A DNA stretch of 64,000 nucleotides from assembly GCF_000190735.1 (NCBI RefSeq), contig NC_015177.1, positions 2,542,001 through 2,606,000 of the forward strand, read 5' to 3'. Shown piece after piece: positions 1-64,000 of this stretch. Positions within the stretch are counted from its first letter, which is position 1; every line of letters starts with the position of its first letter. A program made the position numbers and the translations under genes. A model generated the notes under the pieces. That model had not been told where the DNA came from. It saw nothing but the letters and a program-made list of their open reading frames with translations, and searched no databases. Origin of the DNA: Pseudopedobacter saltans DSM 12145 (lineage in GTDB: Bacteria; Bacteroidota; Bacteroidia; Sphingobacteriales; Sphingobacteriaceae).

Positions 1-52
1 ATTTATAGCCTCTTAGCAAATCGCTTTAAGCCTTATGCTTTTAGCTTTTAGC
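1..52. repeat. Degenerate word-repeat tail after the GH2 gene
   Basis: The stretch after the stop of the minus-strand GH2 gene is built from variants of one short word (CTTTTAGCTTTTAGC and relatives). Similar wordy tails follow the minus-strand genes ending near 3338 and 19587. It is non-coding and its function is unknown. Confidence 0.4.
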
Positions 53-2464
53 TTATTTCACTGCTTTAACAACCACAGACGCTCCCTCTAATCCTTCCGC
101 AGCAGCTTTCAAAACAATATTTCCTTTTTCATTTTGTTGCGATTTCACAATGGCCAGAGCTTTTCCTTTGAAAGCCTTTCTTTCTGGTTTTGATAATGAA
201 GTCAAATCGGCCTGATAACCGTTATCAGTTCCGACAATTGCCCCCTTCCCTGTTATTGTAAACTTAATCAGGTGGTCTGCATCCGGAACGATATTACCGT
301 CTTTGTCTACAATTTGAGCAGTGATGAAAGAAAGATCTTTTCCGTCCGCTTTTATATTATTCCTATCTGCGATTAATTGAATTTTGTAAGCCGAACCTGC
401 TGTTTTCACTTCCTTTTCCAGAACGGTCTTACCTCCTTTTCTCGATACAACTTTTACGGAACCCGCTTCGAAAGGCACTTTCCACGAAACATGCAAGTCA
501 TCGCCATCCTCTTTCCGCTTAATTCCTTTTGATTTTCCATTCACAAAAAGTTCAACCTCATCTGCCTGACTGTAATATGCCCAAACACTAACCTCTTCTC
601 CGGCTTTCCAGTTCCAATGCGGCAATACATGTAATACAGGTTTATCTGTCCATTCAGATTGATACATATAATACACATCCTTAGGGAATCCTGCCAAATC
701 CACAATTCCGTAATAAGAACTTCTTGCCGGAAAAGGATAAGGAACCGGTTCACCCAGATAGTCAAAACCTGTCCAAACAAAAGTTCCCGACATAAACGGT
801 CGTTTCTTGACCTCTTTCCAGGCTATTTCATGAGTAGTTCCCCAATACGCCGCTACATTATCATAAGCAGTAACCGTGAAATCAGGATTGCCACCAACTA
901 CATATTTATCTTTGGAACTTGCCGGCCATAATCTTAAGGTATCTGCCAAATCGTAAACTCCTCTTGTTGCCAAGGCAGAAACAGTTTCAGACGCCAGTAA
1001 AGGATAGCCTTGGAATCTCTTTGGCAAGCTATCGTAATCAAAATATTTATAGTTGAATCCTAAAACATCTAATGCTTTACTTTGGAAAATAAAATTCTTC
1101 TCTGGCTCTGTTTCTGTCAGCGCTGCAATAACCGGTCTTGTCGGATCTATTGACTTCACAATAGCTGATAATTCTTTTGCGATAACTGTTCCTGTAGCAT
1201 CAAACTGCTCTCTGATTTCGTTTCCAATGCTCCACATAAACACAGATGGATGATTTCTATCTCTTTTCACCAAATCCTCTAAATCCTGTTTATGATTTGC
1301 TTCGAAATCAACATGATAGTCGAACTTGTTCTTTCTTTTCTTCCACATATCGAAAGCTTCATCCATTACTAAGAAACCCATTTTATCGCATAGCTGCAGA
1401 ACTTCTGGCGCTGGCGGATTGTGTGCCGTTCTGATAGCATTAGCTCCCATATCCTTCATAATCTGCAACTGTCTTTCCAGAGCCCTGGTATTCATCGCAG
1501 ATCCTAAAGCTCCTAAATCATGATGCAAACAAACTCCAAATAATGTATAAGATTGTTCGTTCAGGAAAAAACCTTTATCCGCATCAAAACGGAAACTTCT
1601 TAACCCTAAAGGATTTTTAACTTCATCTATTTGCTTGTTTCCGTCATAAATTCGGGTAATCACTTCATATAGATTTGGTTTTTCTGGTGACCATAAAACT
1701 GGATTATTTATCGTTAAACTTTGATTCAACTTAGTTACCGAAGAGCTTCTAGCCTCTACAGAAGTTATATTTTTCTCTACTAGTTTTCCCGCTTTGTAAA
1801 CTCCAACTTCAACCTTTACGGACTTAGTTTCTCCCGCATTTTTAATTTCAGTAGCCACATTTACTTTCGCTTGCTGTCCATTAACCGATGGAGTGGTAAT
1901 AAAAGTACCGTAATTTTCTACCGCAATTTTATTTGTAGAAATCAGATAAACATTTCTGTAAATACCTGAGCCCGTATACCACCTGGAATCTGGCTGTTGC
2001 GAATTATCTACCCTTACTGCAATGGTATTCGGTGTATTTCCAAAATTCAGATACTTGCTGATTTCATATTGGAAAGAAATATATCCGTTAGCTCTTTTTC
2101 CTAAGTATTGACCGTTAATCCAAACCTCAGAATGTTTGTAAATACCGTCAAATTGTATGTAAAAAAGCTGATCTTTTTTAGAAGCATCAACCGTAAAGGT
2201 CTTTCTATACCAGGCAATACCTCCCGGAAGTGCTCCCCCATCGTTTCTAGCAGGAAATTCTGCTTTAAAGTCCGATTCAATACTCCAGTCATGCGGCAAT
2301 GCCAATGTCCGCCAATTGTTTGTATTAAAGTTTAGATTTTTCGCCTGTGGTTCGTCACCCAGATAAAATTGCCAGTTATCGTTAAAATTTTGCACAATAC
2401 GAGACTGTGCATATGTGGCTATGGCAAGTAAAATAAGGTAAAAAGAGAATAAGATTTTCTTCAT
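53..2464 (-). CDS. Secreted glycoside hydrolase family 2 protein (beta-galactosidase-like)
   Basis: An 803-residue exported enzyme expected to remove beta-linked sugars from oligosaccharides in the periplasm or at the cell surface. Residues 1-20 form a signal peptide ending in ATYAQ. A jelly-roll sugar-binding domain (about 25-180) and an immunoglobulin-like domain (about 185-295) follow. A TIM barrel (about 297-600) comes next, with beta-strand-rich C-terminal domains after about 615, the last resembling a bacterial Ig-like domain. In the barrel, WSIGNE gives the likely acid/base E416 and LLASE the likely nucleophile E493, both as expected for GH2. It lies downstream of a GH43/130-like gene and a GH78 gene on the same strand, but 870 bases of repeats separate it from them, so it may be transcribed alone. 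The family is clear. Substrate (galactoside, glucuronide or other) cannot be read from sequence. Confidence 0.9.
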   Translation of the reverse strand: MKKILFSFYLILLAIATYAQSRIVQNFNDNWQFYLGDEPQAKNLNFNTNNWRTLALPHDWSIESDFKAEFPARNDGGALPGGIAWYRKTFTVDASKKDQLFYIQFDGIYKHSEVWINGQYLGKRANGYISFQYEISKYLNFGNTPNTIAVRVDNSQQPDSRWYTGSGIYRNVYLISTNKIAVENYGTFITTPSVNGQQAKVNVATEIKNAGETKSVKVEVGVYKAGKLVEKNITSVEARSSSVTKLNQSLTINNPVLWSPEKPNLYEVITRIYDGNKQIDEVKNPLGLRSFRFDADKGFFLNEQSYTLFGVCLHHDLGALGSAMNTRALERQLQIMKDMGANAIRTAHNPPAPEVLQLCDKMGFLVMDEAFDMWKKRKNKFDYHVDFEANHKQDLEDLVKRDRNHPSVFMWSIGNEIREQFDATGTVIAKELSAIVKSIDPTRPVIAALTETEPEKNFIFQSKALDVLGFNYKYFDYDSLPKRFQGYPLLASETVSALATRGVYDLADTLRLWPASSKDKYVVGGNPDFTVTAYDNVAAYWGTTHEIAWKEVKKRPFMSGTFVWTGFDYLGEPVPYPFPARSSYYGIVDLAGFPKDVYYMYQSEWTDKPVLHVLPHWNWKAGEEVSVWAYYSQADEVELFVNGKSKGIKRKEDGDDLHVSWKVPFEAGSVKVVSRKGGKTVLEKEVKTAGSAYKIQLIADRNNIKADGKDLSFITAQIVDKDGNIVPDADHLIKFTITGKGAIVGTDNGYQADLTSLSKPERKAFKGKALAIVKSQQNEKGNIVLKAAAEGLEGASVVVKAVK

Positions 2465-2790
2465 AATAATTCTGATAATGACTATAATACAGCCAAATGG
2501 TTCTCGACAATCTCCCTAACAAATATATTATTTGGCACATTGTGGAATTTATAACAAGTTCTCCAGGTATTGTAGGATGTTATCTTTGGATGAGTTGAAA
2601 ATATAGGAATTATGAATATTGATTGAATAAATAAACCGTATTAAATTGTGATTTAATCATTACAAGAAATGAAGGAGATTTCAAGAATGCTTTAATTCCT
2701 GTAATGAATGCGGATAGCTATTTACAAACGCTTAGAAAGTGATGATTTAGTATGCGTCCATACTGGTGCCAGTTTGTGGAGCACTAACTG

Positions 2791-2821
2791 TCCGTAGAGT
2801 TTAGTGAAACGGCTCTACGGA
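2791..2821. repeat. Inverted repeat TCCGTAGAG / CTCTACGGA
   Basis: Nine-base perfect arms at 2791-2799 and 2813-2821 enclose a short loop. The TCCGTAG word recurs in the adjacent tandem repeat and, as TCCGTAGTCT/AGACTACGGA arms, in the repeat block at 14257-14299. This marks a dispersed family. Confidence 0.6.
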
Positions 2822-2826
2822 TTTAT

Positions 2827-3115
2827 TTAATGTATAGGAGTTTCTAACTCCTGCTTCACTAAACCTAAGTCAGAGACTCTTTTTTATTTAATAAATCCGT
2901 AGTCTCTTCTTACTCTTTCCCTACTCTCAAGACTCCGGACAGAAATGCCAGTTTGTGGCCCCCTCTAAGACATTTAATGCATAGGAGTTTCTAATTCCTA
3001 CTTCACTAAACCTAAGTCAGAGACTCTTTTTTATTTAATAAATCCGTAGTCTCTTCTTACTCTTTCCTTACTCTCAAGACTCCGGACAGAAATGGCCAGT
3101 AGGCTTCTAAGACAT
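2827..3115. repeat. Tandem repeat, two copies, 147-base period
   Basis: Copy 1 (2827-2973) and copy 2 (2974-3115) are nearly identical. Both carry the ataggagtttctaa segment, the agtcagagactctttttt segment and the aatccgtagtctcttctta segment; they diverge mainly in the last 30 bases. The reverse complement of part of the unit (agactacggattt...aaaaaagagtct) appears at about 14290-14325 and 14589-14625, so the unit belongs to a dispersed intergenic family. Confidence 0.8.
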
Positions 3116-3214
3116 AATGAACTATTTCAATTAATGAACTATATTGCTACTCCCACTTTACCAGCACTATACTCCCAGTATACTCCCACCTTAGTACCAC
3201 TGATCGAGTAAAAT

Positions 3215-3260
3215 AAACAAAAAAGCTGTTCCTTCTGCTATAATGCATCAGAACAGCTTT
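3215..3260 (-). terminator. Rho-independent terminator of the GH43/130-like gene
   Basis: Ten-base perfect arms AAAGCTGTTC (3222-3231) and GAACAGCTTT (3251-3260). Read on the minus strand, the hairpin ends in a run of T from the a-rich stretch at 3215-3222. It lies about 80 bases past the stop at 3338. Confidence 0.75.
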
Positions 3261-3337
3261 GCAAAAACCGACCAAAGTTTTTGTATCTTTAATTTCTAAA
3301 AAGCAGGCTTTTAACTTTTAGCCTTAAACTTTCTACT

Positions 3338-4423
3338 TCATTTAAATTTCAACTTACTTTTCCCTAGGTCTTTAGAAGTAGCAATAGCTATGCCTCTATG
3401 ATCCGATTTGTCCACCGCACAATAAAAATGGTAGACAATCCCCTTATATTTCACTACAAAAGATTTATGTGCATACAAATTGTCGTAATCTTCTGACGAC
3501 TCTATTAAATTATCACCCGTCCAGTCCGTCCAGTTTACCAGATCTTTGGAAACCGCAAATCGGTTGAATGCCCCTTTTCTATCTTCCCAAAACGCACCAA
3601 AATAAAACATCACGTAATCACTGCCCATTTTTTGAATAACGGCATCACCCGTGATTCCAACCGGATGGTGCATTACCGGATCTTTCTGAAATCTCTTCCA
3701 GTGTACCATATCTTCGGATACAGCCATACCAATACGTTCGTACCATCTGGTTTTTTTGTTATTCTTCAAAGAATCCCCAACCGCATTATAATACATCAGG
3801 AAACTATGTCCTGTTAATCTCTCCTTATCCTCTATTACCGAGCTTTTAAAGAGCTTATTTCTATTCTCCCACCACCTTACATCAGGGTCATGGCTGGTTA
3901 AAACCGGAGCATCCAGTCTTGTCCATTCATGCACTTTCGAAGGACTTTTTGTAGTATAAGCTATTCCAATTGACAAAGGTTCTGGCTCATATCCCTGCGA
4001 GTTTCCACCAAAATATGACATCCAATATTTACCCTGATATTTATTCAACTTGTAACTACCGCCCCAGGTTAAATCCTGCAGCGAATTATAACCTGCTTTT
4101 TGCACATCGTCCCATTTTCCGTCGTGGGTAAAAGACATTATTTTACCTTTATTTTCCCAATTTAAAAGGTTCTTACTGGTTGCGAGCCATGTTTCATACC
4201 CTTTTCCGTCAAAAATAATATAGGTCATAAACCATTTATTACCCTTGCGAAACACCGTAGGACAATCTATTTTTTTAGAAATGGTATCGGTAATCATTAC
4301 CAGTCCATACTTATGAGGGGTTTTTATTTCTTCATAAATTTCCTGCATCCGCTGTTGCGAAATCTGAGCAATGACAGGCCCTGCTAAGAAGGATATTATT
4401 AATGCAAAAATGTATCTTTTCAT
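3338..4423 (-). CDS. Secreted GH43/GH130-like five-bladed beta-propeller glycosidase
   Basis: A 361-residue exported protein with a signal peptide (MKRYIFALII..., cleaved near VIAQ). The rest shows the alternating strand pattern of a five-bladed propeller, with blade words such as ATSKNLLNWE, GMAVSEDMVHWK and AVSKDLVNWT. These are typical of the GH43/GH32/GH130 clan. DCPTV early in the mature protein may carry the catalytic Asp. The ATG at 4423 is preferred over a longer upstream frame because the signal peptide begins there and lies one base past the stop of the GH78 gene, so the two are surely co-transcribed. Activity cannot be fixed; an arabinosidase, xylosidase or phosphorylase role alongside the rhamnosidase is plausible. 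Confidence 0.8.
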   Translation of the reverse strand: MKRYIFALIISFLAGPVIAQISQQRMQEIYEEIKTPHKYGLVMITDTISKKIDCPTVFRKGNKWFMTYIIFDGKGYETWLATSKNLLNWENKGKIMSFTHDGKWDDVQKAGYNSLQDLTWGGSYKLNKYQGKYWMSYFGGNSQGYEPEPLSIGIAYTTKSPSKVHEWTRLDAPVLTSHDPDVRWWENRNKLFKSSVIEDKERLTGHSFLMYYNAVGDSLKNNKKTRWYERIGMAVSEDMVHWKRFQKDPVMHHPVGITGDAVIQKMGSDYVMFYFGAFWEDRKGAFNRFAVSKDLVNWTDWTGDNLIESSEDYDNLYAHKSFVVKYKGIVYHFYCAVDKSDHRGIAIATSKDLGKSKLKFK

Positions 4424-4424
4424 T

Positions 4425-7190
4425 TTATTGTATCGTAAATTGATAGCTTCCTGATCCAATTTCCACCAACATCTTATCGGCTTTCTTAACCCAGGATGTA
4501 ACTCCACCACCTTTTTCTAAAGCCTTTCCTGATTCTAAAACAGTACTCGATTCTTTAATTGGCAGATAAACTGTTGCTTTAGCATTGGCTGGAATCTGTA
4601 CATTTAAAACCGTCTTCTCATTTTCTATCTTCCAATCGGAAACAATTTCACCATAAACAGACTGGTAAGTTCCTTTGGCAAACTTAACATCGTCAACTAT
4701 TTGAGGCGCAATCTTCACATGATTGAAGGCAATTGAACTTTCTTCCTGACCAATTCCTGCCAATCCACTATAAAACCATTCCATCAGATGCCCCAACATA
4801 AAATGGTTATTGGAAACGTTAGGTAAAGCCTCCCAGGATTCCGTTAGAGCAGTTGCCCCTTTCGCTATCTGATAACCATAGCCCGGAACATCCGAACGGC
4901 TGTTCATATCAAAAATCACATCAGACCGACCAGCTTCTTCCAAAACTCGTAACAAATAACGATAGCCAATATCGCCGGCGGTATGAGCATTATTTCTCGT
5001 TCTGATATCCTTAATAATATTTTCTAAAACCGCAGCGCGATCCTTTTCATCAACCAGATTCATATAGATAGCCATAGCATTCGCTGTTTGGCTGCCGGTC
5101 GCATATTGTTTTGTTGCCGGATTAAAGAACGAATCATTAAATGCCTTCTTTACTTTATCGGCCAAATCTCTATAATACCGAGTATCGTCATGATGTCCTA
5201 GTTTAGTTGCAATCTCTTTCAGGATATTTAAATCATAATAGAAAATTGCTGTTCCTGTAACACCCATTGGCGTAAGCTGAGAAACTCCCGGTCTTTTAGG
5301 ACCCAAGTCGAACCAATCGCCTAGCCCTTGCTTAAGGATATGATTTTCTGCTTTTCCTTCCAAATACTTCACATACCTTTTCATCATCGGATAGGCATCC
5401 TTCATGGTTTCTTCATCACCATACCATTTGTACAAATACCATGGAACAATAATTCCGGCACTTCCCCATTCTGGAGAATCTCTAAACATATCGCCACCCC
5501 AGGTAAATTCTACAAATTCCGGAGCAATTTCTGGAATCAGACCATCCTCAGTCTGACTAGTCATCATATTTTGAATAGTCCTTCTGAAAAGGCTGATAAA
5601 GTCATAGTTATAACTTAAAGATGGTCCCATTAAATGGGTTTGTTCTAACCATCCCAGTTTCTCACGATGCGGACAGTCAGTAAATACACTTACCGAATTA
5701 CTTCTGATTGCCCAATCGATTAAACGTTCTGTTTGGTTGAAAACCGTATTCGACGAATTAAAACTGCCCACAGTTTGTGCCGAATTTCTAATATGCAAGC
5801 CAATAATATTTTCCATCACCGGAAGCGATTTTGTATTTTCTTTTCCTTGCGGAATCGCTCCCCTGACTTCTAAATACCTGAAACCGTAATAGGTAAACCT
5901 GGGTTTCCAGGTTTCTACGCCATCTCCTTTTAACACATATTGGAAATAGTATGGCGAACCGGTATGTTTTTGCGTAACAGCATTTTCAGCTAAAAGCTCT
6001 CCGGGATAAACTCTTACGGTATCCCCTTTTTTTCCTTTCACCGAAATTTCAACTACTCCGGACGCATTTTGTCCCAGATCATAAATCCAGTTTCCCGCAG
6101 CCGTTTGATGAATGGATTTTGGACTAAAGCGATCCATCACCTTTACAGGTTCTGTGGTTTGCGGATGTAATTCTGGACCGGTAGTAACTAAGGCCTTTTT
6201 CCATTTTTTATCATTAAAGCCTGGCTTGTTCCAGTTAGCCTGTACCAAATTGGCATCAAAATCTTCGCCTCCATACAAACTGGAGAACGTAATAGGGCTA
6301 TTGGCGGTTTTCCATGATTCGTCAGTTACTATTATTTCACTGCTTCCGTCTGTATAATCTACCTTCAGCTTAGCAATCATTTTGGGATAACCAAAAGCAA
6401 CCTTTTGCTTTCTGAAACGTCCCTTTACTGGTGGAATGTAATAGAAACCATTACCCAGCATTATACCGAGCGCATTTGCTCCATTGTTAAGTTTGTCGGT
6501 CAAATCAAAAGTTACATATAATGCCTCTTTATCGAATTTCGCCCAGCCAGCATCCAGAAAATGATCGCCAATTTTTTCACCGTTCAAGCTTGCCTCAAAA
6601 TGCCCTAATCCGCTAATAAAAAGCTTTGCTTCTTTAATTTTCTTTGACTTTAGCTTGAATTCCTTTCTGATTATCGGCAACTGATTGTTTCCCCAATACG
6701 TATCTTTCTTTTCACTTTTGGGCAAAACATCCACCAGGCTGTCTGGCATAATAGCATTTGTAATCCATTTCGCACCATTCCAATCAGCAGCTTTCAATCC
6801 TATACCAAATTTCGCTATCTCGCTCCAGCGACTTTCTCTGTTGTAATTATCCTTTATCTGTACTTTCCAATAATAGGTTTTGCCTGGTGTTAAAGCTTTT
6901 CCTTTATAGTCAACCCGTATGGATTCCGAGGAATTAATATCTTTGGAATCCCACATATCCCCTGTATTTAACTGTAAGTCCGCCTCTTTTTCAGAAACTA
7001 ATATCCTATAATTAGATTGTTTGATATTCCTCTTATCCGAGTTTATCTTCCAGCTGAATTTAGGTGAGTTTCCAAGAATTGCCAACGGTTCCTGTCGGTT
7101 GTCTGCTTTTAAATCATAAGCTTCCAGCCCTTGTCCAAAAGCATATACATGAGAAAAAACAACGATCGTTATTAAATACAGATATCTCAT
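4425..7190 (-). CDS. Secreted GH78 alpha-L-rhamnosidase
   Basis: A 921-residue exported enzyme predicted to release alpha-linked L-rhamnose from plant or bacterial glycans. Residues 1-20 are a signal peptide. An N-terminal fibronectin-like region (about 25-130) and rhamnosidase N-terminal beta domains (about 135-345, 350-465) come before the (alpha/alpha)6 barrel (about 470-810) and a C-terminal beta domain. The family motif is present as DCPHRE (505-510), so D505 and E510 match the expected catalytic pair. The residue twelve after D505, normally Asp, is Gln (Q517, in GWLEQ), a deviation that marks a subgroup. The stop is one base from the start of the propeller glycosidase. An imperfect inverted repeat at 7209-7246 lies just upstream of the start. 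Confidence 0.9.
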   Translation of the reverse strand: MRYLYLITIVVFSHVYAFGQGLEAYDLKADNRQEPLAILGNSPKFSWKINSDKRNIKQSNYRILVSEKEADLQLNTGDMWDSKDINSSESIRVDYKGKALTPGKTYYWKVQIKDNYNRESRWSEIAKFGIGLKAADWNGAKWITNAIMPDSLVDVLPKSEKKDTYWGNNQLPIIRKEFKLKSKKIKEAKLFISGLGHFEASLNGEKIGDHFLDAGWAKFDKEALYVTFDLTDKLNNGANALGIMLGNGFYYIPPVKGRFRKQKVAFGYPKMIAKLKVDYTDGSSEIIVTDESWKTANSPITFSSLYGGEDFDANLVQANWNKPGFNDKKWKKALVTTGPELHPQTTEPVKVMDRFSPKSIHQTAAGNWIYDLGQNASGVVEISVKGKKGDTVRVYPGELLAENAVTQKHTGSPYYFQYVLKGDGVETWKPRFTYYGFRYLEVRGAIPQGKENTKSLPVMENIIGLHIRNSAQTVGSFNSSNTVFNQTERLIDWAIRSNSVSVFTDCPHREKLGWLEQTHLMGPSLSYNYDFISLFRRTIQNMMTSQTEDGLIPEIAPEFVEFTWGGDMFRDSPEWGSAGIIVPWYLYKWYGDEETMKDAYPMMKRYVKYLEGKAENHILKQGLGDWFDLGPKRPGVSQLTPMGVTGTAIFYYDLNILKEIATKLGHHDDTRYYRDLADKVKKAFNDSFFNPATKQYATGSQTANAMAIYMNLVDEKDRAAVLENIIKDIRTRNNAHTAGDIGYRYLLRVLEEAGRSDVIFDMNSRSDVPGYGYQIAKGATALTESWEALPNVSNNHFMLGHLMEWFYSGLAGIGQEESSIAFNHVKIAPQIVDDVKFAKGTYQSVYGEIVSDWKIENEKTVLNVQIPANAKATVYLPIKESSTVLESGKALEKGGGVTSWVKKADKMLVEIGSGSYQFTIQ

Positions 7191-7505
7191 TCAGGCAAGA
7201 TTTAAGAACGGTTGATTTAAGAAAAATTGAGTTTAAACCAACCGTCTATATTTAGTCACAAATATAACCTTTACAAGCTCGGGTTATTTGTACCAAGTTC
7301 TCTATATTTTATAGGATTTTAGCCTCACCGATAATGGACCTAAATGATAAACAAGAGTATTATTCCCTAATATCTCCAATTGTAATTTTATCTTAATTTA
7401 TCTTGATAGAAGTATCGCTTCACTTTGATAATGCTTATCTTTCGCCGCATTTTGGCAAAAGTTCAGCTTATAAACTTCAATAAGCTGTATATCAGATTTT
7501 AAGGA
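7191..7505. other. Divergent intergenic region with an inverted repeat
   Basis: This is the shared upstream region of the GH78 gene (minus) and a histidine kinase gene (plus). Around 7208-7246 acggttgatttaa pairs imperfectly with gtttaaaccaaccgt, immediately before the rhamnosidase start. It could be an operator or an mRNA leader hairpin. I see no clear consensus promoter. Confidence 0.4.
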
Positions 7506-8804
7506 ATGATCAAGAAAAGAATATCAGGTATCTGGAATTATTTGAGAGGTGAAGCTCCTCAATTTTCCCTGCAAAGCAGAATTTACCATTCTATTTGCAT
7601 AGTTACCATACTTGTTATCTTTTATACTATCCCTTTTAGTTTATTAAATGATCTTCACTGGCTTGCATTATTGTCATCTATACTTTTATGTCTTCAGATC
7701 TTTTTATATTATTTATCCAGATACAAAAACAAGCTAAACATCAGTATAATTATTTATTCAGTTGTCTTTAATATTTTTTTTGCTATTAGCTATTATTTTT
7801 CATCAGGAATTCAGGGTTCTGTACTTTTTTCTTTTATTACAGCATATTTCCTGATTATAGCTACAGCACAAAAGAAACATTATTGGATATGGACACTTGG
7901 AAATCTAGCTCTCGTTGTCTCGCTTGTATCCTATGAATATTTTCATCCCGATTTTATTACAGACAGCTATGGCGATCGGGCTACACGTTTTATTGATATC
8001 ACTTCCACTTACATAGTGACGATTATACTAATATTCGCCTGCCTCACGTATATTATTAACAACTATAATGACGAGAAACGCCTGGCTGATGAAAGCCTGC
8101 TTAAACTGAAACAACTTAATAATGAAAAAAACAAATTATTGTCTATCGTCTCGCATGACTTTAACTCTCCCTTAAGCAATATACAAACGTATCTTGACAT
8201 CCTGGAACGTACCGATTTAACCAATGAAGAACGGAAAGCCTTAGAAGAAGAATTAAGAAGGGTAACCAACGATACACAACATTTTTTGAATAATTTGCTA
8301 TCCTGGACGAAGAAACAAATGGAAGGTTTCGATTTTTCAATTGCGGCTATCGACGCTAACAAATGTTTATATGGAACGCTTGAAATTTGTAAAAATCTGG
8401 CAATAAATAAAAATCTTTCCTTTCAATACAATATACATAAGGATACCTTTATTAAAACAAATAGTGATATCTATCAACTTATTGTACGAAACTTAGTAAA
8501 CAATGCCATTAAATTCACTCCATCCGGTGGAAAAGTCGAAGTTTTATCTGTTTTAGATAAACACTCTTTAACACTGAAGATAATAGATAACGGTAACGGT
8601 ATTCCTCAAGACAAACAAGATCAGATATTTACCTCCAAAATCAAATCAACATTCGGTACTAATAACGAAAAAGGCACAGGGCTGGGCCTGAGAATGTGTA
8701 AAGAGTTTACAGAGGCATTAAATGGGAAAATATGGTTTGAAAGTGAAGATGGAAAAGGCACTACATTTTTCCTGCAGATGCCACTGGGATATCATTTTGA
8801 ATAA
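7506..8804 (+). CDS. Membrane-bound sensor histidine kinase
   Basis: A 432-residue kinase with about six membrane segments in residues 25-185 and no obvious periplasmic sensor domain, then a short coiled linker. The dimerisation/phosphoacceptor helix contains SIVSHDF with H217. The ATPase domain shows the N box (NNAIKF), a DNGNGIP box and a GTGLGL box near the C terminus. It is an orphan: no response regulator is adjacent, and the gene downstream is convergent. A signal sensed in or near the membrane is plausible, but none can be named. Confidence 0.85.
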   Translation: MIKKRISGIWNYLRGEAPQFSLQSRIYHSICIVTILVIFYTIPFSLLNDLHWLALLSSILLCLQIFLYYLSRYKNKLNISIIIYSVVFNIFFAISYYFSSGIQGSVLFSFITAYFLIIATAQKKHYWIWTLGNLALVVSLVSYEYFHPDFITDSYGDRATRFIDITSTYIVTIILIFACLTYIINNYNDEKRLADESLLKLKQLNNEKNKLLSIVSHDFNSPLSNIQTYLDILERTDLTNEERKALEEELRRVTNDTQHFLNNLLSWTKKQMEGFDFSIAAIDANKCLYGTLEICKNLAINKNLSFQYNIHKDTFIKTNSDIYQLIVRNLVNNAIKFTPSGGKVEVLSVLDKHSLTLKIIDNGNGIPQDKQDQIFTSKIKSTFGTNNEKGTGLGLRMCKEFTEALNGKIWFESEDGKGTTFFLQMPLGYHFE

Positions 8805-8839
8805 AATCCCCCAACTGTTTAACTCAACAAGAGCGCAGT

Positions 8840-9694
8840 CTATTGTTTTCCCCAATTCTGTCTCATTGCTTCGATATTTTTCACAAACTGAGCTTGATTT
8901 GATTTTCCGACTTCTGTCGCCCACTTTTCAAACCCTTCTTTATCTGCCTTCACATAATAACTATAAGCTAGATTGTAAGCAGTTTCATAAATATACGCTT
9001 TATCCCCAGCCTTATCTTTAAAGTCCTTATAGACTTTCTCCGCCTTATCCAGCTTGTCTGCCTTTGTATAAGCGTACACCAGCTCTTTATAAAACAGGCC
9101 ATTATTTGGTTGGACCTTCAATGCATCAGACAGTACATTTATAGCATCGTTATATCTTTTCAATGCATTATAAGAATATGCAAGCTCAAAGAGCAGCTTT
9201 TCATTCTTTTTATCTTCATTATACGCCTTGGTTAAAATATCCAGAGCTGTATCTGGTTTTCCATTAGCATTGTACATAGATCCCAAAGCCGCCTGATAAC
9301 TTATTTTATCAGCTTTGTAAATTGCCAGCCAATCAGGTTCTGGTTTTAGATCTAACTGTTTGGTTTCCGAATCTGATAGCACATGTATAACATTGGTATT
9401 AGGGCCTAGTCTATACTTGAAAATTGATGTTTTAGTATTTAGATCTTCTACTATCTTTTGCAGCTCTTTTCCTCTCGCGTCTATCCTTCCTTCATATTGG
9501 AATGTAGGTCCGGCCATTACATCTAGATATATAAATCCAAAAGAATACAATGAATCTTTATCTGATTTAGGAAAAACTACCCATTTATCAATTGCATCAT
9601 AAAACCTGGTATTGAATTGAAATGCAGTCTGAGCTTTTAAATGTAATGCTCCAAAAAGCAGAACGATGAAAATAGAATAAGAACGTTTTTTCAT
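8840..9694 (-). CDS. Exported TPR-repeat protein
   Basis: A 284-residue protein with a signal peptide (cleaved near LKAQ) and a Bacteroidota-type N-terminal region, then about three to four tetratricopeptide repeats in residues 130-250. Recognisable repeat cores include YNANGKPDTALDIL, YNALKRYNDAINVL and YTKADKLDKAEKVY. TPRs usually mediate protein-protein contact, so a scaffold role in the periplasm is likely. It converges on the histidine kinase gene with 35 bases between the stops. No specific partner can be inferred. Confidence 0.75.
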   Translation of the reverse strand: MKKRSYSIFIVLLFGALHLKAQTAFQFNTRFYDAIDKWVVFPKSDKDSLYSFGFIYLDVMAGPTFQYEGRIDARGKELQKIVEDLNTKTSIFKYRLGPNTNVIHVLSDSETKQLDLKPEPDWLAIYKADKISYQAALGSMYNANGKPDTALDILTKAYNEDKKNEKLLFELAYSYNALKRYNDAINVLSDALKVQPNNGLFYKELVYAYTKADKLDKAEKVYKDFKDKAGDKAYIYETAYNLAYSYYVKADKEGFEKWATEVGKSNQAQFVKNIEAMRQNWGKQ

Positions 9695-10011
9695 TTACAT
9701 TTGGTTAGGTTTATGCAAATTAACTATTCCGTTGTTGAAAAAGAAATATTCTAACCTAAATTTATTATCATTAAAGAAACTGCTTTTTTCATCAAAATAA
9801 TTTGATACAGAGATTGCTTTCTTTCCTTTCCGAAAAATCGGCAAAGGCTCTCGCAAAGACAAAATAGGAATGTCACTGCTCCTAAGGAGTTCCTTTCGGA
9901 ACGAACCCGCGAAGCAGTCTTTATTTGGTCCAACACTAGCCTTTATTATCATTTGTCTGTTAAAATATTTTTACTGTATTTTGATACCAGGCTAATTAAA
10001 TATTAGAGTAC
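9695..10011. other. Intergenic region with a dispersed palindromic element
   Basis: No convincing gene. It holds the upstream regions of the TPR gene (minus) and the response-regulator operon (plus) and one member of the dispersed GATTGCTTCGC repeat family at about 9848-9920. Confidence 0.5.
9848..9920 (-). repeat. Dispersed GATTGCTTCGC-type repeat, inverted copy
   Basis: On the minus strand this reads as a variant of the element at 14081-14166: gactgcttcgc, then ttcgttccgaaaggaactcc, then cctattttgtc. Short frames crossing it are not genes. Confidence 0.7.
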
Positions 10012-10686
10012 ATGAAATTGCTCATTATAGAAGACGAAGTCGAGCTTTCAAAAAGCATAACGAAATATCTTTCTGATGAAAGTTATTTATGTGAACAGGC
10101 CTACACTTACCAGGCAGCTATCGAAAAGGTAGAGCTTTACGATTATGATTGTATTTTATTAGATCTGATGCTACCTGGCGGAAATGGTCTGGAGGTTTTA
10201 AATATCTTGAAAAAGCATAAGAAGAATGCGGGAGTAATCATCATTTCAGCAAAAGACTCGCTAGATGATAAAATTAAAGGACTTCAGATTGGAGCCGATG
10301 ATTACTTATCAAAGCCTTTTTTTTTACCGGAACTTGCCGCCCGTATACATTCTGTAATACGCAGAAGAAATTTCGAAAACTCCAATATCATAACTTACGA
10401 AGAGTTAGAAGTTGATGTCATTTCCAAGACCGTAAAAGTTAATCATATTCCCGTCCCTTTAACCAGAAAAGAATTCGACTTGCTACTTTTTTTAATGGGA
10501 AACAAAAATAAAGTAGTCACCAAAACCGCAATAGCAGAACATCTTTCAGGCGATTTAGCGGAAATGCTGGATAATTATGATTTTATCTATGCACATATCA
10601 AAAATTTAAAGAGAAAATTGGCAGACGCTGGTTGTCAGAATTATCTTAAAACACTATATGGCAACGGATACAAGTGGGAAGCATGA
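10012..10686 (+). CDS. OmpR/PhoB-family response regulator
   Basis: A 224-residue two-component regulator. The receiver domain (1-115) has the acidic pair E7/D8, phosphoacceptor D51 in LLDLMLP and K101 in SKPF. The C-terminal winged helix (about 130-222) is of the OmpR type, ending in YGNGYKW. Its stop overlaps the start of the following kinase gene (ATGA), so the two form a cognate pair. The LTA-synthase-like gene just downstream is the likeliest regulated neighbour, though this is inference from position. Confidence 0.9.
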   Translation: MKLLIIEDEVELSKSITKYLSDESYLCEQAYTYQAAIEKVELYDYDCILLDLMLPGGNGLEVLNILKKHKKNAGVIIISAKDSLDDKIKGLQIGADDYLSKPFFLPELAARIHSVIRRRNFENSNIITYEELEVDVISKTVKVNHIPVPLTRKEFDLLLFLMGNKNKVVTKTAIAEHLSGDLAEMLDNYDFIYAHIKNLKRKLADAGCQNYLKTLYGNGYKWEA

Positions 10687-11954
10687 CAAAGTTGCTCAGT
10701 AAACCCCTAAAAGCTTTTACGCTATATGCCTTATGTATTCTTTTGGCAAGCATTCCTGTATATTATTTCATAATAGATCAGATCTGGACACATGAGCTTA
10801 ACAAGCATAATGAAATTGTGAGTTCTTCGATCATAAAGAATCTGGAAAATTTGCATTTGAATAATCAGGAGCTGGAATCAAGTATAGCATTATGGAATAA
10901 AATGCTTCCGGACACAAAAATATCTCATGTAGAGATGCTACGCCCGGATAGTATATACGATGTGTACAGAAAGTCTGCGGCTCTTTATGGTCATCCTATG
11001 GACAGGTTCCACGGGTTGGTCACTTATTTTAGTTTAGATGGAAAAAACTACAGCCTGACAGTAGAGACCAATATCGAGGAAAGCTATGAAACTATTGCCG
11101 CAATAACAGTTATAACGGTTATTTTCTTTTCATTGATATTAGTCGGTTTCATTCAGCTTAACAAAAGGATTTCCGGTTCGTTATGGAAACCATTTTATGA
11201 AACCCTGGAAAAAATAAAAAACTTCGATATAGATAAACAACAGCCTATTGACTTCAAAAAAAGCGAGTTTCTGGAATTTGAAGAAATGAACCATAGTATC
11301 AGTAGGCTTATTGAGAGTAATTTAAAAGCATATAATCAACAAAAAGAGTTTACAGAAAATGCTTCTCATGAACTACAAACTCCACTGGCAATAATTCAGT
11401 CCAAACTTGATATCCTGCAAAATTCCAGTATAGATGAAGAACAATTTCATATTATAGAAGAAGCAGGGATGGCACTTACGAGAGCATCCAGAATTAATAA
11501 AAATCTGCTCCTTTTAGCCAGGATAGAAAATCAACAATTTCCGGAAACAGAAGAAATTAGTATTAACGAATCTTTAGATGATTTATTAAGTTTATTATCG
11601 GACTTTCTTAAAGATAAAATCCTTAAATTGGATTCAGGTAATGAATTAATTATCCACAGTAATAAAACACTGTTAGACATTATGCTAACCAATTTAATGA
11701 TGAATGCCATCAGACATACTAAACCAAATTCCGAAATTCAAATCTCTTTATACAACAGGAGATTAAGCATCTCTAATACCGGAGACTCTCCCTTAGAAGA
11801 AGAAAAACTATTTAGAAGATTTAGTACGGTAAACAAAAACAAACCGGGAAGTGGCTTAGGCCTTTCTATTGTCAAAGAAATCGCCAAAAGGTACCATTGG
11901 GAAATAGCATACTCTTTCCAGAACAGCATGCACACATTCACAATTGACTTCTAA
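10683..11954 (+). CDS. Sensor histidine kinase, partner of the upstream response regulator
   Basis: A 423-residue kinase with two membrane segments (about 8-30 and 138-158) flanking a roughly 100-residue periplasmic sensor region. The phosphoacceptor box ENASHELQTPL carries H229. The N box is NLMMNAIRHT and the G box is GSGLGLS. The ATG at 10683 overlaps the response-regulator stop as ATGA; a start three codons earlier is possible but less likely. The ATPase domain is compact. It presumably senses an envelope signal and controls the regulator encoded with it. Confidence 0.88.
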   Translation: MTKLLSKPLKAFTLYALCILLASIPVYYFIIDQIWTHELNKHNEIVSSSIIKNLENLHLNNQELESSIALWNKMLPDTKISHVEMLRPDSIYDVYRKSAALYGHPMDRFHGLVTYFSLDGKNYSLTVETNIEESYETIAAITVITVIFFSLILVGFIQLNKRISGSLWKPFYETLEKIKNFDIDKQQPIDFKKSEFLEFEEMNHSISRLIESNLKAYNQQKEFTENASHELQTPLAIIQSKLDILQNSSIDEEQFHIIEEAGMALTRASRINKNLLLLARIENQQFPETEEISINESLDDLLSLLSDFLKDKILKLDSGNELIIHSNKTLLDIMLTNLMMNAIRHTKPNSEIQISLYNRRLSISNTGDSPLEEEKLFRRFSTVNKNKPGSGLGLSIVKEIAKRYHWEIAYSFQNSMHTFTIDF

Positions 11955-12011
11955 AAATTCAGAATTTATTCAGAATTGGGCTATAATCTTGTTCAACGAA
12001 AAGCTTTTCGA

Positions 12012-13964
12012 ATGTTAAAACAGTTTTTAAATAGCAGATATGCTCTGCTAGCCTATTTTATTTTGGGTTTTGTGTGCGTTTCTTTTTTATTACGCACCGG
12101 CCTGCTCATGTTCTCTCTGGAGAAAACAAAATTTAGTGTCCCGGGAATTTTAAGAATTTACGCCCAGGGCTTAATTTTCGATCTCACAGTCGCCTTACTA
12201 CTATCGGCAACTTACCAGTTATATCTATTGCTGCTACCCGAAAAACTGATCGGTTCTGTCTTCAATAAAGTAGCTACATATAGCTGGCTTACACTGATGT
12301 TGTTTATCTGTTTCCTTTCATTTTTTGCTGAAGTAACCTTTTGGCAGGAGTTCGAAAGCAGATTTAATTTTATTGCTGTTGACTATCTTATTTATACTTA
12401 CGAAGTCATTAATAATATCAACGAATCTTATCCTTTACCAATACTTATTGGATGTATTTTGCTTCTGGTGTTATTTGCATTTTTTCTTCTGAAAAGATTG
12501 GGGGTATTTCAGCGAGCTTTCAAAAAAGGAATGCCTTTCAAAAAGAGAATCGCTATATCAGGTATATTATTAATTGTAACCATTTTAGCTCCTCTGCTAT
12601 TAAGCAATTCCAATGCAGATATTAGCGAAAACAGATATGAAAATGAACTAGCGAAAGCAGGTATTTTTTCCTTTTTCTCGGCATTTAAAAACAACGAGCT
12701 AAACTATAATGATTTTTACAGCCTTATTCCAGATAAATTAGCTTTTCAATTGGTTCGTTCTGACCTAAAAAACCCGGAATCAACCTTATCAGACCAATGG
12801 AATGCTATTAAAAGAACGATAAAAAGTCCTGCGACAGCATATAAACCCAATGTCATTATGATTACGGTCGAGAGCCTGAGCGCCGATTTTCTTGGCTATT
12901 TTGGAAACCAACAGCATCTGACTCCGGTTTTAGATTCCCTGGCACAAACCAATCTGGTATTTACCAATATGTATGCTACTGGAACACGTACTGTCCGCGG
13001 TATGGAAGCACTGTCTTTAAGCATTCCTCCCACTCCCGGAAGCAGTATAGTGAGAAGACCCAATAATGATAAATTAACAACCATTGGCCATATTTTTGAA
13101 CAGGAAGGCTATACGCGAACATTTTACTATGGAGGTGATGGCTATTTTGACAATATGAACGAATACTTCGGTAAAAATGGCTTTGACATAACCGATAGAG
13201 GTAGAAAATTAAACTTGGGAGATTCTTATACCACTCACCGCAAATTAATTACGGATAAAGATATACAATTCGAAAACGCATGGGGAATTTGCGATGAAGA
13301 TCTATTTAATGCAGTTATCAGAGGTTCTGACGAATCTTTTAATAATGGCAAACCATTTTACAACTTTGTGATGACTACTTCTAATCATCGCCCTTTTACA
13401 TTTCCTGCCAACAAAATTAATATGCCGCAAGGAAATCGAGAAGGTGCTGTTAGATATACAGATTATGCAATCGGTCAGTTTTTAAACCAAATTAAGAGTA
13501 AACCCTGGTATAAAAATACGGTAATCATTATCGTCGCCGACCATTGTGCCAGTAGCGCCGGTAAAAATGAGATTGATGTTAGCAAATATCACATCCCTTG
13601 TATTGTGGTGAATTTGCCAGATCAGCAGCATAAGACTATAGACAGTATGTGTTCTCAGATTGACCTTTATCCTACTTTATTCAATATTTTAGGATGGACT
13701 TATCAAAGTAATCTGTATGGACAGGATGTTTTGGAAAAAACATATAAACCAAGAGCATTTTTAGGTACCTATCAGAAACTGGCCTATTTAAGTGGAGATA
13801 GTTTAGTAATATTAGGACCGCAACAGCAAATCGAAACCTTTAAATATAACAAGTCGGATAACGAACAAACAGCAACAAAGCTTAATAAAGAAACTGTAGA
13901 AAAAGCTATCGCTTATTATCAGACAGCTTATGATCTGTTTAAACAGGGTGGCTTAAAACAGTAA
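12012..13964 (+). CDS. LTA-synthase-family membrane sulfatase-fold phosphotransferase
   Basis: A 650-residue membrane enzyme with about five N-terminal membrane helices (within residues 1-200), then a large periplasmic alkaline-phosphatase/sulfatase-fold domain. The segment NVIMITVESLSAD starts this domain, and the Thr in GTRTVRGMEA matches the nucleophile position of lipoteichoic-acid synthase. IIVADHCAS and the later metal-binding region are also present. Gram-negative members transfer phosphoglycerol or phosphoethanolamine to envelope glycans or lipids. Start: ATG at 12012 precedes the first hydrophobic segment; an in-frame TTG at 11976 is less likely. It lies 57 bases after a two-component pair and probably belongs to that operon, suggesting envelope modification in response to stress. 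Confidence 0.82.
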   Translation: MLKQFLNSRYALLAYFILGFVCVSFLLRTGLLMFSLEKTKFSVPGILRIYAQGLIFDLTVALLLSATYQLYLLLLPEKLIGSVFNKVATYSWLTLMLFICFLSFFAEVTFWQEFESRFNFIAVDYLIYTYEVINNINESYPLPILIGCILLLVLFAFFLLKRLGVFQRAFKKGMPFKKRIAISGILLIVTILAPLLLSNSNADISENRYENELAKAGIFSFFSAFKNNELNYNDFYSLIPDKLAFQLVRSDLKNPESTLSDQWNAIKRTIKSPATAYKPNVIMITVESLSADFLGYFGNQQHLTPVLDSLAQTNLVFTNMYATGTRTVRGMEALSLSIPPTPGSSIVRRPNNDKLTTIGHIFEQEGYTRTFYYGGDGYFDNMNEYFGKNGFDITDRGRKLNLGDSYTTHRKLITDKDIQFENAWGICDEDLFNAVIRGSDESFNNGKPFYNFVMTTSNHRPFTFPANKINMPQGNREGAVRYTDYAIGQFLNQIKSKPWYKNTVIIIVADHCASSAGKNEIDVSKYHIPCIVVNLPDQQHKTIDSMCSQIDLYPTLFNILGWTYQSNLYGQDVLEKTYKPRAFLGTYQKLAYLSGDSLVILGPQQQIETFKYNKSDNEQTATKLNKETVEKAIAYYQTAYDLFKQGGLKQ

Positions 13965-14080
13965 GGTAAGTAAGACAAACAGAGCGCATAGGTTTCTGCT
14001 CTCTAAAAAGAGTCTCCAACTTTTAGCATGTAATAGCCTGAGTTCGATTGTTATTTTAAGTGTTGTATTTCACTAAACGG

Positions 14081-14166
14081 GATTGCTTCGCAGGCTCGTT
14101 CCGAAAGGAACTCCTTTGAAGCAATGACGCTCCTATTTTCTGTCATTACGAGGAACGAAGCAATCT
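14081..14166 (+). repeat. Dispersed GATTGCTTCGC element, copy in unit 1
   Basis: Starts gattgcttcgcaggctcg and ends aacgaagcaatct, so its ends are complementary and the whole can fold. The inner part ccgaaaggaactcctttgaag is a second small palindrome. The same element occurs at 14390-14475, at 9848-9920 (reverse) and, shortened, at 17402-17466. Confidence 0.8.
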
Positions 14167-14256
14167 CTTGGAATCACATACTTATTGTAAAATATCTATC
14201 CCCTCCAACCCCATATCTTTTCAATATCATCCCGCTGCTCTCAGACCGCCCCTCTG

Positions 14257-14299
14257 TCCGTAGTCTTGTGCACTGGAATAGAGCCAGGCAGACTACGGA
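14257..14299. repeat. Inverted repeat TCCGTAGTCT / AGACTACGGA
   Basis: Ten-base perfect arms (14257-14266 and 14290-14299), repeated in the second tandem copy. They match the tccgtag...tctacgga words of the repeat block at 2.8-3.1 kb. Confidence 0.65.
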
Positions 14300-14389
14300 T
14301 TATCAAATAAAAAAGAGTCTTCGACTCACTTTAGAATGTAATAGCCTGAGTTCGATTGTTATTTTAAAGTGTTGTATTTCACTAAACGG

Positions 14390-14475
14390 GATTGCTTCGC
14401 AGGCTCGTTCCGAAAGGAACTCCTTTGAAGCAATGACGCTCCTATTTTCTGTCATTACGAGGAACGAAGCAATCT
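14390..14475 (+). repeat. Dispersed GATTGCTTCGC element, copy in unit 2
   Basis: Apparently identical to the element at 14081-14166, as expected if the whole 309-base unit was duplicated. It contributes to a 145-codon frame at 14124-14561 that repeats itself and is not a gene. Confidence 0.8.
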
Positions 14476-14909
14476 CTTGGAATCACATACTTATTGTAAA
14501 ATATCTATCCCCTCCAACCCCATATCTTTTCAATATCATCCCGCTGCCCCTCTGTCCGTAGTCTTGTGCACTGGAATAGAGCCAGGCAGACTACGGATTT
14601 TCATATAAAAAAGAGTCTCCGACTCACTTTAGAATGTAATAATATCCCTCCTAATTCAAACCTTAGCCTGAACACCTATTTTAAAAAAGAACAAGCCTCC
14701 CTTTACTCTATTCTTAACTTGAAAAACTTCCTCTAGTGAAGCATGTTTTTGACCAGATGCTATTTTTTATTTATTTAAAACACTACTAATCAAAACATAA
14801 ATCATTTATCTCACAACACAAATATTTCGAAAACCACAATATGATCTCACTTCTCCTACACCATTTGATAGACGATAGCCCTGGGTCTGAAATAATGAAG
14901 ATTGTCTGT

Positions 14910-15551
14910 TTATACACACCCACCATATACCGAATCCGACAACTCATTCCCTACAACATCATAAACCCCAACATATATATGAAGATGAGGATAGCTTGCA
15001 AAAGAGGCCGCTTCACCGAGGTTCCATATAAAACTCCCATCCGATATTTTCGCTCCGCCTTCATCAAACCAAATCTGTCCATTTTCAATGGCATAAGCCA
15101 TAACCACAAGAATCCCACGCTTGTACTCATATTGTACAGTGTCCCATTGTATATAGACATTGTTTTCTTCACGCGTGACTGCCAAAAGAAGAGGCTCCAT
15201 CAAATCGCCCCTAAAAACCAATACCTTTTCAGGATTAACATAAGGTACATTGTCTTCATCATAATCGATAGCATTCCTGAAAGTGTAGGATTGTGCAGCT
15301 TGGAAAGTACCTACCCTGCTCCCCCGGGGAGCTATATTCCTATAACCAAAATCGATTACCTGTTTTAGGGGTTTCAAAAACTCCGACACCGCCTTCATCC
15401 TCGCCCTATTGAGCGAGGTCAATGCTGTGGGTTTTCGCTTGACCACTTTAGGTAAACCACGGATAACAGTTTGACCATTCAACTGATAACCTACGATACT
15501 GCCCACTTTCCCCGAAAACGGACCGTTAATACCTTCTTTAAGTATAGCCAT
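14910..15551 (-). CDS. DUF6266 family protein, function unknown
   Basis: A 213-residue protein recognisable from its N terminus (MAILKEGINGPFSGKVGSIVG, then YQLNGQTVIRGLPK), the signature of DUF6266 proteins common in Sphingobacteriaceae. It has no signal peptide. The N-terminal 80 residues are glycine- and basic-rich, while the C-terminal half is strand-rich and ends in a Gly-Gly-Cys-Val tail. It stands alone, flanked on both sides by repeat-rich DNA. No function is known to me. Confidence 0.75.
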   Translation of the reverse strand: MAILKEGINGPFSGKVGSIVGYQLNGQTVIRGLPKVVKRKPTALTSLNRARMKAVSEFLKPLKQVIDFGYRNIAPRGSRVGTFQAAQSYTFRNAIDYDEDNVPYVNPEKVLVFRGDLMEPLLLAVTREENNVYIQWDTVQYEYKRGILVVMAYAIENGQIWFDEGGAKISDGSFIWNLGEAASFASYPHLHIYVGVYDVVGNELSDSVYGGCV

Positions 15552-16247
15552 AATGTAAAGGTTTATAAAGGACTACCCCAGTTAGCGAATGGGTATACTT
15601 TAAATATACTAATAATAGTATTAAACTATAAATAAAAGAATGAGAAAACAGTGACTTCATAGAGTTTTACCTCTATGAACCCTCTATAAACCCTCTATTT
15701 TACCACTAAAATCTCTCTGTAAAAAGAGACTGAATATCGAATGAATTATTAATCAATGATGGAGGAAAAAACTATAAAACACAGAGAGCTTTAAAAGGCC
15801 GCCGCCGATTAGACTGGCTCGTAATCCTTTCCGGCAAAGACCTTGGCGTATGGACACATCTTTGCGATGGCTTTAAATTATTGTTTGCCGTTTATCGAAC
15901 AACGGATTAAAGGATTTCACAGAAACTGGACATTTGCCTATATGGCTCGCCAATCCATCTCGAAGTGATTCCTAAAGACTCCTTTGATTCTGATTCCCTG
16001 AACTTTATGAGTGGGCTAATATAGTCTTGTTTTCTGTTATCCCTTCCTTCAGGCAACAGGTTCCGAATCAAGTTCGGAATGACATCTTTATGTACAGCTA
16101 TCTGATGTACATGAGAATGTCTTCGGGAAAAGAATTCCTCTATTTTCAATAAAAGGACGACATTCCTAATAAGATTTACAGATAAGACAAAGACGTAGCT
16201 ACCTTACATTGGCAATCTGTCTACATCTTCAAGAATTTATTTGATTT
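15552..16247. other. Gene-free region with a short dispersed repeat
   Basis: No supported gene. The part next to DUF6266 is very AT-rich and should hold its promoter. A segment at about 15795-15905 is richer in G+C than its surroundings and looks like decayed coding or transferred DNA, but I cannot identify it. A common intergenic repeat lies at 16030-16090. Confidence 0.45.
16030..16090. repeat. Intergenic repeat with TTCCGAA-TTCGGAA hairpin
   Basis: Arms ttccgaa (16061-16067) and ttcggaa (16073-16079) sit in a context that, read on the minus strand, translates as VIPNLIRNL. This peptide is the familiar artefact of translating dispersed intergenic repeats of this kind. It was therefore not called as a gene. 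Confidence 0.65.
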
Positions 16248-17342
16248 TTAACTCGGTATATTTATCCCCGTATAAGAAGCGATATCCATTAAAGAATTCA
16301 CCACTTCTTTATGTAACGGAATACCGTCACGCATCCTTAACTGATAAGCCTCTCTTTCAGGATCTCCCGGAATTAAAACTCCAGATGTACCTGGTCGGGG
16401 CAGCGTATTCCTCATCGTGTGAATCCACTCATCGATATTTGTTTTAAATTCGTTTTTATCTCTAAAGCCATCTATTTCCCAAGCACCAAAAAAATGGCCT
16501 ATTCCCTTTCCTACCTGTTTTTCAGGTAAAGCGGAATTTATTGCAAAGGGAACGGTAAACGGCCCCCAATTGGCTCCGCTTAATACTGCAGACAGAATAT
16601 CAACCATACTTGCCAGACAATAACCTTTATGTCCACTTCCATCTTTATCTGATCCTAATGGCAATAATGCTCCGCCATTTATCATCTCTGAAGGCATAGT
16701 TGTTGAATAACCGTTTTTATCTATACACCAGCCTTCGGGTATTTTTTCATTTTTTCTATCGGCAATCTCTACTTTACCATATGCTACTGCGCTAGAAGCT
16801 AGGTCTATAATGATAGGAGGTTCTTTATAAGCAGGAAAAGCTATTGCTAAAGGATTTGTTCCGAGCATTTTTTCGGCACCATTAAAAGGAGCTACACCTT
16901 TAGTAGTATTAGTCATTGAGAGCCCAATGATATCATCTTTCAATGCCATAACTGGATAATAACCTGCGGCTCCGTAATGGTTGGTATTGCATACACTAAC
17001 CCAGCCCGAGCCATGAAGTTTAGCTTTTTGAATAGCTATATCCATACATTTCGGACCTACTACCAATCCTAAACCATTATCTCCATCTATGGTGGCTGTA
17101 CTACTTTTTTCTCTTATGATTTTAATCTCTGGCTTCGGATTAATTTTACCGGTTCTTAAAAGGTCAAAATATGTTTTTAAACGGGCTATTCCATGCGAAT
17201 CAATCCCATGTTCGTCACTATAGGCCAGTACGTCTGCAGCAAGTATTGCATCGTCATAAGGAACATCAAAATGAACAAATACTTCTGTAGTAAACTCTCG
17301 TAATTGCGTGGATGAAAAAATTGTAAAATCCGTATTACTCAT
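16248..17342 (-). CDS. Malate/L-lactate dehydrogenase (Ldh2) family oxidoreductase
   Basis: A 364-residue cytoplasmic NAD(P)-dependent dehydrogenase of the malate/L-lactate/ureidoglycolate dehydrogenase family, which has its own non-Rossmann fold. Family landmarks include DEHGIDSHGI near residue 50, CNTNHYGAAGYY near 125, and SGHKGYCLA near 240, where the His/Lys-rich stretch forms the active site. ATG at 17342 is preferred to a TTG two codons earlier. It is the last gene of the long minus-strand carbohydrate locus, with a repeat between it and its upstream neighbour. It probably oxidises or reduces a 2-hydroxy acid derived from the sugar pathway. Confidence 0.85.
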   Translation of the reverse strand: MSNTDFTIFSSTQLREFTTEVFVHFDVPYDDAILAADVLAYSDEHGIDSHGIARLKTYFDLLRTGKINPKPEIKIIREKSSTATIDGDNGLGLVVGPKCMDIAIQKAKLHGSGWVSVCNTNHYGAAGYYPVMALKDDIIGLSMTNTTKGVAPFNGAEKMLGTNPLAIAFPAYKEPPIIIDLASSAVAYGKVEIADRKNEKIPEGWCIDKNGYSTTMPSEMINGGALLPLGSDKDGSGHKGYCLASMVDILSAVLSGANWGPFTVPFAINSALPEKQVGKGIGHFFGAWEIDGFRDKNEFKTNIDEWIHTMRNTLPRPGTSGVLIPGDPEREAYQLRMRDGIPLHKEVVNSLMDIASYTGINIPS

Positions 17343-17401
17343 ATTCAACAGAACTGTATAGAGTCAAATTAAAAAATGCAGTAGACTCGTTTATGAATAT
17401 T

Positions 17402-17466
17402 AGATTGCTTCGCAGGCTCGCAATGACACAAAATAGGAGTGTCATTGCGAGCTCGCGAAGCAATCT
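17402..17466. repeat. Dispersed GATTGCTTCGC palindrome, short form
   Basis: An almost perfect 65-base inverted repeat: agattgcttcgc and ctcgcaatgacac on one arm pair with gtgtcattgcgag and gcgaagcaatct on the other, around the loop aaaatagga. At 17508-17535 the word tcgaactcaggctattatttta is the reverse complement of the start of the 309-base unit at 14031, so a larger part of that unit is present here in inverted form. Confidence 0.85.
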
Positions 17467-17542
17467 CTACTCACTATGAAAAACTATTATTTATTATTTA
17501 GAACTATTATTTAATCGAACTCAGGCTATTATTTTATTTATC

Positions 17543-17899
17543 CTATTTCACTTCCGCTTTACTCTCTTTCTTACCCAGTTTCTCTAAAAGATCTTCTACC
17601 TTTTTAGCAGTTTCTTTACCGAATTTTTTTTCCATTTCGGTATTTTTTTCCTTCCTTAGTTTTTCTGTAGCAGCTTTTTTGGCTTCATCTGCTAAACTTT
17701 CGTTCTTTCTAACTTCTCTGATTTTAGCTTTATAATCGTCCTGTACCGCAACAATCTGATTGATAACTTCATCACTCAATTTCAGCTCCTGTTTTAAGCC
17801 CTCTTTAACTTCTGCTTTTTTCTTAGCAGCTCCGCCCTGAGCAAAAGAAGTTCCGATTAAGCATAGGCTCAATCCGATTCCTAAAAATATTTTTTTCAT
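17543..17899 (-). CDS. Small periplasmic helical protein, Spy/CpxP-like
   Basis: A 118-residue exported protein. The signal peptide ends near TSFAQ, leaving a very lysine- and glutamate-rich, almost wholly helical mature part. The segment LKLSDEVINQIVAVQDDYKAKIRE resembles the LTxxQ helices of periplasmic chaperone-like proteins of the Spy/CpxP type, but the match is weak. Three bases separate it from the upstream HbpS-like gene, so the two are co-transcribed. Function is otherwise unknown. Confidence 0.6.
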   Translation of the reverse strand: MKKIFLGIGLSLCLIGTSFAQGGAAKKKAEVKEGLKQELKLSDEVINQIVAVQDDYKAKIREVRKNESLADEAKKAATEKLRKEKNTEMEKKFGKETAKKVEDLLEKLGKKESKAEVK

Positions 17900-17902
17900 G
17901 AT

Positions 17903-18355
17903 TTATATAGTTTGTGCAGCTTCTACTGCTCGTTTTACAATTTCTAAATCCGTTTGTCCTCTAAAACCACTAAACCCGATGGATAGCATAGTTCCATCCT
18001 TTAAATAAATGGGTTGTCCTCCTTCCCAGCCTATCATATCAGGTTTCCTTATTCCATTTTCATCTTCCTGCAATTGATTGGTAAAAATCAATTGCTCATA
18101 TTCTCCGGTTTGATATCCAGTTATCCAAACTTGACTGGCCTTTAACCATGCGACTCTAAAAATATCTCTGCCCTTTATTTTATTCTCTCCAAAGATTTTT
18201 CCATGGACTGTTCCATCTCCTTCTATAATACAAACAGCAACATTTCCGTTAGCTTTCTGCCTGTCTTCCGGAATTTCCATATACTGCGGAACCATACTTT
18301 CTATATGGAAAATAATCTGCTTTACCGTGGACTCTAAAATATTTTCAATAATCAT
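17903..18355 (-). CDS. GlcG/HbpS-like (DUF336) protein
   Basis: A 150-residue protein of the Haem-degrading/GlcG-HbpS family, recognisable by the strand GNVAVCIIEGDGTVHG, the helix RDIFRVAWLKASQVWITG and the closing FSGFRGQTDLEIVKRAVEAA. Members bind haem or small cofactors and often sit beside glycolate or sugar-oxidation genes. There is no signal peptide, so it is cytoplasmic. It lies between a Gfo/Idh/MocA gene and a small exported protein gene. A role in the sugar-oxidation pathway is a guess from context. Confidence 0.75.
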   Translation of the reverse strand: MIIENILESTVKQIIFHIESMVPQYMEIPEDRQKANGNVAVCIIEGDGTVHGKIFGENKIKGRDIFRVAWLKASQVWITGYQTGEYEQLIFTNQLQEDENGIRKPDMIGWEGGQPIYLKDGTMLSIGFSGFRGQTDLEIVKRAVEAAQTI

Positions 18356-18365
18356 AACCTCTCCT

Positions 18366-18466
18366 TTCTATAAAAAAATCCTGTTCGTTGTTTGTTGTTC
18401 GATACTCGTTGTTCGTTGTTCGTTTCTCGATGAGCGATAGACGATAAACGACAGACGACAAAGTTT
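18366..18466. repeat. Low-complexity word repeats
   Basis: About 100 bases composed of variants of ttcgttgttcg on one side and gacgataaacgacag on the other, which are reverse-complement-like. Similar DNA lies at 30490-30545 and 54060-54240. Confidence 0.55.
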
Positions 18467-18470
18467 ATCT

Positions 18471-19454
18471 TCAAATCATCATCCACCCGCCTTTTGCACT
18501 ACTTTCAAAAAGCTTATCTATTACCCTCATGTTAGCAACAGCATCCTTTATACTGTATTCTAAAGGTTTGTTATTTAAAACGGAATTAGAAAAACTATCA
18601 AATTGCAGTGAGTACTGATCTACGGGATTGAAAAACTTTTCTTCAACTCCATCTGGCCGATATATTTTCACGCGGCTTTGCTGATCTGGGATGGCATTGA
18701 AAGGTATTTCTATTTCTAATCTGCCCTTGTCACCAAATATATTTACCCGTTGATAAGGCATCAATTGCGTAGAGCATGTAAACGTAGAAATCCCTTTTTC
18801 AAATGTTAACATTCCCGATGTTATCACATCTGTTTTTAAATCCGGATGTCGCTGCATTTGAGCCACCACCGAAGACGGCTCTTCATCAAAAACGTGTCTG
18901 CTCAAAGAAACACAATAACAACCGATATCCATCAATCCACCACCGCCTATATCCACCTTATTTCTAATGTTATTCGGATCCTGATTGTTGTAGGAAAAGA
19001 ACGACTGTATGACTTTCACAGTCCCCAGTTCACCTTTTTTTACCAAATCTCTAGCATATATCCATTGAGGGTGAAACCGATACATAAAAGCTTCCATTAC
19101 CAATAAATTGGGATAAGCTTCTGCCGCTTTTTCTAATTTTATAGCATCTTGTTCATTTAACCCTATTGGCTTCTCACAAAGGACATGTTTACCTGCCTGC
19201 AAGGATTTAATTGTCCATTCTACGTGTAAATGATTGGGTAAAGAAATATACACCGCATCAATATCTTCATCCATTAATAATTCATGATAACTACCATAAA
19301 ATTTAGGTATATCAAATTGGTTGGCTAAAGTTTTTGCTCTTGCTATATCACTTGACCCTATCGCTACTATTTCAGCAGTATTTGCCTTTTTTATTGCCGG
19401 TAAGAGCTTTTCTCTTGCTATTTTGGATGTATTTAAAAATCCCCATCTAATCAT
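18471..19454 (-). CDS. Gfo/Idh/MocA family oxidoreductase (cytoplasmic)
   Basis: A 327-residue NAD(P)-dependent sugar oxidoreductase. The N-terminal Rossmann domain starts at once (IRWGFLNTSKIA), with the family motif CEKP (E94-K95-P96). The C-terminal alpha/beta domain has GGGGLMDIGCYC, the DIGCY form seen in glucose-fructose-oxidoreductase and dihydrodiol-dehydrogenase relatives. There is no signal peptide. It is one of three family members in this locus; they likely act on different oxidation states or sides of the membrane. Substrate unknown. Confidence 0.85.
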   Translation of the reverse strand: MIRWGFLNTSKIAREKLLPAIKKANTAEIVAIGSSDIARAKTLANQFDIPKFYGSYHELLMDEDIDAVYISLPNHLHVEWTIKSLQAGKHVLCEKPIGLNEQDAIKLEKAAEAYPNLLVMEAFMYRFHPQWIYARDLVKKGELGTVKVIQSFFSYNNQDPNNIRNKVDIGGGGLMDIGCYCVSLSRHVFDEEPSSVVAQMQRHPDLKTDVITSGMLTFEKGISTFTCSTQLMPYQRVNIFGDKGRLEIEIPFNAIPDQQSRVKIYRPDGVEEKFFNPVDQYSLQFDSFSNSVLNNKPLEYSIKDAVANMRVIDKLFESSAKGGWMMI

Positions 19455-19586
19455 GCTGCTAATGTTTAGTCTTTTATATAGAGTCTATTGATTATTTTCA
19501 TATTAAATTTCCACATCTAATTATACAACAATGATTTCAGCCTTATGCATTTTGCTTTTTGCCTTTAGATCGTCAAACTTTGGTTA

Positions 19587-20954
19587 CTATTTATTTTGTG
19601 TGGCCATTTTTAATGCCTGGGTAGTTGTGTAATATTTCGCGATCATATTTGGCACTTCCCATTCTGGCATATTTTTCTTTTCCAGGTAAGACAAATACTT
19701 TTTCGTTACCTGTGCAAAATGAGCTTCATGCCCTTCGCGGTAGGCTTTAGGGATATAAACTTCCCACCCCAGCTTGGTTTCTTTCAATTGGATTTCCGGA
19801 TATTCTTTTTGAACTTCTGCTATCTTATTGTCCAGAGCTGCTTTTACAGATGCTCTATCTGCAGCATTTAACGGCTCGACATATAAAGTGGGTTCAAAGT
19901 TTTGCTCTGTTCCCTGCCTGATTACAATATTAGATTTACTTCCTCTAATAATTGCAAAATGTGTATCGCCGCCTTTTGTTGCTTCATAATCCCATAAAGC
20001 CTTTATTTTTACATGAATACCTTTAAGCTTATAATCAATCTCTCCGTTCGCAAAAACTTCCAATACATTATTTTTAAGATATGGATTCAACGATTCCGGG
20101 AATGCGGTAAGATTCGTAATCTTTGTAAATTGTGGCAATGTCATGCTTGTTGGCCATCTTTTCGCTTGTAATAATTCGATATCCTTTCTATAATCCAGAA
20201 CCTGATTTGGAAAATATCCCCATTGCGCTAAATCAACCAGATGCACAGCCACATCAGCTATTCCTTCTCCTTGTTGAGCTACATCCATAAACCAATAGGG
20301 ACGTATCAAAGGTTTACCAGATACCACTTTTGAGAAATAATGAACACTTTCCATCTCGATAGACGGTTTTTCTAAACTCCCTTCCGAAAGCCTACCGAGT
20401 ATGCCCAGATCTTGTGATAACTGTGCCTGAAGCGCATTGGTAATTTCATAGCGCTCGGTCATGATATCATACAACAGAACACCCTTGTCTTTTGCTGCTT
20501 TAAATGTTTTTTCTAAGGTTTCAAAGCCATTTTCATTAATTGCCATAGGTTTGTCTGCCAGAACATTAAAACCCGCATCTATAGATTTTTTGATATATTC
20601 TGTTTTATGCAGGTTATTACCCGCGATCACCACTACATTTCCTTTTTTATCGGAAAGCATCTTTTCCAAAAAATCCGGACCTTCGTACACCTCTTCTTTC
20701 CAGGACGTTTTATTTTCTGTACTCTGATTATAAGATTCTATTTTTTGGAGATGTTGTTCTAATTCAGGTCCTTTCGGCGCATAAACATATACCGTAGAAT
20801 CTACATTTTCGTACATTGATTTTTGTACTAATGCCGCGTGAAAATGACCTGGATCCAAAGTAATTAACCTGATCTTTTCTTCGACTGCTGTCTTTGGCTT
20901 ACAAGCTCCCATGGACAATACGATCATTGCCAACATTATTTCTTTCTTTCTCAT
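19587..20954 (-). CDS. Gfo/Idh/MocA-like putative oxidoreductase, lipoprotein
   Basis: A 455-residue protein with an N-terminal lipoprotein signal (LSMGAC, C18), so it is probably anchored in the periplasm or outer membrane. The usual Rossmann glycine motif is replaced by LITLDPGHFHAAL; the EKP motif appears as ADKP (D134-K135-P136). The C-terminal half matches the oxidoreductase C-terminal domain of this subfamily (WFMDVAQQGEGIADVAVHLVD). An exported family member must hold its cofactor tightly or use it differently. It lies 74 bases downstream of the MFS transporter gene on the same strand. Confidence 0.8.
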   Translation of the reverse strand: MRKKEIMLAMIVLSMGACKPKTAVEEKIRLITLDPGHFHAALVQKSMYENVDSTVYVYAPKGPELEQHLQKIESYNQSTENKTSWKEEVYEGPDFLEKMLSDKKGNVVVIAGNNLHKTEYIKKSIDAGFNVLADKPMAINENGFETLEKTFKAAKDKGVLLYDIMTERYEITNALQAQLSQDLGILGRLSEGSLEKPSIEMESVHYFSKVVSGKPLIRPYWFMDVAQQGEGIADVAVHLVDLAQWGYFPNQVLDYRKDIELLQAKRWPTSMTLPQFTKITNLTAFPESLNPYLKNNVLEVFANGEIDYKLKGIHVKIKALWDYEATKGGDTHFAIIRGSKSNIVIRQGTEQNFEPTLYVEPLNAADRASVKAALDNKIAEVQKEYPEIQLKETKLGWEVYIPKAYREGHEAHFAQVTKKYLSYLEKKNMPEWEVPNMIAKYYTTTQALKMATQNK

Positions 20955-21028
20955 TTAATTATTTTTACGGATATATTCTAGTCTTGTTCGCTTTTACCAC
21001 ATGAATTAATCCTTTATTAGTTGATTAC

Positions 21029-22315
21029 CTAATTATTCGACTTATTCATATTCTTAGTTAAGAAATGTATGATAATCCAGGCTACGAAATAAGCACATCC
21101 ACAAACAATAAACAAAATATTGTAACCTGCAGAAATATTTCCCGCTTGTTTATAATATGCTAATAGGGATCCAACCAATAATGGAAATAATGTAGATGCG
21201 ATTGAACCCGACATTCCCCCAATACCAACCACAGAACTTACTGCATTCTTCGGTACTATGTCAGAAACGATTGTAAAAATATTTGCACTCCAGGCCTGAT
21301 GGGCAGCCGTTGCAATACTGATAATGGCTACTGCGACCCATATATTAGTAGCAAATTGTGCAAACAAGATAGGTGTTACAACTATTGCTACTATCAGCAA
21401 AGTAGTTTTACGAGCTTTTAATACGGGCCAACCTATCTTTATAAAATGAGAGGATAAATATCCACCGCCTATACTTCCAATGGTTGTTGCCGCATATACC
21501 ACTGCTAAATGAGGACTGGGTTTAGTTAAGTCTAATTGAAAAGTATCTGCAAAATACGCAGGTAGCCAGAATAAGAAAAACCACCATACGGGATCTGTCA
21601 GAACTTTACCCACAATGAAAACCCAGGTTTGCTTTAATCCAAGCAAACTCGTCCACTTTAGCTTTTCCTGTTTTTCTTCAGAAACTTCTTCAATATCACT
21701 ATGGATATAGTCGTATTCTTCTTTTGACAGACGTTTTTGTCTCGATGGAATTTCGTAATAAATGATCCAAAATATCAACCAGACAAACCCTAAGGCTCCG
21801 GTAATCCAGAAAGCTTCTTTCCAACCGTACAAACCTAAAAGCCAGGGCACCAAAAGCGGCGCTACAACTGCTCCAATACTCGTTCCTGAATTAAAGATAC
21901 CTGTAGCCAAAGCTCTTTCTTTTTTTGGGAACCACTCTGCTACGGCTTTAACACCAGCAGGAAAGTTTCCAGATTCTGCCAAACCTAATAATCCACGGGC
22001 AAAACCAAAACCTATGGTACTTTTAACCAAAGCATGCAAAATAGCCGCTATACTCCATACTACAACTGAAACAGTATAACCTATCTTCGTCCCAATTTTA
22101 TCTATCAATCCTCCGAAAATAACATATCCAAGAGCATACATTGATGCAAAACACATTACGATATAGCTATAGTCGACTTCAGTCCAATGAAATTCACTTT
22201 CTAAAGTGGGTTTTAATAAGCCTATTACCTGTCTATCAATGTAATTGATCGTTGTAGCTACAAATAACAGAAAACAGATTCCCCATCTATAATTACCTAT
22301 TTTTTTATTTTCCAT
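21029..22315 (-). CDS. MFS transporter, anion:cation symporter (hexuronate) type
   Basis: A 428-residue inner-membrane transporter with about twelve helices. The first helix region NYIDRQVIGLL, the loop GGLIDKIGTKIG, and the signature GLAESGNFPAGVKAVAEWFPKKERA are characteristic of the ACS family, which includes ExuT-type hexuronate carriers. A central cytoplasmic loop rich in Glu and Lys separates the two halves. It sits between two Gfo/Idh/MocA genes, 12 bases after the upstream one. It is the obvious uptake route for the product of the periplasmic enzymes, possibly an acidic or oxidised sugar. Confidence 0.88.
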   Translation of the reverse strand: MENKKIGNYRWGICFLLFVATTINYIDRQVIGLLKPTLESEFHWTEVDYSYIVMCFASMYALGYVIFGGLIDKIGTKIGYTVSVVVWSIAAILHALVKSTIGFGFARGLLGLAESGNFPAGVKAVAEWFPKKERALATGIFNSGTSIGAVVAPLLVPWLLGLYGWKEAFWITGALGFVWLIFWIIYYEIPSRQKRLSKEEYDYIHSDIEEVSEEKQEKLKWTSLLGLKQTWVFIVGKVLTDPVWWFFLFWLPAYFADTFQLDLTKPSPHLAVVYAATTIGSIGGGYLSSHFIKIGWPVLKARKTTLLIVAIVVTPILFAQFATNIWVAVAIISIATAAHQAWSANIFTIVSDIVPKNAVSSVVGIGGMSGSIASTLFPLLVGSLLAYYKQAGNISAGYNILFIVCGCAYFVAWIIIHFLTKNMNKSNN

Positions 22316-22327
22316 AACATTGTATGA

Positions 22328-23509
22328 TTATAATATTGTAATTTCTACCTCGGCACCGTTTCTTTCTGCGGAAACATAACCAGCATAAACTGTTGCCATA
22401 ACATCCGAAGCCAGTTTACTATTACTTTCTATAGGAGTTCCAAAAGCCGCTGATTTATAAAAAGCATCCATTTCATGCTGATAACCGTTAAACCAACCTT
22501 CGTCTGGCGACATGGAAGACCAACCTTGTTTGGTTTCTGTTTTTTCTACTACATATATGTCATTGAAATAATCGCCGTTTGGTGTGTATGCCTGAATTGC
22601 ATTATTTGGCATGATATTACAAATAGTCCTATGATTATTGGCATTAACTTCTAGTTTGTTATTAACGCCACCGAGAACCAATTCACTAGCAAAAAGATTC
22701 GCTATAGTTCCATCCTCAAAAACAATATGTAACATGGCAAAATCTTCTATATCCTTATAGGTTGTTTGAAGATGCCCCTTATCTTCATAATTATCCATTC
22801 TGGTAATGGCATGCACTCTGGAGGTTATTGTCTTGGGTCTGATAGGTTCACCGTTTTTTGCTCTTCCTTCAACATGCTTTAAATAAATTGCAGCAGTAAG
22901 CGGATGGCATCCTTTACCAATCATAGATCCTCCGCCAGAAAGCTTCCATTGCCCGTATGCCAGGGAATGAGAGCCAGAATGTGATTGTTCACCATGCATC
23001 CACAATATCTGAGCTTTTGTTTTTTCTATCACTTCCCGTTCTTTTTGTATCGCTGGTGCATAAACCCAGTTTTCAGCATACATGATTTTGCCTTTACTTT
23101 GTTTTTCGGCATCCAGCATACGTCTTAAACTTGCCAAAGTAAATTCTAAACCTTTTTCTCGTGGAAAGGTGTCACCATTGAAATTATCATCGTCCTGTCC
23201 GAAATATCCCGTTAAGGGTTTTTCTACGATGACATGTTTGTCTTTTTTTAATGCCGCAATAATAATAGGTTCATGTGTTACCGGCGGAGTGCATACATGT
23301 ATTAAATCACAATCATCTATTAACTGATCCAGATTATAATAAGGTGTGATATGTCTTTCCTGAGCAAATTTATCAAGCCCTTCTTTGGTTTTAGAAAAAA
23401 CGCCAACAATCTCTACTTTGGCACTGAATACGCGCTTTAATGCCTCATAATGGAATTTAGCTGCAAACCCCGATCCTACTATTCCTGCTTTTATGACTTT
23501 CTTCTCCAT
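22328..23509 (-). CDS. Gfo/Idh/MocA family oxidoreductase (cytoplasmic)
   Basis: A 393-residue NAD(P)-dependent oxidoreductase without signal peptide. The Rossmann motif GSGFAA (12-17) and VEKP (E96-K97-P98) are intact. A longer C-terminal domain contains GGGSMIGKGCHPLTAAIYLKH, where His may be catalytic. It lies 17 bases after the DUF1080-TIM barrel gene and 12 bases before the transporter gene, so it is certainly in the same operon. Predicted to oxidise or reduce a hydroxyl of a sugar or glycoside. Confidence 0.87.
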   Translation of the reverse strand: MEKKVIKAGIVGSGFAAKFHYEALKRVFSAKVEIVGVFSKTKEGLDKFAQERHITPYYNLDQLIDDCDLIHVCTPPVTHEPIIIAALKKDKHVIVEKPLTGYFGQDDDNFNGDTFPREKGLEFTLASLRRMLDAEKQSKGKIMYAENWVYAPAIQKEREVIEKTKAQILWMHGEQSHSGSHSLAYGQWKLSGGGSMIGKGCHPLTAAIYLKHVEGRAKNGEPIRPKTITSRVHAITRMDNYEDKGHLQTTYKDIEDFAMLHIVFEDGTIANLFASELVLGGVNNKLEVNANNHRTICNIMPNNAIQAYTPNGDYFNDIYVVEKTETKQGWSSMSPDEGWFNGYQHEMDAFYKSAAFGTPIESNSKLASDVMATVYAGYVSAERNGAEVEITIL

Positions 23510-23526
23510 AATTGGTTCAAATTCTC

Positions 23527-25158
23527 TTAATATCTTTTATCTGTAAATTCCTGTGCAATGGCATCTTTTAGCTCTTTATGTAGTGCGGGCACTAACTTTT
23601 CTGGTTCGTAAGGTCTAAATGGAAATGGTGGTTTAGGCTGTCCTTTCATTACTTTATCCCCTAGAGTTTCTATTGGCAAATAGCCTTTATAACCACTATT
23701 GTAAACAATCCTCATTAATCGTGGCATATCTATTCGGATACGGCTCAATACCCCGAATGGGCTTTCTTTCACCTGAAAATTCACAGCATACGGCATAATT
23801 TTTTCTATATCGATATACGGATCATCAGTAATAAAATACCCGGTATCTACAATTACACCAAACCATTTAGAATCTACCATTTTCACTATTTTAATAGTTT
23901 CATCCGCGGTTTTCAGAAAATCACCATGATTCTGAATACCTATAAAAACACCTTTTTGTTCAGCATAAGCCATACACTCTTTCAAACTTGCAGTCATGTA
24001 TCGGGCAATTTCGTCCCATTTATTTTCATAACCCTCTGGTATGGGGCCAGCAAATACACGCACTACCGGTGCACCTAATTTTGCTGCTACATCTATCCAT
24101 TCTTTAACGTGTTTCACGTCTGCTGCTCTTTTTTCCGGGTCTGGATTGGCGAAGTTATTTCTAACGCCAGTTCCGCTAATTTCAATCCCTTTTTCGAAAG
24201 CATGTTTTTTCAGATCGAAAATGTATTTGTCTGAAGGTACTTTTGGATATTCAGGAAAATAATAACCGGTAAGGTCTACCGCGTCATAGCCGTGTTCCGC
24301 AGCATAATCTATCAAACCAAAAAGATCCATTTTTTTACTGCTGAACGACCTGGCAAATGAAAATGCGTTCAAACTCGTTTTTACAGCAGCATCTGTTTTC
24401 TTCTTTTCCAAATTTTGGGCATTTTTATGTAATGCCGGATAATTTTTTGAAAGGTCCTGGATTTTTATGTTTCTCCATTGTACTTCCATTGGCTTGGCAG
24501 AAGTTGTCGCATGAACTTGTAGACCTATAAAACCACTCTTAGATTTGTCATCTATCAAAGAAGCCGCAAAAACACCGTTTATCCAGGTGTATATTCTATA
24601 TCCCGATGCTTCTATTCTTAAATGGTTCCATTGTTTAGGTTTAAAAGCATTTCTTGCCTCTTCATTATGGGTTAAATCAGCAAGCCAACCTCTACGTTTT
24701 TCATCGTAAATACCCCCTGTCCAACTTCTTGGTGCTGTTCCGGAGGCTATTTTCTCTCCTTTCGCATTATAATTTGCAGGCTCCTTTGAATATAGTTCTC
24801 TCGACGGATCTATTTCTACCTGATAGCCAAAAACTATTCCGTCTCTATAATTGGGATCTTGAGTGCTTCGGAATTGTATTCCTGAATTAAGCTCATCATC
24901 CACCTTAAATTCTAACTCTAAAATAAAATCAGAATAAGTCTTTTCTGTTGCCAGAAAACTATTGGGAGAATCAGTAACGGAAGTGCCAACGATTGCTCCG
25001 TTTTTCACTTTATAAATTGCTTTTCCCTGTACTTGCTTCCAGCCATTCAGGGTCTTTCCGTCAAAAAGATTTTCCCAGGGAATCGCATCCTGTGCTATTC
25101 CTGATTTGGAAGCCAATATTAAAAAAGCTCCTAAAAAAAACATGATACTCTTTTTCAT
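23527..25158 (-). CDS. Exported fusion of DUF1080 (3-keto-disaccharide hydrolase) and sugar-isomerase-like TIM barrel
   Basis: A 543-residue exported protein (signal peptide to about residue 22, IAQD). Residues 27-235 form a DUF1080 beta-sandwich (ENLFDGKTLNGWK at the start, GFIGLQVHA near the end). After a short linker, residues 260-540 are a xylose-isomerase-like barrel with IGIQNHGDFL (Q409-N410-H411), VIVDTGYF and LPIETLG. DUF1080 members cleave 3-keto-glycosides, and some isomerase-like barrels perform the related elimination or hydration steps. A fusion would couple both. The barrel is closely similar to the next three genes upstream, so the fusion arose within this paralogue array. It lies 17 bases before an oxidoreductase gene. 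Confidence 0.87.
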   Translation of the reverse strand: MKKSIMFFLGAFLILASKSGIAQDAIPWENLFDGKTLNGWKQVQGKAIYKVKNGAIVGTSVTDSPNSFLATEKTYSDFILELEFKVDDELNSGIQFRSTQDPNYRDGIVFGYQVEIDPSRELYSKEPANYNAKGEKIASGTAPRSWTGGIYDEKRRGWLADLTHNEEARNAFKPKQWNHLRIEASGYRIYTWINGVFAASLIDDKSKSGFIGLQVHATTSAKPMEVQWRNIKIQDLSKNYPALHKNAQNLEKKKTDAAVKTSLNAFSFARSFSSKKMDLFGLIDYAAEHGYDAVDLTGYYFPEYPKVPSDKYIFDLKKHAFEKGIEISGTGVRNNFANPDPEKRAADVKHVKEWIDVAAKLGAPVVRVFAGPIPEGYENKWDEIARYMTASLKECMAYAEQKGVFIGIQNHGDFLKTADETIKIVKMVDSKWFGVIVDTGYFITDDPYIDIEKIMPYAVNFQVKESPFGVLSRIRIDMPRLMRIVYNSGYKGYLPIETLGDKVMKGQPKPPFPFRPYEPEKLVPALHKELKDAIAQEFTDKRY

Positions 25159-25180
25159 CTGCTCGTTGTTACTGGTTGAG

Positions 25181-26200
25181 TTATTTTCCGAATTTTTGAA
25201 TTTGTGCAGCCTTTACTTCTTTCATAAAAGCAGGAAGTACTGTAAATGGATCCCAGGAGTTCTTTTCACTTGATGCAGCAATTCCTGTAGCTTGTCTCTT
25301 AGCTTTATTTCCGCCAGCTGGCGATAAAATTTCTATTGGTAAATAACCTCTGTAATTGGTTCGCTCCATGATATCCATGATACGAGGAAGATCGATTTTG
25401 ACTTTGCTTGCTGCCCCAAACACGCTTAGTTTCAACTGAAAGTTTACTGCATAGGGCATTGTCTTTTCGATGTCGATATAGGGGTCTTCTGTTAAGAAAT
25501 ATCCAGAGTCTACAATTACTCCAAACCAATCGGAATTTACTTTTTTAACCAGGCTAATGGTTTGTTCTGCTGTCTTTAAGAAATCTCCATGATTTTGAAC
25601 TCCTATTAAAACCCCTCTTAACTTTCCATATTCTGCACATTCACGCATACTGGCAGCCATATAGTTTTCAATCTCTGCTCTTCTATTCTCGTACCCTTCA
25701 GGTATTGGACCGGCGAATATGCGGACAACAGGTGCTCCTAACTTTACAGCCACATCTATCCACTCTTTAACATGCTTCACATCGGCAGCTCTTTTTGCGG
25801 GATCCGGATCTGCGAAATTGTTTCTAACACCTGTACCCGTGATATCTAAGCCCAGTCTGAATGCATACTTTTTAATATCGTTGATATATTCATCGCTTGG
25901 CAGATTAGGGTAACCTGGAAAATAATATCCGGTTAGATCTACCCCATCAAAATCATGTTGCGCCGCCCAGTCCATTAACTGGAACATCGTCATTCCTTCT
26001 CCTCTCCCCCTAACTTTATCCATCAAAGGTTTGGTAAACGAGTAAGCGTTTAAACTAATTTTTACAGAAGGTTTCTTTACGATATTTCCCTGAAATACCG
26101 TTTGTCCTATGGTAGAAAGACTTGCTCCTGTTAATATTAATGCTAATAATCCCCTATAGCAACCTCTTTTGAAGGCACTTCTCTTGAAATATGTTTCCAT
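25181..26200 (-). CDS. Exported sugar phosphate isomerase/epimerase-like TIM barrel, paralogue 3
   Basis: A 339-residue member of the xylose-isomerase-like barrel superfamily, with an unusually long basic N terminus (METYFKRSAFKRG) before the hydrophobic signal segment ending near IGQ. Conserved barrel motifs include DLTGYYFPGYP, GTGVRNNFADPDP, VQNHGDF (Q202-N203-H204), VIVDSGYF and LPIEIL. The position usually occupied by a metal-binding Glu before N-H is Gln, as in all four paralogues. It is 22 bases from the fusion gene downstream and 18 from paralogue 2 upstream. Despite the family name, an exported location argues against a phosphorylated substrate. Confidence 0.83.
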   Translation of the reverse strand: METYFKRSAFKRGCYRGLLALILTGASLSTIGQTVFQGNIVKKPSVKISLNAYSFTKPLMDKVRGRGEGMTMFQLMDWAAQHDFDGVDLTGYYFPGYPNLPSDEYINDIKKYAFRLGLDITGTGVRNNFADPDPAKRAADVKHVKEWIDVAVKLGAPVVRIFAGPIPEGYENRRAEIENYMAASMRECAEYGKLRGVLIGVQNHGDFLKTAEQTISLVKKVNSDWFGVIVDSGYFLTEDPYIDIEKTMPYAVNFQLKLSVFGAASKVKIDLPRIMDIMERTNYRGYLPIEILSPAGGNKAKRQATGIAASSEKNSWDPFTVLPAFMKEVKAAQIQKFGK

Positions 26201-26218
26201 TTCGCTTAGCTTATATTT

Positions 26219-27157
26219 TTATTGATATACTTTGTTGATTGCTGTTTTTAGATCTTTTAAAAATGGTGGCACCTTTTTATAGGCGTCGTAAGGGATATCC
26301 GGAACGGGTCTTGGTTCTCCTTTAATTTCCAGGGTTTCGATAGGCAAATAGCCCCTATAGCCACTTTCTTTTACAATTTGCAATAGCTTATTTAAATCTG
26401 TCCTGATTGGACTTCTGGGTCCGAAAGGACTTTCTTTTACCTGAAAATTCACAGCGTAAGGCATTACCTTTGCAATATCCTGATAGGGATCTTTAGTTAG
26501 GAAATATCCGGTATCTACTATTGTTCCGAACCATTTTGAATTCACTCCTTTTACTACCCTGATTACCTGATCTGCGGTTTGTAAAAAGTCCCCATGATTC
26601 TGAACACCTACCAGTACTCCTTTTTTTTCGCCATACTTTGCACATTCCGTCAAAGCTTCTATTAGATATTTTTCTACAACATCTCTTTTGTTTTCGTAAC
26701 CTTTGGGAATAGGCCCTGAAAATACCCTAATTACCGGTGCACCTAATTTTTCCGCTACATCAATCCAGTTTTTCACCAATTGGATATCTTCGGCTCTTTT
26801 CTTTGGATCAGGATTGGTAAAATCGTTTTTCACTCCTGTACCACTTATATCCAAACCTAAAAGAAACGCCCTCTTTTTTATTTTGTTAATATATTCGTCA
26901 CTTGGAATATTTGGATATCCAGGAAAGAAATATGCTGTAATATCTATTGCATCAAATCCCGCAGAAGCAGAATAGTCAATAATATTTTCTAATGTGGCTG
27001 ATTTATCGACTGTTAATACTTTATTGAAAGAATACAAGTTAAGACTGGTTTTCACTTTAGAAGATACACCGTCTACTTTTAATGGTTGTGCAATGGTGCT
27101 TTTAAGTCCCAAAAGACACAACGTTAATGCTATTGAACTGCTGATTATTTTCTTCAC
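26219..27157 (-). CDS. Exported sugar phosphate isomerase/epimerase-like TIM barrel, paralogue 2
   Basis: A 312-residue exported barrel protein, signal peptide ending near TIAQP. Motifs: DITAYFFPGYP, GTGVKNDFTNPDP, GVQNHGDF (Q186-N187-H188), TIVDTGYF (D215) and LPIETLE (E274). The strongly conserved pocket across paralogues suggests a shared reaction on related substrates. It lies 7 bases from paralogue 1 upstream and 18 from paralogue 3 downstream, both on the same strand. Confidence 0.83.
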   Translation of the reverse strand: MKKIISSSIALTLCLLGLKSTIAQPLKVDGVSSKVKTSLNLYSFNKVLTVDKSATLENIIDYSASAGFDAIDITAYFFPGYPNIPSDEYINKIKKRAFLLGLDISGTGVKNDFTNPDPKKRAEDIQLVKNWIDVAEKLGAPVIRVFSGPIPKGYENKRDVVEKYLIEALTECAKYGEKKGVLVGVQNHGDFLQTADQVIRVVKGVNSKWFGTIVDTGYFLTKDPYQDIAKVMPYAVNFQVKESPFGPRSPIRTDLNKLLQIVKESGYRGYLPIETLEIKGEPRPVPDIPYDAYKKVPPFLKDLKTAINKVYQ

Positions 27158-27164
27158 GTTATTT

Positions 27165-28085
27165 TTATTTAATAGCTTTTTTTACTTGTTGATAAAAATT
27201 TGGTACCGCCTGATACGGATTATAACCCGCAGCAGCCGCTCTCCGCTTTGGTGCAATAGTCTCCAATACTATGTTTCCATTGTAATTATATTTCTTTAAG
27301 ATTGCACTTATTTTATTCAGATCTATTGCTTCAGGATCATTAGGCCGTTGAATGTTTTCCTTCAACAAAAAGTTAAATGCATAAGGCATTACTTTATCTA
27401 TTTCAGAATATGCATCGCCAACTAAAAAATATCCGGTATCTACTAATACACCAAAGGATTTAGAATTAACTTTCTTAACCAGATTAATTGTCTGATCCGC
27501 AGTTTGTAAAAAATCACCGTGATTTTGGACAACCAAACGTACCCCTTTCTTTTGAGCATATTCTGCACAAATACGCATGCTTTTCACCATTTGCTCAGTA
27601 AACTTCTCGCGCTCTTTTTCCTGCTCTTCTGATAGTGCTGCTCCCGAAAAAACACGCACCACCGGAGAACCCAACTTTACTGCTACGTCAATCCAGTCCT
27701 TTACCAGGTTAATATCTTCATTTAATTTAACCTGATCTGTAGTAGCAAAATCATTTCTAACTCCTAAGCTCACTATCGGAAGTTTTAGCTTTCCCGCTTC
27801 ATGTTTAATTTGATTAATTTCTTCGTCAGTTGGTACTTTAGGATAGGAAGGAAAAAAATAGCCTGTAATACTCACCGCATCAAATTGGTTATCAGCAGCA
27901 ATTTTCAAAAAATCCATTAAGGAAATACCCTCAGCCCTTCCCTTTATTTTATCATTGAGTAACTTATTAAATGAATAAGATTCCAACGCAAAGGTTTTTA
28001 CCTGTTTACTTTGACCGGAACAGAAACTTCGTAAACAACATAATAAACCTATAATTATTACTGATTGTATGTGCTTAAATTTCAT
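27165..28085 (-). CDS. Exported sugar phosphate isomerase/epimerase-like TIM barrel, paralogue 1 (most divergent)
   Basis: A 306-residue exported barrel protein, signal peptide ending near CSGQ. It keeps SITGYFFPSYP, SLGVRNDFATTD, VVQNHGDF (Q187-N188-H189), VLVDTGYF and VLETIAPKRR, but differs from the other three at many positions. In the segment after the fourth strand, GPIP is replaced by GAALSEEQ. It may act on a different substrate or step. It begins 48 bases after the DUF1080-alginate lyase gene and is 7 bases from paralogue 2. Confidence 0.82.
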   Translation of the reverse strand: MKFKHIQSVIIIGLLCCLRSFCSGQSKQVKTFALESYSFNKLLNDKIKGRAEGISLMDFLKIAADNQFDAVSITGYFFPSYPKVPTDEEINQIKHEAGKLKLPIVSLGVRNDFATTDQVKLNEDINLVKDWIDVAVKLGSPVVRVFSGAALSEEQEKEREKFTEQMVKSMRICAEYAQKKGVRLVVQNHGDFLQTADQTINLVKKVNSKSFGVLVDTGYFLVGDAYSEIDKVMPYAFNFLLKENIQRPNDPEAIDLNKISAILKKYNYNGNIVLETIAPKRRAAAAGYNPYQAVPNFYQQVKKAIK

Positions 28086-28133
28086 TTTTTCACTGTTTAA
28101 TAACCAATCTAAAATGCGATAAATTCTACCAAA

Positions 28134-30488
28134 CTATTTTTTCATGATTGTCGGCAAACCTATATTTCCGATTTCGCCATGTGTTAAAGTTTCCCAAACC
28201 ATATGATGATCTACTCCTGTCGGTCTGTTTTTAGGAATTACAGCTTTCATATAAGGTAAACTCATACCTAATCTGTTTACATAATGATTATAAGCTATTT
28301 CCCATGTTTTCAAATAAGAGAACTCTAAATTCTCAGGTTTTGGTTTATTATTGGGCGCTAAATATTGTGCTGTAAATTCCAGTGCAGCCACCATTCTTTT
28401 AGCTTCCTCTGCATATAAATCCAAACCTTGTTGCCTTGCTGTTTCTGCAGCATTTGCGATGGATGCAAACGCCATTCCCGGATGGTGTGCATCACGGGCA
28501 GTTTCTTGTAAAATACCATCAACCAGTTCCGGCATCAACCCTTTGTTACTCCAAATTGCTGGCCCACATCCTGGAGGCTCAATAGGAGTTGGTCCGTCAG
28601 ATTTTAAATAGATATAGGCTTTTGTTCTTCCTCTCCACATTTTTATACCTAAATCATAAATAGCTCTGTCATCATTAAAAACACCTATGTTAATCAATGC
28701 TTCTGCCATTGCAAGTTCCTTATTCCCATTTTCACAATCTCCCTGAACAAGAGAAGGCACATACTGTACTCTTAGCATATTTTGAAACTTAGCAACGTCA
28801 CTATCAGACCAGCCATTAAAAGTATATCTGATAATTTCTGCTGCTCTTGGCCAAACAGAACCTGTCCATGCTGCCTGAATTGGGCCGTTAGCATAATTAT
28901 GTCCGCCTACTAAATTTTTAGACCATGCATTCATAATCTGAATAGCATTCTCAGCATAAACTTTATTACCTGTAATTGCCCACATCAAAGCCTGAGAATA
29001 GGCAGCAGCACAATCATTTTGTTCGTCTTTACAACCCAAATTAGGATTAGAATAAGGGCCACAAGAAACAGTATCTCTTGGCTGAGCTCTATAATCTAAA
29101 GCTCCAAAAGGACTATTTTTTAAAGCTTCAAAAGCTGATTTCTGCGGCTCAATACCTGCTGCTACTCTTCTCTTTAATTCTGCTAGCTGAGCACCATTTA
29201 CCAAAACTCCCGGATGGATAAAGCCTGCAGATTTGGCCGGTTTACCACTTGGGTCAGCAGTAAGAGATACTGTAACATTTGCATAAGCCGGATTTTTTTC
29301 TCCTACATAGGTTGGATCAGCTTTTTTCTTACTACTTCCACCTTTCCTCACAACAGCTTTTGTATCTGCAGCTTCGCCATTCTTATTACCGGCGCCGCCT
29401 TTCTTCTCTCCTGTCCCCATCTCCTCTCCTGAACCGCCTTTTTTACCGCCACCACCAGATTTCCCACCTTTACTTCCGCCTTTTTTCTCTTCAGATCCCG
29501 CTACAAATGCCTTTTCTGTTCCTTTAATCGTTTTATCTACCAACCAAATATTTCTAAATTGATAAGCGGTTCCATGTTCTTGCAGATAAACCGGACCAAC
29601 ACCTGCTTCCCCTAATTTTCCGGTAGATCCTTTCACTTCTTCCAGCTCAAGATCTTTATAAATAGTTACACCATTGTGTACTACCGTAATCTTAGCATTT
29701 GCTGTCTTTTTAGTACCCGTTGCATCAAAACGAGGGGCCTGAAAATCTATATCTAAGGTTTGCCACTGAAACGGAGGAAAAGCGACATTAACGCTTGGGT
29801 TTGTAGCTGGCTTTGAAATATTACCCATTGCTATTGGTGCGGGTTGGCCAAACGCATCTTTGATATTTACTTCGTATCTGGACATCAGATAAACACCGCC
29901 ATTGGTAACTTGACCTAATAATCTAAATTCAAGATGTAACTTAATATCTCCGAATTTTTGCTTGGTCATAATGGAATGGGCTCCGGGAACTGCTTCCAGT
30001 ATTCCTTCAGGTAAAATTTTCCAGTTGTCTGCCGGTCCACTTCCGTCAATCCATTCTTTTTCTCCCGCTTTACTCCAGGCATTTAGATCTTTTCCATTGA
30101 AAAGTACGACAGCACCCTTTGGCGCCTTCTCTCCCATTGTTGGGGAAGTTCTAAAATATTTGGACATCGAAAGTTTTTCTGCCCCTTTTGTAAGCATCAA
30201 CTTGTCTTTTTCTACTTTCCCTTCCCAACCATCACCAGATAATGTGAGAACATTACCATCTTTTTTTCCTGACAACATTACCAGAGGTTTATTTTTTAAC
30301 GTAATATCGTCAAGTAATTGTCCTTTGTAATCTCCCTCTTTACCAATAAAAATTTGTACAAAGCGTTCTCCCTTTGCATCTTTCCAGTCTCCAACGTAAA
30401 GGTCGTTAATATTAGTAACCTGTGCCTTCAGACTTTGTACTGTAATAAACAGTAACATCAAACTTGCTATTAAGCTTATCTTCTTCAT
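28134..30488 (-). CDS. Exported fusion of DUF1080 and alginate-lyase-like domain with a Gly/Lys/Ser linker
   Basis: A 784-residue exported protein. Signal peptide 1-22; a small beta domain at about 25-115; a DUF1080 sandwich at about 122-318 (GAVVLFNGKDLNAW, then TNGGVYLMSRYEV); a low-complexity Gly/Lys/Ser/Glu linker at about 325-395; and an alpha-barrel of the alginate-lyase superfamily at about 415-784. The last domain shows NYANGP, CENGNKELAMAEA and ARDAHHPGMAF, with Asn, His and Tyr suited to a uronate lyase; PL38-type glucuronan lyases are possible relatives. Joining a lyase that makes unsaturated or shortened oligosaccharides to a 3-keto-glycoside-cleaving domain is unusual. It lies directly downstream of susD, so it is likely to act on what SusCD binds. 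Confidence 0.85.
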   Translation of the reverse strand: MKKISLIASLMLLFITVQSLKAQVTNINDLYVGDWKDAKGERFVQIFIGKEGDYKGQLLDDITLKNKPLVMLSGKKDGNVLTLSGDGWEGKVEKDKLMLTKGAEKLSMSKYFRTSPTMGEKAPKGAVVLFNGKDLNAWSKAGEKEWIDGSGPADNWKILPEGILEAVPGAHSIMTKQKFGDIKLHLEFRLLGQVTNGGVYLMSRYEVNIKDAFGQPAPIAMGNISKPATNPSVNVAFPPFQWQTLDIDFQAPRFDATGTKKTANAKITVVHNGVTIYKDLELEEVKGSTGKLGEAGVGPVYLQEHGTAYQFRNIWLVDKTIKGTEKAFVAGSEEKKGGSKGGKSGGGGKKGGSGEEMGTGEKKGGAGNKNGEAADTKAVVRKGGSSKKKADPTYVGEKNPAYANVTVSLTADPSGKPAKSAGFIHPGVLVNGAQLAELKRRVAAGIEPQKSAFEALKNSPFGALDYRAQPRDTVSCGPYSNPNLGCKDEQNDCAAAYSQALMWAITGNKVYAENAIQIMNAWSKNLVGGHNYANGPIQAAWTGSVWPRAAEIIRYTFNGWSDSDVAKFQNMLRVQYVPSLVQGDCENGNKELAMAEALINIGVFNDDRAIYDLGIKMWRGRTKAYIYLKSDGPTPIEPPGCGPAIWSNKGLMPELVDGILQETARDAHHPGMAFASIANAAETARQQGLDLYAEEAKRMVAALEFTAQYLAPNNKPKPENLEFSYLKTWEIAYNHYVNRLGMSLPYMKAVIPKNRPTGVDHHMVWETLTHGEIGNIGLPTIMKK

Positions 30489-30489
30489 T

Positions 30490-30550
30490 TGATTTGTTTT
30501 TCGTCTTTCTTTATTCGTTGTTCTTTTGTAGTTATTTGTTACTCATCGTT
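30490..30550. repeat. Low-complexity word repeats between susD and the fusion gene
   Basis: Composed of variants of ttattcgttgttc and ttgttactcatcgtt, followed by caactcttcactttcaac. Same style as 18366-18466. Confidence 0.4.
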
Positions 30551-30586
30551 ATCACCTTCAACTCTTCACTTTCAACTAACGCTCAA

Positions 30587-32368
30587 TTAGTTCCCATCAA
30601 AACCCGGATTTTGTGGCATTTTTGTCGTTAAATTTGCATCAATTACAGATTGAGGTATTGCAAACAAAGTATCTCTATCCGCTAGATTTTTGCTCACTTT
30701 GTTCCAATCGCGTACCCTTCTCAAAAAGAAATCTTTCCCCCCCATTCTTAACAGCGTATATCTTCTGTGTTCTTCAAGCAGTAACTCCCTGGAACGTTCA
30801 TCAAGAATATAATCTAAGAAACTTGTCCTGGTTGATCCAAAATTTGCAATGATAACCCTTTTTGCATTTGCCCGATCTCTTAACAGATTAATATCATCTG
30901 CTGCACCTTGTAAATCACCTAAAAGACCTTTTGCCTCTGCCCTGATAAGGATGGTTTCTGCCAGGCGCATATATATTTGATCCTGATGCGATTCTGTTGT
31001 ATTTGGAAATCCCGGATCGCAATAAGAAAATTTCAGGCTATGCGGCCAATCATTGTTATTGGCAGCAGTTTCAGAAAGCAAAGAATAATTAACCGCACCA
31101 CTCTTAGTCTTATCTCCACAATTATTGATATTACTTTGTGCAATACCGGTTGCCACCCAAACGGTGTCTCCTAAAGCCCAGGGCTTTTTTGTTCCGGAGT
31201 TTGTCAATCCTGTAAAATTATCCTCAGCAGTTACAATATAATACTTTCTTATAGCGAATTCCGATCCTCTTTGATCTATCTTCTTCGCGGCAACATCACT
31301 AGATGCATCATAAAGTTGTAAGGCTTTTTTTGTGGTGGTTTGTCTGCTCCATCCTCTTCCCCCTCTTGCATCGGTAGCAGTTAAAAAACCTGATCTTGCC
31401 ATATATTTTGCATTGGGATATCTCATCATCGTCTCATGTCTCATCAAATTTTCTCCACCCCCAATCACATTACGTTCCCATTGCATTACCCACAGAGCTT
31501 CTGTATTTCCATCTGTAATATTCGTTTTAGCGGGATTAAACATATCCATAAACGCCACACCAGGTTTATCCAATCCGGAACCATATCTGGCTGTAACGAG
31601 TCTATATGGTCCTTCATTTATGCATTTATTTGACCATATTAAAGCAGAATCCGCCTTTCCAACTGCCAGATAAGTTTCTGCCAAATAAGTTTGTGCCACA
31701 CCACGTGTCATACGTCCAGCCTTTGCAGGTAACCATGGTAAATTTTCAGCTCCATATTTAAAATCTTCAATCATCAATCTTCTGATAACAGCTACTTTAT
31801 CTCTTGTAACATCTGTCATAATGTTATTTCCGGTTATTTCTTCTGTCATTAAGGGAACATCTCCCCACAGATAAGTAAGGTGTCTATAGGCCCAGGCTCG
31901 CATGGTTCTGGCCTCCGCAACAATCCGTTCTTTGGTACCCGGAGTACCCCAATTAATATTAGCCTTTTCTGCTCTTGATATAATTGCATTGGCTGAACTT
32001 ACTGTTTTATAGAGCCAAAGAAATACTTTATCCACATTAGGGTCTGAAGAAGTGTTTTTTGTCCAGTCTGCTATAATGGTAGACAGTCCTCCTGTATTGC
32101 TTCCGGAGGCTATATTGTCCGTACCTGCCAGAAAGATAGTGGCTGCCAGATCTATTGTACCAAAACCAGTAGTATAATTTAATCCGTCACGCTCTTTTCT
32201 TGCCAGTGAATATAAACCATTAATACCTGCATCAAAACCTTCCGCAGAGGTATACAATACATCTGCTGTAACAAAATGTGGCGGTCTTTCTACCAGCTTA
32301 TCTTCTGAACAGGAGAAAATAGCTGTAATCAACATCAATCCTGATAATTTATTTAAAATCTTTTTCAT
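30587..32368 (-). CDS. susD: SusD/RagB-family outer-membrane glycan-binding lipoprotein
   Basis: A 593-residue lipoprotein (lipobox before C20 in IFSCSED). The N-terminal SusD-like domain contains ARTMRAWAYRHLTYLWGDVPL, and the RagB domain ends with YILDERSRELLLEEHRRYTLLRMG near the C terminus, both diagnostic for the family. SusD proteins cap the SusC barrel and capture oligosaccharides at the cell surface. It starts 11 bases after susC, the usual arrangement. Ligand unknown. The name denotes the family, not starch specificity. Confidence 0.93.
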   Translation of the reverse strand: MKKILNKLSGLMLITAIFSCSEDKLVERPPHFVTADVLYTSAEGFDAGINGLYSLARKERDGLNYTTGFGTIDLAATIFLAGTDNIASGSNTGGLSTIIADWTKNTSSDPNVDKVFLWLYKTVSSANAIISRAEKANINWGTPGTKERIVAEARTMRAWAYRHLTYLWGDVPLMTEEITGNNIMTDVTRDKVAVIRRLMIEDFKYGAENLPWLPAKAGRMTRGVAQTYLAETYLAVGKADSALIWSNKCINEGPYRLVTARYGSGLDKPGVAFMDMFNPAKTNITDGNTEALWVMQWERNVIGGGENLMRHETMMRYPNAKYMARSGFLTATDARGGRGWSRQTTTKKALQLYDASSDVAAKKIDQRGSEFAIRKYYIVTAEDNFTGLTNSGTKKPWALGDTVWVATGIAQSNINNCGDKTKSGAVNYSLLSETAANNNDWPHSLKFSYCDPGFPNTTESHQDQIYMRLAETILIRAEAKGLLGDLQGAADDINLLRDRANAKRVIIANFGSTRTSFLDYILDERSRELLLEEHRRYTLLRMGGKDFFLRRVRDWNKVSKNLADRDTLFAIPQSVIDANLTTKMPQNPGFDGN

Positions 32369-32379
32369 TTTTGTTCATC

Positions 32380-35337
32380 TTATAAGCCAAACCTTAAACC
32401 TAACATGTATTCTCTTTGTAATGGCACAGCTCTCTGCGCATCCAATTCAGGATCTAAAGCTCCCCATTTGGTAATGGTGAACAAGTTCTTACCTGTAAAA
32501 TAGAAATCTAAAGAATTAATTTTCGCTCTGCTTAGTAGTTTTTTACCCACAGCATATGTTAACGTAATATCCTTCACCCTTACAAAGTCTGCACTTTCGT
32601 AAACACTTGGTGTGATACCTTTACCCAGGTACCTGGTCGCCTGATTACTATTAGACCAGAAACTGTTAATAGGATTTTCCGGTGTCCAGAATTCTCGGAC
32701 AATCAGGTAATTACGATCTTTGTATGGATTCGCCTTGATCGCTCCAACTTTTCCATACATAAATACAGACAGTCCAAATTGTTTGTATTTAAAATTATTT
32801 GTAAAACCCCATGTAAAGTTAGGTTCCTGATCGCCTAACAGCTGTCTGTCTCCCGGGTCATACACTCCATTCTGATTATAATCGTCATATTTTGCATAAC
32901 CAGGTTTTGCGCCATATTTAGTTGCTTCAGTCGCTTCATCCATTTGCCATACACCTATAAATTTATAATCAAAATTCGTTTTGATAGGTTGACCTATAAA
33001 CCAACCATTAGCAATATCATCTTTACCATCACCATATAAATCCACAATCTTGGTTTTTATAAAGGCAAAGTTCAGATTAGAATTCCAAGAGAAAGACTTT
33101 TTAGTAATGTTGTTTGAATTCACCATAAATTCAATCCCATCGTTCTGTGTTTTTCCAATATTCTGGAATACACTATTCACCCCATGCACTGCTGATATTG
33201 CTCTTTTCAACAACAGATCGGAAGTTTTATTTCTGTAAACATTGATTTCTCCGGTAATCCTGGAATTTAATATTCCAAAGTCCAAACCTATATTTAATGC
33301 TCTGGTTGTTTCCCATCCCAGATTAGCTGTTCCCAAAGTTGCAGGAAGATAACCCGGAGCCATTGTAGTTCCATCAACGTAATCCCCTCCACCCAATTGC
33401 GAAAGCGTTTGATAAGGGCTGATTGCCTGATTGCCATTTTCACCGTAAGACACTCTCAACTTCAAATTATTTACAGTTTGTTTCGCACCGGCAAAAAAAG
33501 CCTCATTCATGATATTCCATCCTAACGCCACTGAAGAGAATACGCCATATTTTTTGTTCTCTCCAAAGCCCGAGAATCCATCCCTACGAACAGTCCCTGT
33601 AAACAAATAGCGACTGTCATATGAATAATTCAATCTAAACATTTGCGAAATAAGAGCAGTTTTCAAATAAGAATAAGAAGGAACAATCTTACTTGCCTGA
33701 GTTATTCCGTAATAAGAAAGGAAATCATTGGCAAATCCCTCTCCATTTAATGTGGCGATTTTATTTTCCTTACCCTCGAATGAATAAAGTCCAGTCAAAA
33801 ATAAACTGTGCTTCGCAAAATCCCTTTTGTAGGAAACTACATTCTCTACCGTGTATGAAAATTTTTGCCCTGCATTGGTTTCACTTTCGCCCTTTAAACT
33901 TCCGCTCTTACCTGTATTGGAACCTCTATACCAGTTTTTTTCCGACGATTCATATTGCAAACCAGTATTCAATCTATAAGACAAGCCTTTCACCTGAGGA
34001 ATAGTGATATTTACATAATTCATTGTAGAAGCATTATATCTAACTTTCAAATCGTCGTACAACAAGTTTTCTATCGGATTAATCTTCCTTGGATCATCTG
34101 CAATTGGCTTAATATTAACGCTACCATCCGGATTAAAAGGAACTGACAAGGGTGACTTATTGAATAAATCGATGTAGGACGGAGATGCTCCACTATTATT
34201 GATTTTCCCCATCATATTACTGCTTCCAATCGTCAACCAATCGGTTACATTAGAAGTTACATTGATACGGGCGTTACCTCTTTTATATTGGTCATTAATT
34301 ACTATACCATTTGTTCCCAAATAAGAAAGACTCGCCGAATAAGAAGTTTTTTCACTCCCCCCTGAAATGGACAAATTATGTTGCTGACTATTTCCTGATT
34401 TTGTAATCAGATCTTTCCATGACCAGTCTCTCCAGGAACCTGAATTGTATACGTCAAGCTCCGATTGGGTCATAGCCGGATCATCATCGGTTCCCGTATT
34501 TAAGGTATTCTTTTTAAATTGATAATATTGTTCGCCATCCATAAACTTTGGAAAGTTTGCAACTTCCTGAAGCGCATAAAAAGCATTGTATTTTAACGAA
34601 ACTTTTCCCTTCGTACCTTTTTTACTTTGGATAAGAATAACCCCATTTGCAGCTCTGGATCCGTATATCGCAGCGGAACTTGCATCTTTTAAAATCTCAA
34701 TACTTTCGACTTCATTGGGATTAATATCTGACAGGCTCCCGTTAAATGCAATACCATCTAAAATAATCAAAGGATCGTTACTTGCACTTATAGAACTTCT
34801 CCCCCTTATGAGCATAACGGCTCCGCTCTCTGGATTAGAGCCCGCTTCAGTCGCAGAGACATTTAAACCTGCTGCGGCACCTTGTATAAGCTGTACAACA
34901 TCTGTTCGAACCATATTCTCAATCCTATCTTTTGGTATTGAAGTTACCGCCCCTGTTACATCGCTTTTTTTCTGTGTTCCATATCCAACTACAACAACTT
35001 CATCTAAATCTTTATTGGCAACAGACATATTTACATTAATAACCGCATTGCTTCCTACCGTTATCTCCTTATCTTCAAAACCCAGATACTTGAAAACCAA
35101 TACAGATCCATTATTCGCTTTAATCTCATAATGGCCATTAACATTTGAAATAGCACTAGCTGAAGAACCTTTCACCTTTACATTCACTCCAGGCAAAACT
35201 TCTCCTTTGTCGTCTTTTATTGTTCCGGAAACAGAAGATGCCTGTTGTTTCTGCGCATGAATAGGCAACGAAATGGATAATAAGACCATCCAAAGCAAAC
35301 ATCTCGAGAATACAATCTTATGAAAATCAGATTTCAT
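32380..35337 (-). CDS. susC: SusC/RagA-family TonB-dependent outer-membrane transporter
   Basis: A 985-residue outer-membrane receptor. Signal peptide 1-29; a carboxypeptidase-regulatory-like domain (34-112, GTIKDDKGEVLPGVNVKVKG); then VVVGYGTQKKSDVTGAV and the plug domain, with DPLIILDGIAF and IEILKDASSAAIYGSRAANGVI, the standard SusC plug signature. The remainder is a 22-strand-type barrel ending in MLGLRFGL. There is no N-terminal sigma/anti-sigma interaction domain. It is the first gene after lacI, with a 16-base palindromic operator 64 bases upstream of the ATG. It imports the oligosaccharide handled by the rest of the locus. Confidence 0.95.
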   Translation of the reverse strand: MKSDFHKIVFSRCLLWMVLLSISLPIHAQKQQASSVSGTIKDDKGEVLPGVNVKVKGSSASAISNVNGHYEIKANNGSVLVFKYLGFEDKEITVGSNAVINVNMSVANKDLDEVVVVGYGTQKKSDVTGAVTSIPKDRIENMVRTDVVQLIQGAAAGLNVSATEAGSNPESGAVMLIRGRSSISASNDPLIILDGIAFNGSLSDINPNEVESIEILKDASSAAIYGSRAANGVILIQSKKGTKGKVSLKYNAFYALQEVANFPKFMDGEQYYQFKKNTLNTGTDDDPAMTQSELDVYNSGSWRDWSWKDLITKSGNSQQHNLSISGGSEKTSYSASLSYLGTNGIVINDQYKRGNARINVTSNVTDWLTIGSSNMMGKINNSGASPSYIDLFNKSPLSVPFNPDGSVNIKPIADDPRKINPIENLLYDDLKVRYNASTMNYVNITIPQVKGLSYRLNTGLQYESSEKNWYRGSNTGKSGSLKGESETNAGQKFSYTVENVVSYKRDFAKHSLFLTGLYSFEGKENKIATLNGEGFANDFLSYYGITQASKIVPSYSYLKTALISQMFRLNYSYDSRYLFTGTVRRDGFSGFGENKKYGVFSSVALGWNIMNEAFFAGAKQTVNNLKLRVSYGENGNQAISPYQTLSQLGGGDYVDGTTMAPGYLPATLGTANLGWETTRALNIGLDFGILNSRITGEINVYRNKTSDLLLKRAISAVHGVNSVFQNIGKTQNDGIEFMVNSNNITKKSFSWNSNLNFAFIKTKIVDLYGDGKDDIANGWFIGQPIKTNFDYKFIGVWQMDEATEATKYGAKPGYAKYDDYNQNGVYDPGDRQLLGDQEPNFTWGFTNNFKYKQFGLSVFMYGKVGAIKANPYKDRNYLIVREFWTPENPINSFWSNSNQATRYLGKGITPSVYESADFVRVKDITLTYAVGKKLLSRAKINSLDFYFTGKNLFTITKWGALDPELDAQRAVPLQREYMLGLRFGL

Positions 35338-35400
35338 GATGGATACGTTTAAGTTTATAATATTAATAATTGGTGCTGTTTGATATTAAAATCAAATAAC

Positions 35401-35416
35401 CTGCAAACGTTTGCAG
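35401..35416. promoter_or_regulatory. LacI-family operator upstream of susC
   Basis: Perfect 16-base palindrome CTGCAAACGTTTGCAG with the central CG typical of LacI-family sites. On the minus strand a TTTG (35393-35396) that could be the -33 element lies directly beside it. It matches the site at 36660-36675 exactly and that at 36531-36542 in its 12-base core. Confidence 0.85.
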
Positions 35417-35438
35417 ATTACATAGGTAAAAAATAAAT

Positions 35439-35481
35439 ATTTGTTTTCCAAAAAAAATTAAATGTTTTTTGGAAAACAAAT
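35439..35481 (-). terminator. Strong inverted repeat, probable lacI terminator
   Basis: Perfect 17-base arms (35439-35455 and 35465-35481) with a 9-base loop; arm sequence ATTTGTTTTCCAAAAAA. On the minus strand it lies 26 bases beyond the lacI stop, with A/T tracts on both sides, so it would end lacI transcription before the susC operator. A regulatory palindrome is an alternative. Confidence 0.65.
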
Positions 35482-35506
35482 AGACAAACAGTTGACTTAC
35501 AATAAA

Positions 35507-36523
35507 TTAAAAACTAGACTCTCTTTCAATCAATTCCACAGGCGTGGTTAAAGAGATAAAACTTCTTCCTGTTTTAACCTTATTATCAAGAAGATCCATC
35601 ATCAGAATTGCAGCTTGCTCTCCCATTTCATGAGGAAATTGCTCCACCGAGCTTATTTGAGGGCAACTAATGGTTGTACGATTATCGTTTGAATATCCCA
35701 CTAACTTAAGATCTTTTGGAATATTCAAATTCTTACTTTTTGCGTATTGAATTACAGCTAAAGCAGCAGAATCATTACTCGTAAAAAAAGCATCCGGTTT
35801 ATATCTGTCATATAGTTCGCTTACAGATTTAAGTGCATTCTCCTGACTCAATTCATGAAAATGTGCCATTCCTTCTTCAAAGCACTTCTTTTTCTTTACC
35901 AGAGCTTCTTTATATCCATTAAAACGTTCGACATACTGATTGCAAGATAAAGGCCCTCCTATATGCACTATTCTCTCACATCCCTTATCTATTAGATGCA
36001 TAGTAGATTGATACGCTCCAAAAAAATCATCTCCCTTGATTTTATGTGCCTGAAAATTAGTAGGCACTCTGTCATAGAAAATAATAGGCACCCCTTCTTT
36101 CTGATATTCAGAGAAATGCGAGAAGTCTTCTGTGTAAATACTACAGGAAACAATAAGCCCATCTACCCTGGAGGCATTTAATATTTGCACAAGGTTACGT
36201 TCTATTTCCGGCGATTCATTACTTTGACAGATAATCACATTGTAATTAAACTCTTGCAGCTTATTCTGAATAGCAGTTATTACTGCTGACTGAAATGACA
36301 TTGATATCCTGGGAACAATCAACCCAATTGTTTTTGACCGACTATTTCTTAACGCTGCAGCCAATGCATTATAGCGATAACCTAACTTTGTTGCCGCTTC
36401 TTTTACTTTTTGCTTGGTATCTTCACTTATGTGCGGATGGTCACTTAAGGCCCGTGAAACACTGGAAACCGACATACCTACCTCAGCAGCAATATCTTTG
36501 ATTGTTACAGATTGAATTTTCAT
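35507..36523 (-). CDS. LacI-family transcriptional regulator
   Basis: A 338-residue repressor. The N-terminal HTH (about 6-30: VTIKDIAAEVGMSVSSVSRAL) and hinge helix (YNALAAALR) are followed by a periplasmic-binding-like effector domain starting GLIVPRIS. ATG at 36523 is preferred over a TTG 21 bases upstream, which would put the operator inside the coding region. Its own start is preceded by the palindrome at 36531-36542, indicating autoregulation. The same palindrome lies before susC and before the divergent T9SS protein gene, making this the likely local regulator. The effector is probably a sugar released by the pathway. Confidence 0.92.
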   Translation of the reverse strand: MKIQSVTIKDIAAEVGMSVSSVSRALSDHPHISEDTKQKVKEAATKLGYRYNALAAALRNSRSKTIGLIVPRISMSFQSAVITAIQNKLQEFNYNVIICQSNESPEIERNLVQILNASRVDGLIVSCSIYTEDFSHFSEYQKEGVPIIFYDRVPTNFQAHKIKGDDFFGAYQSTMHLIDKGCERIVHIGGPLSCNQYVERFNGYKEALVKKKKCFEEGMAHFHELSQENALKSVSELYDRYKPDAFFTSNDSAALAVIQYAKSKNLNIPKDLKLVGYSNDNRTTISCPQISSVEQFPHEMGEQAAILMMDLLDNKVKTGRSFISLTTPVELIERESSF

Positions 36524-36530
36524 ATAATTC

Positions 36531-36542
36531 GCAAACGTTTGC
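36531..36542. promoter_or_regulatory. LacI-family operator at the lacI start
   Basis: Perfect 12-base palindrome GCAAACGTTTGC ending eight bases before the lacI ATG (minus strand). The flanking bases differ from the 16-base sites, so binding is probably weaker, as suits autoregulation. Confidence 0.8.
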
Positions 36543-36659
36543 AAATTATAAATTTTTTATCTTATATTCGATATAATTTATTCTGAAAATTAACACCGAT
36601 TATAATAATCTTTAGTAAATAATGGTAAAAACAGCAAAATCATAAAAACAACAACATAT

Positions 36660-36675
36660 CTGCAAACGTTTGCAG
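36660..36675. promoter_or_regulatory. LacI-family operator upstream of the T9SS protein gene
   Basis: Perfect 16-base palindrome CTGCAAACGTTTGCAG, identical to the site before susC, with its last base 36 bases before the plus-strand ATG at 36712. Only an A/T-rich leader separates it from the gene, suggesting a position at or downstream of the promoter. Confidence 0.82.
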
Positions 36676-36711
36676 AATAAATTTATTATTAACCTTTTAA
36701 AAAACCATAAA

Positions 36712-37935
36712 ATGAAAAAACAATTACTCATTTCTGCGCTCACATTAGGTATAATTGGGGCAAAGGCACAAACAAATGTTGAAGTGAAGTGGTCGTTAAC
36801 GAGCGATGGTAGTGCAACAATAAATTCTATTGACCCCACTGCTATAACAGTTGCCAGCCAAGTTTTAGGATCATCTATAACGGCAGGAACTGTAACGTAC
36901 GGTCAAGCTTTTGAAAACGGTGAAAGTAAAAATTGGCAAAAACTTCCCAATTCCGCAGCTAATGCCTTCGATGCGAATTTTTATGTTGAATACAAAATTA
37001 CTGCAAGTGAGTCAAAACATTTTCAACTCAACCAAATAAAACTTGATATTGTTGGTTCTGGCGGCACAACAAATAGGCTTGTAGCTGCATATTCCACAGA
37101 TAATTTCGCAACATCGAACAACATTCCTGTCGCGGCAACATACAATTATATTGATGGCACACCACCTACATTTACACAGTCTCTATTAACGCAAGCAGAC
37201 CCCTTATCTCTTATAAACGCAAATCCACAAACTGCCACCCCCCTATTAGATAGAATATACTTAACAATACCTTTACAAATAAATATACTACCAACAAAAA
37301 CACTATCAGTGAGGCTATATTTATACCAAACCGGTACAGGTAATAGATTTACGGCCAGTAGAAACGTAGTTTTCATTGGCAAAACAGATGATAATGTTAT
37401 TCCTTTACCTCTTAATTTCTTATCATTCACCGCCCAATTAGGTAATGATTTTACGAAAAATGTTAATTTAAAATGGACAACTACTAACGAAGTGAACACA
37501 GATTATTTTTCCATAGAAAAAAATACCGGAAAAGATTTTGAGAGCATTGGAACATTAAAATCTAACAATATCTCTGGAATTAACCAATATACTTATACGG
37601 ACCTCAATAGAAACTTAGAAACAGCATACTATAGAATAAAACAGGTTGATCTGGACGGAAAATCGAGTTACAGCAATACCATATCTGTAAAACCTGCTAT
37701 CAGCTATACTTATTATCCAAATCCAGCAAAAGACTATATCATCATTAATGGCCTTGCGAAAGGAAAAAACATTTGTAGCCTTCATACTATCAGCGGTAAA
37801 CAACTTCGCTCCTGGCAATTTGACGGAAACCTTTCTGAAGCCCGTATAGATTTGTCAGACACAAACAGCCAGGTACTTTTCTTAAAAATTAAGAACGAAC
37901 AGGGCGCATTTACACATAAAATAATCAAAGAGTAA
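36712..37935 (+). CDS. Secreted protein with T9SS C-terminal sorting domain
   Basis: A 407-residue exported protein (MKKQLLISAL..., cleaved near AKAQ). Residues about 20-235 form a beta-sandwich that starts VKWSLTSDGSATINS, similar in style to strand-rich modules found beside pectate lyases and other Bacteroidota PUL enzymes. Residues about 240-330 form a domain with LKWTTTNEVNTDYFSIEK and YYRIKQVDLDGKSSYSN. The last 75 residues (YYPNPAKDYIIING to the end) are a type A type IX secretion sorting domain, implying surface anchoring or release. A LacI operator identical to the susC site precedes it. It is thus likely a surface glycan-binding partner of the locus, without recognisable catalytic residues. 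Confidence 0.8.
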   Translation: MKKQLLISALTLGIIGAKAQTNVEVKWSLTSDGSATINSIDPTAITVASQVLGSSITAGTVTYGQAFENGESKNWQKLPNSAANAFDANFYVEYKITASESKHFQLNQIKLDIVGSGGTTNRLVAAYSTDNFATSNNIPVAATYNYIDGTPPTFTQSLLTQADPLSLINANPQTATPLLDRIYLTIPLQINILPTKTLSVRLYLYQTGTGNRFTASRNVVFIGKTDDNVIPLPLNFLSFTAQLGNDFTKNVNLKWTTTNEVNTDYFSIEKNTGKDFESIGTLKSNNISGINQYTYTDLNRNLETAYYRIKQVDLDGKSSYSNTISVKPAISYTYYPNPAKDYIIINGLAKGKNICSLHTISGKQLRSWQFDGNLSEARIDLSDTNSQVLFLKIKNEQGAFTHKIIKE

Positions 37936-38401
37936 ATCATTAAAAGGAGCTCGTCATCCGAAACAAAGTTGAATAAATCTCTTTCAGAACATTTCTGTAA
38001 GAGATTTTTTTTGAGAAGGCTTCTGAAAAAAGGTTCTTTCATCGCCAGGCAGCACAATCCAAGGTGATTATATTCATTTACATAGAATGCTTATGCCCAT
38101 ACCCTACACCAAATAAACGGGTATACAAGGTATTATATCTTAGCCTAATTTCCGGACACTTCCTTGATGAATAACTTTCGTCCTGCCTTTATTTTTCGTA
38201 TATTAGTATTGTCCCTTTCAAAAGGAAGTTCAAGTTTTATAACTCCACATATACTCCACCTTTCATCTACCTATACCCCACTGTAACCGGCTTATTCCTT
38301 TTACTATCCCTTAGCTATTCCAGCACTATACCTCTACTTTAAACAATAACACATATATCATTTGTAAGCGGGAACGTTAGTATTACTTTAAACTTTGTTT
38401 C
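37936..38401. other. Intergenic region with a terminator and wordy DNA
   Basis: No supported gene. It contains the terminator of the T9SS gene (37975-38012). Around 38250-38340 the DNA is pyrimidine-rich and wordy (tataccccactg, ccagcactatacctc), resembling 3140-3200. Confidence 0.5.
37975..38012 (+). terminator. Rho-independent terminator after the T9SS protein gene
   Basis: Arms AAATCTCTT (37975-37983) and AAGAGATTT (37998-38006), with an inner CAGAA/TTCTG pairing, followed by a T run to about 38012. It lies 40 bases past the stop. Confidence 0.8.
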
Positions 38402-39937
38402 CTACTTCTCAGGCATTACATTATACGTTGGATCGTCATCCACATTCACCATCACAATACCTTCAGCATTTTGCAATAAGCGCTTACAGTCCGGGCTTAA
38501 ATGTTTCAATATTACTTTTTTATCTAATTTTGCATAACGATCGGTTATTTTATGCAATGCATCAATAGCAGACATATCTGCTATCCTGCTATCTTTAAAA
38601 TCTATTACAACTTCGATAGGGTCTTCATCTACATCAAACTTTTCTAAAAAAGCGGTTGTCGAACCAAAAAACAGAGGCCCGTAGATCTCGTAATACTTTA
38701 CGCCATTTTCTCCGATATGTTTTCTCGCTCTGATCCGCTTTGCATTGTCCCAGGCAAACACCAAAGCAGAAACGATTACACCTACCAGAACCGCTAAAGC
38801 CAGATTATGTAATACAACCGTGATCGCTGCCACTAAAATTCCTACGAATATATCCGACTTAGGAAACTTTTTGACAATACGCAGGCTTACCCATTGAAAA
38901 GTCCCTATCGCTACCATCATCATTACACCTGTTAACGCTGCCATGGGGATTTGCTCTATAAACGGTGCTCCAATTAAAATAACAAGCATAATTGTAATTG
39001 CGCCAATAAATGCCGAAATACGGGTTCTTGCCCCAGCATTTAAATTTACGAGGGTTTGGGCAACCATTGCACATCCTCCCATCCCTCCAAAAAGACCATT
39101 CACCATATTTGCGGTACCTTGTGCTATAGACTCCTTATTAGAATTACCTTTGGTACTGGTAATCTCATCTACCATATTTAACGTCAGTAAAGACTCTACC
39201 AAGCCAACACCCGCCATCACCATAGCATAAGGAAAGATAATTTGTAAAGTTTGCAGATTAAAAGGGATTTTGGGTATATGAAAAGAAGGAAGCTGTCCAC
39301 TTACTGAAGCTATATCCAACACCTTTTTGGTATCTATTCCAAATAAGGAAACGATAGCAAAAACCGCAAGTATAGCGACTAAAGAAGCGGGTACAGCTTT
39401 AGTTAATTTCGGAAAAATCAAAACAATAAGTACTGTTAACAATGTTAAGCCTAACATAACAAATAAGGGTTCTCCAGATAGCCAAATGCTCTCTCCATGA
39501 GGCGAAAGAGTTTTAAACTGTTGCAACTGAGCCATGAAAATAATGATAGCCAATCCATTTAAAAAGCCATACATAACTGGCTGAGGGATTAGTTTAACAA
39601 ACTTTCCGAGCTTGAAAGCCCCAACTAAAATTTGTAAAAGTCCAGCTAAAATAATAGTAGCAAATAGGTATTGAACACCGTGACTGCTAACAAGCGCAAT
39701 AAGAACTACAACCGTAGCTCCAGCTCCGCCAGAAACCATTGCTGGACGGCCGCCCAGTATAGCTGTAACCAAACCCATTAAAAAAGCAGCATACAATCCT
39801 GTTAAAGGGGGAAGTCCTGCTAAAATGGCGAAGGACAATGATTCCGGAATCATAGTCATGGCAACAGTTAAGCCAGCAAATATTTCGTTTTTTAGATTGA
39901 AAGATCGGAGTTTCTTTAAAGTAATAATATTTTTCAC
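38402..39937 (-). CDS. SulP-family inorganic anion transporter
   Basis: A 511-residue inner-membrane transporter of the SLC26/SulP family: N-terminal LRSFNLKNEIFAGLTVAMTMIPESLSFAIL, about ten to twelve membrane helices, the conserved NGLFGGMGGCAMVAQTLVNL stretch, and a C-terminal STAS domain (about 400-505). In the STAS domain, DFKDSRIADMSAIDAL carries the conserved Asp/Ser region. Family members move sulfate, bicarbonate or other anions. It stands alone, with a very A/T-rich upstream region. Substrate unknown. Confidence 0.92.
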   Translation of the reverse strand: MKNIITLKKLRSFNLKNEIFAGLTVAMTMIPESLSFAILAGLPPLTGLYAAFLMGLVTAILGGRPAMVSGGAGATVVVLIALVSSHGVQYLFATIILAGLLQILVGAFKLGKFVKLIPQPVMYGFLNGLAIIIFMAQLQQFKTLSPHGESIWLSGEPLFVMLGLTLLTVLIVLIFPKLTKAVPASLVAILAVFAIVSLFGIDTKKVLDIASVSGQLPSFHIPKIPFNLQTLQIIFPYAMVMAGVGLVESLLTLNMVDEITSTKGNSNKESIAQGTANMVNGLFGGMGGCAMVAQTLVNLNAGARTRISAFIGAITIMLVILIGAPFIEQIPMAALTGVMMMVAIGTFQWVSLRIVKKFPKSDIFVGILVAAITVVLHNLALAVLVGVIVSALVFAWDNAKRIRARKHIGENGVKYYEIYGPLFFGSTTAFLEKFDVDEDPIEVVIDFKDSRIADMSAIDALHKITDRYAKLDKKVILKHLSPDCKRLLQNAEGIVMVNVDDDPTYNVMPEK

Positions 39938-40272
39938 AAGAAGGATTGTAATTTAATATCCAAAATTATTTTTTTTTTTTAAAACTAAAACCCAGTTTTT
40001 TCTTTTATAAGAATATTAGCTAAAATATTTTTTATTACCTCCATCATATTTTATATAATAAACTTATTAAACCCAATAAAGTATATAAACTGCTTTTAAT
40101 GATTAATTTTTATTTTACTTCGAATCTAATTTCTATTCACAACTAAATATAAACCAATATTTGAACACCAACTTAAAAGCATAAAATAAACTTTTGGAAT
40201 GTAATTGCTCTTGATAAGATATTTATACACAAATATTATTTTTATTAGTATATTTATATACTTTTAAAAGTT
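39938..40272. other. Very A/T-rich divergent promoter region
   Basis: About 335 bases of extremely A/T-rich DNA between the SulP gene (minus) and the carotenoid operon (plus). It has an uninterrupted T run near 39970 and a palindrome at 40247-40262. I see no gene. Confidence 0.5.
40247..40262. promoter_or_regulatory. Possible MarR operator
   Basis: AGTATAT and ATATACT arms around a two-base centre, ending 10 bases before the ATG of the MarR gene. MarR regulators usually bind such A/T-rich palindromes near their own promoters. In DNA this A/T-rich the match may be chance. Confidence 0.35.
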
Positions 40273-40929
40273 ATGAAATACAAATTAGTAAAAGAGGTTG
40301 TGGATTTACTTGAGCAATTTGAATTAGAAAATTCAAATAGAACATATACCTATGATATAAATGGATTCAAAAAATGGTTCACTTATAACCAGTCTGACTC
40401 ACAGTCATTCCATGAACCAAATTGGGAAGGCAAAGAAAATGGACGTAGTGCAGATAGCGTAATCAATACCTTACTTGTTCACATGAACAGGTTTGCGAAA
40501 AGTTATTCCAAAGCTGCTATTTGGGATTCTGACTTCTCTTCGCAAGAAGACTTCATTTACCTGATTAACCTGCGAGCATTTGGAAAAATGACAAAAATGG
40601 AATTGATTAAAAGAAACATTCATGAAAAACCAGTCGGAATTTTAGTTATTAACCGCCTAATAGCGCAGGGTTGGGTTATGCAAGAAAACTCTACAACAGA
40701 CAAAAGAAGCAAGCTAGTCAGCATTACTGAAAAAGGTATGGAAATATTAGAAAAACACATGGGTAAAATCAGACAGGCGACAGAAATTGTTACTGGTGAC
40801 TTAACTTATCCTGAAAAAATGGAATTGATTAGGCTACTTAAAAAGCTTAATGATTTTCATTTACCTATATATGAAAAAAACATCCAACCAGAAAACCTAT
40901 TAGAAGAAGTTTTAAATAATAAAAATTAA
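40273..40929 (+). CDS. MarR-family transcriptional regulator of the carotenoid operon
   Basis: A 218-residue regulator. A winged helix occupies about 90-195, with MTKMELIKRNIHEKPVGILVINRLIAQGWV as recognition region and TTDKRSKLVSITEKGMEI as the wing. The first 80 residues include an aromatic segment (KKWFTYNQSDS) not typical of the family core. It is the first gene of the carotenoid cluster, 16 bases before the transthyretin-like gene. MarR regulators lead many flavobacterial carotenoid clusters, so it probably controls pigment synthesis. Confidence 0.82.
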   Translation: MKYKLVKEVVDLLEQFELENSNRTYTYDINGFKKWFTYNQSDSQSFHEPNWEGKENGRSADSVINTLLVHMNRFAKSYSKAAIWDSDFSSQEDFIYLINLRAFGKMTKMELIKRNIHEKPVGILVINRLIAQGWVMQENSTTDKRSKLVSITEKGMEILEKHMGKIRQATEIVTGDLTYPEKMELIRLLKKLNDFHLPIYEKNIQPENLLEEVLNNKN

Positions 40930-40945
40930 TAAACACACACATATC

Positions 40946-41353
40946 ATGAAAAATATATTTTTTGCTTTACTATTTACCCTCGTTTGTTCTACAACGTTTG
41001 GACAAACAGCTAAATACCAGCTATCAAGCCATATATTGGATATTTCAACAGGTAAACCGGCACCAGATGTTCGCGTTGAACTCCAAAAACTCACCTCTGA
41101 CAGTAAATGGGTTCGTATTGCTGAAGAAAAAACCGATAATAACGGCAGAATCAGCAATCTTCTTCCTTATCAAAAGACGGATAATAAAGGAACCTATAAA
41201 CTTATATTTCAAACTTATAGCTATTTTCAGAAAAGTAACCTAGATAGCTTTTATCCTTTTGTAGAGGTTGTTTTCACGATAAAGGATTCTAATCATTATC
41301 ATGTTCCAATTACAGTCAGTCCTTTCGGCTACTCCACATATAAGGGAAATTAA
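40946..41353 (+). CDS. Exported transthyretin-like protein (hydroxyisourate hydrolase family)
   Basis: A 135-residue protein with a signal peptide (cleaved near TFGQ). The mature part keeps the three catalytic positions of 5-hydroxyisourate hydrolase: His in SSHILD, Arg in NNGRIS and His in HYHVP. The C-terminal signature, normally YRGS, is YKGN. Ureide metabolism is cytoplasmic or peroxisomal elsewhere, and no other purine-degradation gene is near. It is embedded in the carotenoid operon, 11 bases before crtI. It may hydrolyse something else or be an evolved binding protein. Confidence 0.82.
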   Translation: MKNIFFALLFTLVCSTTFGQTAKYQLSSHILDISTGKPAPDVRVELQKLTSDSKWVRIAEEKTDNNGRISNLLPYQKTDNKGTYKLIFQTYSYFQKSNLDSFYPFVEVVFTIKDSNHYHVPITVSPFGYSTYKGN

Positions 41354-41364
41354 ATCTTAGCGAG

Positions 41365-42858
41365 ATGAAAAAGAAAGTAGCAGTCATAGGCTCTGGTTTT
41401 TCGGGAATATCCGCAGCGGCTTATCTGTCAAAAGCGGGTAATGAAGTACATATTTTTGAAAAGCATAATCAACCGGGAGGCAGGGCCAGACAATTTTCTA
41501 CTGCAGCAGGTTATGTTTTCGATATGGGACCAAGCTGGTACTGGATGCCCGATATAATAGAAAATTTCTTTAACGATTTTGGATTTAAAGTTTCGGATTT
41601 TTTTCAATTGATTTCATTAAATCCGCAATTTGAAATGATTTTTGCTGATGAAAAAATCGCCGTTCCTGAACATTTCGAAGATTTAAAAAAGTTATTTGAA
41701 GAAATCGAACCCGGATCAGCCAAACGATTAGATAAATTCATGCAGTCCGCAAAATTCAAATATGAAGTCGGAATGCAGGATTTCGTAAATAAACCTTGTC
41801 ACAACTGGGGCGAGTTTATTTCTCCAAAAATTGCTAAAAGTGCTTTCAAACTTGACTTGCTTACTAATTTTAGAAGCTATGTTTCCAGATATTTCTCTAA
41901 TAAAAAACTGCAGACTTTAATGGAATTTCCGGTGATATTTCTTGGCGCTTCTCCAAAAAATATTCCGGCATTGTACAGCTTAATGAATTACGGTGGGTAT
42001 GCTATGGGCACTCATTATCCGATGGGTGGCTTTTATCAATTGGTTTTAGCCATGCAAAAAGTAGCGGAAAAACAGGGGGCAAAATTTCATTTCGATCATA
42101 ATGTAGAAAAAATAAATGCCGCAGACGGCAAAATAACTTCGCTGATTATCAATGGAAAATATCATGAGTTTGATGTAGTGATAGCCTCATCAGATTATCA
42201 TCATACCGAAAGTCTTCTGCCTGAAAAGCTTAAAAATTATGATGAGCAATATTGGGAAAACAGGACTTTTGCGCCATCCAGCCTCATTTATTATTTAGGG
42301 ATAAAAGAAAAAATACCTAATCTCAAACATCATACACTTTTTTTTGAGCATGAACTGGATGAACATATTGATTGCATCTATGGAAATAAACAATGGCCAG
42401 AAAAACCATTGTTCTACTCTTGCTGTCCTTCAAAAACAGATCCAGATGTGGCGCCAGAAAACGGTGAAAACTTGTTTTTACTAATGCCTGTAGCTACTGG
42501 AATTCGCGATGACGAACTCTTAAGGGAATCCTATTTAAAGGAAATCCTTTCCAGAATTGAGACGCATACCGGAACCAGCAATCTGTATGAGAAAATTGAG
42601 TATAAAAGAAGCTACTGTGTCCGAGACTTTATCCAAGATTATAATGCTTACGGAGGAAATGCTTATGGTTTAGCCAATACATTGAAGCAAACTGCGGTAT
42701 TAAAGCCTAAAATCAGGAATAAGAAAATAAACAATCTTTTTTATACAGGACAATTAACCGTACCAGGGCCAGGCGTTCCGCCTTCCATTATTTCGGGAAA
42801 AATAGTTGCTAACGAAGTCAATAACCTTAAAATAAAAGTTGATGAAAAAATTGTTTGA
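41365..42858 (+). CDS. crtI: Phytoene desaturase
   Basis: A 497-residue FAD enzyme that introduces double bonds into phytoene to give lycopene. The N-terminal dinucleotide fold shows VIGSGFSG (GxGxxG at 9-14) and EKHNQPGGRARQF. The C-terminal carotene-desaturase signature appears as LFYTGQLTVPGPGVPPSIISG. Length is normal for CrtI. Its 3' end overlaps crtB by 17 bases, implying translational coupling. Confidence 0.95.
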   Translation: MKKKVAVIGSGFSGISAAAYLSKAGNEVHIFEKHNQPGGRARQFSTAAGYVFDMGPSWYWMPDIIENFFNDFGFKVSDFFQLISLNPQFEMIFADEKIAVPEHFEDLKKLFEEIEPGSAKRLDKFMQSAKFKYEVGMQDFVNKPCHNWGEFISPKIAKSAFKLDLLTNFRSYVSRYFSNKKLQTLMEFPVIFLGASPKNIPALYSLMNYGGYAMGTHYPMGGFYQLVLAMQKVAEKQGAKFHFDHNVEKINAADGKITSLIINGKYHEFDVVIASSDYHHTESLLPEKLKNYDEQYWENRTFAPSSLIYYLGIKEKIPNLKHHTLFFEHELDEHIDCIYGNKQWPEKPLFYSCCPSKTDPDVAPENGENLFLLMPVATGIRDDELLRESYLKEILSRIETHTGTSNLYEKIEYKRSYCVRDFIQDYNAYGGNAYGLANTLKQTAVLKPKIRNKKINNLFYTGQLTVPGPGVPPSIISGKIVANEVNNLKIKVDEKIV

Positions 42859-43678
42859 TGAATTGGCTTATGATGTAAGTAAAAAAACTACACAGAAATA
42901 CAGTACAAGCTTTTCGCTGGGTATTTTAGCATTAAAGCCTTCTATACGTAAAAGTATTTATGCCATTTACGGGTATGTGAGATTGGCAGATGAAATAGTG
43001 GATAGTTTTCATGGTTATGACAAAGAAAAACTGCTGAACAGGCTGAATATTGAAACACATAACGCATTGGAAGAGGGTATATCTCTAAATCCGATTCTCC
43101 AATCCTTCCAAGAGACCGTAAATAAATACCATATTGATAAAAAGCTCATCGAGCAATTTCTACATAGTATGGCAATGGATTTGCAAAAGATAGATTACAA
43201 TTCTGAATTGTACAATGAATATATTTACGGTTCTGCCGAAGTGGTTGGCTTAATGTGCTTACAAGTATTTACCGAAGGGAACAAAGAACAATACGAAAAA
43301 CTGAAACCTTATGCTATGAAATTGGGTTCGGCATTTCAAAAAATCAATTTCCTAAGGGATCTGAAAGATGATTATCAAATTTTAGGACGTACTTATTTTC
43401 CCGATATAGACATGGGCGTATTTGACAATTATGTCAAATGCCAGATCGAAAGGGAAATTGAAGCTGAATTTAGCGAGGCTTTGGAGGGTATTAAAAAACT
43501 ACCAAGCTCGTCTATGTTTGGAGTTTATTTGGCTTACAAATACTATCTTTCTTTATTTGATAAGATTAAAAAGAAATCATCCAAAGAGATTTTAGAAAAC
43601 AGGATCAGAATACCTAATTCTCAAAAAGTCTTTGTTGCATTTGAAAGTTATCTTCGCTATAAAGCTACTTTTTTATGA
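42842..43678 (+). CDS. crtB: Phytoene synthase
   Basis: A 278-residue enzyme that condenses two GGPP molecules into phytoene. Both Asp-rich motifs are present: LADEIVD (about 57-63) and FLRDLKDDY (about 175-183), as is the N-terminal TSFSLGILAL segment. ATG at 42842 is preferred over a TTG one codon earlier. It overlaps crtI by 17 bases and the next gene by four (ATGA). No GGPP synthase gene occurs in the window, so substrate is supplied from elsewhere. Confidence 0.94.
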   Translation: MKKLFDELAYDVSKKTTQKYSTSFSLGILALKPSIRKSIYAIYGYVRLADEIVDSFHGYDKEKLLNRLNIETHNALEEGISLNPILQSFQETVNKYHIDKKLIEQFLHSMAMDLQKIDYNSELYNEYIYGSAEVVGLMCLQVFTEGNKEQYEKLKPYAMKLGSAFQKINFLRDLKDDYQILGRTYFPDIDMGVFDNYVKCQIEREIEAEFSEALEGIKKLPSSSMFGVYLAYKYYLSLFDKIKKKSSKEILENRIRIPNSQKVFVAFESYLRYKATFL

Positions 43679-44136
43679 AAAGATTAATCAATGTCGTAGT
43701 TATATTATTTTTTATTCAGGTAAATGTATACGCTAATGAAGATGATTTAAATTATATCAGAGCCAACTATAACAAAGCGGTTTCTGACAAAATTTTATGT
43801 GCGCAAATAATTCAAGATTTGAAATTAAAAAAAGATGAACCCGTTTATATGGGTTATCTAGGAGGATTTCAGGCTATCTGGGCAAGCCATGTTTTCAGCC
43901 CCATTACTAAATTAAAAGTTTTTAATCAGGGCAAAGAACACATTGAAAATGCAATTAAACAAGATCCTGAAAATATCGAATTGAGATTTATTCGCTTGTC
44001 AGTTCAAAAAAATGCACCATCTTTTTTGGGTTATAGTTCAATGATAGATCAAGACATCGATTTTTTAAAGACACACAGAAAAGAAATCCGCTCAAACGTA
44101 GTGATTAAAAATGTTGAAACACTTTTAAAGGATTAG
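43675..44136 (+). CDS. Small exported protein of the carotenoid operon, function unknown
   Basis: A 153-residue protein with a signal peptide (MKRLINVVVILFFIQVNVYA). The mature part is helical with a TPR-like look (GKEHIENAIKQDPENIELRFIRL). It starts inside the crtB stop (ATGA) and ends two bases before the SRPBCC gene. Similar small genes accompany crtB in other Bacteroidota as far as I recall, but no role is established to my knowledge. Confidence 0.7.
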   Translation: MKRLINVVVILFFIQVNVYANEDDLNYIRANYNKAVSDKILCAQIIQDLKLKKDEPVYMGYLGGFQAIWASHVFSPITKLKVFNQGKEHIENAIKQDPENIELRFIRLSVQKNAPSFLGYSSMIDQDIDFLKTHRKEIRSNVVIKNVETLLKD

Positions 44137-44138
44137 CC

Positions 44139-44609
44139 ATGAGATATCAGCTTTATAGAGAACAGCAATTAAATTGTGATATGGAAACTGCATGGAGTTT
44201 TTTTTCGTCACCAAAAAATCTTTCAAAAATCACCCCAAAAGAAATGAACTTCAAAGTATTAACGGAGTATGACAATACACAAATTTTTGAAGGGATGATT
44301 ATAGATTATACGGTTTCACCTTTGCTTCATATCCCCATAAAGTGGAGGACTCGAATTACCCAGGTTGAATGGAATAAAAGCTTCACTGATTTTCAAGAGA
44401 AAGGACCCTATAAATATTGGAACCATTTTCATGAATTTATTCCTAACGAAAGTGGTATACTTATGAAAGATACTGTAAATTACGAACTGCCTCTGGGCTT
44501 TTTAGGCACCCTTGCTCATAGCATTTTTGTGAAAAATAAACTCGCAGATATTTTTAATTACCGCTATCAAATTTTAGAAAAGATGTTTAATCAAGCTAGT
44601 AAATCATGA
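44139..44609 (+). CDS. SRPBCC-fold ligand-binding protein of the carotenoid operon
   Basis: A 156-residue protein of the START/SRPBCC superfamily: helix METAWSFFSSPKNLSKITP followed by a curved beta sheet (WRTRITQVEWNKSFTDFQEKGPYKYWNH) and a long C-terminal helix. These proteins enclose hydrophobic ligands. Set between carotenoid enzymes and overlapping crtZ by four bases, it may carry a carotenoid or assist cyclisation; this is inference from position. Confidence 0.78.
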   Translation: MRYQLYREQQLNCDMETAWSFFSSPKNLSKITPKEMNFKVLTEYDNTQIFEGMIIDYTVSPLLHIPIKWRTRITQVEWNKSFTDFQEKGPYKYWNHFHEFIPNESGILMKDTVNYELPLGFLGTLAHSIFVKNKLADIFNYRYQILEKMFNQASKS

Positions 44610-45064
44610 ATTTTTTAATCACGTTAATTACTTTTGTACTAATGGAGGGAGCCACATGGCTTATCCATAAATACATTATGCATGGTTTATTATGGGTTTT
44701 ACACAAAGACCATCATGACCATAGTAATGAAGGCTTTCTTGAAAAGAACGATTATTTTTTCATCATATTTGCTATACCTACTATAGCTTTAATGTACTTT
44801 GGCTCTTTACAAAATTTCAATTATTGTTTTTTTATTGGATTAGGAATCATGTTATATGGCATGGCGTATTTTTTTGTACACGATGTCTTTATCCATCAAC
44901 GGATCAAATTTTTGAGTCAGACCAAAAATCCGTATTTTTTAGCTTTACGCAGAGCTCATAAACAACACCACAGACATATTGGAAAAGAAGACGGTGAGTG
45001 TTTTGGTTTTTTATATGTTCCTTTAAAATATTTCAAAATGTATTTTAAACCACAAAAACAATGA
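44606..45064 (+). CDS. crtZ: Beta-carotene hydroxylase
   Basis: A 152-residue membrane di-iron hydroxylase of the fatty acid hydroxylase/CrtZ group. The four His clusters are complete: HKYIMH, HKDHHDH, HDVFIH and HKQHHRH. It adds 3-hydroxyls to the beta rings, converting beta-carotene to zeaxanthin. Four membrane segments. It overlaps both neighbours by ATGA. Confidence 0.93.
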   Translation: MNFLITLITFVLMEGATWLIHKYIMHGLLWVLHKDHHDHSNEGFLEKNDYFFIIFAIPTIALMYFGSLQNFNYCFFIGLGIMLYGMAYFFVHDVFIHQRIKFLSQTKNPYFLALRRAHKQHHRHIGKEDGECFGFLYVPLKYFKMYFKPQKQ

Positions 45065-45741
45065 CATATACCTATTCACTCATATTATTTTTTGCAGTTA
45101 TCATCTGTTTCATCGCATCGTTTGATAAAAGAATTCTTTTCAATCTCTATTTTGGAGCCTTTATAAAAGCCGCAATTATAGTAGCAATTCCATTTATAGC
45201 ATGGGATGTATGGTTTACTTATAAAGGCGTATGGTGGTTTAATACAGCATATACCGTCGGAATTGTAATAGCGGGATTACCTATTGAAGAATGGCTTTTT
45301 TTTATTTGCATTCCATTTTCTTGTGTATTTACCTATTTCTGTATCGATAAATTTTTCAAATTAGACTGGCTAAACGGCTTCAATAATGTTATCGTTTTTA
45401 TCAGTGTAATTATTTGTTCCGTTGTAGCACTGTTACACTACACCAAAATTTACACACTTGTAACTGCAATAGCAACATTGGCTACATTAGTGTTTTTGCA
45501 TTTTATCGCCCGTGTAAACTGGATCAGCAAAGCTTCTTTGGTATTTACCATATTAATGCTGGGCTTTTTCCCTGTAAATGGTTTATTAACAGGTAGCGGA
45601 TTAAATGCACCTATTGTCAATTATAATCCTAACGATTTCTTGGGAATACGAATGCTGACCATACCTATTGAAGATGCCGTATATGGTTACACACAGTTTT
45701 TATTGGTTCTGTATTTTTTCAAAAAATTCAGCTCTACATAG
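45061..45741 (+). CDS. Lycopene cyclase (CrtYcd-type, membrane)
   Basis: A 226-residue membrane protein made of two homologous lycopene-cyclase domains in one chain. Each has the family word with PxE: GLPIEEWLFF near residue 75 and TIPIEDAVYGY near residue 205. About six to seven membrane segments. This type makes beta-carotene from lycopene. It is the last gene of the operon. Together with CrtI, CrtB and CrtZ it predicts zeaxanthin as the end product; no ketolase is present. Confidence 0.92.
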   Translation: MTYTYSLILFFAVIICFIASFDKRILFNLYFGAFIKAAIIVAIPFIAWDVWFTYKGVWWFNTAYTVGIVIAGLPIEEWLFFICIPFSCVFTYFCIDKFFKLDWLNGFNNVIVFISVIICSVVALLHYTKIYTLVTAIATLATLVFLHFIARVNWISKASLVFTILMLGFFPVNGLLTGSGLNAPIVNYNPNDFLGIRMLTIPIEDAVYGYTQFLLVLYFFKKFSST

Positions 45742-46016
45742 GGTAAAAAAACGGGATGACTATTCTTAAAAAACCTTCTATTTAGACTTGAGAATGAAAT
45801 TTTCGCTGTCAGCTGGGTGATCTCAGCGACCGAATCCCATGAGCTATAAACAGACTTGCCCGTGCCATGACCCACCATTTCCAGCGTTTGAGATGCAAAA
45901 AAACAGGCTTTGCCACCTAACGGAAAATCACGCAGGGTGACCTCATCATAAAAACCATTGCACTCAAGACAGTGACCCTTAACGGCAGCAGAAAAACAAG
46001 TATTCTCAGAAAAGCT
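45742..46016 (-). pseudogene. Decayed coding fragment beside tRNA-Pro
   Basis: Read on the minus strand, one frame stays open for about 95 codons without a plausible start. It has clearly protein-like composition and richer G+C than its surroundings. Recognisable stretches include VKGHCLECNGFYDE, LRDFPLGGKACFF and MVGHGTGKSVYSSWDSV; the CLEC pair could be part of a metal site. The frame runs up to the terminator of tRNA-Pro on one side and into crtY antisense on the other. It resembles a piece of an accessory gene left at a tRNA site; I cannot name the family. Confidence 0.45.
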
Positions 46017-46032
46017 GGAAAATTAAAGTAAA

Positions 46033-46056
46033 AAAGCCAGCTTTTCTGCTGGCTTT
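46033..46056 (-). terminator. Terminator of the tRNA transcript
   Basis: Perfect nine-base arms (46033-46041 and 46048-46056) with a six-base loop. Read on the minus strand it ends in a T run and starts three bases after the tRNA-Pro 3' end. Confidence 0.85.
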
Positions 46057-46058
46057 CG

Positions 46059-46132
46059 TCGGGGTGGCAGGATTCGAACCTACGACCTCCACATCCCAAA
46101 TGTGGCGCGATACCGGGCTACGCTACACCCCG
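46059..46132 (-). tRNA. tRNA-Pro (anticodon TGG)
   Basis: 74 nucleotides read on the minus strand: acceptor CGGGGTG/CACCCCG, discriminator A, D arm with the AGC...GGTA pattern, anticodon stem CCACA/TGTGG enclosing loop TTTGGGA, and T arm with GTTCGAATC. CCA is not encoded. It lies 37 bases downstream of tRNA-Ser and ends at the terminator. Confidence 0.95.
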
Positions 46133-46168
46133 ATTAGGTATCACCTTTTTTCAAAGCTTTGAAGCTCT

Positions 46169-46256
<88 letters not shown>

Positions 46257-46569
46257 TTCTATCTTTCAGATAATGGAATTTGATTTCAACCAAATATACC
46301 CATCTATCGTTTTAAAAAAATATTCTACTTTTTGTAGATTTCACTTTATGACTATTATGTTGTTGCAATCTTAATGTTAAATTCTGACAACTTCCGTAAT
46401 AGTATTTGTTATCTTTTAAACTTTTTAAAATATATGTGTAATACATGTTAAAAGTTTACCTAATCACCCACCCTCTAAGGCTCCGAAGGAGTCCCTTTGA
46501 GACACCTCTCCTCCCGTTTGGGAATGCAAATATAACAATAGGAATATATCTTCAAAAGAAATTTTAAAA
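46257..46569. other. Upstream region of the tRNA pair
   Basis: No gene seen. Holds the tRNA promoter and, at 46470-46515, a hairpin-forming segment (ctaaggctccgaaggagtccctttgag). Its reverse strand ends in ggagaggtg, the same nine bases that begin the nearby tRNA-Ser. Confidence 0.45.
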
Positions 46570-48651
46570 CTATTCTGGATAATCTATCCTGACATGGTAG
46601 ATACCCATAAGCATTGTCTTGAAAATCAGCTTAATAGTTTCTATCTCTTTTAATGTAATATTGCTATCATTTAACTGATTTTGTTCCAATTTATAGTCAA
46701 TTACCCGTTCAACCAGGTTATTTATGGATTCAGCATCCGGTTCTTTAAGCGCCCGAGATGCTGCTTCAACAGAATCGGCGAGCATTAAAACGGCAGTTTC
46801 CTTAGAAAAAGGAATAGGTCCCGGATATCTGAAAATATTTTCATCTATAAATTTCTCAGGAAAATTCTTCAGGAATGATTGATAAAAATAATCCACACGA
46901 GTATTTCCATGATGTGTTCGGATAAAATCTATAATTACCTCTGGCAAATTATTTCTTCTGGCAAGTTCAATTCCGTTTTCCACATGTTTAATAATAATCT
47001 GTGCACTATCTTCATAAGAGAGCTTATCATGCGGATTAATTCCCTTAATCTGATTTTCAACAAAAAACTGCGGATTTTCTATTTTACCTATATCATGATA
47101 CAAAGCACCTGCTCTAACCAAAAGCGCATTACCTCCTATTTTATAAATTGCGGCTTCGGCCAGATTAGCAACCTGCAATGAGTGCTGAAATGTCCCTGGA
47201 GCTTTAAAAGCCAGTTCTCTAAGCAGATTTGAGTTGGTATTCGTCAATTCCATTAAGGTGATATCCGATGTAATACCAAACATCCTTTCGAAAAGGTAAA
47301 TTAATGGGTAAGCCAGTAGAGAAAGCAATACGCTAAACACAAATGGTAAAAATTTCATCCATTCCACGCTACTTAATGCTCCTTCCCTTATTAATGAAAT
47401 CCCCAAATAAGACACAAAGTAGTTCAATAGAATGAGCATTGCACTAATCAGGAATTGTTCTCTCCTTACCAGATTTTTGATACTATAGATAGCGACCATA
47501 CCTGCAGTAATCTGCAAAAAGGCAAACTCAAAACTATTTGGAACAAAGAAGCCAGCGACCAGAACTACCAGTAAATGAATATTTAAAGCCAAACGCGTAT
47601 CAAATAATATCCGGATAATAATGGGCACTATCGCGTAAGGAATATAATATACACTTGGAAGCTTTATTTTTACTGCCCAGGATAGGAAAACCAGCATGGC
47701 TATAATGATGAGCAGTATCAAAGCAATTTTCCTGTTATCAGCAAAAATATCCTTTCTAAAAAGGTACAGGAACACCATCAACAAAGTAATTACCAAGCCA
47801 ACCGCTAAAAACTGGCCTAAAAAGACCTGCTTCCGATCCCCTCTCATTTTAGCATTTTCTTCGTAAGATTGCCTTAACGATTCCAGCTTTTGATAAACAT
47901 TTTCATTAACAACATTTCCATTCTCTACAATTACCTCCCCTTTCTGTACCATTCCCCGGGTAACCGAAACATTTTCTACTGCCTGCTTTTCGAGAGCCTC
48001 AGAAAATCGCTCATCCAGGATAACGTTTGGTGTTATTCTGTCTTTAATAACACTGATTAAAATATCAGTACGAACAGATTTATTCGAAACAATTCTCTCA
48101 CTTGCCTGCGATAGCGCCGACGAAGGAGTCAATAAAGTTGCCGTACTTACTTCTGAGCGGACATTGTTCTTCAATAAAGTAATCAGGTAACTTCCATCAC
48201 TCTGATTTTTCTGATAACTCTGGTTAAGTCCGATAATTCCCTTATCATACAAGCTTTTTAAAACAGAAAAACCAAACTCAAAAGTCTTTTCTTTAATATC
48301 TCCCTCAGGTAGCTTCGCTCCCAACCATTTTGCTTCAAAATCTGCCTGATACTGGCTAACCTGAGACTCAAAGATCTTATCATCTATTCTATAAACCGGG
48401 AGAATAGACTTGGCAATACTTTCTCTGTCTTGCTTAATTTCTGCGGCGGTCTTTCGAATAGAAAAATTATATGGAGCAACAAGATCGTCGTGAAGCCAAA
48501 CCATCCCCTTCTCGAACTCGTACTTGAACCTGGGCTGTTTTGGCAATACGATTGTAATGATCACTATAGAAAACACCATTAAAAAGTATTTCACTATAGT
48601 TCCGTATTTCCTGTATAAAATTTGATGAGTATTTTTATTAAATCGGCTCAC
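46570..48651 (-). CDS. 7TMR-HD (PgpH-type) membrane HD phosphohydrolase
   Basis: A 693-residue membrane protein. One helix near the N terminus, a large extracytoplasmic domain (about 45-275), seven membrane helices (about 275-465) and a C-terminal HD domain (about 480-680). The HD domain has the core H-HD set: LLRELAFKAPGTFQHSLQVANL, ALYHDIGK and IRTHHGNTRVDYFY. Characterised members such as PgpH hydrolyse cyclic di-AMP, which suggests a second-messenger role here. It sits alone between the tRNAs and a divergent gene. Confidence 0.92.
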   Translation of the reverse strand: MSRFNKNTHQILYRKYGTIVKYFLMVFSIVIITIVLPKQPRFKYEFEKGMVWLHDDLVAPYNFSIRKTAAEIKQDRESIAKSILPVYRIDDKIFESQVSQYQADFEAKWLGAKLPEGDIKEKTFEFGFSVLKSLYDKGIIGLNQSYQKNQSDGSYLITLLKNNVRSEVSTATLLTPSSALSQASERIVSNKSVRTDILISVIKDRITPNVILDERFSEALEKQAVENVSVTRGMVQKGEVIVENGNVVNENVYQKLESLRQSYEENAKMRGDRKQVFLGQFLAVGLVITLLMVFLYLFRKDIFADNRKIALILLIIIAMLVFLSWAVKIKLPSVYYIPYAIVPIIIRILFDTRLALNIHLLVVLVAGFFVPNSFEFAFLQITAGMVAIYSIKNLVRREQFLISAMLILLNYFVSYLGISLIREGALSSVEWMKFLPFVFSVLLSLLAYPLIYLFERMFGITSDITLMELTNTNSNLLRELAFKAPGTFQHSLQVANLAEAAIYKIGGNALLVRAGALYHDIGKIENPQFFVENQIKGINPHDKLSYEDSAQIIIKHVENGIELARRNNLPEVIIDFIRTHHGNTRVDYFYQSFLKNFPEKFIDENIFRYPGPIPFSKETAVLMLADSVEAASRALKEPDAESINNLVERVIDYKLEQNQLNDSNITLKEIETIKLIFKTMLMGIYHVRIDYPE

Positions 48652-48806
48652 GCTAAATTATTTAATTTTCCAAAATTATGATTTTTGAATGAACTACTCA
48701 TTAAAACACCGACAATTAGGCTAAGTTTCACAATATTAGATTTAATTTATCATTTCTTGATTTTTGCATAACTTGCGCGTCTAAACTATATCAAATTTCA
48801 AACGAC

Positions 48807-49712
48807 ATGAGAATAGTTATCGCTTTTTTTCTCTCCTTGTTTTTTTTGACCGCAAAATCCCAACCAACAAAGCTGTCTTTATACCAATATGAAGATTCTT
48901 TAAAAAACCTGGGAAACAGCATTGTAAACGACACTATAGAAAGCAAGAGGGTAAAAAGTAATGAGATCTTTATAAAAACACTTATCGACGCTTTAAAAAT
49001 AAAGGGATCTTTCAATTACAAATTCAGTAATCTGGAAAACATTATATCCATTAAAAACTCCGATGACAGGAAATTCCGAATATTCACATGGTTCGTTTTT
49101 TACAACAACGGGAGTTTCAGATATTATGGGGCTATACAAATGAATAATCCTGAAAAATTAGAACTTATCCCACTTATCGACGGATCGGCTGAACTGAGCG
49201 AAAATCCCGAACAAACTTCTTTACCTAATAATAAATGGTACGGCGCGGTATATTATAACATTATATCTGTTTTTGGAAAAACTCCTTCGTATATTTTACT
49301 TGGCTGGAAAGGCCAGGATATGGAAAGCAGTTCGAAAGTAATGGAAACGCTGACATTCCAGAACGGGAAACCAGTTTTTGGAGAATCGCCGGTATTCCAG
49401 GAGAACGTAAAAAGCTCAACTTACCTTAACAGGCGGATTTTTTCCTATAATAGCAGTGCCTCGATGTTGTTAAGATATGTCAAAGACGATAAGACGTTTG
49501 TGTTTGATCATCTGGTACCGCCCAACGAAGAGTTTGAAAAAATAAAAAGCAAATACATTCCGGATTTAACATATGACGGCTACAAGTATAAAAATGGAAA
49601 ATGGATGTATGTTGAAAACATGAATCTGAAGAACCTTCCGGATGATACTGATGACTCTTTTGTCGATCCTTCTAAACTTAAATCAAGCTCCACTCCTATC
49701 CGTAAATATTAA
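48807..49712 (+). CDS. Exported protein of unknown function
   Basis: A 301-residue protein with a signal peptide (MRIVIAFFLSLFFLTAKSQ). The mature part is mixed alpha/beta, with a long strand-rich centre including GSFRYYGAIQMNN and YILLGWKGQDMESSSKVMETL. The C terminus is acidic and serine-rich (DDTDDSFVDPSKLKSSS). I do not recognise the family. It lies 140 bases upstream of the first peptide transporter gene on the same strand. Confidence 0.7.
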   Translation: MRIVIAFFLSLFFLTAKSQPTKLSLYQYEDSLKNLGNSIVNDTIESKRVKSNEIFIKTLIDALKIKGSFNYKFSNLENIISIKNSDDRKFRIFTWFVFYNNGSFRYYGAIQMNNPEKLELIPLIDGSAELSENPEQTSLPNNKWYGAVYYNIISVFGKTPSYILLGWKGQDMESSSKVMETLTFQNGKPVFGESPVFQENVKSSTYLNRRIFSYNSSASMLLRYVKDDKTFVFDHLVPPNEEFEKIKSKYIPDLTYDGYKYKNGKWMYVENMNLKNLPDDTDDSFVDPSKLKSSSTPIRKY

Positions 49713-49851
49713 GTCCAATTTTGACTTTTTTACCCCAGTGTGTAAATTGATTGTTTCATTTAATAATTAACAGCATTTTTTTAATATTATTGGAATTCGA
49801 AACTCCCTTTTTTTGGGAAAACGAAATGCACAACACATACTAACTAACATT

Positions 49852-51624
49852 ATGCTGAAAAGTCAAGATGCCGAAAACGATTTTTTCAAGAGTAACGTTT
49901 TAGGCCATCCTTCGGGATTATTCGTTCTCTTTTTCACCGAAATGTGGGAACGTTTCTCATATTATGGAATGAGAGCTTTACTCGTACTTTTTCTAACTTC
50001 TTCAATCTTAGGAGACAATGCAGGCTGGGGATGGCCACGGGAAAACGCTTTAGCCATATATGGATCTTATACATCATTAGCTTATCTAACTCCTATCCTG
50101 GGCGGTTATGTAGCCGACAGAATAATCGGATATAGATGGGCTGTTATTGTGGGTGCATTTTTAATGACACTTGGTCATTTATCTATGGCTTTTGAATTTA
50201 ATCCGATTTTCATGTATCTGGGCCTTTGTTTGTTGGTTTTAGGTAATGGATTCTTCAAACCGAATATGACTTCCATTATCGCACAGATGTACGAAAAACA
50301 CCCAGAGAAAAAAGACGGCGCATATACTATATTTTATATGGGCGTAAATGCAGGAGCTTTCCTTGGAATGTTGTTATGTGGATATATCGGAGAAAGCCCC
50401 GACTGGGGATGGAGTTATGGCTTCGGCTTGGCAGGAGTTTTCATGCTTTTAGGAATGTTGCAATTCTACTTCACACAAGGTATTTTTGGCCATATTGGCG
50501 AAAAACCGGTTTACGATGGAGAAACTATTGCAACTGCGAATGAGAAACCGGAAGAAGCCAAAAGAAATCCGTTTTCTAATTTTGATCTAACCGTAATATC
50601 CATCATAGCGGTTATCGGTTTAACCTGGGTTATAAACGATCCGTTATCTAAAATTACCTCCGTCAACCTTTTCAATTTCAGCGTAGGGTCTATGACCGGA
50701 AATACTTTTATAATTATAATAGCGCTCGCTTTATTCCTTTTTATTTTAGTAAAGCGCATTTTGCAATATACCCCCGTTCTACGCGATAAGATGATTGCAG
50801 TAATCATTCTTGCCTTTTTCACGATTTTCTTTTGGGCGTCATTTGAACAGGCAGGAGGGTCAATGACTATCTTTGCAAAAGATTATACGGCCAGAATATT
50901 GGAAGGAAACGCAAAAATTGTATTTAACATCGTAAATACATTGATAACCGTTGTTCCGCTAATTGTAATTACCTATGTGCTGTATAAACTTTTCAGACAG
51001 ACTTTCCAGAGATTTACTTTTGGAAATATCATTTTGGCCTTTGCATTTATTATTATCTGGAGCCTGGTTATCTTTATGCTGAAAGCACAATACCTTACCG
51101 AACAGGCAGAAGTTCCTGCTACATGGTTTGGCGTATTAAATGCACTTTTTATTATTACACTTGCCCCAATATTTTCCCGGATATGGGAAAGCAAATATAA
51201 TCCCTTTGCAACCTATAAAAACGGCATCGGAATGATTCTACTGGGAACAGGATTTGCAGTATTGGCTTACGGCGCTTCTGGTATTCCACAAGGCGCACAA
51301 ACCGCGGCAGTTAGTATGATGTGGTTAGTATTTGCCTATCTTTTCCACACCATGGGAGAGCTTTGTATTTCGCCTGTAGGGCTGTCTTACGTTAGTAAAC
51401 TGGTTCCCGGGAGGATGATAGCCATTATGTTTGGCATCTGGTATCTGGCAATTGCTATAGGGAACAAAATTGCGGGAACTATGGGAGGTATGATTGACGA
51501 GATAACCGCTCAGTATTCGATGTCAACATTTTTCTTGATTTTTACGATTATACCAATATCTTTAGGATTGTTAATCATATTATTAACACCGGTGATGAAA
51601 AAATTGATGCATGGCGTAAAATAA
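49852..51624 (+). CDS. POT-family proton-dependent oligopeptide transporter 1
   Basis: A 590-residue inner-membrane transporter importing di- and tripeptides with protons. The ExxERF motif is EMWERFSYYG near the N terminus, and GNGFFKPNMTSI and FYMGVNAGAF are standard PTR2 signatures. About fourteen membrane helices. ATG at 49852 is preferred to a TTG 39 bases upstream because the conserved N terminus starts there. It is followed by a terminator and a second POT gene, so the two are probably separate units despite their tandem layout. Confidence 0.93.
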   Translation: MLKSQDAENDFFKSNVLGHPSGLFVLFFTEMWERFSYYGMRALLVLFLTSSILGDNAGWGWPRENALAIYGSYTSLAYLTPILGGYVADRIIGYRWAVIVGAFLMTLGHLSMAFEFNPIFMYLGLCLLVLGNGFFKPNMTSIIAQMYEKHPEKKDGAYTIFYMGVNAGAFLGMLLCGYIGESPDWGWSYGFGLAGVFMLLGMLQFYFTQGIFGHIGEKPVYDGETIATANEKPEEAKRNPFSNFDLTVISIIAVIGLTWVINDPLSKITSVNLFNFSVGSMTGNTFIIIIALALFLFILVKRILQYTPVLRDKMIAVIILAFFTIFFWASFEQAGGSMTIFAKDYTARILEGNAKIVFNIVNTLITVVPLIVITYVLYKLFRQTFQRFTFGNIILAFAFIIIWSLVIFMLKAQYLTEQAEVPATWFGVLNALFIITLAPIFSRIWESKYNPFATYKNGIGMILLGTGFAVLAYGASGIPQGAQTAAVSMMWLVFAYLFHTMGELCISPVGLSYVSKLVPGRMIAIMFGIWYLAIAIGNKIAGTMGGMIDEITAQYSMSTFFLIFTIIPISLGLLIILLTPVMKKLMHGVK

Positions 51625-51653
51625 TCTCAACAAAATGCATATTTTATAGTTAT

Positions 51654-51703
51654 AGCTGCTAGTGGGTCTTTAAACAAAAATTCAATAGCAGCTTTTATTT
51701 TTA
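51654..51703 (+). terminator. Rho-independent terminator between the two POT genes
   Basis: Arms AGCTGCTA (51654-51661) and TAGCAGCT (51686-51693) followed by TTTATTTTT. It starts 30 bases past the first POT gene and ends 10 bases before the second. Confidence 0.7.
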
Positions 51704-51712
51704 GTATTAATT

Positions 51713-53200
51713 ATGTCTCAGTCTAATATTACGCTAGAAGAAATACAAAATTTCGAAGGGAAATATCCAAAACAGTTATGGTATCTGTTTTTAGTTGAAA
51801 TGTGGGAACGCTTCTGTTTTTATGGTATGCGGGGTGTTCTGGCAATCTTCATGGTAGATCAGCTCTTGTTATCAGATAAAGAAGCTAATTTAAAATATGG
51901 TGCCATACAAGCCTTCGTTTATGCCTTCACATTTGTAGGAGGAATCTTCGCAGACAAGGTTTTAGGATTTAAACGTTCATTAACATTCGGCGCTTTCCTG
52001 ATGATTGCTGGTAATGCATTAATAGCCGCAGCACCACACGATTTTTTTTATATAGGTATCTCCCTAACAATTATAGGAACAGGTTTTTTCAAACCTAATA
52101 TTTCCTCTATGGTGGGCGATCTCTATAAAGACGGAGATCCAAGACGAGATGCGGGTTTCGGAGTCTTTTACTCAGGTATAAACGTTGGGGCATTAATGGG
52201 TGGTGCCTTATGTGTTTGGCTAGGTAAAGAACACTCATGGAATTTGGCATTCCTTGCGGCCGCTATTGTTATGGTAATTGGTTTAATCATGTTCCTTGCA
52301 ACGAAAAAGCACTTAGGCCCAATAGGCGATAGCCCTTTACAAAACCTACCTAAAACAACAGTTTTAAAAAGAGAAATTGCTGTTTACATCGGTGCTCTGG
52401 CCTGCATACCCTTAATATTTATCATGATACATAATACAGCCTATACTGATATGTTTATGTATGTAATAGGTCCAATAGCATTATTTTACTTCTTTTTTCA
52501 GACATACCGTGAGAAAGACAAAGGCGTCAGGCAAAAGCTTTTTGCGGCAATGGTCCTCATCTTATTCTCTATTCTGTTCTTTGCTATATTCGAACAAGCA
52601 GGTGGCTCTTTAGCACTTTTCGCAAACAGTAACTTACATAATAACCTGTTATTTTTTAATATAGACCCCAATGTGGTAAATAACGGAGCGAACTCATTAT
52701 TTGTCATCATTTTCAGTCCTTTATTAGGCTTATTATGGCTCGCTTTTGCGAAAAAGAATATAGAACCTAATACGGTAATTAAATTTGGCTTAGGATTTCT
52801 ATTACTGGCAGTAGCATATTACATATTTTTCTCAACGAGATTTTTTGCAGACGAAAACGGTAAAACTTCTTTAGAAGTATTTTCTTTGGCATATCTGGCA
52901 GTAACCCTGGGCGAACTTTGCTTATCTCCTATTGGCTTATCCATGATCACCAAACTTTCTCCAAAACATTTAGGCGGAATGATGATGGGGCTTTGGTTTT
53001 TAGCTAGTGCTTATGGCCAGTATGTAGCAGGATTGTTGGGTGCAGGCATGTCGTCTCCGGATACAAATGCCAGTTTAACAGAAAAACTTCTGGGATACAC
53101 TGCAGGATATCAGCAACTAGCGATATATGCTTTAATTGCCGGAGTGGTGCTTATCGCCATTTCACCTTTAGTGCGGAAATTAATGGGCAACGTAAAATAG
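51713..53200 (+). CDS. POT-family proton-dependent oligopeptide transporter 2
   Basis: A 495-residue transporter, shorter than its upstream neighbour, with EMWERFCFYGMRGVL (ExxERF), GTGFFKPNISSMVGDLY and FYSGINVGALMGGAL. About twelve to fourteen helices. It is clearly homologous to the first POT gene but not a recent copy, so the pair probably differs in substrate range. Confidence 0.93.
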   Translation: MSQSNITLEEIQNFEGKYPKQLWYLFLVEMWERFCFYGMRGVLAIFMVDQLLLSDKEANLKYGAIQAFVYAFTFVGGIFADKVLGFKRSLTFGAFLMIAGNALIAAAPHDFFYIGISLTIIGTGFFKPNISSMVGDLYKDGDPRRDAGFGVFYSGINVGALMGGALCVWLGKEHSWNLAFLAAAIVMVIGLIMFLATKKHLGPIGDSPLQNLPKTTVLKREIAVYIGALACIPLIFIMIHNTAYTDMFMYVIGPIALFYFFFQTYREKDKGVRQKLFAAMVLILFSILFFAIFEQAGGSLALFANSNLHNNLLFFNIDPNVVNNGANSLFVIIFSPLLGLLWLAFAKKNIEPNTVIKFGLGFLLLAVAYYIFFSTRFFADENGKTSLEVFSLAYLAVTLGELCLSPIGLSMITKLSPKHLGGMMMGLWFLASAYGQYVAGLLGAGMSSPDTNASLTEKLLGYTAGYQQLAIYALIAGVVLIAISPLVRKLMGNVK

Positions 53201-53300
53201 TATTATAAGCCTGGAGACTTAAGTTTTTTATAGTCTAAGAACTAAAAACGAGACTCCACACAACGCACAAATACTTGACAACAAATAAAAAAATTTAATG

Positions 53301-53308
53301 TAATTTCG
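53301..53308 (+). promoter_or_regulatory. Possible -7 promoter element
   Basis: TAATTTCG fits the Bacteroidota -7 consensus TAnnTTTG at seven of eight positions. A TTG-containing -33 candidate lies near 53275, slightly farther than ideal. A start point near 53314 would give a short leader to the GTG at 53327. Confidence 0.3.
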
Positions 53309-53326
53309 CTTTCAAAATCATATTCT

Positions 53327-54049
53327 GTGTCAGATAGCATCGTCATCATACCTACATATAACGAGAGAGAAAATATTGAAAAAATTATCCGTAAAGTATT
53401 TTCTTTATCGCATCCTTTCCATATCCTGATTATCGATGACGGTTCTCCTGATGGAACTGCTGATATTGTAAAAGGTCTGATGATAGAATATCCTAACCAG
53501 CTTTTCATAGAAGAGCGTTCGGGAAAACTAGGATTAGGTACAGCCTATATCCATGGCTTTAAATGGGCCTTAACAAAAGACTATGAATATGTATTCGAGA
53601 TGGATGCCGATTTTTCTCACAACCCTGAAGACCTGGTTAGATTAAGAGAAGCTTGTGTTAATGGTGCAGACGTTGCCATTGGATCCCGTTACATTAATGG
53701 TGTAAACGTTGTAAACTGGCCTATGGGCAGAGTCCTGATGTCTTATTTTGCATCTGTTTATGTGCGATTTATTACAGGAATTGATATTCAGGACGCCACA
53801 GCAGGTTTCAAATGTTACAGAAAAAGAGTTTTAGAAACCATACAATTAGATAAGATAAAATTTGTAGGCTACGCCTTTCAGATAGAAATGAAATTCACTG
53901 CCATCAAGCATGGATTTAAAGTGGTAGAATTACCTATTATCTTTACAGACAGAACCGCTGGAACCTCCAAAATGTCTACCAAAATATTTAAAGAAGCGTT
54001 TTGGGGAGTAATAGAAATGAAAATCAGAAGCTGGTTTAGGAAGTATTAA
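53327..54049 (+). CDS. Polyprenol-phosphate mannosyltransferase (DPM1-like GT2)
   Basis: A 240-residue family 2 glycosyltransferase. It shows IIPTYNERENIEKII, DDGSPDGTADI, the metal-binding MDADFSHNPEDL and DATAGFKCYRKRVLE, the pattern of dolichol/polyprenol-phosphate mannose synthases. There is no C-terminal membrane domain, as in the short DPM1 form. The start is GTG at 53327; no ATG precedes the conserved N terminus. It supplies lipid-linked sugar for envelope glycosylation; the exact sugar is not certain. Confidence 0.9.
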   Translation: MSDSIVIIPTYNERENIEKIIRKVFSLSHPFHILIIDDGSPDGTADIVKGLMIEYPNQLFIEERSGKLGLGTAYIHGFKWALTKDYEYVFEMDADFSHNPEDLVRLREACVNGADVAIGSRYINGVNVVNWPMGRVLMSYFASVYVRFITGIDIQDATAGFKCYRKRVLETIQLDKIKFVGYAFQIEMKFTAIKHGFKVVELPIIFTDRTAGTSKMSTKIFKEAFWGVIEMKIRSWFRKY

Positions 54050-54421
54050 TAGCTGGAAGTCAGACGTCCGAAGACCGGAGTCTGGTTGTAGGTAGACGAT
54101 GGTCGATAGTCTCCCGAAAGGACGCCTTTAACACATGGTAAAATCTGTAATACCAAGGATAAAGATTAAGGACTATTTAGCTAAAGACTGCAAAAGTCCA
54201 AAGACGGAGTTTGGTTGTCCGTAGGTAGTCGATAGTTATTTGTCCATAGCCTATAATAAACCTGGCAGTAATTAATTCAAGTAATGGTAGTAAATAATGA
54301 ACTAACTTTGGTCCATAGCAAATCTACTAACGACTAATGAACCAATGACTAGTGAACTATCGACTAATCTAATACCCACTACGCTCTACTTATAAAATAA
54401 AATATTCGTAAATTCATCCCC
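54050..54421. repeat. Degenerate low-complexity region upstream of ruvB
   Basis: No gene. First half: variants of gtccgaagaccggagtctgg and ggtagtcgatagt. Second half: variants of actaatgaaccaatgac. The hairpin-like ctcccgaaaggacgccttt (54110-54130) resembles 46480-46500. The same style of DNA occurs at 18366-18466 and 3110-3140. Confidence 0.55.
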
Positions 54422-55435
54422 ATGAACGAGCATCTTGACCCGAATAGTGAAAAATTATCTTTTACAGATAAAGAAATAGAGAAAGTGCTTCGTCCACAAG
54501 AGTTTGATGACTTTACTGGACAAGAAAAAATACTGGAAAATCTAAAGATTTTCGTAAAGGCGGCCAAACTACGTGGCGAACCCTTAGATCATGTTCTTTT
54601 ACATGGTCCTCCAGGTCTTGGAAAAACAACCCTCTCGCATATCATAGCAAATGAAATGGGAGTTGGCATAAAGATTACAAGCGGTCCCGTATTGGACAAA
54701 CCTGGCGATTTGGCAGGTCTGCTCACCAACTTAGATGCTGGCGATATCCTTTTCATTGATGAAATACACCGCCTGAGTCCTCTGGTAGAAGAGTACTTGT
54801 ATTCTGCAATGGAAGACTTTAAAATTGACATCATGCTCGAAACCGGCCCCAACGCCCGTTCAGTACAGATTTCATTGAGTCCTTTTACACTGGTGGGAGC
54901 GACAACCCGTTCGGGATTATTAACAGCTCCATTAAGAGCCAGATTTGGTATAAATTCCAGATTACAATATTACGATGCAAAGCTGTTGACAACTATTGTC
55001 ATCCGTTCCGCATATATCCTGAAAACGCCAATTACAGAAACGGGGGCTTATGAGATTGCCAGAAGAAGTCGTGGTACACCTCGTATTGCTAACGCATTAC
55101 TAAGAAGAACCCGTGACTTTGCGCAAATTAAAGGAAATGGCGAAATAGATACAGAAATTGCTAAATATGCTTTAAATGCGTTGAATGTAGACGAACATGG
55201 TTTAGACGAAATGGACAATCGGATTCTTTCTACTATAGTAGACAAGTTTAAAGGTGGTCCCGTTGGTTTAAAAACCATTGCTACAGCGGTTGGAGAAGAT
55301 GAAGGAACAATTGAGGAAGTTTATGAGCCTTTCCTTATTCAGGAAGGTTATTTAATGCGAACTTCAAGAGGAAGGGAAGCTACTCCTGCAGCATATCAGC
55401 ATCTTGGAAGAATTAAATCAGGAACTCTTTTTTAA
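54422..55435 (+). CDS. ruvB: Holliday junction branch-migration ATPase RuvB
   Basis: A 337-residue AAA+ motor that drives branch migration with RuvA. Walker A is GPPGLGKTT (about 60-68), Walker B is LFIDEIHRL (about 110-118), sensor 1 is GATTRSG, and the C-terminal winged helix ends in [14 protein letters not shown]. Length and motifs are fully typical. It stands alone after a degenerate low-complexity region. Confidence 0.97.
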
Positions 55436-55525
55436 CTATTTCCGTATAAGGAAAAAGATAAAACAAGAATACATTTTTTGATTTTTCACTTTTGAATTTA
55501 GACTTTATATATTTTATATTCGTAC

Positions 55526-56155
55526 ATGCTAAACCACAACTTTGACGTAGATATTCAATTACCTTCTTCCAAACAGAAGGTAAAAATCAATAAGGATTAT
55601 ATAGAAGTTAATCAGGTACAAATACCTTGTGATGACGTACAAGCTATAAAATACGGAGTGTCTTTAATTGGGCCAGCCAAAAATCCAACTAAAAAAACCT
55701 ATAATATTGATATTTTAGGTAAGAACAATAAGACATTAAATATCAATTTCGAAAGCTCTAAAGTACAGGAACTACTGGAAGAAGACCATACTTATTACTA
55801 CATCATGTCTGGCTTATGGCAATATGTAAAGAAAAGCTTGATCAGCCAATACATTGACTCTTTAAATAATCAGGAAAGCTTTAATATAGGCACTGCTACC
55901 ATAAATAACCAAGGAGTTTCCATGTCCTATAAAACCTGGTTTTTCGGTAAAACCAAAACAGAAACTACACCGTGGTCTGATGTGAAATATTATCTGAATA
56001 AAGGGATTCTACATATTGAAAGCTTAAGCAACAGAAAGAAAAAAGTACTTTTAAGCCTGCATAACGATTGGAATGCTGTAGTACTTAATACGCTTATGCA
56101 TTATTTATGGCAAGACAATCGCAAGCTTAAATTGGCTAAAGGCGAAAAAATATAA
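55526..56155 (+). CDS. Cytoplasmic protein of unknown function, possibly two PH-like domains
   Basis: A 209-residue protein without signal peptide or membrane segment. The pattern suggests two similar strand-rich halves. The first (residues 1-90) contains VKINKDYIEVNQVQIPCDDVQAIKYGVSL. The second (about 115-205) contains ATINNQGVSMSYKTWFFGKTKTETTPWSDVKYYLNKGILHI, and ends with a helix (NAVVLNTLMHYLW). This layout recalls PH-like membrane-binding domains. I do not recognise a named family. Confidence 0.65.
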   Translation: MLNHNFDVDIQLPSSKQKVKINKDYIEVNQVQIPCDDVQAIKYGVSLIGPAKNPTKKTYNIDILGKNNKTLNINFESSKVQELLEEDHTYYYIMSGLWQYVKKSLISQYIDSLNNQESFNIGTATINNQGVSMSYKTWFFGKTKTETTPWSDVKYYLNKGILHIESLSNRKKKVLLSLHNDWNAVVLNTLMHYLWQDNRKLKLAKGEKI

Positions 56156-56170
56156 GTATAGGACAGTGCA

Positions 56171-56710
56171 TTATTTATGCTCTGTCCATACTAAATTTTC
56201 TATTTTATATCCCGTTCGTTTTGCTTTTTCTAAATAATCAGCTTTAATTTCATCCGGAATAGAAGCAGTTCTGGAAAGAATCCATATATAATCCAGATTA
56301 TTCCCAAATACCAAAGCATATTTATATTCAGGATCTATTGCAACCACATTATATCCGGCATAAAAAGGTCCGAAGAAAGACACTTTTAATCTTCCTTCAT
56401 TTTTATCAGCATCTACAGGTTTTGCCTTACCTATACTTTCTTTCCATTCATTTTTCACATAATTATATCCCCGGTTCTGCACCTTTATCGAACCGTCTTT
56501 ATTTAACGAATATTCCGCAGTTACCTGATTAAGATTTTTCTCATGCTTGAAATCCAGACGGGCAATCTCATACCATTTCCCCAAATAACGTTGCAGATCA
56601 AATGGTTTAACAGCCTGAGCTCCCTGTGGTATAGATACCTTGCAGGAAGATAAACAAAATGAAACCAGGGCTACAGACGCTGTTACCCATAAAATTTGAG
56701 ATGTTTTCAT
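56171..56710 (-). CDS. Lipocalin lipoprotein (Blc-like)
   Basis: A 179-residue outer-membrane lipoprotein, lipobox LSSC (C23). The lipocalin signature is complete: YLGKWYEIARLDF near the N terminus, VTAEYSLNKDGSIKVQNRGY, and a C-terminal DYIWILSRTASIPDE block matching bacterial Blc. It probably binds lysophospholipids or other hydrophobic molecules. It converges with the upstream plus-strand gene, 15 bases apart. Confidence 0.92.
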   Translation of the reverse strand: MKTSQILWVTASVALVSFCLSSCKVSIPQGAQAVKPFDLQRYLGKWYEIARLDFKHEKNLNQVTAEYSLNKDGSIKVQNRGYNYVKNEWKESIGKAKPVDADKNEGRLKVSFFGPFYAGYNVVAIDPEYKYALVFGNNLDYIWILSRTASIPDEIKADYLEKAKRTGYKIENLVWTEHK

Positions 56711-56876
56711 AAAATAGAGATATCAGTTTTCAAAGAAACAACTATCTATTTTTGTACCAAAAATGATTGACCCGAGTCTCTCTATTTAAACAAACAGATT
56801 AAATTATTGATATTAATTTTGACATGACCACAACCAGCTAAATATACCTTATGGATATATTTATATTACTTTTGGT

Positions 56877-56884
56877 TATATTTG
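56877..56884 (+). promoter_or_regulatory. Possible -7 promoter element
   Basis: TATATTTG matches the Bacteroidota -7 consensus TAnnTTTG exactly, 24 bases before the ATG at 56908. No good -33 TTTG is at the right distance, so confidence is limited. Confidence 0.35.
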
Positions 56885-56907
56885 TTATATCACATTAAAA
56901 GGAAATT

Positions 56908-57111
56908 ATGAAGAAGGAAAGGAAAATGGCAATGGTTGTGACCAAAGTTAGCCTGCATGACCATGACCAATCTTTTAATGATATTAATTATTGGCTTTCT
57001 AAAACTCCATTAGAAAGATTATCCGCTGTTACTTTTTTGATTAAGCAAACGTTGAAACCTGGACAGAGAATGGATAAGACTATATTTAGACAACTTGAAT
57101 TGAAAAAATGA
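56908..57111 (+). CDS. Small protein partnered with a nucleotidyltransferase
   Basis: A 67-residue basic protein: KMAMVVTKVSLHDHDQSFNDINYWLSKTPLERLSAVTFL then a short helical tail. The segment DINYWLSKTPLERL is typical of small genes that precede nucleotidyltransferase genes in Bacteroidota. Its stop overlaps the next start as ATGA, showing coupling. It may be the antitoxin-like or accessory half of a two-gene module. Confidence 0.65.
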   Translation: MKKERKMAMVVTKVSLHDHDQSFNDINYWLSKTPLERLSAVTFLIKQTLKPGQRMDKTIFRQLELKK

Positions 57112-57582
57112 TTCTTTCCGAAGATTTTGAAGATTTCTTGAGACTTTTAAACGAACACGAAGTCGACTATTTAGTTGTTGGCGGATACGCAATGGCATTC
57201 CCATGGAAAGCCAAGATATACTGGAGATTTAGACATTTGGATAGATATTTCTCACCAAAATGCAGCAAAGATGATGTCAGTCGTAAATGATTTCGGATTT
57301 GGATCCATTGGTTTTAATGTGGAAGATTTTTCAAAACCCAATTTAATTAATCAAATTGGTTATCCCCCTTTAAGAATTGATATTTTAACAAGTATTGATG
57401 GCGTTTCTTTCTCAGAAGCTTATACCGAAAAATTGGAAATTGAATTAGCAGAAGATTTAAAAGTAAACTATATAGGGCTAAACGAATTAATCAAAAATAA
57501 GAAATCAAGTGGCAGGAAAATAGACCTAGCCGACATTGATGACTTAAAAAAGCAAGTAAAGAAGCCAGAAAATAACGCTTAA
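57108..57582 (+). pseudogene. Nucleotidyltransferase gene broken by a one-base frameshift
   Basis: The first part encodes MILSEDFEDFLRLLNEHEVDYLVVGGYAMA, a nucleotidyltransferase start with the GG motif. The frame then shifts near 57200-57202, where a C run appears one base too long. Reading on in the other frame gives HGKPRYTGDLDIWID, the D-x-D active site, and continues to the stop at 57582. Removing one C restores a normal protein of about 157 residues. It is therefore a recent pseudogene or a sequencing error. The family includes MNT-type toxins and DUF6036-like enzymes. It overlaps the small upstream gene by ATGA. Confidence 0.85.
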
Positions 57583-57595
57583 TAAACTTTTCCTA

Positions 57596-59593
57596 TTACT
57601 CCTTCTCAATCCAAATACCATCTGTTCTGATAATATCGATCAGCTCATCTAAAGCATTTGCAGACGGTACATTCTTCTTCACCACTTCCTTACCCCTGTA
57701 AAGTGTAATTTTATCCGGACCAGCCCCTACATATCCATAATCAGCATCAGCCATTTCTCCCGGACCATTAACAATACATCCCATAATTCCAATTTTAATA
57801 CCTTTTAAATGATCTGTCTTACTTCTGATCATTTGTGTGGTTTCCTGTAAATCAAAAAGCGTCCGACCACAAGATGGACAGGATATATATTCGGTTTTTG
57901 ATATTCTTGAACGGGTTGCCTGAAGAATACCAAAAGCAGTAGAAACATTAAATTTCAGTGAAATCTGCGGCGCGTCAATCCAAATGCCATCACCAAAACC
58001 GTCCAGCAATAAAGCCCCCAGATCGGTAGCAGCGTAGAGTTGTGTCTTTAAATCAATATCTTTCTGGTTGGCATCTCCAAATCGGTAAGATCGCTTTACA
58101 ATAACAGGAGTATTGATTCCTGCTTCTAGCAGTTTAAAGAAAAAAGCCCTTTGATCTGCCATGCCATGTACTTCATCAGTTTCCAAAACAAAAACCAGAG
58201 TATGGTCAAAGGGAATATTTGCAAAATCATCCGTATATAAATTACTTCTGCTTACTCTTACCAGATTTAAAGCAGCATCCCTTTTCTGTGCAGAAACGTA
58301 TTCTTCCAATGTAAATAACGGATGACAATTATATTTTTTTTGCAGTGTTAACCAGGTAGAGTAATCATATAACTGTTTCAAATTTCCCGGGAAATTAAAT
58401 GAAGGCAATTGATCGCCCAGATAAGCGAAATCTATAGACTGGTCGCCCATATTGTATTTATCCAAAACAGCAGAATAAACATATCCGGCGTCAGCCAGCA
58501 CAAATGGATCTTTAAGATTTTGTTTAGAAATATCCAGAATCACTCTCGGAACCTGATGTCCGCCGATAAAAGTGTTAAGCTCTGTGCTTTCTCTCTTTCT
58601 GTATTCAAAAGGAGAAAAATCCTGAGGAACAATAACGTCACCTGCGCCATTAATTTCAGTATCTAATTTTTCCCTTTCATGGTAACGCTCTGCTAAAACT
58701 CTAGCTACGGGAATTTCAAATTCTGGCTCCTCTGTTAAAGAAACACGAATAGTATCCCCTAAGCCATCCTCCAATAAAGTACCTATTCCAACAGCAGACT
58801 TTATTCTTCCATCTTCTCCATCACCCGCCTCGGTAACTCCCAAATGCAGTGGATAATTCATATTTTCCTGCATCATGGTATGTACCAACAAACGATAGGC
58901 CTGCACCATTACCTGCGGGTTACTAGACTTCATAGAAACGACCAACTGATGATAATCCAGCTCCCGGCAAATCCGGATGAACTCCATAGCCGACTCAACC
59001 ATTCCTTTGGGCGTATCACCATACCATGACATGATTCTATCTGATAAAGAGCCATGGTTAGTCCCAATACGCATAGCTGTCCCATTTTCTTTGCAAATCT
59101 GAACTAAGGGAGCAAACTTGGATTTAATGCGTTCCAACTCTTTTTTATACGCTTCCGGAGTATAGTTTATCTCCTCAAATTTTTTCTTATCGGCATAGTT
59201 TCCCGGGTTTACACGTACCTTTTCGATATGTTTAGCCGCTTCTTCCGCAGCATTTGGAGTAAAATGTATATCGGCTACCAAAGGAGTGGGATAACCTTTT
59301 GCATCTAATTCTTTACGAATATTCGCTAAGTTCTTTGCTTCTTTGATAGAAGGTGCTGTAATCCTAACCAGTTCGCAACCAGCATCAATCATCCGAATAC
59401 TTTGTGCAACAGAACCTTCAGTATCCATTGTATCAACCGTAGTCATTGATTGCAAACGAATAGGATTATGAGCACCCAATAACAAATTTCCAACCTTTAC
59501 TTCTACCGTTTCAAACCTGCTGTATTCTGTAATAGAATTACAATATCTCTGATCCAAAGACTCTTTTACCTGCATTTCTCTTAGCGTTTGCAC
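57596..59593 (-). CDS. ispG: 4-hydroxy-3-methylbut-2-en-1-yl diphosphate synthase, long form
   Basis: A 665-residue iron-sulfur enzyme of the MEP isoprenoid pathway. The N-terminal TIM barrel (about 20-290) begins with VGNLLLGAHNPIRLQSMTTVDTMDTEG. A large inserted domain (about 290-555) distinguishes the Bacteroidota/chlamydial/plant form from the roughly 370-residue E. coli form. The C-terminal cluster domain holds SCPSCGRT and GCIVNGPGEM, giving three cysteines and a Glu. Its product feeds IPP/DMAPP and so the carotenoid pathway encoded at 40-46 kb. It converges on the broken nucleotidyltransferase. Confidence 0.95.
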   Translation of the reverse strand: MQTLREMQVKESLDQRYCNSITEYSRFETVEVKVGNLLLGAHNPIRLQSMTTVDTMDTEGSVAQSIRMIDAGCELVRITAPSIKEAKNLANIRKELDAKGYPTPLVADIHFTPNAAEEAAKHIEKVRVNPGNYADKKKFEEINYTPEAYKKELERIKSKFAPLVQICKENGTAMRIGTNHGSLSDRIMSWYGDTPKGMVESAMEFIRICRELDYHQLVVSMKSSNPQVMVQAYRLLVHTMMQENMNYPLHLGVTEAGDGEDGRIKSAVGIGTLLEDGLGDTIRVSLTEEPEFEIPVARVLAERYHEREKLDTEINGAGDVIVPQDFSPFEYRKRESTELNTFIGGHQVPRVILDISKQNLKDPFVLADAGYVYSAVLDKYNMGDQSIDFAYLGDQLPSFNFPGNLKQLYDYSTWLTLQKKYNCHPLFTLEEYVSAQKRDAALNLVRVSRSNLYTDDFANIPFDHTLVFVLETDEVHGMADQRAFFFKLLEAGINTPVIVKRSYRFGDANQKDIDLKTQLYAATDLGALLLDGFGDGIWIDAPQISLKFNVSTAFGILQATRSRISKTEYISCPSCGRTLFDLQETTQMIRSKTDHLKGIKIGIMGCIVNGPGEMADADYGYVGAGPDKITLYRGKEVVKKNVPSANALDELIDIIRTDGIWIEKE

Positions 59594-59716
59594 AAAAATA
59601 AGATTAAAGCCAGACTTCTTTAGAAAAGTGCTATGATTATTTACTTTACAACCATAATCTGAGTTTTACCTTCCTGAATTTGTTAATTTTGAGTTTCAAG
59701 CTCACAGATACTCAAT

Positions 59717-60238
59717 ATGTTCGAAAAATATACACTCACGAAAGCAGATCATATCTATTCTTCTTCTATATGGCACATTCTAAAACAGGCAATTAAAAAA
59801 AGAAAACTGGAAGGTAGTAAACAATGGCAAGACGGCTATCCTAATGAAAATATTATTAAAAATGATATTGAAAACGGATATGGATATGTTTGTTTAAACG
59901 AAAAAAAAGAGATTGTGGCTTATATAGCACTGATATTCGATATTGAACCGGCTTATGAAAATATCGAAGGAAAATGGCTTAGTTCACCGGAAACACCTTA
60001 TGCAGTGATTCATCGTTTAGCTGTATCACAGGAAAATCCTGTAAAAGGTCTGGCCACGTGGATTATGCAGGAAATAGAGAAATTTTGCAAAGAAAAAGAT
60101 ATCTATAGCATAAAAGTGGATACCAATTATGATAATATTGGCATGCTGCGTGTTTTCGAAAAATTAGATTATACCTATTGTGGCGAAGTCTATTTCAGAG
60201 GTGGTGCAAGAAAGGCTTTTGAGAAAATTTTGGCCTGA
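59717..60238 (+). CDS. GNAT-family N-acetyltransferase
   Basis: A 173-residue acetyltransferase with the fold order of GNAT enzymes: substrate strand IVAYIALIFDIEPAY, the acetyl-CoA motif A region VIHRLAVSQENPVKGLATWIMQEIEKFC, and motif B DTNYDNIGMLRVFEKLDYTYCGEVYF. TAATTTTG at 59685-59692 upstream resembles a -7 promoter element. Substrate unknown. Confidence 0.87.
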   Translation: MFEKYTLTKADHIYSSSIWHILKQAIKKRKLEGSKQWQDGYPNENIIKNDIENGYGYVCLNEKKEIVAYIALIFDIEPAYENIEGKWLSSPETPYAVIHRLAVSQENPVKGLATWIMQEIEKFCKEKDIYSIKVDTNYDNIGMLRVFEKLDYTYCGEVYFRGGARKAFEKILA

Positions 60239-60419
60239 AGTATGGGCGACCCTATAAATAATGACCAGACCCTTGTAAATCTCTAATAAGAGAATTAATT
60301 AGGCAATCTTCTCATAAACCGTTAATTTAGAATAATTTTGCAGATTATAACTAAGAAATTCTCGTCGCTAAACGAAAAATATCTGTTGATGAGTTATAAA
60401 CCAGACTTATGTTTATCAT

Positions 60420-61127
60420 ATGGAACTAGATTTACAACTTCACCATCTTGCTAACAGTCTAAAAAAAGGGGATATAGGTATAGCTGATATAGGGGAGCTT
60501 CTGCCTGTTTCAGTGATGTTACATGATCTGGAAAATCTCCAACCTGTCTGTTGTAGTTACATGAATAATTGGGGATGCGAACGTCTCGGTACTTCTGTGG
60601 AAGAAGTTAATGAACTGGGGGAAGCTTATTACGAACGCTACTTCATTAAAGAAGAATCCAATGCAATCTTAAAAGGAATGTCGGGTTATTTGTTAGAAGG
60701 CGATTTCAGTAAACAGCATAACTTCTTTCAACAAGTTAAACTACACAAAGAAATCGATTATACGTGGTTTTACACCATGAGTAGGATCATAAAATTACAA
60801 ACTCAGCAAGAATTGCTTCATAAGCTTATGCTTATTTCCTGTCCAATTGCAGGAATCGATAATCTTGTTAAAAGGTTCGGCAGAGTTTTGGACCAGGATA
60901 ACTATATCCGCCAGCATTATCCAAACTTTGCAAAACTTACCAAAAGAGAAAAAGAAATTATCAGCTTATTAAGCGATGGTAAATCTTCACCAGAAATTGC
61001 GGATATGCTTTTTATCTCTGCCAATACAGTTATTACACATCGAAAAAACATAGTCAAAAAACTTGGCATGAAATCTTTTGCGCATCTTGTTCGCTTCGCT
61101 ATTGCGTTTGATCTGGTTAAATATTAA
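60420..61127 (+). CDS. LuxR-type HTH transcriptional regulator with N-terminal sensor region
   Basis: A 235-residue regulator. The C-terminal HTH (about 175-230) is LTKREKEIISLLSDGKSSPEIADM followed by SANTVITHRKNIVKKLG, the LuxR/FixJ pattern. The N-terminal 150 residues look PAS-like (VMLHDLENLQPVCCSYMNNWG) and carry no receiver Asp, so it is not a classic response regulator. It is monocistronic as far as can be seen. Confidence 0.83.
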   Translation: MELDLQLHHLANSLKKGDIGIADIGELLPVSVMLHDLENLQPVCCSYMNNWGCERLGTSVEEVNELGEAYYERYFIKEESNAILKGMSGYLLEGDFSKQHNFFQQVKLHKEIDYTWFYTMSRIIKLQTQQELLHKLMLISCPIAGIDNLVKRFGRVLDQDNYIRQHYPNFAKLTKREKEIISLLSDGKSSPEIADMLFISANTVITHRKNIVKKLGMKSFAHLVRFAIAFDLVKY

Positions 61128-61384
61128 TAATCAAAGCTATTTTATAGATTACAATATCTCTGGTTCAAGGACTCTTTATTTGCATTTTCTTTGCGTTTGT
61201 ACAAAAAAAGATTAAAGCGAGACATCTCTGTACACATTCATCAATATTTACTTTTTAAAGAATAATGTAATGAAGATGTTAGATCTGCAACAGTAAAATC
61301 GTCACTATCCAAACGATAATATTATTAACTAGTTGAGATATTATGTATGTTTGGTATCTATAAAGATACCTTTAAGACCTCAGT

Positions 61385-62524
61385 ATGTTGTATTTGGTTG
61401 GCATTATTATTTCATTTTTTTTGGTCTTTATACTCTGGGGTAAAAAAGATAAAAGCCAAGCTGATAATATTTTGGCTGTTTGGTTATTTTTCTCAGGTGT
61501 GCATCTTTCCTTATTTTATCTTTTCATTACGAAACAATACTTAGAATTCCCATTTTTGTTAGGAATTGAGCTCCCATTACCGTTAGCACATGGTCCGTTT
61601 TTATTTTTATATGTAAAGGCTTTAACACAATCATACCCGCTTAAAAAGAATATTTTACTGCATTTCATTCCAATCCTTATTGTAATCGCAATGTTTTCTT
61701 CTTTTTTTATCTTACCATCAGATAAAAAAATTGAGATATACAGAAACGAAGGAGCCGGATATGAATTTTCATTAGCTTTCTTATATTTTGCAATTATCCT
61801 GTCCGGAACTGGCTATTCTTTATTTTCTCTTCAAAAGTTACATAAGCATCAAAGAAATATTTCGGACCGTTTCTCATTCAATGAAAAAATAAATCTGACT
61901 TGGTTACGCTACTTGATTTGGGGTTCTGTTTTTATTTGGTTCACTGTTGTTTTTGGTACGGATACACAGGTATATACCGCAATTGTATTATATATTTTAT
62001 TTATTGGCTATTTTGGGATTAAACAGGTAGGAATTTTCAGTAACAGGCAACTAAATAATAACAAACCTACTACAAGCGATTTTTACATTCAAGAACTCTC
62101 CCCAGAAAAAGCGAAATATGAAAAATCGAATTTAACAGATAACCAGATGCAGGCTATTCATGGTACTTTATGCGAACTGATGCTGGCAGAAAGACCTTAC
62201 TCAAATCCAGAACTAACTCTCCTTGATTTGGCTCAGCAAGTACATGTACACCCTAATACGCTATCACAAGTAATCAATTCTATAGAGCAAAGAAACTTTT
62301 TCGATTATATCAACGCACATCGGGTCGAAGCATTTAAACAAGCGATATTACTTCCAGAAAACCAAAAATTCACTTTACTTTCTATTGCTTTTGATTGTGG
62401 ATTCAATTCCAAAACTTCCTTTAACAGAAATTTCAAAAAAGTGACAGGCTTATCTCCTTCGGAATATCTAAAACAGCAAGATATTAATCTGTTACAGTTG
62501 AACGCGAGAACAACAAGCTTTTAA
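61385..62524 (+). CDS. AraC-family regulator with N-terminal membrane domain
   Basis: A 379-residue membrane-anchored regulator. About seven helices occupy residues 1-220, then a cytoplasmic AraC domain (about 255-365). That domain has LTLLDLAQQVHVHPNTLSQVINSIEQRNFFDYINAHRVEAFK and the second HTH LLSIAFDCGFNSKTSFNRNFKKVTGLSPSEY. This architecture is common in Bacteroidota. It lies 88 bases before the alpha/beta hydrolase lipoprotein gene, which it may regulate. Confidence 0.88.
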   Translation: MLYLVGIIISFFLVFILWGKKDKSQADNILAVWLFFSGVHLSLFYLFITKQYLEFPFLLGIELPLPLAHGPFLFLYVKALTQSYPLKKNILLHFIPILIVIAMFSSFFILPSDKKIEIYRNEGAGYEFSLAFLYFAIILSGTGYSLFSLQKLHKHQRNISDRFSFNEKINLTWLRYLIWGSVFIWFTVVFGTDTQVYTAIVLYILFIGYFGIKQVGIFSNRQLNNNKPTTSDFYIQELSPEKAKYEKSNLTDNQMQAIHGTLCELMLAERPYSNPELTLLDLAQQVHVHPNTLSQVINSIEQRNFFDYINAHRVEAFKQAILLPENQKFTLLSIAFDCGFNSKTSFNRNFKKVTGLSPSEYLKQQDINLLQLNARTTSF

Positions 62525-62612
62525 TAAAATTTCATCAAAAATTTAGTTCCATCTTTCATTTTGGAACGATTAACAAATCTTGTATACTGACTTTTGCATA
62601 AATACATATGCA

Positions 62613-63596
62613 ATGAAAAGTCAGTTATTCTTCTTAATGATGTCTTGCAGTACATTTCTTTTAACAAGCTGCGAAAATGAAATCAACATGAATCAGACAG
62701 GAAACCTGGTTCCAAAAACGGTCGATGAAAACCCCGAACTCCCACACATATCTGTAAACAATACTAAACTGCACTCCGAAGCTTTTGGCAATCCAACAGA
62801 TCCTATACTTATATTTTTACACGGGGGACCAGGTGGTGATTACCGAAATGCACTTCAAGTGAAACAGTTGGCCAATGATGGTTATTATGTGATTTTTTAC
62901 GACCAGCGGGGTTCTGGCTTATCGCAAAGACATCCAAAAAACATTTATTCCGTCCAATTGGTTTTAGACGATTTAACTGCCGTAATTCAGCATTACCGAA
63001 GCACTGAAAATCAAAAAGTATTTCTGTTTGGACATTCCTGGGGAGCGATGATTGCCGCAGCTTATATTAATACCTATCCAGAAAGAATCAGCGGGGCCAT
63101 TTTCGCAGAAGCTGGTGGTTTCAACAAAACACTACTGGACGAATATGGGCAATCTAGCCGACAAATTGAATTATTTGCCGAAGTAACAAACGATGTAATG
63201 TACTATGATCAGTTTTTAACGGGAACGGAACATGAGATCTTGGATTATAAATCGGCACTATCATCCAGTTTTTCTTATGTTAAAGATAATACTGAAGGAA
63301 TAGAAGGGCCTTCACCTTTTTGGAGAAATGGTGCTGTAGCGCTAAACGCATTCGTAGATATTTCCGAAAAAGAAGGATTCGACTTCACAACTAATTTAAA
63401 GCATTATTCTATCCAAACATTGTTCCTTTATGGAGAAAACAATAAATGTTACGGTCTGGCCTTCGCCCAGAAAGAAGCAAACTTTTTTTCAAATGCTAAG
63501 ATTGTCCGAATAGACCAAACCGGGCATGAAATGCTTTATTTTAAATGGGACTTGGTTTATCCAAACGTATTAACTTACCTGCAATCTTTAAACTAA
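62613..63596 (+). CDS. Alpha/beta hydrolase lipoprotein (proline iminopeptidase-like)
   Basis: A 327-residue hydrolase with a lipoprotein signal (LLTSC). It shows FLHGGPGGD (oxyanion region), YDQRGSGLSQ and FGHSWGAM (nucleophile elbow GxSxG), the combination typical of proline iminopeptidases and related esterases, with His late in QTGHEML. ATG at 62613 is preferred to a start 33 bases upstream because the signal peptide begins there. It overlaps the next gene start by one base. Confidence 0.88.
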   Translation: MKSQLFFLMMSCSTFLLTSCENEINMNQTGNLVPKTVDENPELPHISVNNTKLHSEAFGNPTDPILIFLHGGPGGDYRNALQVKQLANDGYYVIFYDQRGSGLSQRHPKNIYSVQLVLDDLTAVIQHYRSTENQKVFLFGHSWGAMIAAAYINTYPERISGAIFAEAGGFNKTLLDEYGQSSRQIELFAEVTNDVMYYDQFLTGTEHEILDYKSALSSSFSYVKDNTEGIEGPSPFWRNGAVALNAFVDISEKEGFDFTTNLKHYSIQTLFLYGENNKCYGLAFAQKEANFFSNAKIVRIDQTGHEMLYFKWDLVYPNVLTYLQSLN

Positions 63597-64000
63597 TGAA
63601 AAACTATCTATTATTCATTTCACTTATGTTATTGACATCAATAACTTTTGGACAAACTATCAACTGGAGAAATTTAAACACCAAGCAAAAGCATATAATT
63701 TCAACAAATATAGGTTGGGATTATGGATTAGGATATGGATTAAGTTACACCTATCAGCCAAGCTCAAAATTTCCCATAATATTAAACTCTTCGCTGTCTG
63801 CACCATTCGGTGAAAAGCTATTGGATGATTTCAAAACAAAAATTGGTGCTCAACTTCCATTGTTTAAAATGGATTATTTTCAAATTATTGGTAAAATGCA
63901 AGCAATTTATAGAAGATACGAAAGTCCATTAGTCCGGCTACAAAATTTCGGAACAGAACTAGGGAGCAGCTTTGGCTATTATCGATCCAAATGGTTTGTT
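63596..64000 (+). CDS. Exported beta-rich protein, cut by the window end
   Basis: ATG at 63596 shares a base with the hydrolase stop (TAATG). The first 135 codons are open to the window end. A signal peptide (ITFGQ cleavage) is followed by alternating hydrophobic/aromatic strands (WDYGLGYGLSYTYQPSS, FKMDYFQIIGKMQAIYRRY), suggesting an outer-membrane beta barrel. The coupling implies joint function with the lipoprotein hydrolase. Confidence 0.7.
   Translation, partial: MKNYLLFISLMLLTSITFGQTINWRNLNTKQKHIISTNIGWDYGLGYGLSYTYQPSSKFPIILNSSLSAPFGEKLLDDFKTKIGAQLPLFKMDYFQIIGKMQAIYRRYESPLVRLQNFGTELGSSFGYYRSKWFV

What the first reader, a model, noticed from the sequence alone, without database searches (positions are those of the whole stretch)
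16248..36544. Expanded, mostly exported candidate non-hydrolytic glycoside-cleavage locus
Seen: one minus-strand run holds SusC, SusD, two DUF1080-containing fusions, four isomerase-like barrels with signal peptides, three Gfo/Idh/MocA oxidoreductases (one a lipoprotein), an MFS carrier and a LacI regulator. Known: in Bacteroidota such as B. thetaiotaomicron and in some proteobacteria, glycosides can be oxidised at C3 by Gfo/Idh/MocA enzymes, after which DUF1080 and isomerase-like proteins release the aglycone by elimination and rehydrate the product. Inference: this locus is an enlarged version in which most cleavage steps occur outside the cytoplasm, and it lacks an ordinary glycoside hydrolase within the operon. 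Substrate and division of labour among the four barrels are unknown.
Basis: partly seen in the sequence, partly recalled or inferred. Interest (0 to 1): 0.85.

Follow-up and report, generated by a model that had tools for sequence, protein, structure and literature searches.

The report
Sugar-cleaving gene cluster with lyase fusion
This is a regulated set of bacterial genes that probably imports a sugar polymer and breaks it by oxidation and elimination instead of ordinary hydrolysis; it joins two known kinds of sugar-breaking machinery in one locus, but its substrate and chemistry have not been shown.

Summary
In detail: SusC, SusD, two DUF1080 fusions, four barrel domains, three Gfo/Idh/MocA proteins, an MFS carrier and a LacI gene form one minus-strand run.

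Relatives in Bacteroidales, Flavobacteriaceae and Pseudobacter keep the core. Beyond Bacteroidota the same lyase domain, DUF1080 and barrel lie side by side: 21 of 79 barrel-seeded loci hold all three, although the lyase is rare. The barrels keep the catalytic His of known 3-keto-glycoside eliminases but have Gln at two metal-ligand positions; one paralogue lineage has Leu at one. A palindrome lies upstream of SusC, LacI and a divergent T9SS-type secreted protein.

Best reading: a LacI-controlled PUL that cleaves, outside the cytoplasm, a probably uronate-containing glycan by lyase action plus C3 oxidation and elimination. It is not a BT2156-BT2159 orthologue: the dehydrogenase models miss their cut-offs. 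Substrate and oxidase are unknown. New variant of a known kind.

The parts
35507..36544 (-). LacI-family regulator; likely true start ATG at 36523
   Evidence: PF00356, PF13377; start inferred from the translation
35401..35416 (.). operator-like perfect palindrome CTGCAAACGTTTGCAG, 63 nt upstream of the SusC start
36530..36543 (.). one-mismatch copy of the palindrome core, 6 nt upstream of the likely LacI start
36660..36675 (.). second perfect palindrome, 36 nt upstream of the likely start of the T9SS-type gene
36712..37935 (+). secreted protein with T9SS C-terminal sorting domain; probable member of the same regulon (ORF listed from TTG at 36670)
   Evidence: PF18962; palindrome upstream
32380..35337 (-). 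SusC-type TonB-dependent receptor
   Evidence: PF07715, PF13715
30587..32368 (-). SusD-type protein
   Evidence: PF07980, PF14322
28134..30488 (-). F2: signal-like N terminus, N-terminal domain of ~95 aa, DUF1080 (residues 125-316), linker, alginate-lyase-like toroid (about 425-784)
   Evidence: PF06439 115.3 bits, PF05426 41.8 bits; alignment A2; model
27165..28085 (-). barrel B4 (PF01261), Leu at the beta7 ligand position
26219..27157 (-). barrel B3 (PF01261)
25181..26200 (-). barrel B2 (PF01261)
23527..25158 (-). F1: DUF1080 (28-234) fused to barrel B1 (283-507)
22328..23509 (-). Gfo3, Gfo/Idh/MocA, no signal sequence seen
21029..22315 (-). MFS carrier
   Evidence: PF07690
19587..20954 (-). 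Gfo2, lipobox at Cys18, PF16490 C-terminal domain; nucleotide loop reads DPGHFHAAL
18471..19454 (-). Gfo1, Gfo/Idh/MocA
17903..18355 (-). HbpS-like protein, below the Pfam cut-off (23.1 vs 25 bits) but with relatives in L051 and L163
17543..17899 (-). 118-aa protein with signal-like N terminus, 35% identical to one in L051
16248..17348 (-). Ldh_2 family (malate/L-lactate dehydrogenase) oxidoreductase, 71% identical in L051
   Evidence: PF02615

Best explanation
A LacI-controlled polysaccharide utilization locus. SusC/SusD take in a glycan, probably one with uronic acid residues. Outside the cytoplasm the F2 toroid domain cuts it by beta-elimination, and the exported DUF1080 domains and four TIM barrels then cleave C3-oxidised oligosaccharides by elimination and rehydrate the product. 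The MFS carrier brings the product in, where Gfo1, Gfo3 and Ldh_2 reduce keto groups. Shown here: gene content, families, recurrence of the core in other genomes, the palindrome, residue states. Inferred: all chemistry, the compartment, the substrate class, and that Gfo2 (or a Gfo encoded elsewhere) is the C3 oxidase. At least three of the four barrels are old paralogues with counterparts in other orders, so they are probably not redundant; B4 may serve another step, such as hydration.
For: Families. Core shared with L048, L049, L050, L051, L054, L089. Catalytic His (H188 in B3) 78 of 78, Asp215 78 of 78, Glu274 77 of 77 rows with a letter, and the same in 17 of 17 loci that one search had missed; mapped on AtOGE/PuCGE through. 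In the F1 model the four ligand-position residues (409, 438, 462, 497) lie in or right after strands 405-409, 433-438, 458-463 and 493-496. Fold match to DgpB-C and YcjR. Toroid: PF05426, model pTM 0.91, best solved match alginate lyase A1-III. By tblastn 25 of 79 barrel-seeded loci hold the lyase, 24 of these within 1.3 kb of a barrel match, and 21 of 79 hold lyase, DUF1080 and barrel, although the lyase is rare in general. In lyase-seeded sampling the two close Verrucomicrobiota hits G634 and G672 have barrel and DUF1080 beside it. Palindrome core: 2 exact copies in 4.64 Mb, both here.
Against: No activity is known for any of these proteins. The barrels have Gln at the beta5 ligand (78 of 78) and Gln or Leu at the beta7 ligand (73 and 4 of 77); in AtOGE the H189A change at that last position cut activity below 0.1%. 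The toroid reads ENGNKE, in 20 of 20 rows, opposite the NNH motif of A1-III, and the Tyr246 position is variable, so a working uronate lyase is not assured. No C3-oxidase model passes its cut-off. 54 of the 79 barrel loci show no lyase in the DNA held; of 12 whole genomes searched two have none and a third (L055) only a weak match. In G351 the DUF1080-lyase gene has no barrel in the 19.5 kb read. L048 and L054 lack MFS, Gfo2 and Ldh_2 matches in the DNA held. No gene of the locus was named by Pfam as acting on unsaturated uronates.
Confidence: 0.5

Rival explanations
1. An ordinary lyase PUL: F2 is a polysaccharide lyase whose DUF1080 domain only binds glycan, and the barrels are sugar isomerases or epimerases acting on released (unsaturated or keto) sugars. 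No 3-keto-glycoside elimination takes place.
For: Closest solved barrels include epimerases and the isomerase Art22 with similar or better scores than DgpB-C; DUF1080 and CBM66 matches overlap in a published annotation; two metal ligands of eliminases are absent.
Against: The eliminase catalytic His is invariant; DUF1080 beside barrels recurs in several phyla and DUF1080-barrel fusions recur; Pfam names PF06439 as 3-keto-disaccharide hydrolase and BT2157 is cited as a 3-ketotrehalose hydrolase.
Confidence: 0.22
2. One reading: an enlarged BT2156-BT2159 type system acting on glycosides, with the alginate-lyase-like domain a non-catalytic binding module.
For: The toroid lacks the usual PL5 base residues by alignment; DUF1080 and barrels are present.
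Against: The toroid is well conserved across phyla (58-79% identity to the window over 16 other rows; 104 columns at least 95% conserved), which suits an active site better than a binding role; no BT_2158/BT_2159 equivalog in the locus.
Confidence: 0.2
3. A C-glycoside or plant-glycoside deglycosylation locus in which small aglycone glycosides, not polysaccharides, are the substrate.
For: Barrels resemble DgpB-C structurally and PuCGE by profile.
Against: SusC/SusD and an alginate-lyase-like domain point to a polymer. PuCGE is a heterodimer; no second-subunit relative was looked for here.
Confidence: 0.08

Closest known systems
Bacteroides thetaiotaomicron BT2156-BT2159 glycoside/disaccharide C3-oxidation system
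   Same: A DUF1080 protein (BT2157) and a Gfo-type dehydrogenase; cleavage outside the cytoplasm (BT2158 periplasmic). That BT2156 is a barrel is recalled.
   Different: No BT_2158 or BT_2159 equivalog; extra SusCD, alginate-lyase-like fusion, four barrels, Ldh_2 and a lipobox Gfo with PF16490.
AtOGE and PuCGE/DgpB-C 3-keto-glycoside beta-eliminases (TIM barrels)
   Same: Fold, catalytic His two residues after the beta5 ligand position, Asp at beta6, Glu at beta8. AtOGE itself (8BVK) was not among the 50 matches listed.
   Different: Gln in place of the beta5 His/Glu and of the beta7 His; signal-like N termini; one barrel fused to DUF1080.
Polysaccharide lyases PL5 (A1-III) and PL38 (BoPL38)
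   Same: Pfam PF05426 above cut-off and toroid fold.
   Different: About 17% identity to A1-III; His of the NNH motif and the catalytic Tyr not kept by a weak alignment; fused behind DUF1080.
Caulobacter lacABC-DUF1080 lactose pathway
   Same: A DUF1080 protein with putative signal peptide proposed to cleave 3'-ketolactose in the periplasm (PMC9007349 passages).
   Different: Its dehydrogenase is membrane-bound LacABC; LacABC was not looked for in this genome.

Membership tests
BT2156-BT2159 type 3-keto-glycoside system | BT_2158-family glycoside 3-dehydrogenase (NF058561, cut-off 750 bits) | tested here: not met
   Gfo1 44.7, Gfo3 23.5, Gfo2 no hit at 0.001; best in the whole genome 462.7, elsewhere; none of 14 control genomes passed the cut-off either
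BT2156-BT2159 type 3-keto-glycoside system | BT_2159-family disaccharide 3-dehydrogenase (NF058563, cut-off 650 bits) | tested here: not met
   Gfo1 25.6 bits, no hit at 0.001 for Gfo2 and Gfo3
BT2156-BT2159 type 3-keto-glycoside system | DUF1080 (PF06439) protein | tested here: met
   152.1 and 115.3 bits against cut-off 26.8
BT2156-BT2159 type 3-keto-glycoside system | PF01261 barrel protein (that BT2156 is one is recalled) | tested here: met
   94.6-112.5 bits against 31.1
BT2156-BT2159 type 3-keto-glycoside system | Activity on 3-keto-glycosides | not testable with these tools
   needs assay
3-keto-glycoside beta-eliminase (AtOGE/PuCGE) | Catalytic His two residues after the beta5 ligand | tested here: met
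   H188, 78 of 78 rows and 17 of 17 further loci; aligned with PuCGE; role of His134/His143 from PMC10628242 passages. One of the two scan patterns demanded QNHGDF, so conservation among fetched rows is partly built in
3-keto-glycoside beta-eliminase (AtOGE/PuCGE) | Metal ligands: beta5 His/Glu, beta6 Asp, beta7 His, beta8 Glu | tested here: not met
   Gln, Asp, Gln or Leu, Glu; by sequence alignment, no metal data
PL5/PL38 alginate-lyase clan | Pfam PF05426 over cut-off and toroid fold | tested here: met
   41.8 vs 22.2 bits; Foldseek 1qaz E 6.9e-07, TMq 0.59, rmsd 6.7
PL5/PL38 alginate-lyase clan | Catalytic His and Tyr | tested here: inconclusive
   Not kept by profile alignment, but that alignment is weak (3.7 bits for the first stretch); RDxxH kept in 17 of 17 rows that reach it in frame
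Polysaccharide utilization locus (PUL) | Adjacent SusC and SusD | tested here: met
LacI-regulated operon | Palindromic operator upstream of the operon | tested here: met
   (sequence only, no binding data)

The most novel reading that the evidence does not exclude
The toroid is the founding part of a new polysaccharide lyase family with a different catalytic set (invariant ENGNKE and RDxxH), and the fusion plus four barrels with a Gln-substituted metal site form one pathway in which a uronate polymer is first cut by lyase chemistry and the fragments are then taken apart by C3 oxidation and elimination, each barrel lineage handling a different linkage or step. The module {toroid, DUF1080, QNHGD barrel} has moved between phyla as a unit.
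Probability: 0.3. Interest if true: 0.77.

Novelty: new variant of a known kind. Interest (0 to 1): 0.58.

Why it matters
It would join two non-hydrolytic ways of breaking glycosidic bonds (uronate beta-elimination and 3-keto-glycoside elimination) in one polypeptide and one regulon. The toroid domain is a candidate for a new lyase family, the barrels raise a sharp question on metal use in 3-keto-glycoside eliminases, and the set of old barrel paralogues gives ready material for working out which enzyme eliminates and which hydrates.

Tried and rejected
Considered and set aside: an ordinary glycoside hydrolase in the run (none over cut-off); recent tandem duplication of the barrels (rejected for B1, B2 and B4, whose window copies group with copies from other orders at 95-98% SH-aLRT; B3 is placed weakly and outside the group of its best pairwise matches, and B4 has a long branch that the tool flags as unsure); a wider LacI regulon (the only other near-match in the genome lies inside an ORF and the reversed control also gave one site, so probably chance); sigma-70 promoter scan (63 found, 62.2 expected, no information). 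The T9SS-type protein has no relative in L048, L049, L051, L054 or their flanks L162-L164 at E 0.001, so it is tied to the system by the palindrome alone. L051 and L127 apart, no other held locus matched the small or the T9SS-type protein beyond the window's own copies.

Weak points: most relatives are metagenome-assembled. My non-overlapping ORF picker dropped real frames: the 78 barrel rows are 4 of the window plus 74 from 62 of the 79 loci, and its first count of loci with a lyase gene (19 of 79) or DUF1080 (18 of 79) was low. A tblastn recount gave 25, 25 and 21 with all three, and the 17 missed loci were read. In one search the DUF1080 genes of G634 and G672 were missed for the same reason; one search shows them. 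Rows L071, L073 and L080 (frame shifts or cut ends) were left out of the model alignment A5 and. In one search the row own_L138 is a wrong neighbouring ORF and was not used. My notebook gives 36709 as the T9SS gene's ATG; the correct position is 36712.
Full report
The window lies in a single-contig 4.64 Mb genome. From the promoter side the order is SusC, SusD, F2, B4, B3, B2, F1, Gfo3, MFS, Gfo2, Gfo1, an HbpS-like protein, a 118-aa protein with a signal-like N terminus, and Ldh_2. Between the MFS gene and SusC the gaps are 7-98 bp; below MFS they are 74, 132, 115, 3 and 194 bp. An inverted repeat lies in the gap before Ldh_2, so co-transcription of that last gene is unsure.

Its C-terminal part matches PF05426, Alginate_lyase, at 41.8 bits (cut-off 22.2). 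An AlphaFold2 model of that part (17 rows, pLDDT 84.8, pTM 0.91) is mainly helical, and its best solved matches are alginate lyase A1-III (PL5; E 6.9e-07, TMq 0.59, rmsd 6.7, 17% identity), then BACOVA_01668, other PL5 enzymes and BoPL38. No solved sequence is close: with a 7-row profile the best E-value was 0.027.

Related loci. A scan of the genome collection with the four barrels gave 79 loci (89 relatives found, the best 80 kept). Six of them (L048 Bacteroidales, L049 Paludibacter, L050 and L089 from one Flavobacteriaceae MAG, L051 Pseudobacter, L054 Bacteroidales) have F2-like proteins carrying both domains next to barrels. L049 has four barrels, one fused to DUF1080, then Gfo3, MFS, Gfo2 and Gfo1. 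L051 has SusC, SusD, F2, Gfo3, MFS, Gfo2, the HbpS-like and small genes, Gfo1 and Ldh_2 (71% identity), but only two barrels, no DUF1080-barrel fusion and no LacI match. L048 and L054 have SusC, SusD, F2, one barrel and the fusion, but no MFS, Gfo2 or Ldh_2 match in the DNA held. So the core is shared and the rest varies.

Beyond Bacteroidota the domains mostly occur as separate neighbouring genes in Acidobacteriota and Verrucomicrobiota (for example L067, L108, L115), and as a DUF1080-lyase fusion in a Roseateles MAG (L085). By tblastn at 1e-10, 25 of the 79 loci hold the lyase domain, 25 hold DUF1080 and 21 hold both besides the barrel; in 24 of the 25 the lyase match lies within 1.3 kb of a barrel match (4.8 kb in L067). 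An earlier ORF-based count was lower (19 and 18 of 79). The other 54 loci show no lyase, some because contigs are short, others truly: of 12 whole genomes searched, two have no lyase match and L055's has only a weak one. The lyase domain is 58-79% identical to the window's over the 16 other rows aligned.

Independent sampling with the lyase domain: 2 of 395 Bacteroidota genomes had a match at E 1e-60, one of them this genome; 5 of 240 in the phylum of L115, one being the seed, and two of the other four distant; 2 of 247 in the phylum of L067, seed included, the other distant; 1 of 198 in the order of L051, the seed alone; 2 of 247 in the order of L049, seed included, the other distant and its surroundings not read. 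These sets may overlap. Of the three close non-seed hits, G634 and G672 have barrel and DUF1080 genes beside the lyase, G672 with two barrels; G351 has DUF1080 with the lyase but no barrel in the 19.5 kb read (G672 carries the stretch also held as L091). The three distant hits that I read (G733, G693, G953) have neither barrel nor DUF1080 match in 5.7, 19.9 and 14 kb, and three distant family relatives (L131-L133) sit by SusC-like genes without barrels. So the partnership belongs to the close lyase subfamily. Among 17 same-genus genomes none has a match to F2 at 1e-20, and 4 have a barrel. High identity over several phyla with rarity inside the genus suggests transfer between lineages; that is inference.

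The barrels. Published work on AtOGE and PuCGE (PMC10628242, passages read) gives the metal ligands as beta5 His132 (Glu in the CGEs), beta6 Asp163, beta7 His189 and a weak beta8 Glu233, with a catalytic His two residues after the beta5 ligand. The profile alignment with 7bvr/7exz puts barrel Q186 on the Glu, H188 on the catalytic His and Q239 on the beta7 His; that match is weak (13.6 and 11.0 bits for the two stretches). Over 78 barrel rows, H188 is kept in 78, D215 in 78, E274 in 77 of 77, Q186 in 78; position 239 is Q in 73, L in 4 and a gap in 1. The 17 loci missed there read Q, H, D, Q, E at the five positions in 17 of 17. The four Leu rows are exactly the B4 row of the window and its three relatives in L049, L050 and L089. 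One of the two scan patterns asked for QNHGDF, so the Q186/H188 figures are partly built in. In the F1 model (pLDDT 80.5, pTM 0.63; the barrel part above 90 in most blocks, the DUF1080 part lower) the ligand-position residues lie in or right after successive strands. Foldseek places F1 nearest BT3469 for the DUF1080 part (48% identity) and 4ovx, Art22, DgpB-C, epimerases and YcjR for the barrel (50 rows listed).

The tree of 78 barrels (SH-aLRT only) groups B1 with the fusion barrels of L048, L049 and L054, B2 with barrels of L049, L050, L054 and L089, and B4 with barrels of L049, L050 and L089 (95-98). B3 is placed weakly; its best pairwise match is in L048 (69%), and the L049 barrel in the corresponding place is most like B3 by BLAST (64%), but the tree does not join them. 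In L049 the order is B4-type, B3-like, B2-type, fusion, as in the window. So at least three lineages are old and kept, which argues for distinct roles. DUF1080-barrel fusions of another kind also occur beside a barrel in two same-genus genomes (L128, L130).

The oxidase question. None of the three Gfo proteins reaches the BT_2158 or BT_2159 models. Gfo2, the only one with a lipobox, has PF16490 and a nucleotide-binding loop reading DPGHFHAAL where the family norm (recalled) is GxGxxG; the loop is the same in the L049 and L051 relatives. Elsewhere the genome has a BT_2158-like protein with a twin-arginine-like N terminus (462.7 bits, below the cut-off 750), which might serve in trans. This is the weakest link in the 3-keto reading.

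Regulation. A perfect 16-bp palindrome occurs at 35401-35416 and 36660-36675, and a one-mismatch copy of its 14-bp core at 36530-36543. The core has 2 exact sites and 4 sites with at most one mismatch in the whole genome, against one site for the reversed control; the fourth lies inside an ORF that reads like a sugar kinase, between aldolase-like and uronate-isomerase-like ORFs (names by inspection, not by a model) and is probably chance. The palindromes sit upstream of SusC, of LacI itself and of a divergent T9SS-type secreted protein, which I therefore count as a probable part. No promoter was shown.

Toroid active site. In 20 of 20 rows the stretch opposite the A1-III NNH motif reads ENGNKE; distant relatives have other letters there but 11 of 11 far rows share RDxxH. 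The base residues described for BoPL38 (Y298, H243; PMC13169297, passages) and the A1-III residues mutated in solved entries (H192, Y246) have no clear counterpart, though the alignment is weak. Either the domain uses other residues or it no longer cuts; the strong conservation favours the former.

Literature. BT2158 as a periplasmic glycoside 3-dehydrogenase: PMC11300592, passages. BT2157 as 3-ketotrehalose hydrolase and DUF1080 in lactose use: PMC9007349, passages; the same paper reports that none of ten DUF1080 genes of a Pedobacter strain had a lactose phenotype. BT2158 with BT2156 or BT2157 for glucosinolates: PMC12385236, passages. Deletions of BT2157 and BT2158 had no growth defect on raffinose-family sugars: PMC11501099, passage. 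DUF1080 and xanthan: PMC5673643, passages. Four-step deglycosylation: PMC13273386, passages. PL38 substrates: PMC13027841, passages. A Nature 2024 paper on a broad alternative glycan pathway in bacteria is recalled and was not seen. In the held library 8 papers hold DUF1080, PF06439 or 3-keto-disaccharide hydrolase and 3 hold DUF1080 with polysaccharide lyase; the listings show no DUF1080-lyase fusion, but I read passages of only two of those papers (PMC9007349, PMC5673643) on DUF1080, so absence from print is not shown.

Substrate and chemistry remain open.

Noticed in passing
window 14022-14641: Near-identical tandem copies (185 nt at 99%, 96 nt at 97%) form a repeated block that overlaps a 145-aa ORF, probably spurious.
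   Followed up: partly
window 17402-17466: Inverted repeat (GAAGCAATCT ... GTCATTGCGAG) between the small exported gene and Ldh_2; it looks like a dispersed palindromic element and may separate transcripts.
   Followed up: partly
window 18405-18440: Short repetitive spacer (GAACAACGAACAAC-like) upstream of the HbpS-like gene.
   Followed up: no
L168 929-1945 (genome C1:3248603): The only operator-like near-match outside the locus lies inside a sugar-kinase-like ORF between aldolase-like and uronate-isomerase-like ORFs; probably chance, but a uronate link would fit.
   Followed up: partly
L067 5149-6090, L136 7329-8261: Glyoxalase-family (VOC) proteins with signal-like N termini lie beside the lyase or DUF1080 genes in two loci; similar ORFs by eye in L070, L081, L157 and L158.
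   Followed up: no
L048 18052-19512: Nramp-type metal transporter gene inside the Bacteroidales version of the locus (a like-looking ORF in L054), perhaps supplying metal to the enzymes.
   Followed up: no
L162 971-2383, L163 14408-15841, L164 16313-17500: T9SS-type DUF4957/DUF5123 proteins at the downstream end of the three Bacteroidales loci, directly after Gfo1 in L049 and L054; none seen in the window's run.
   Followed up: partly
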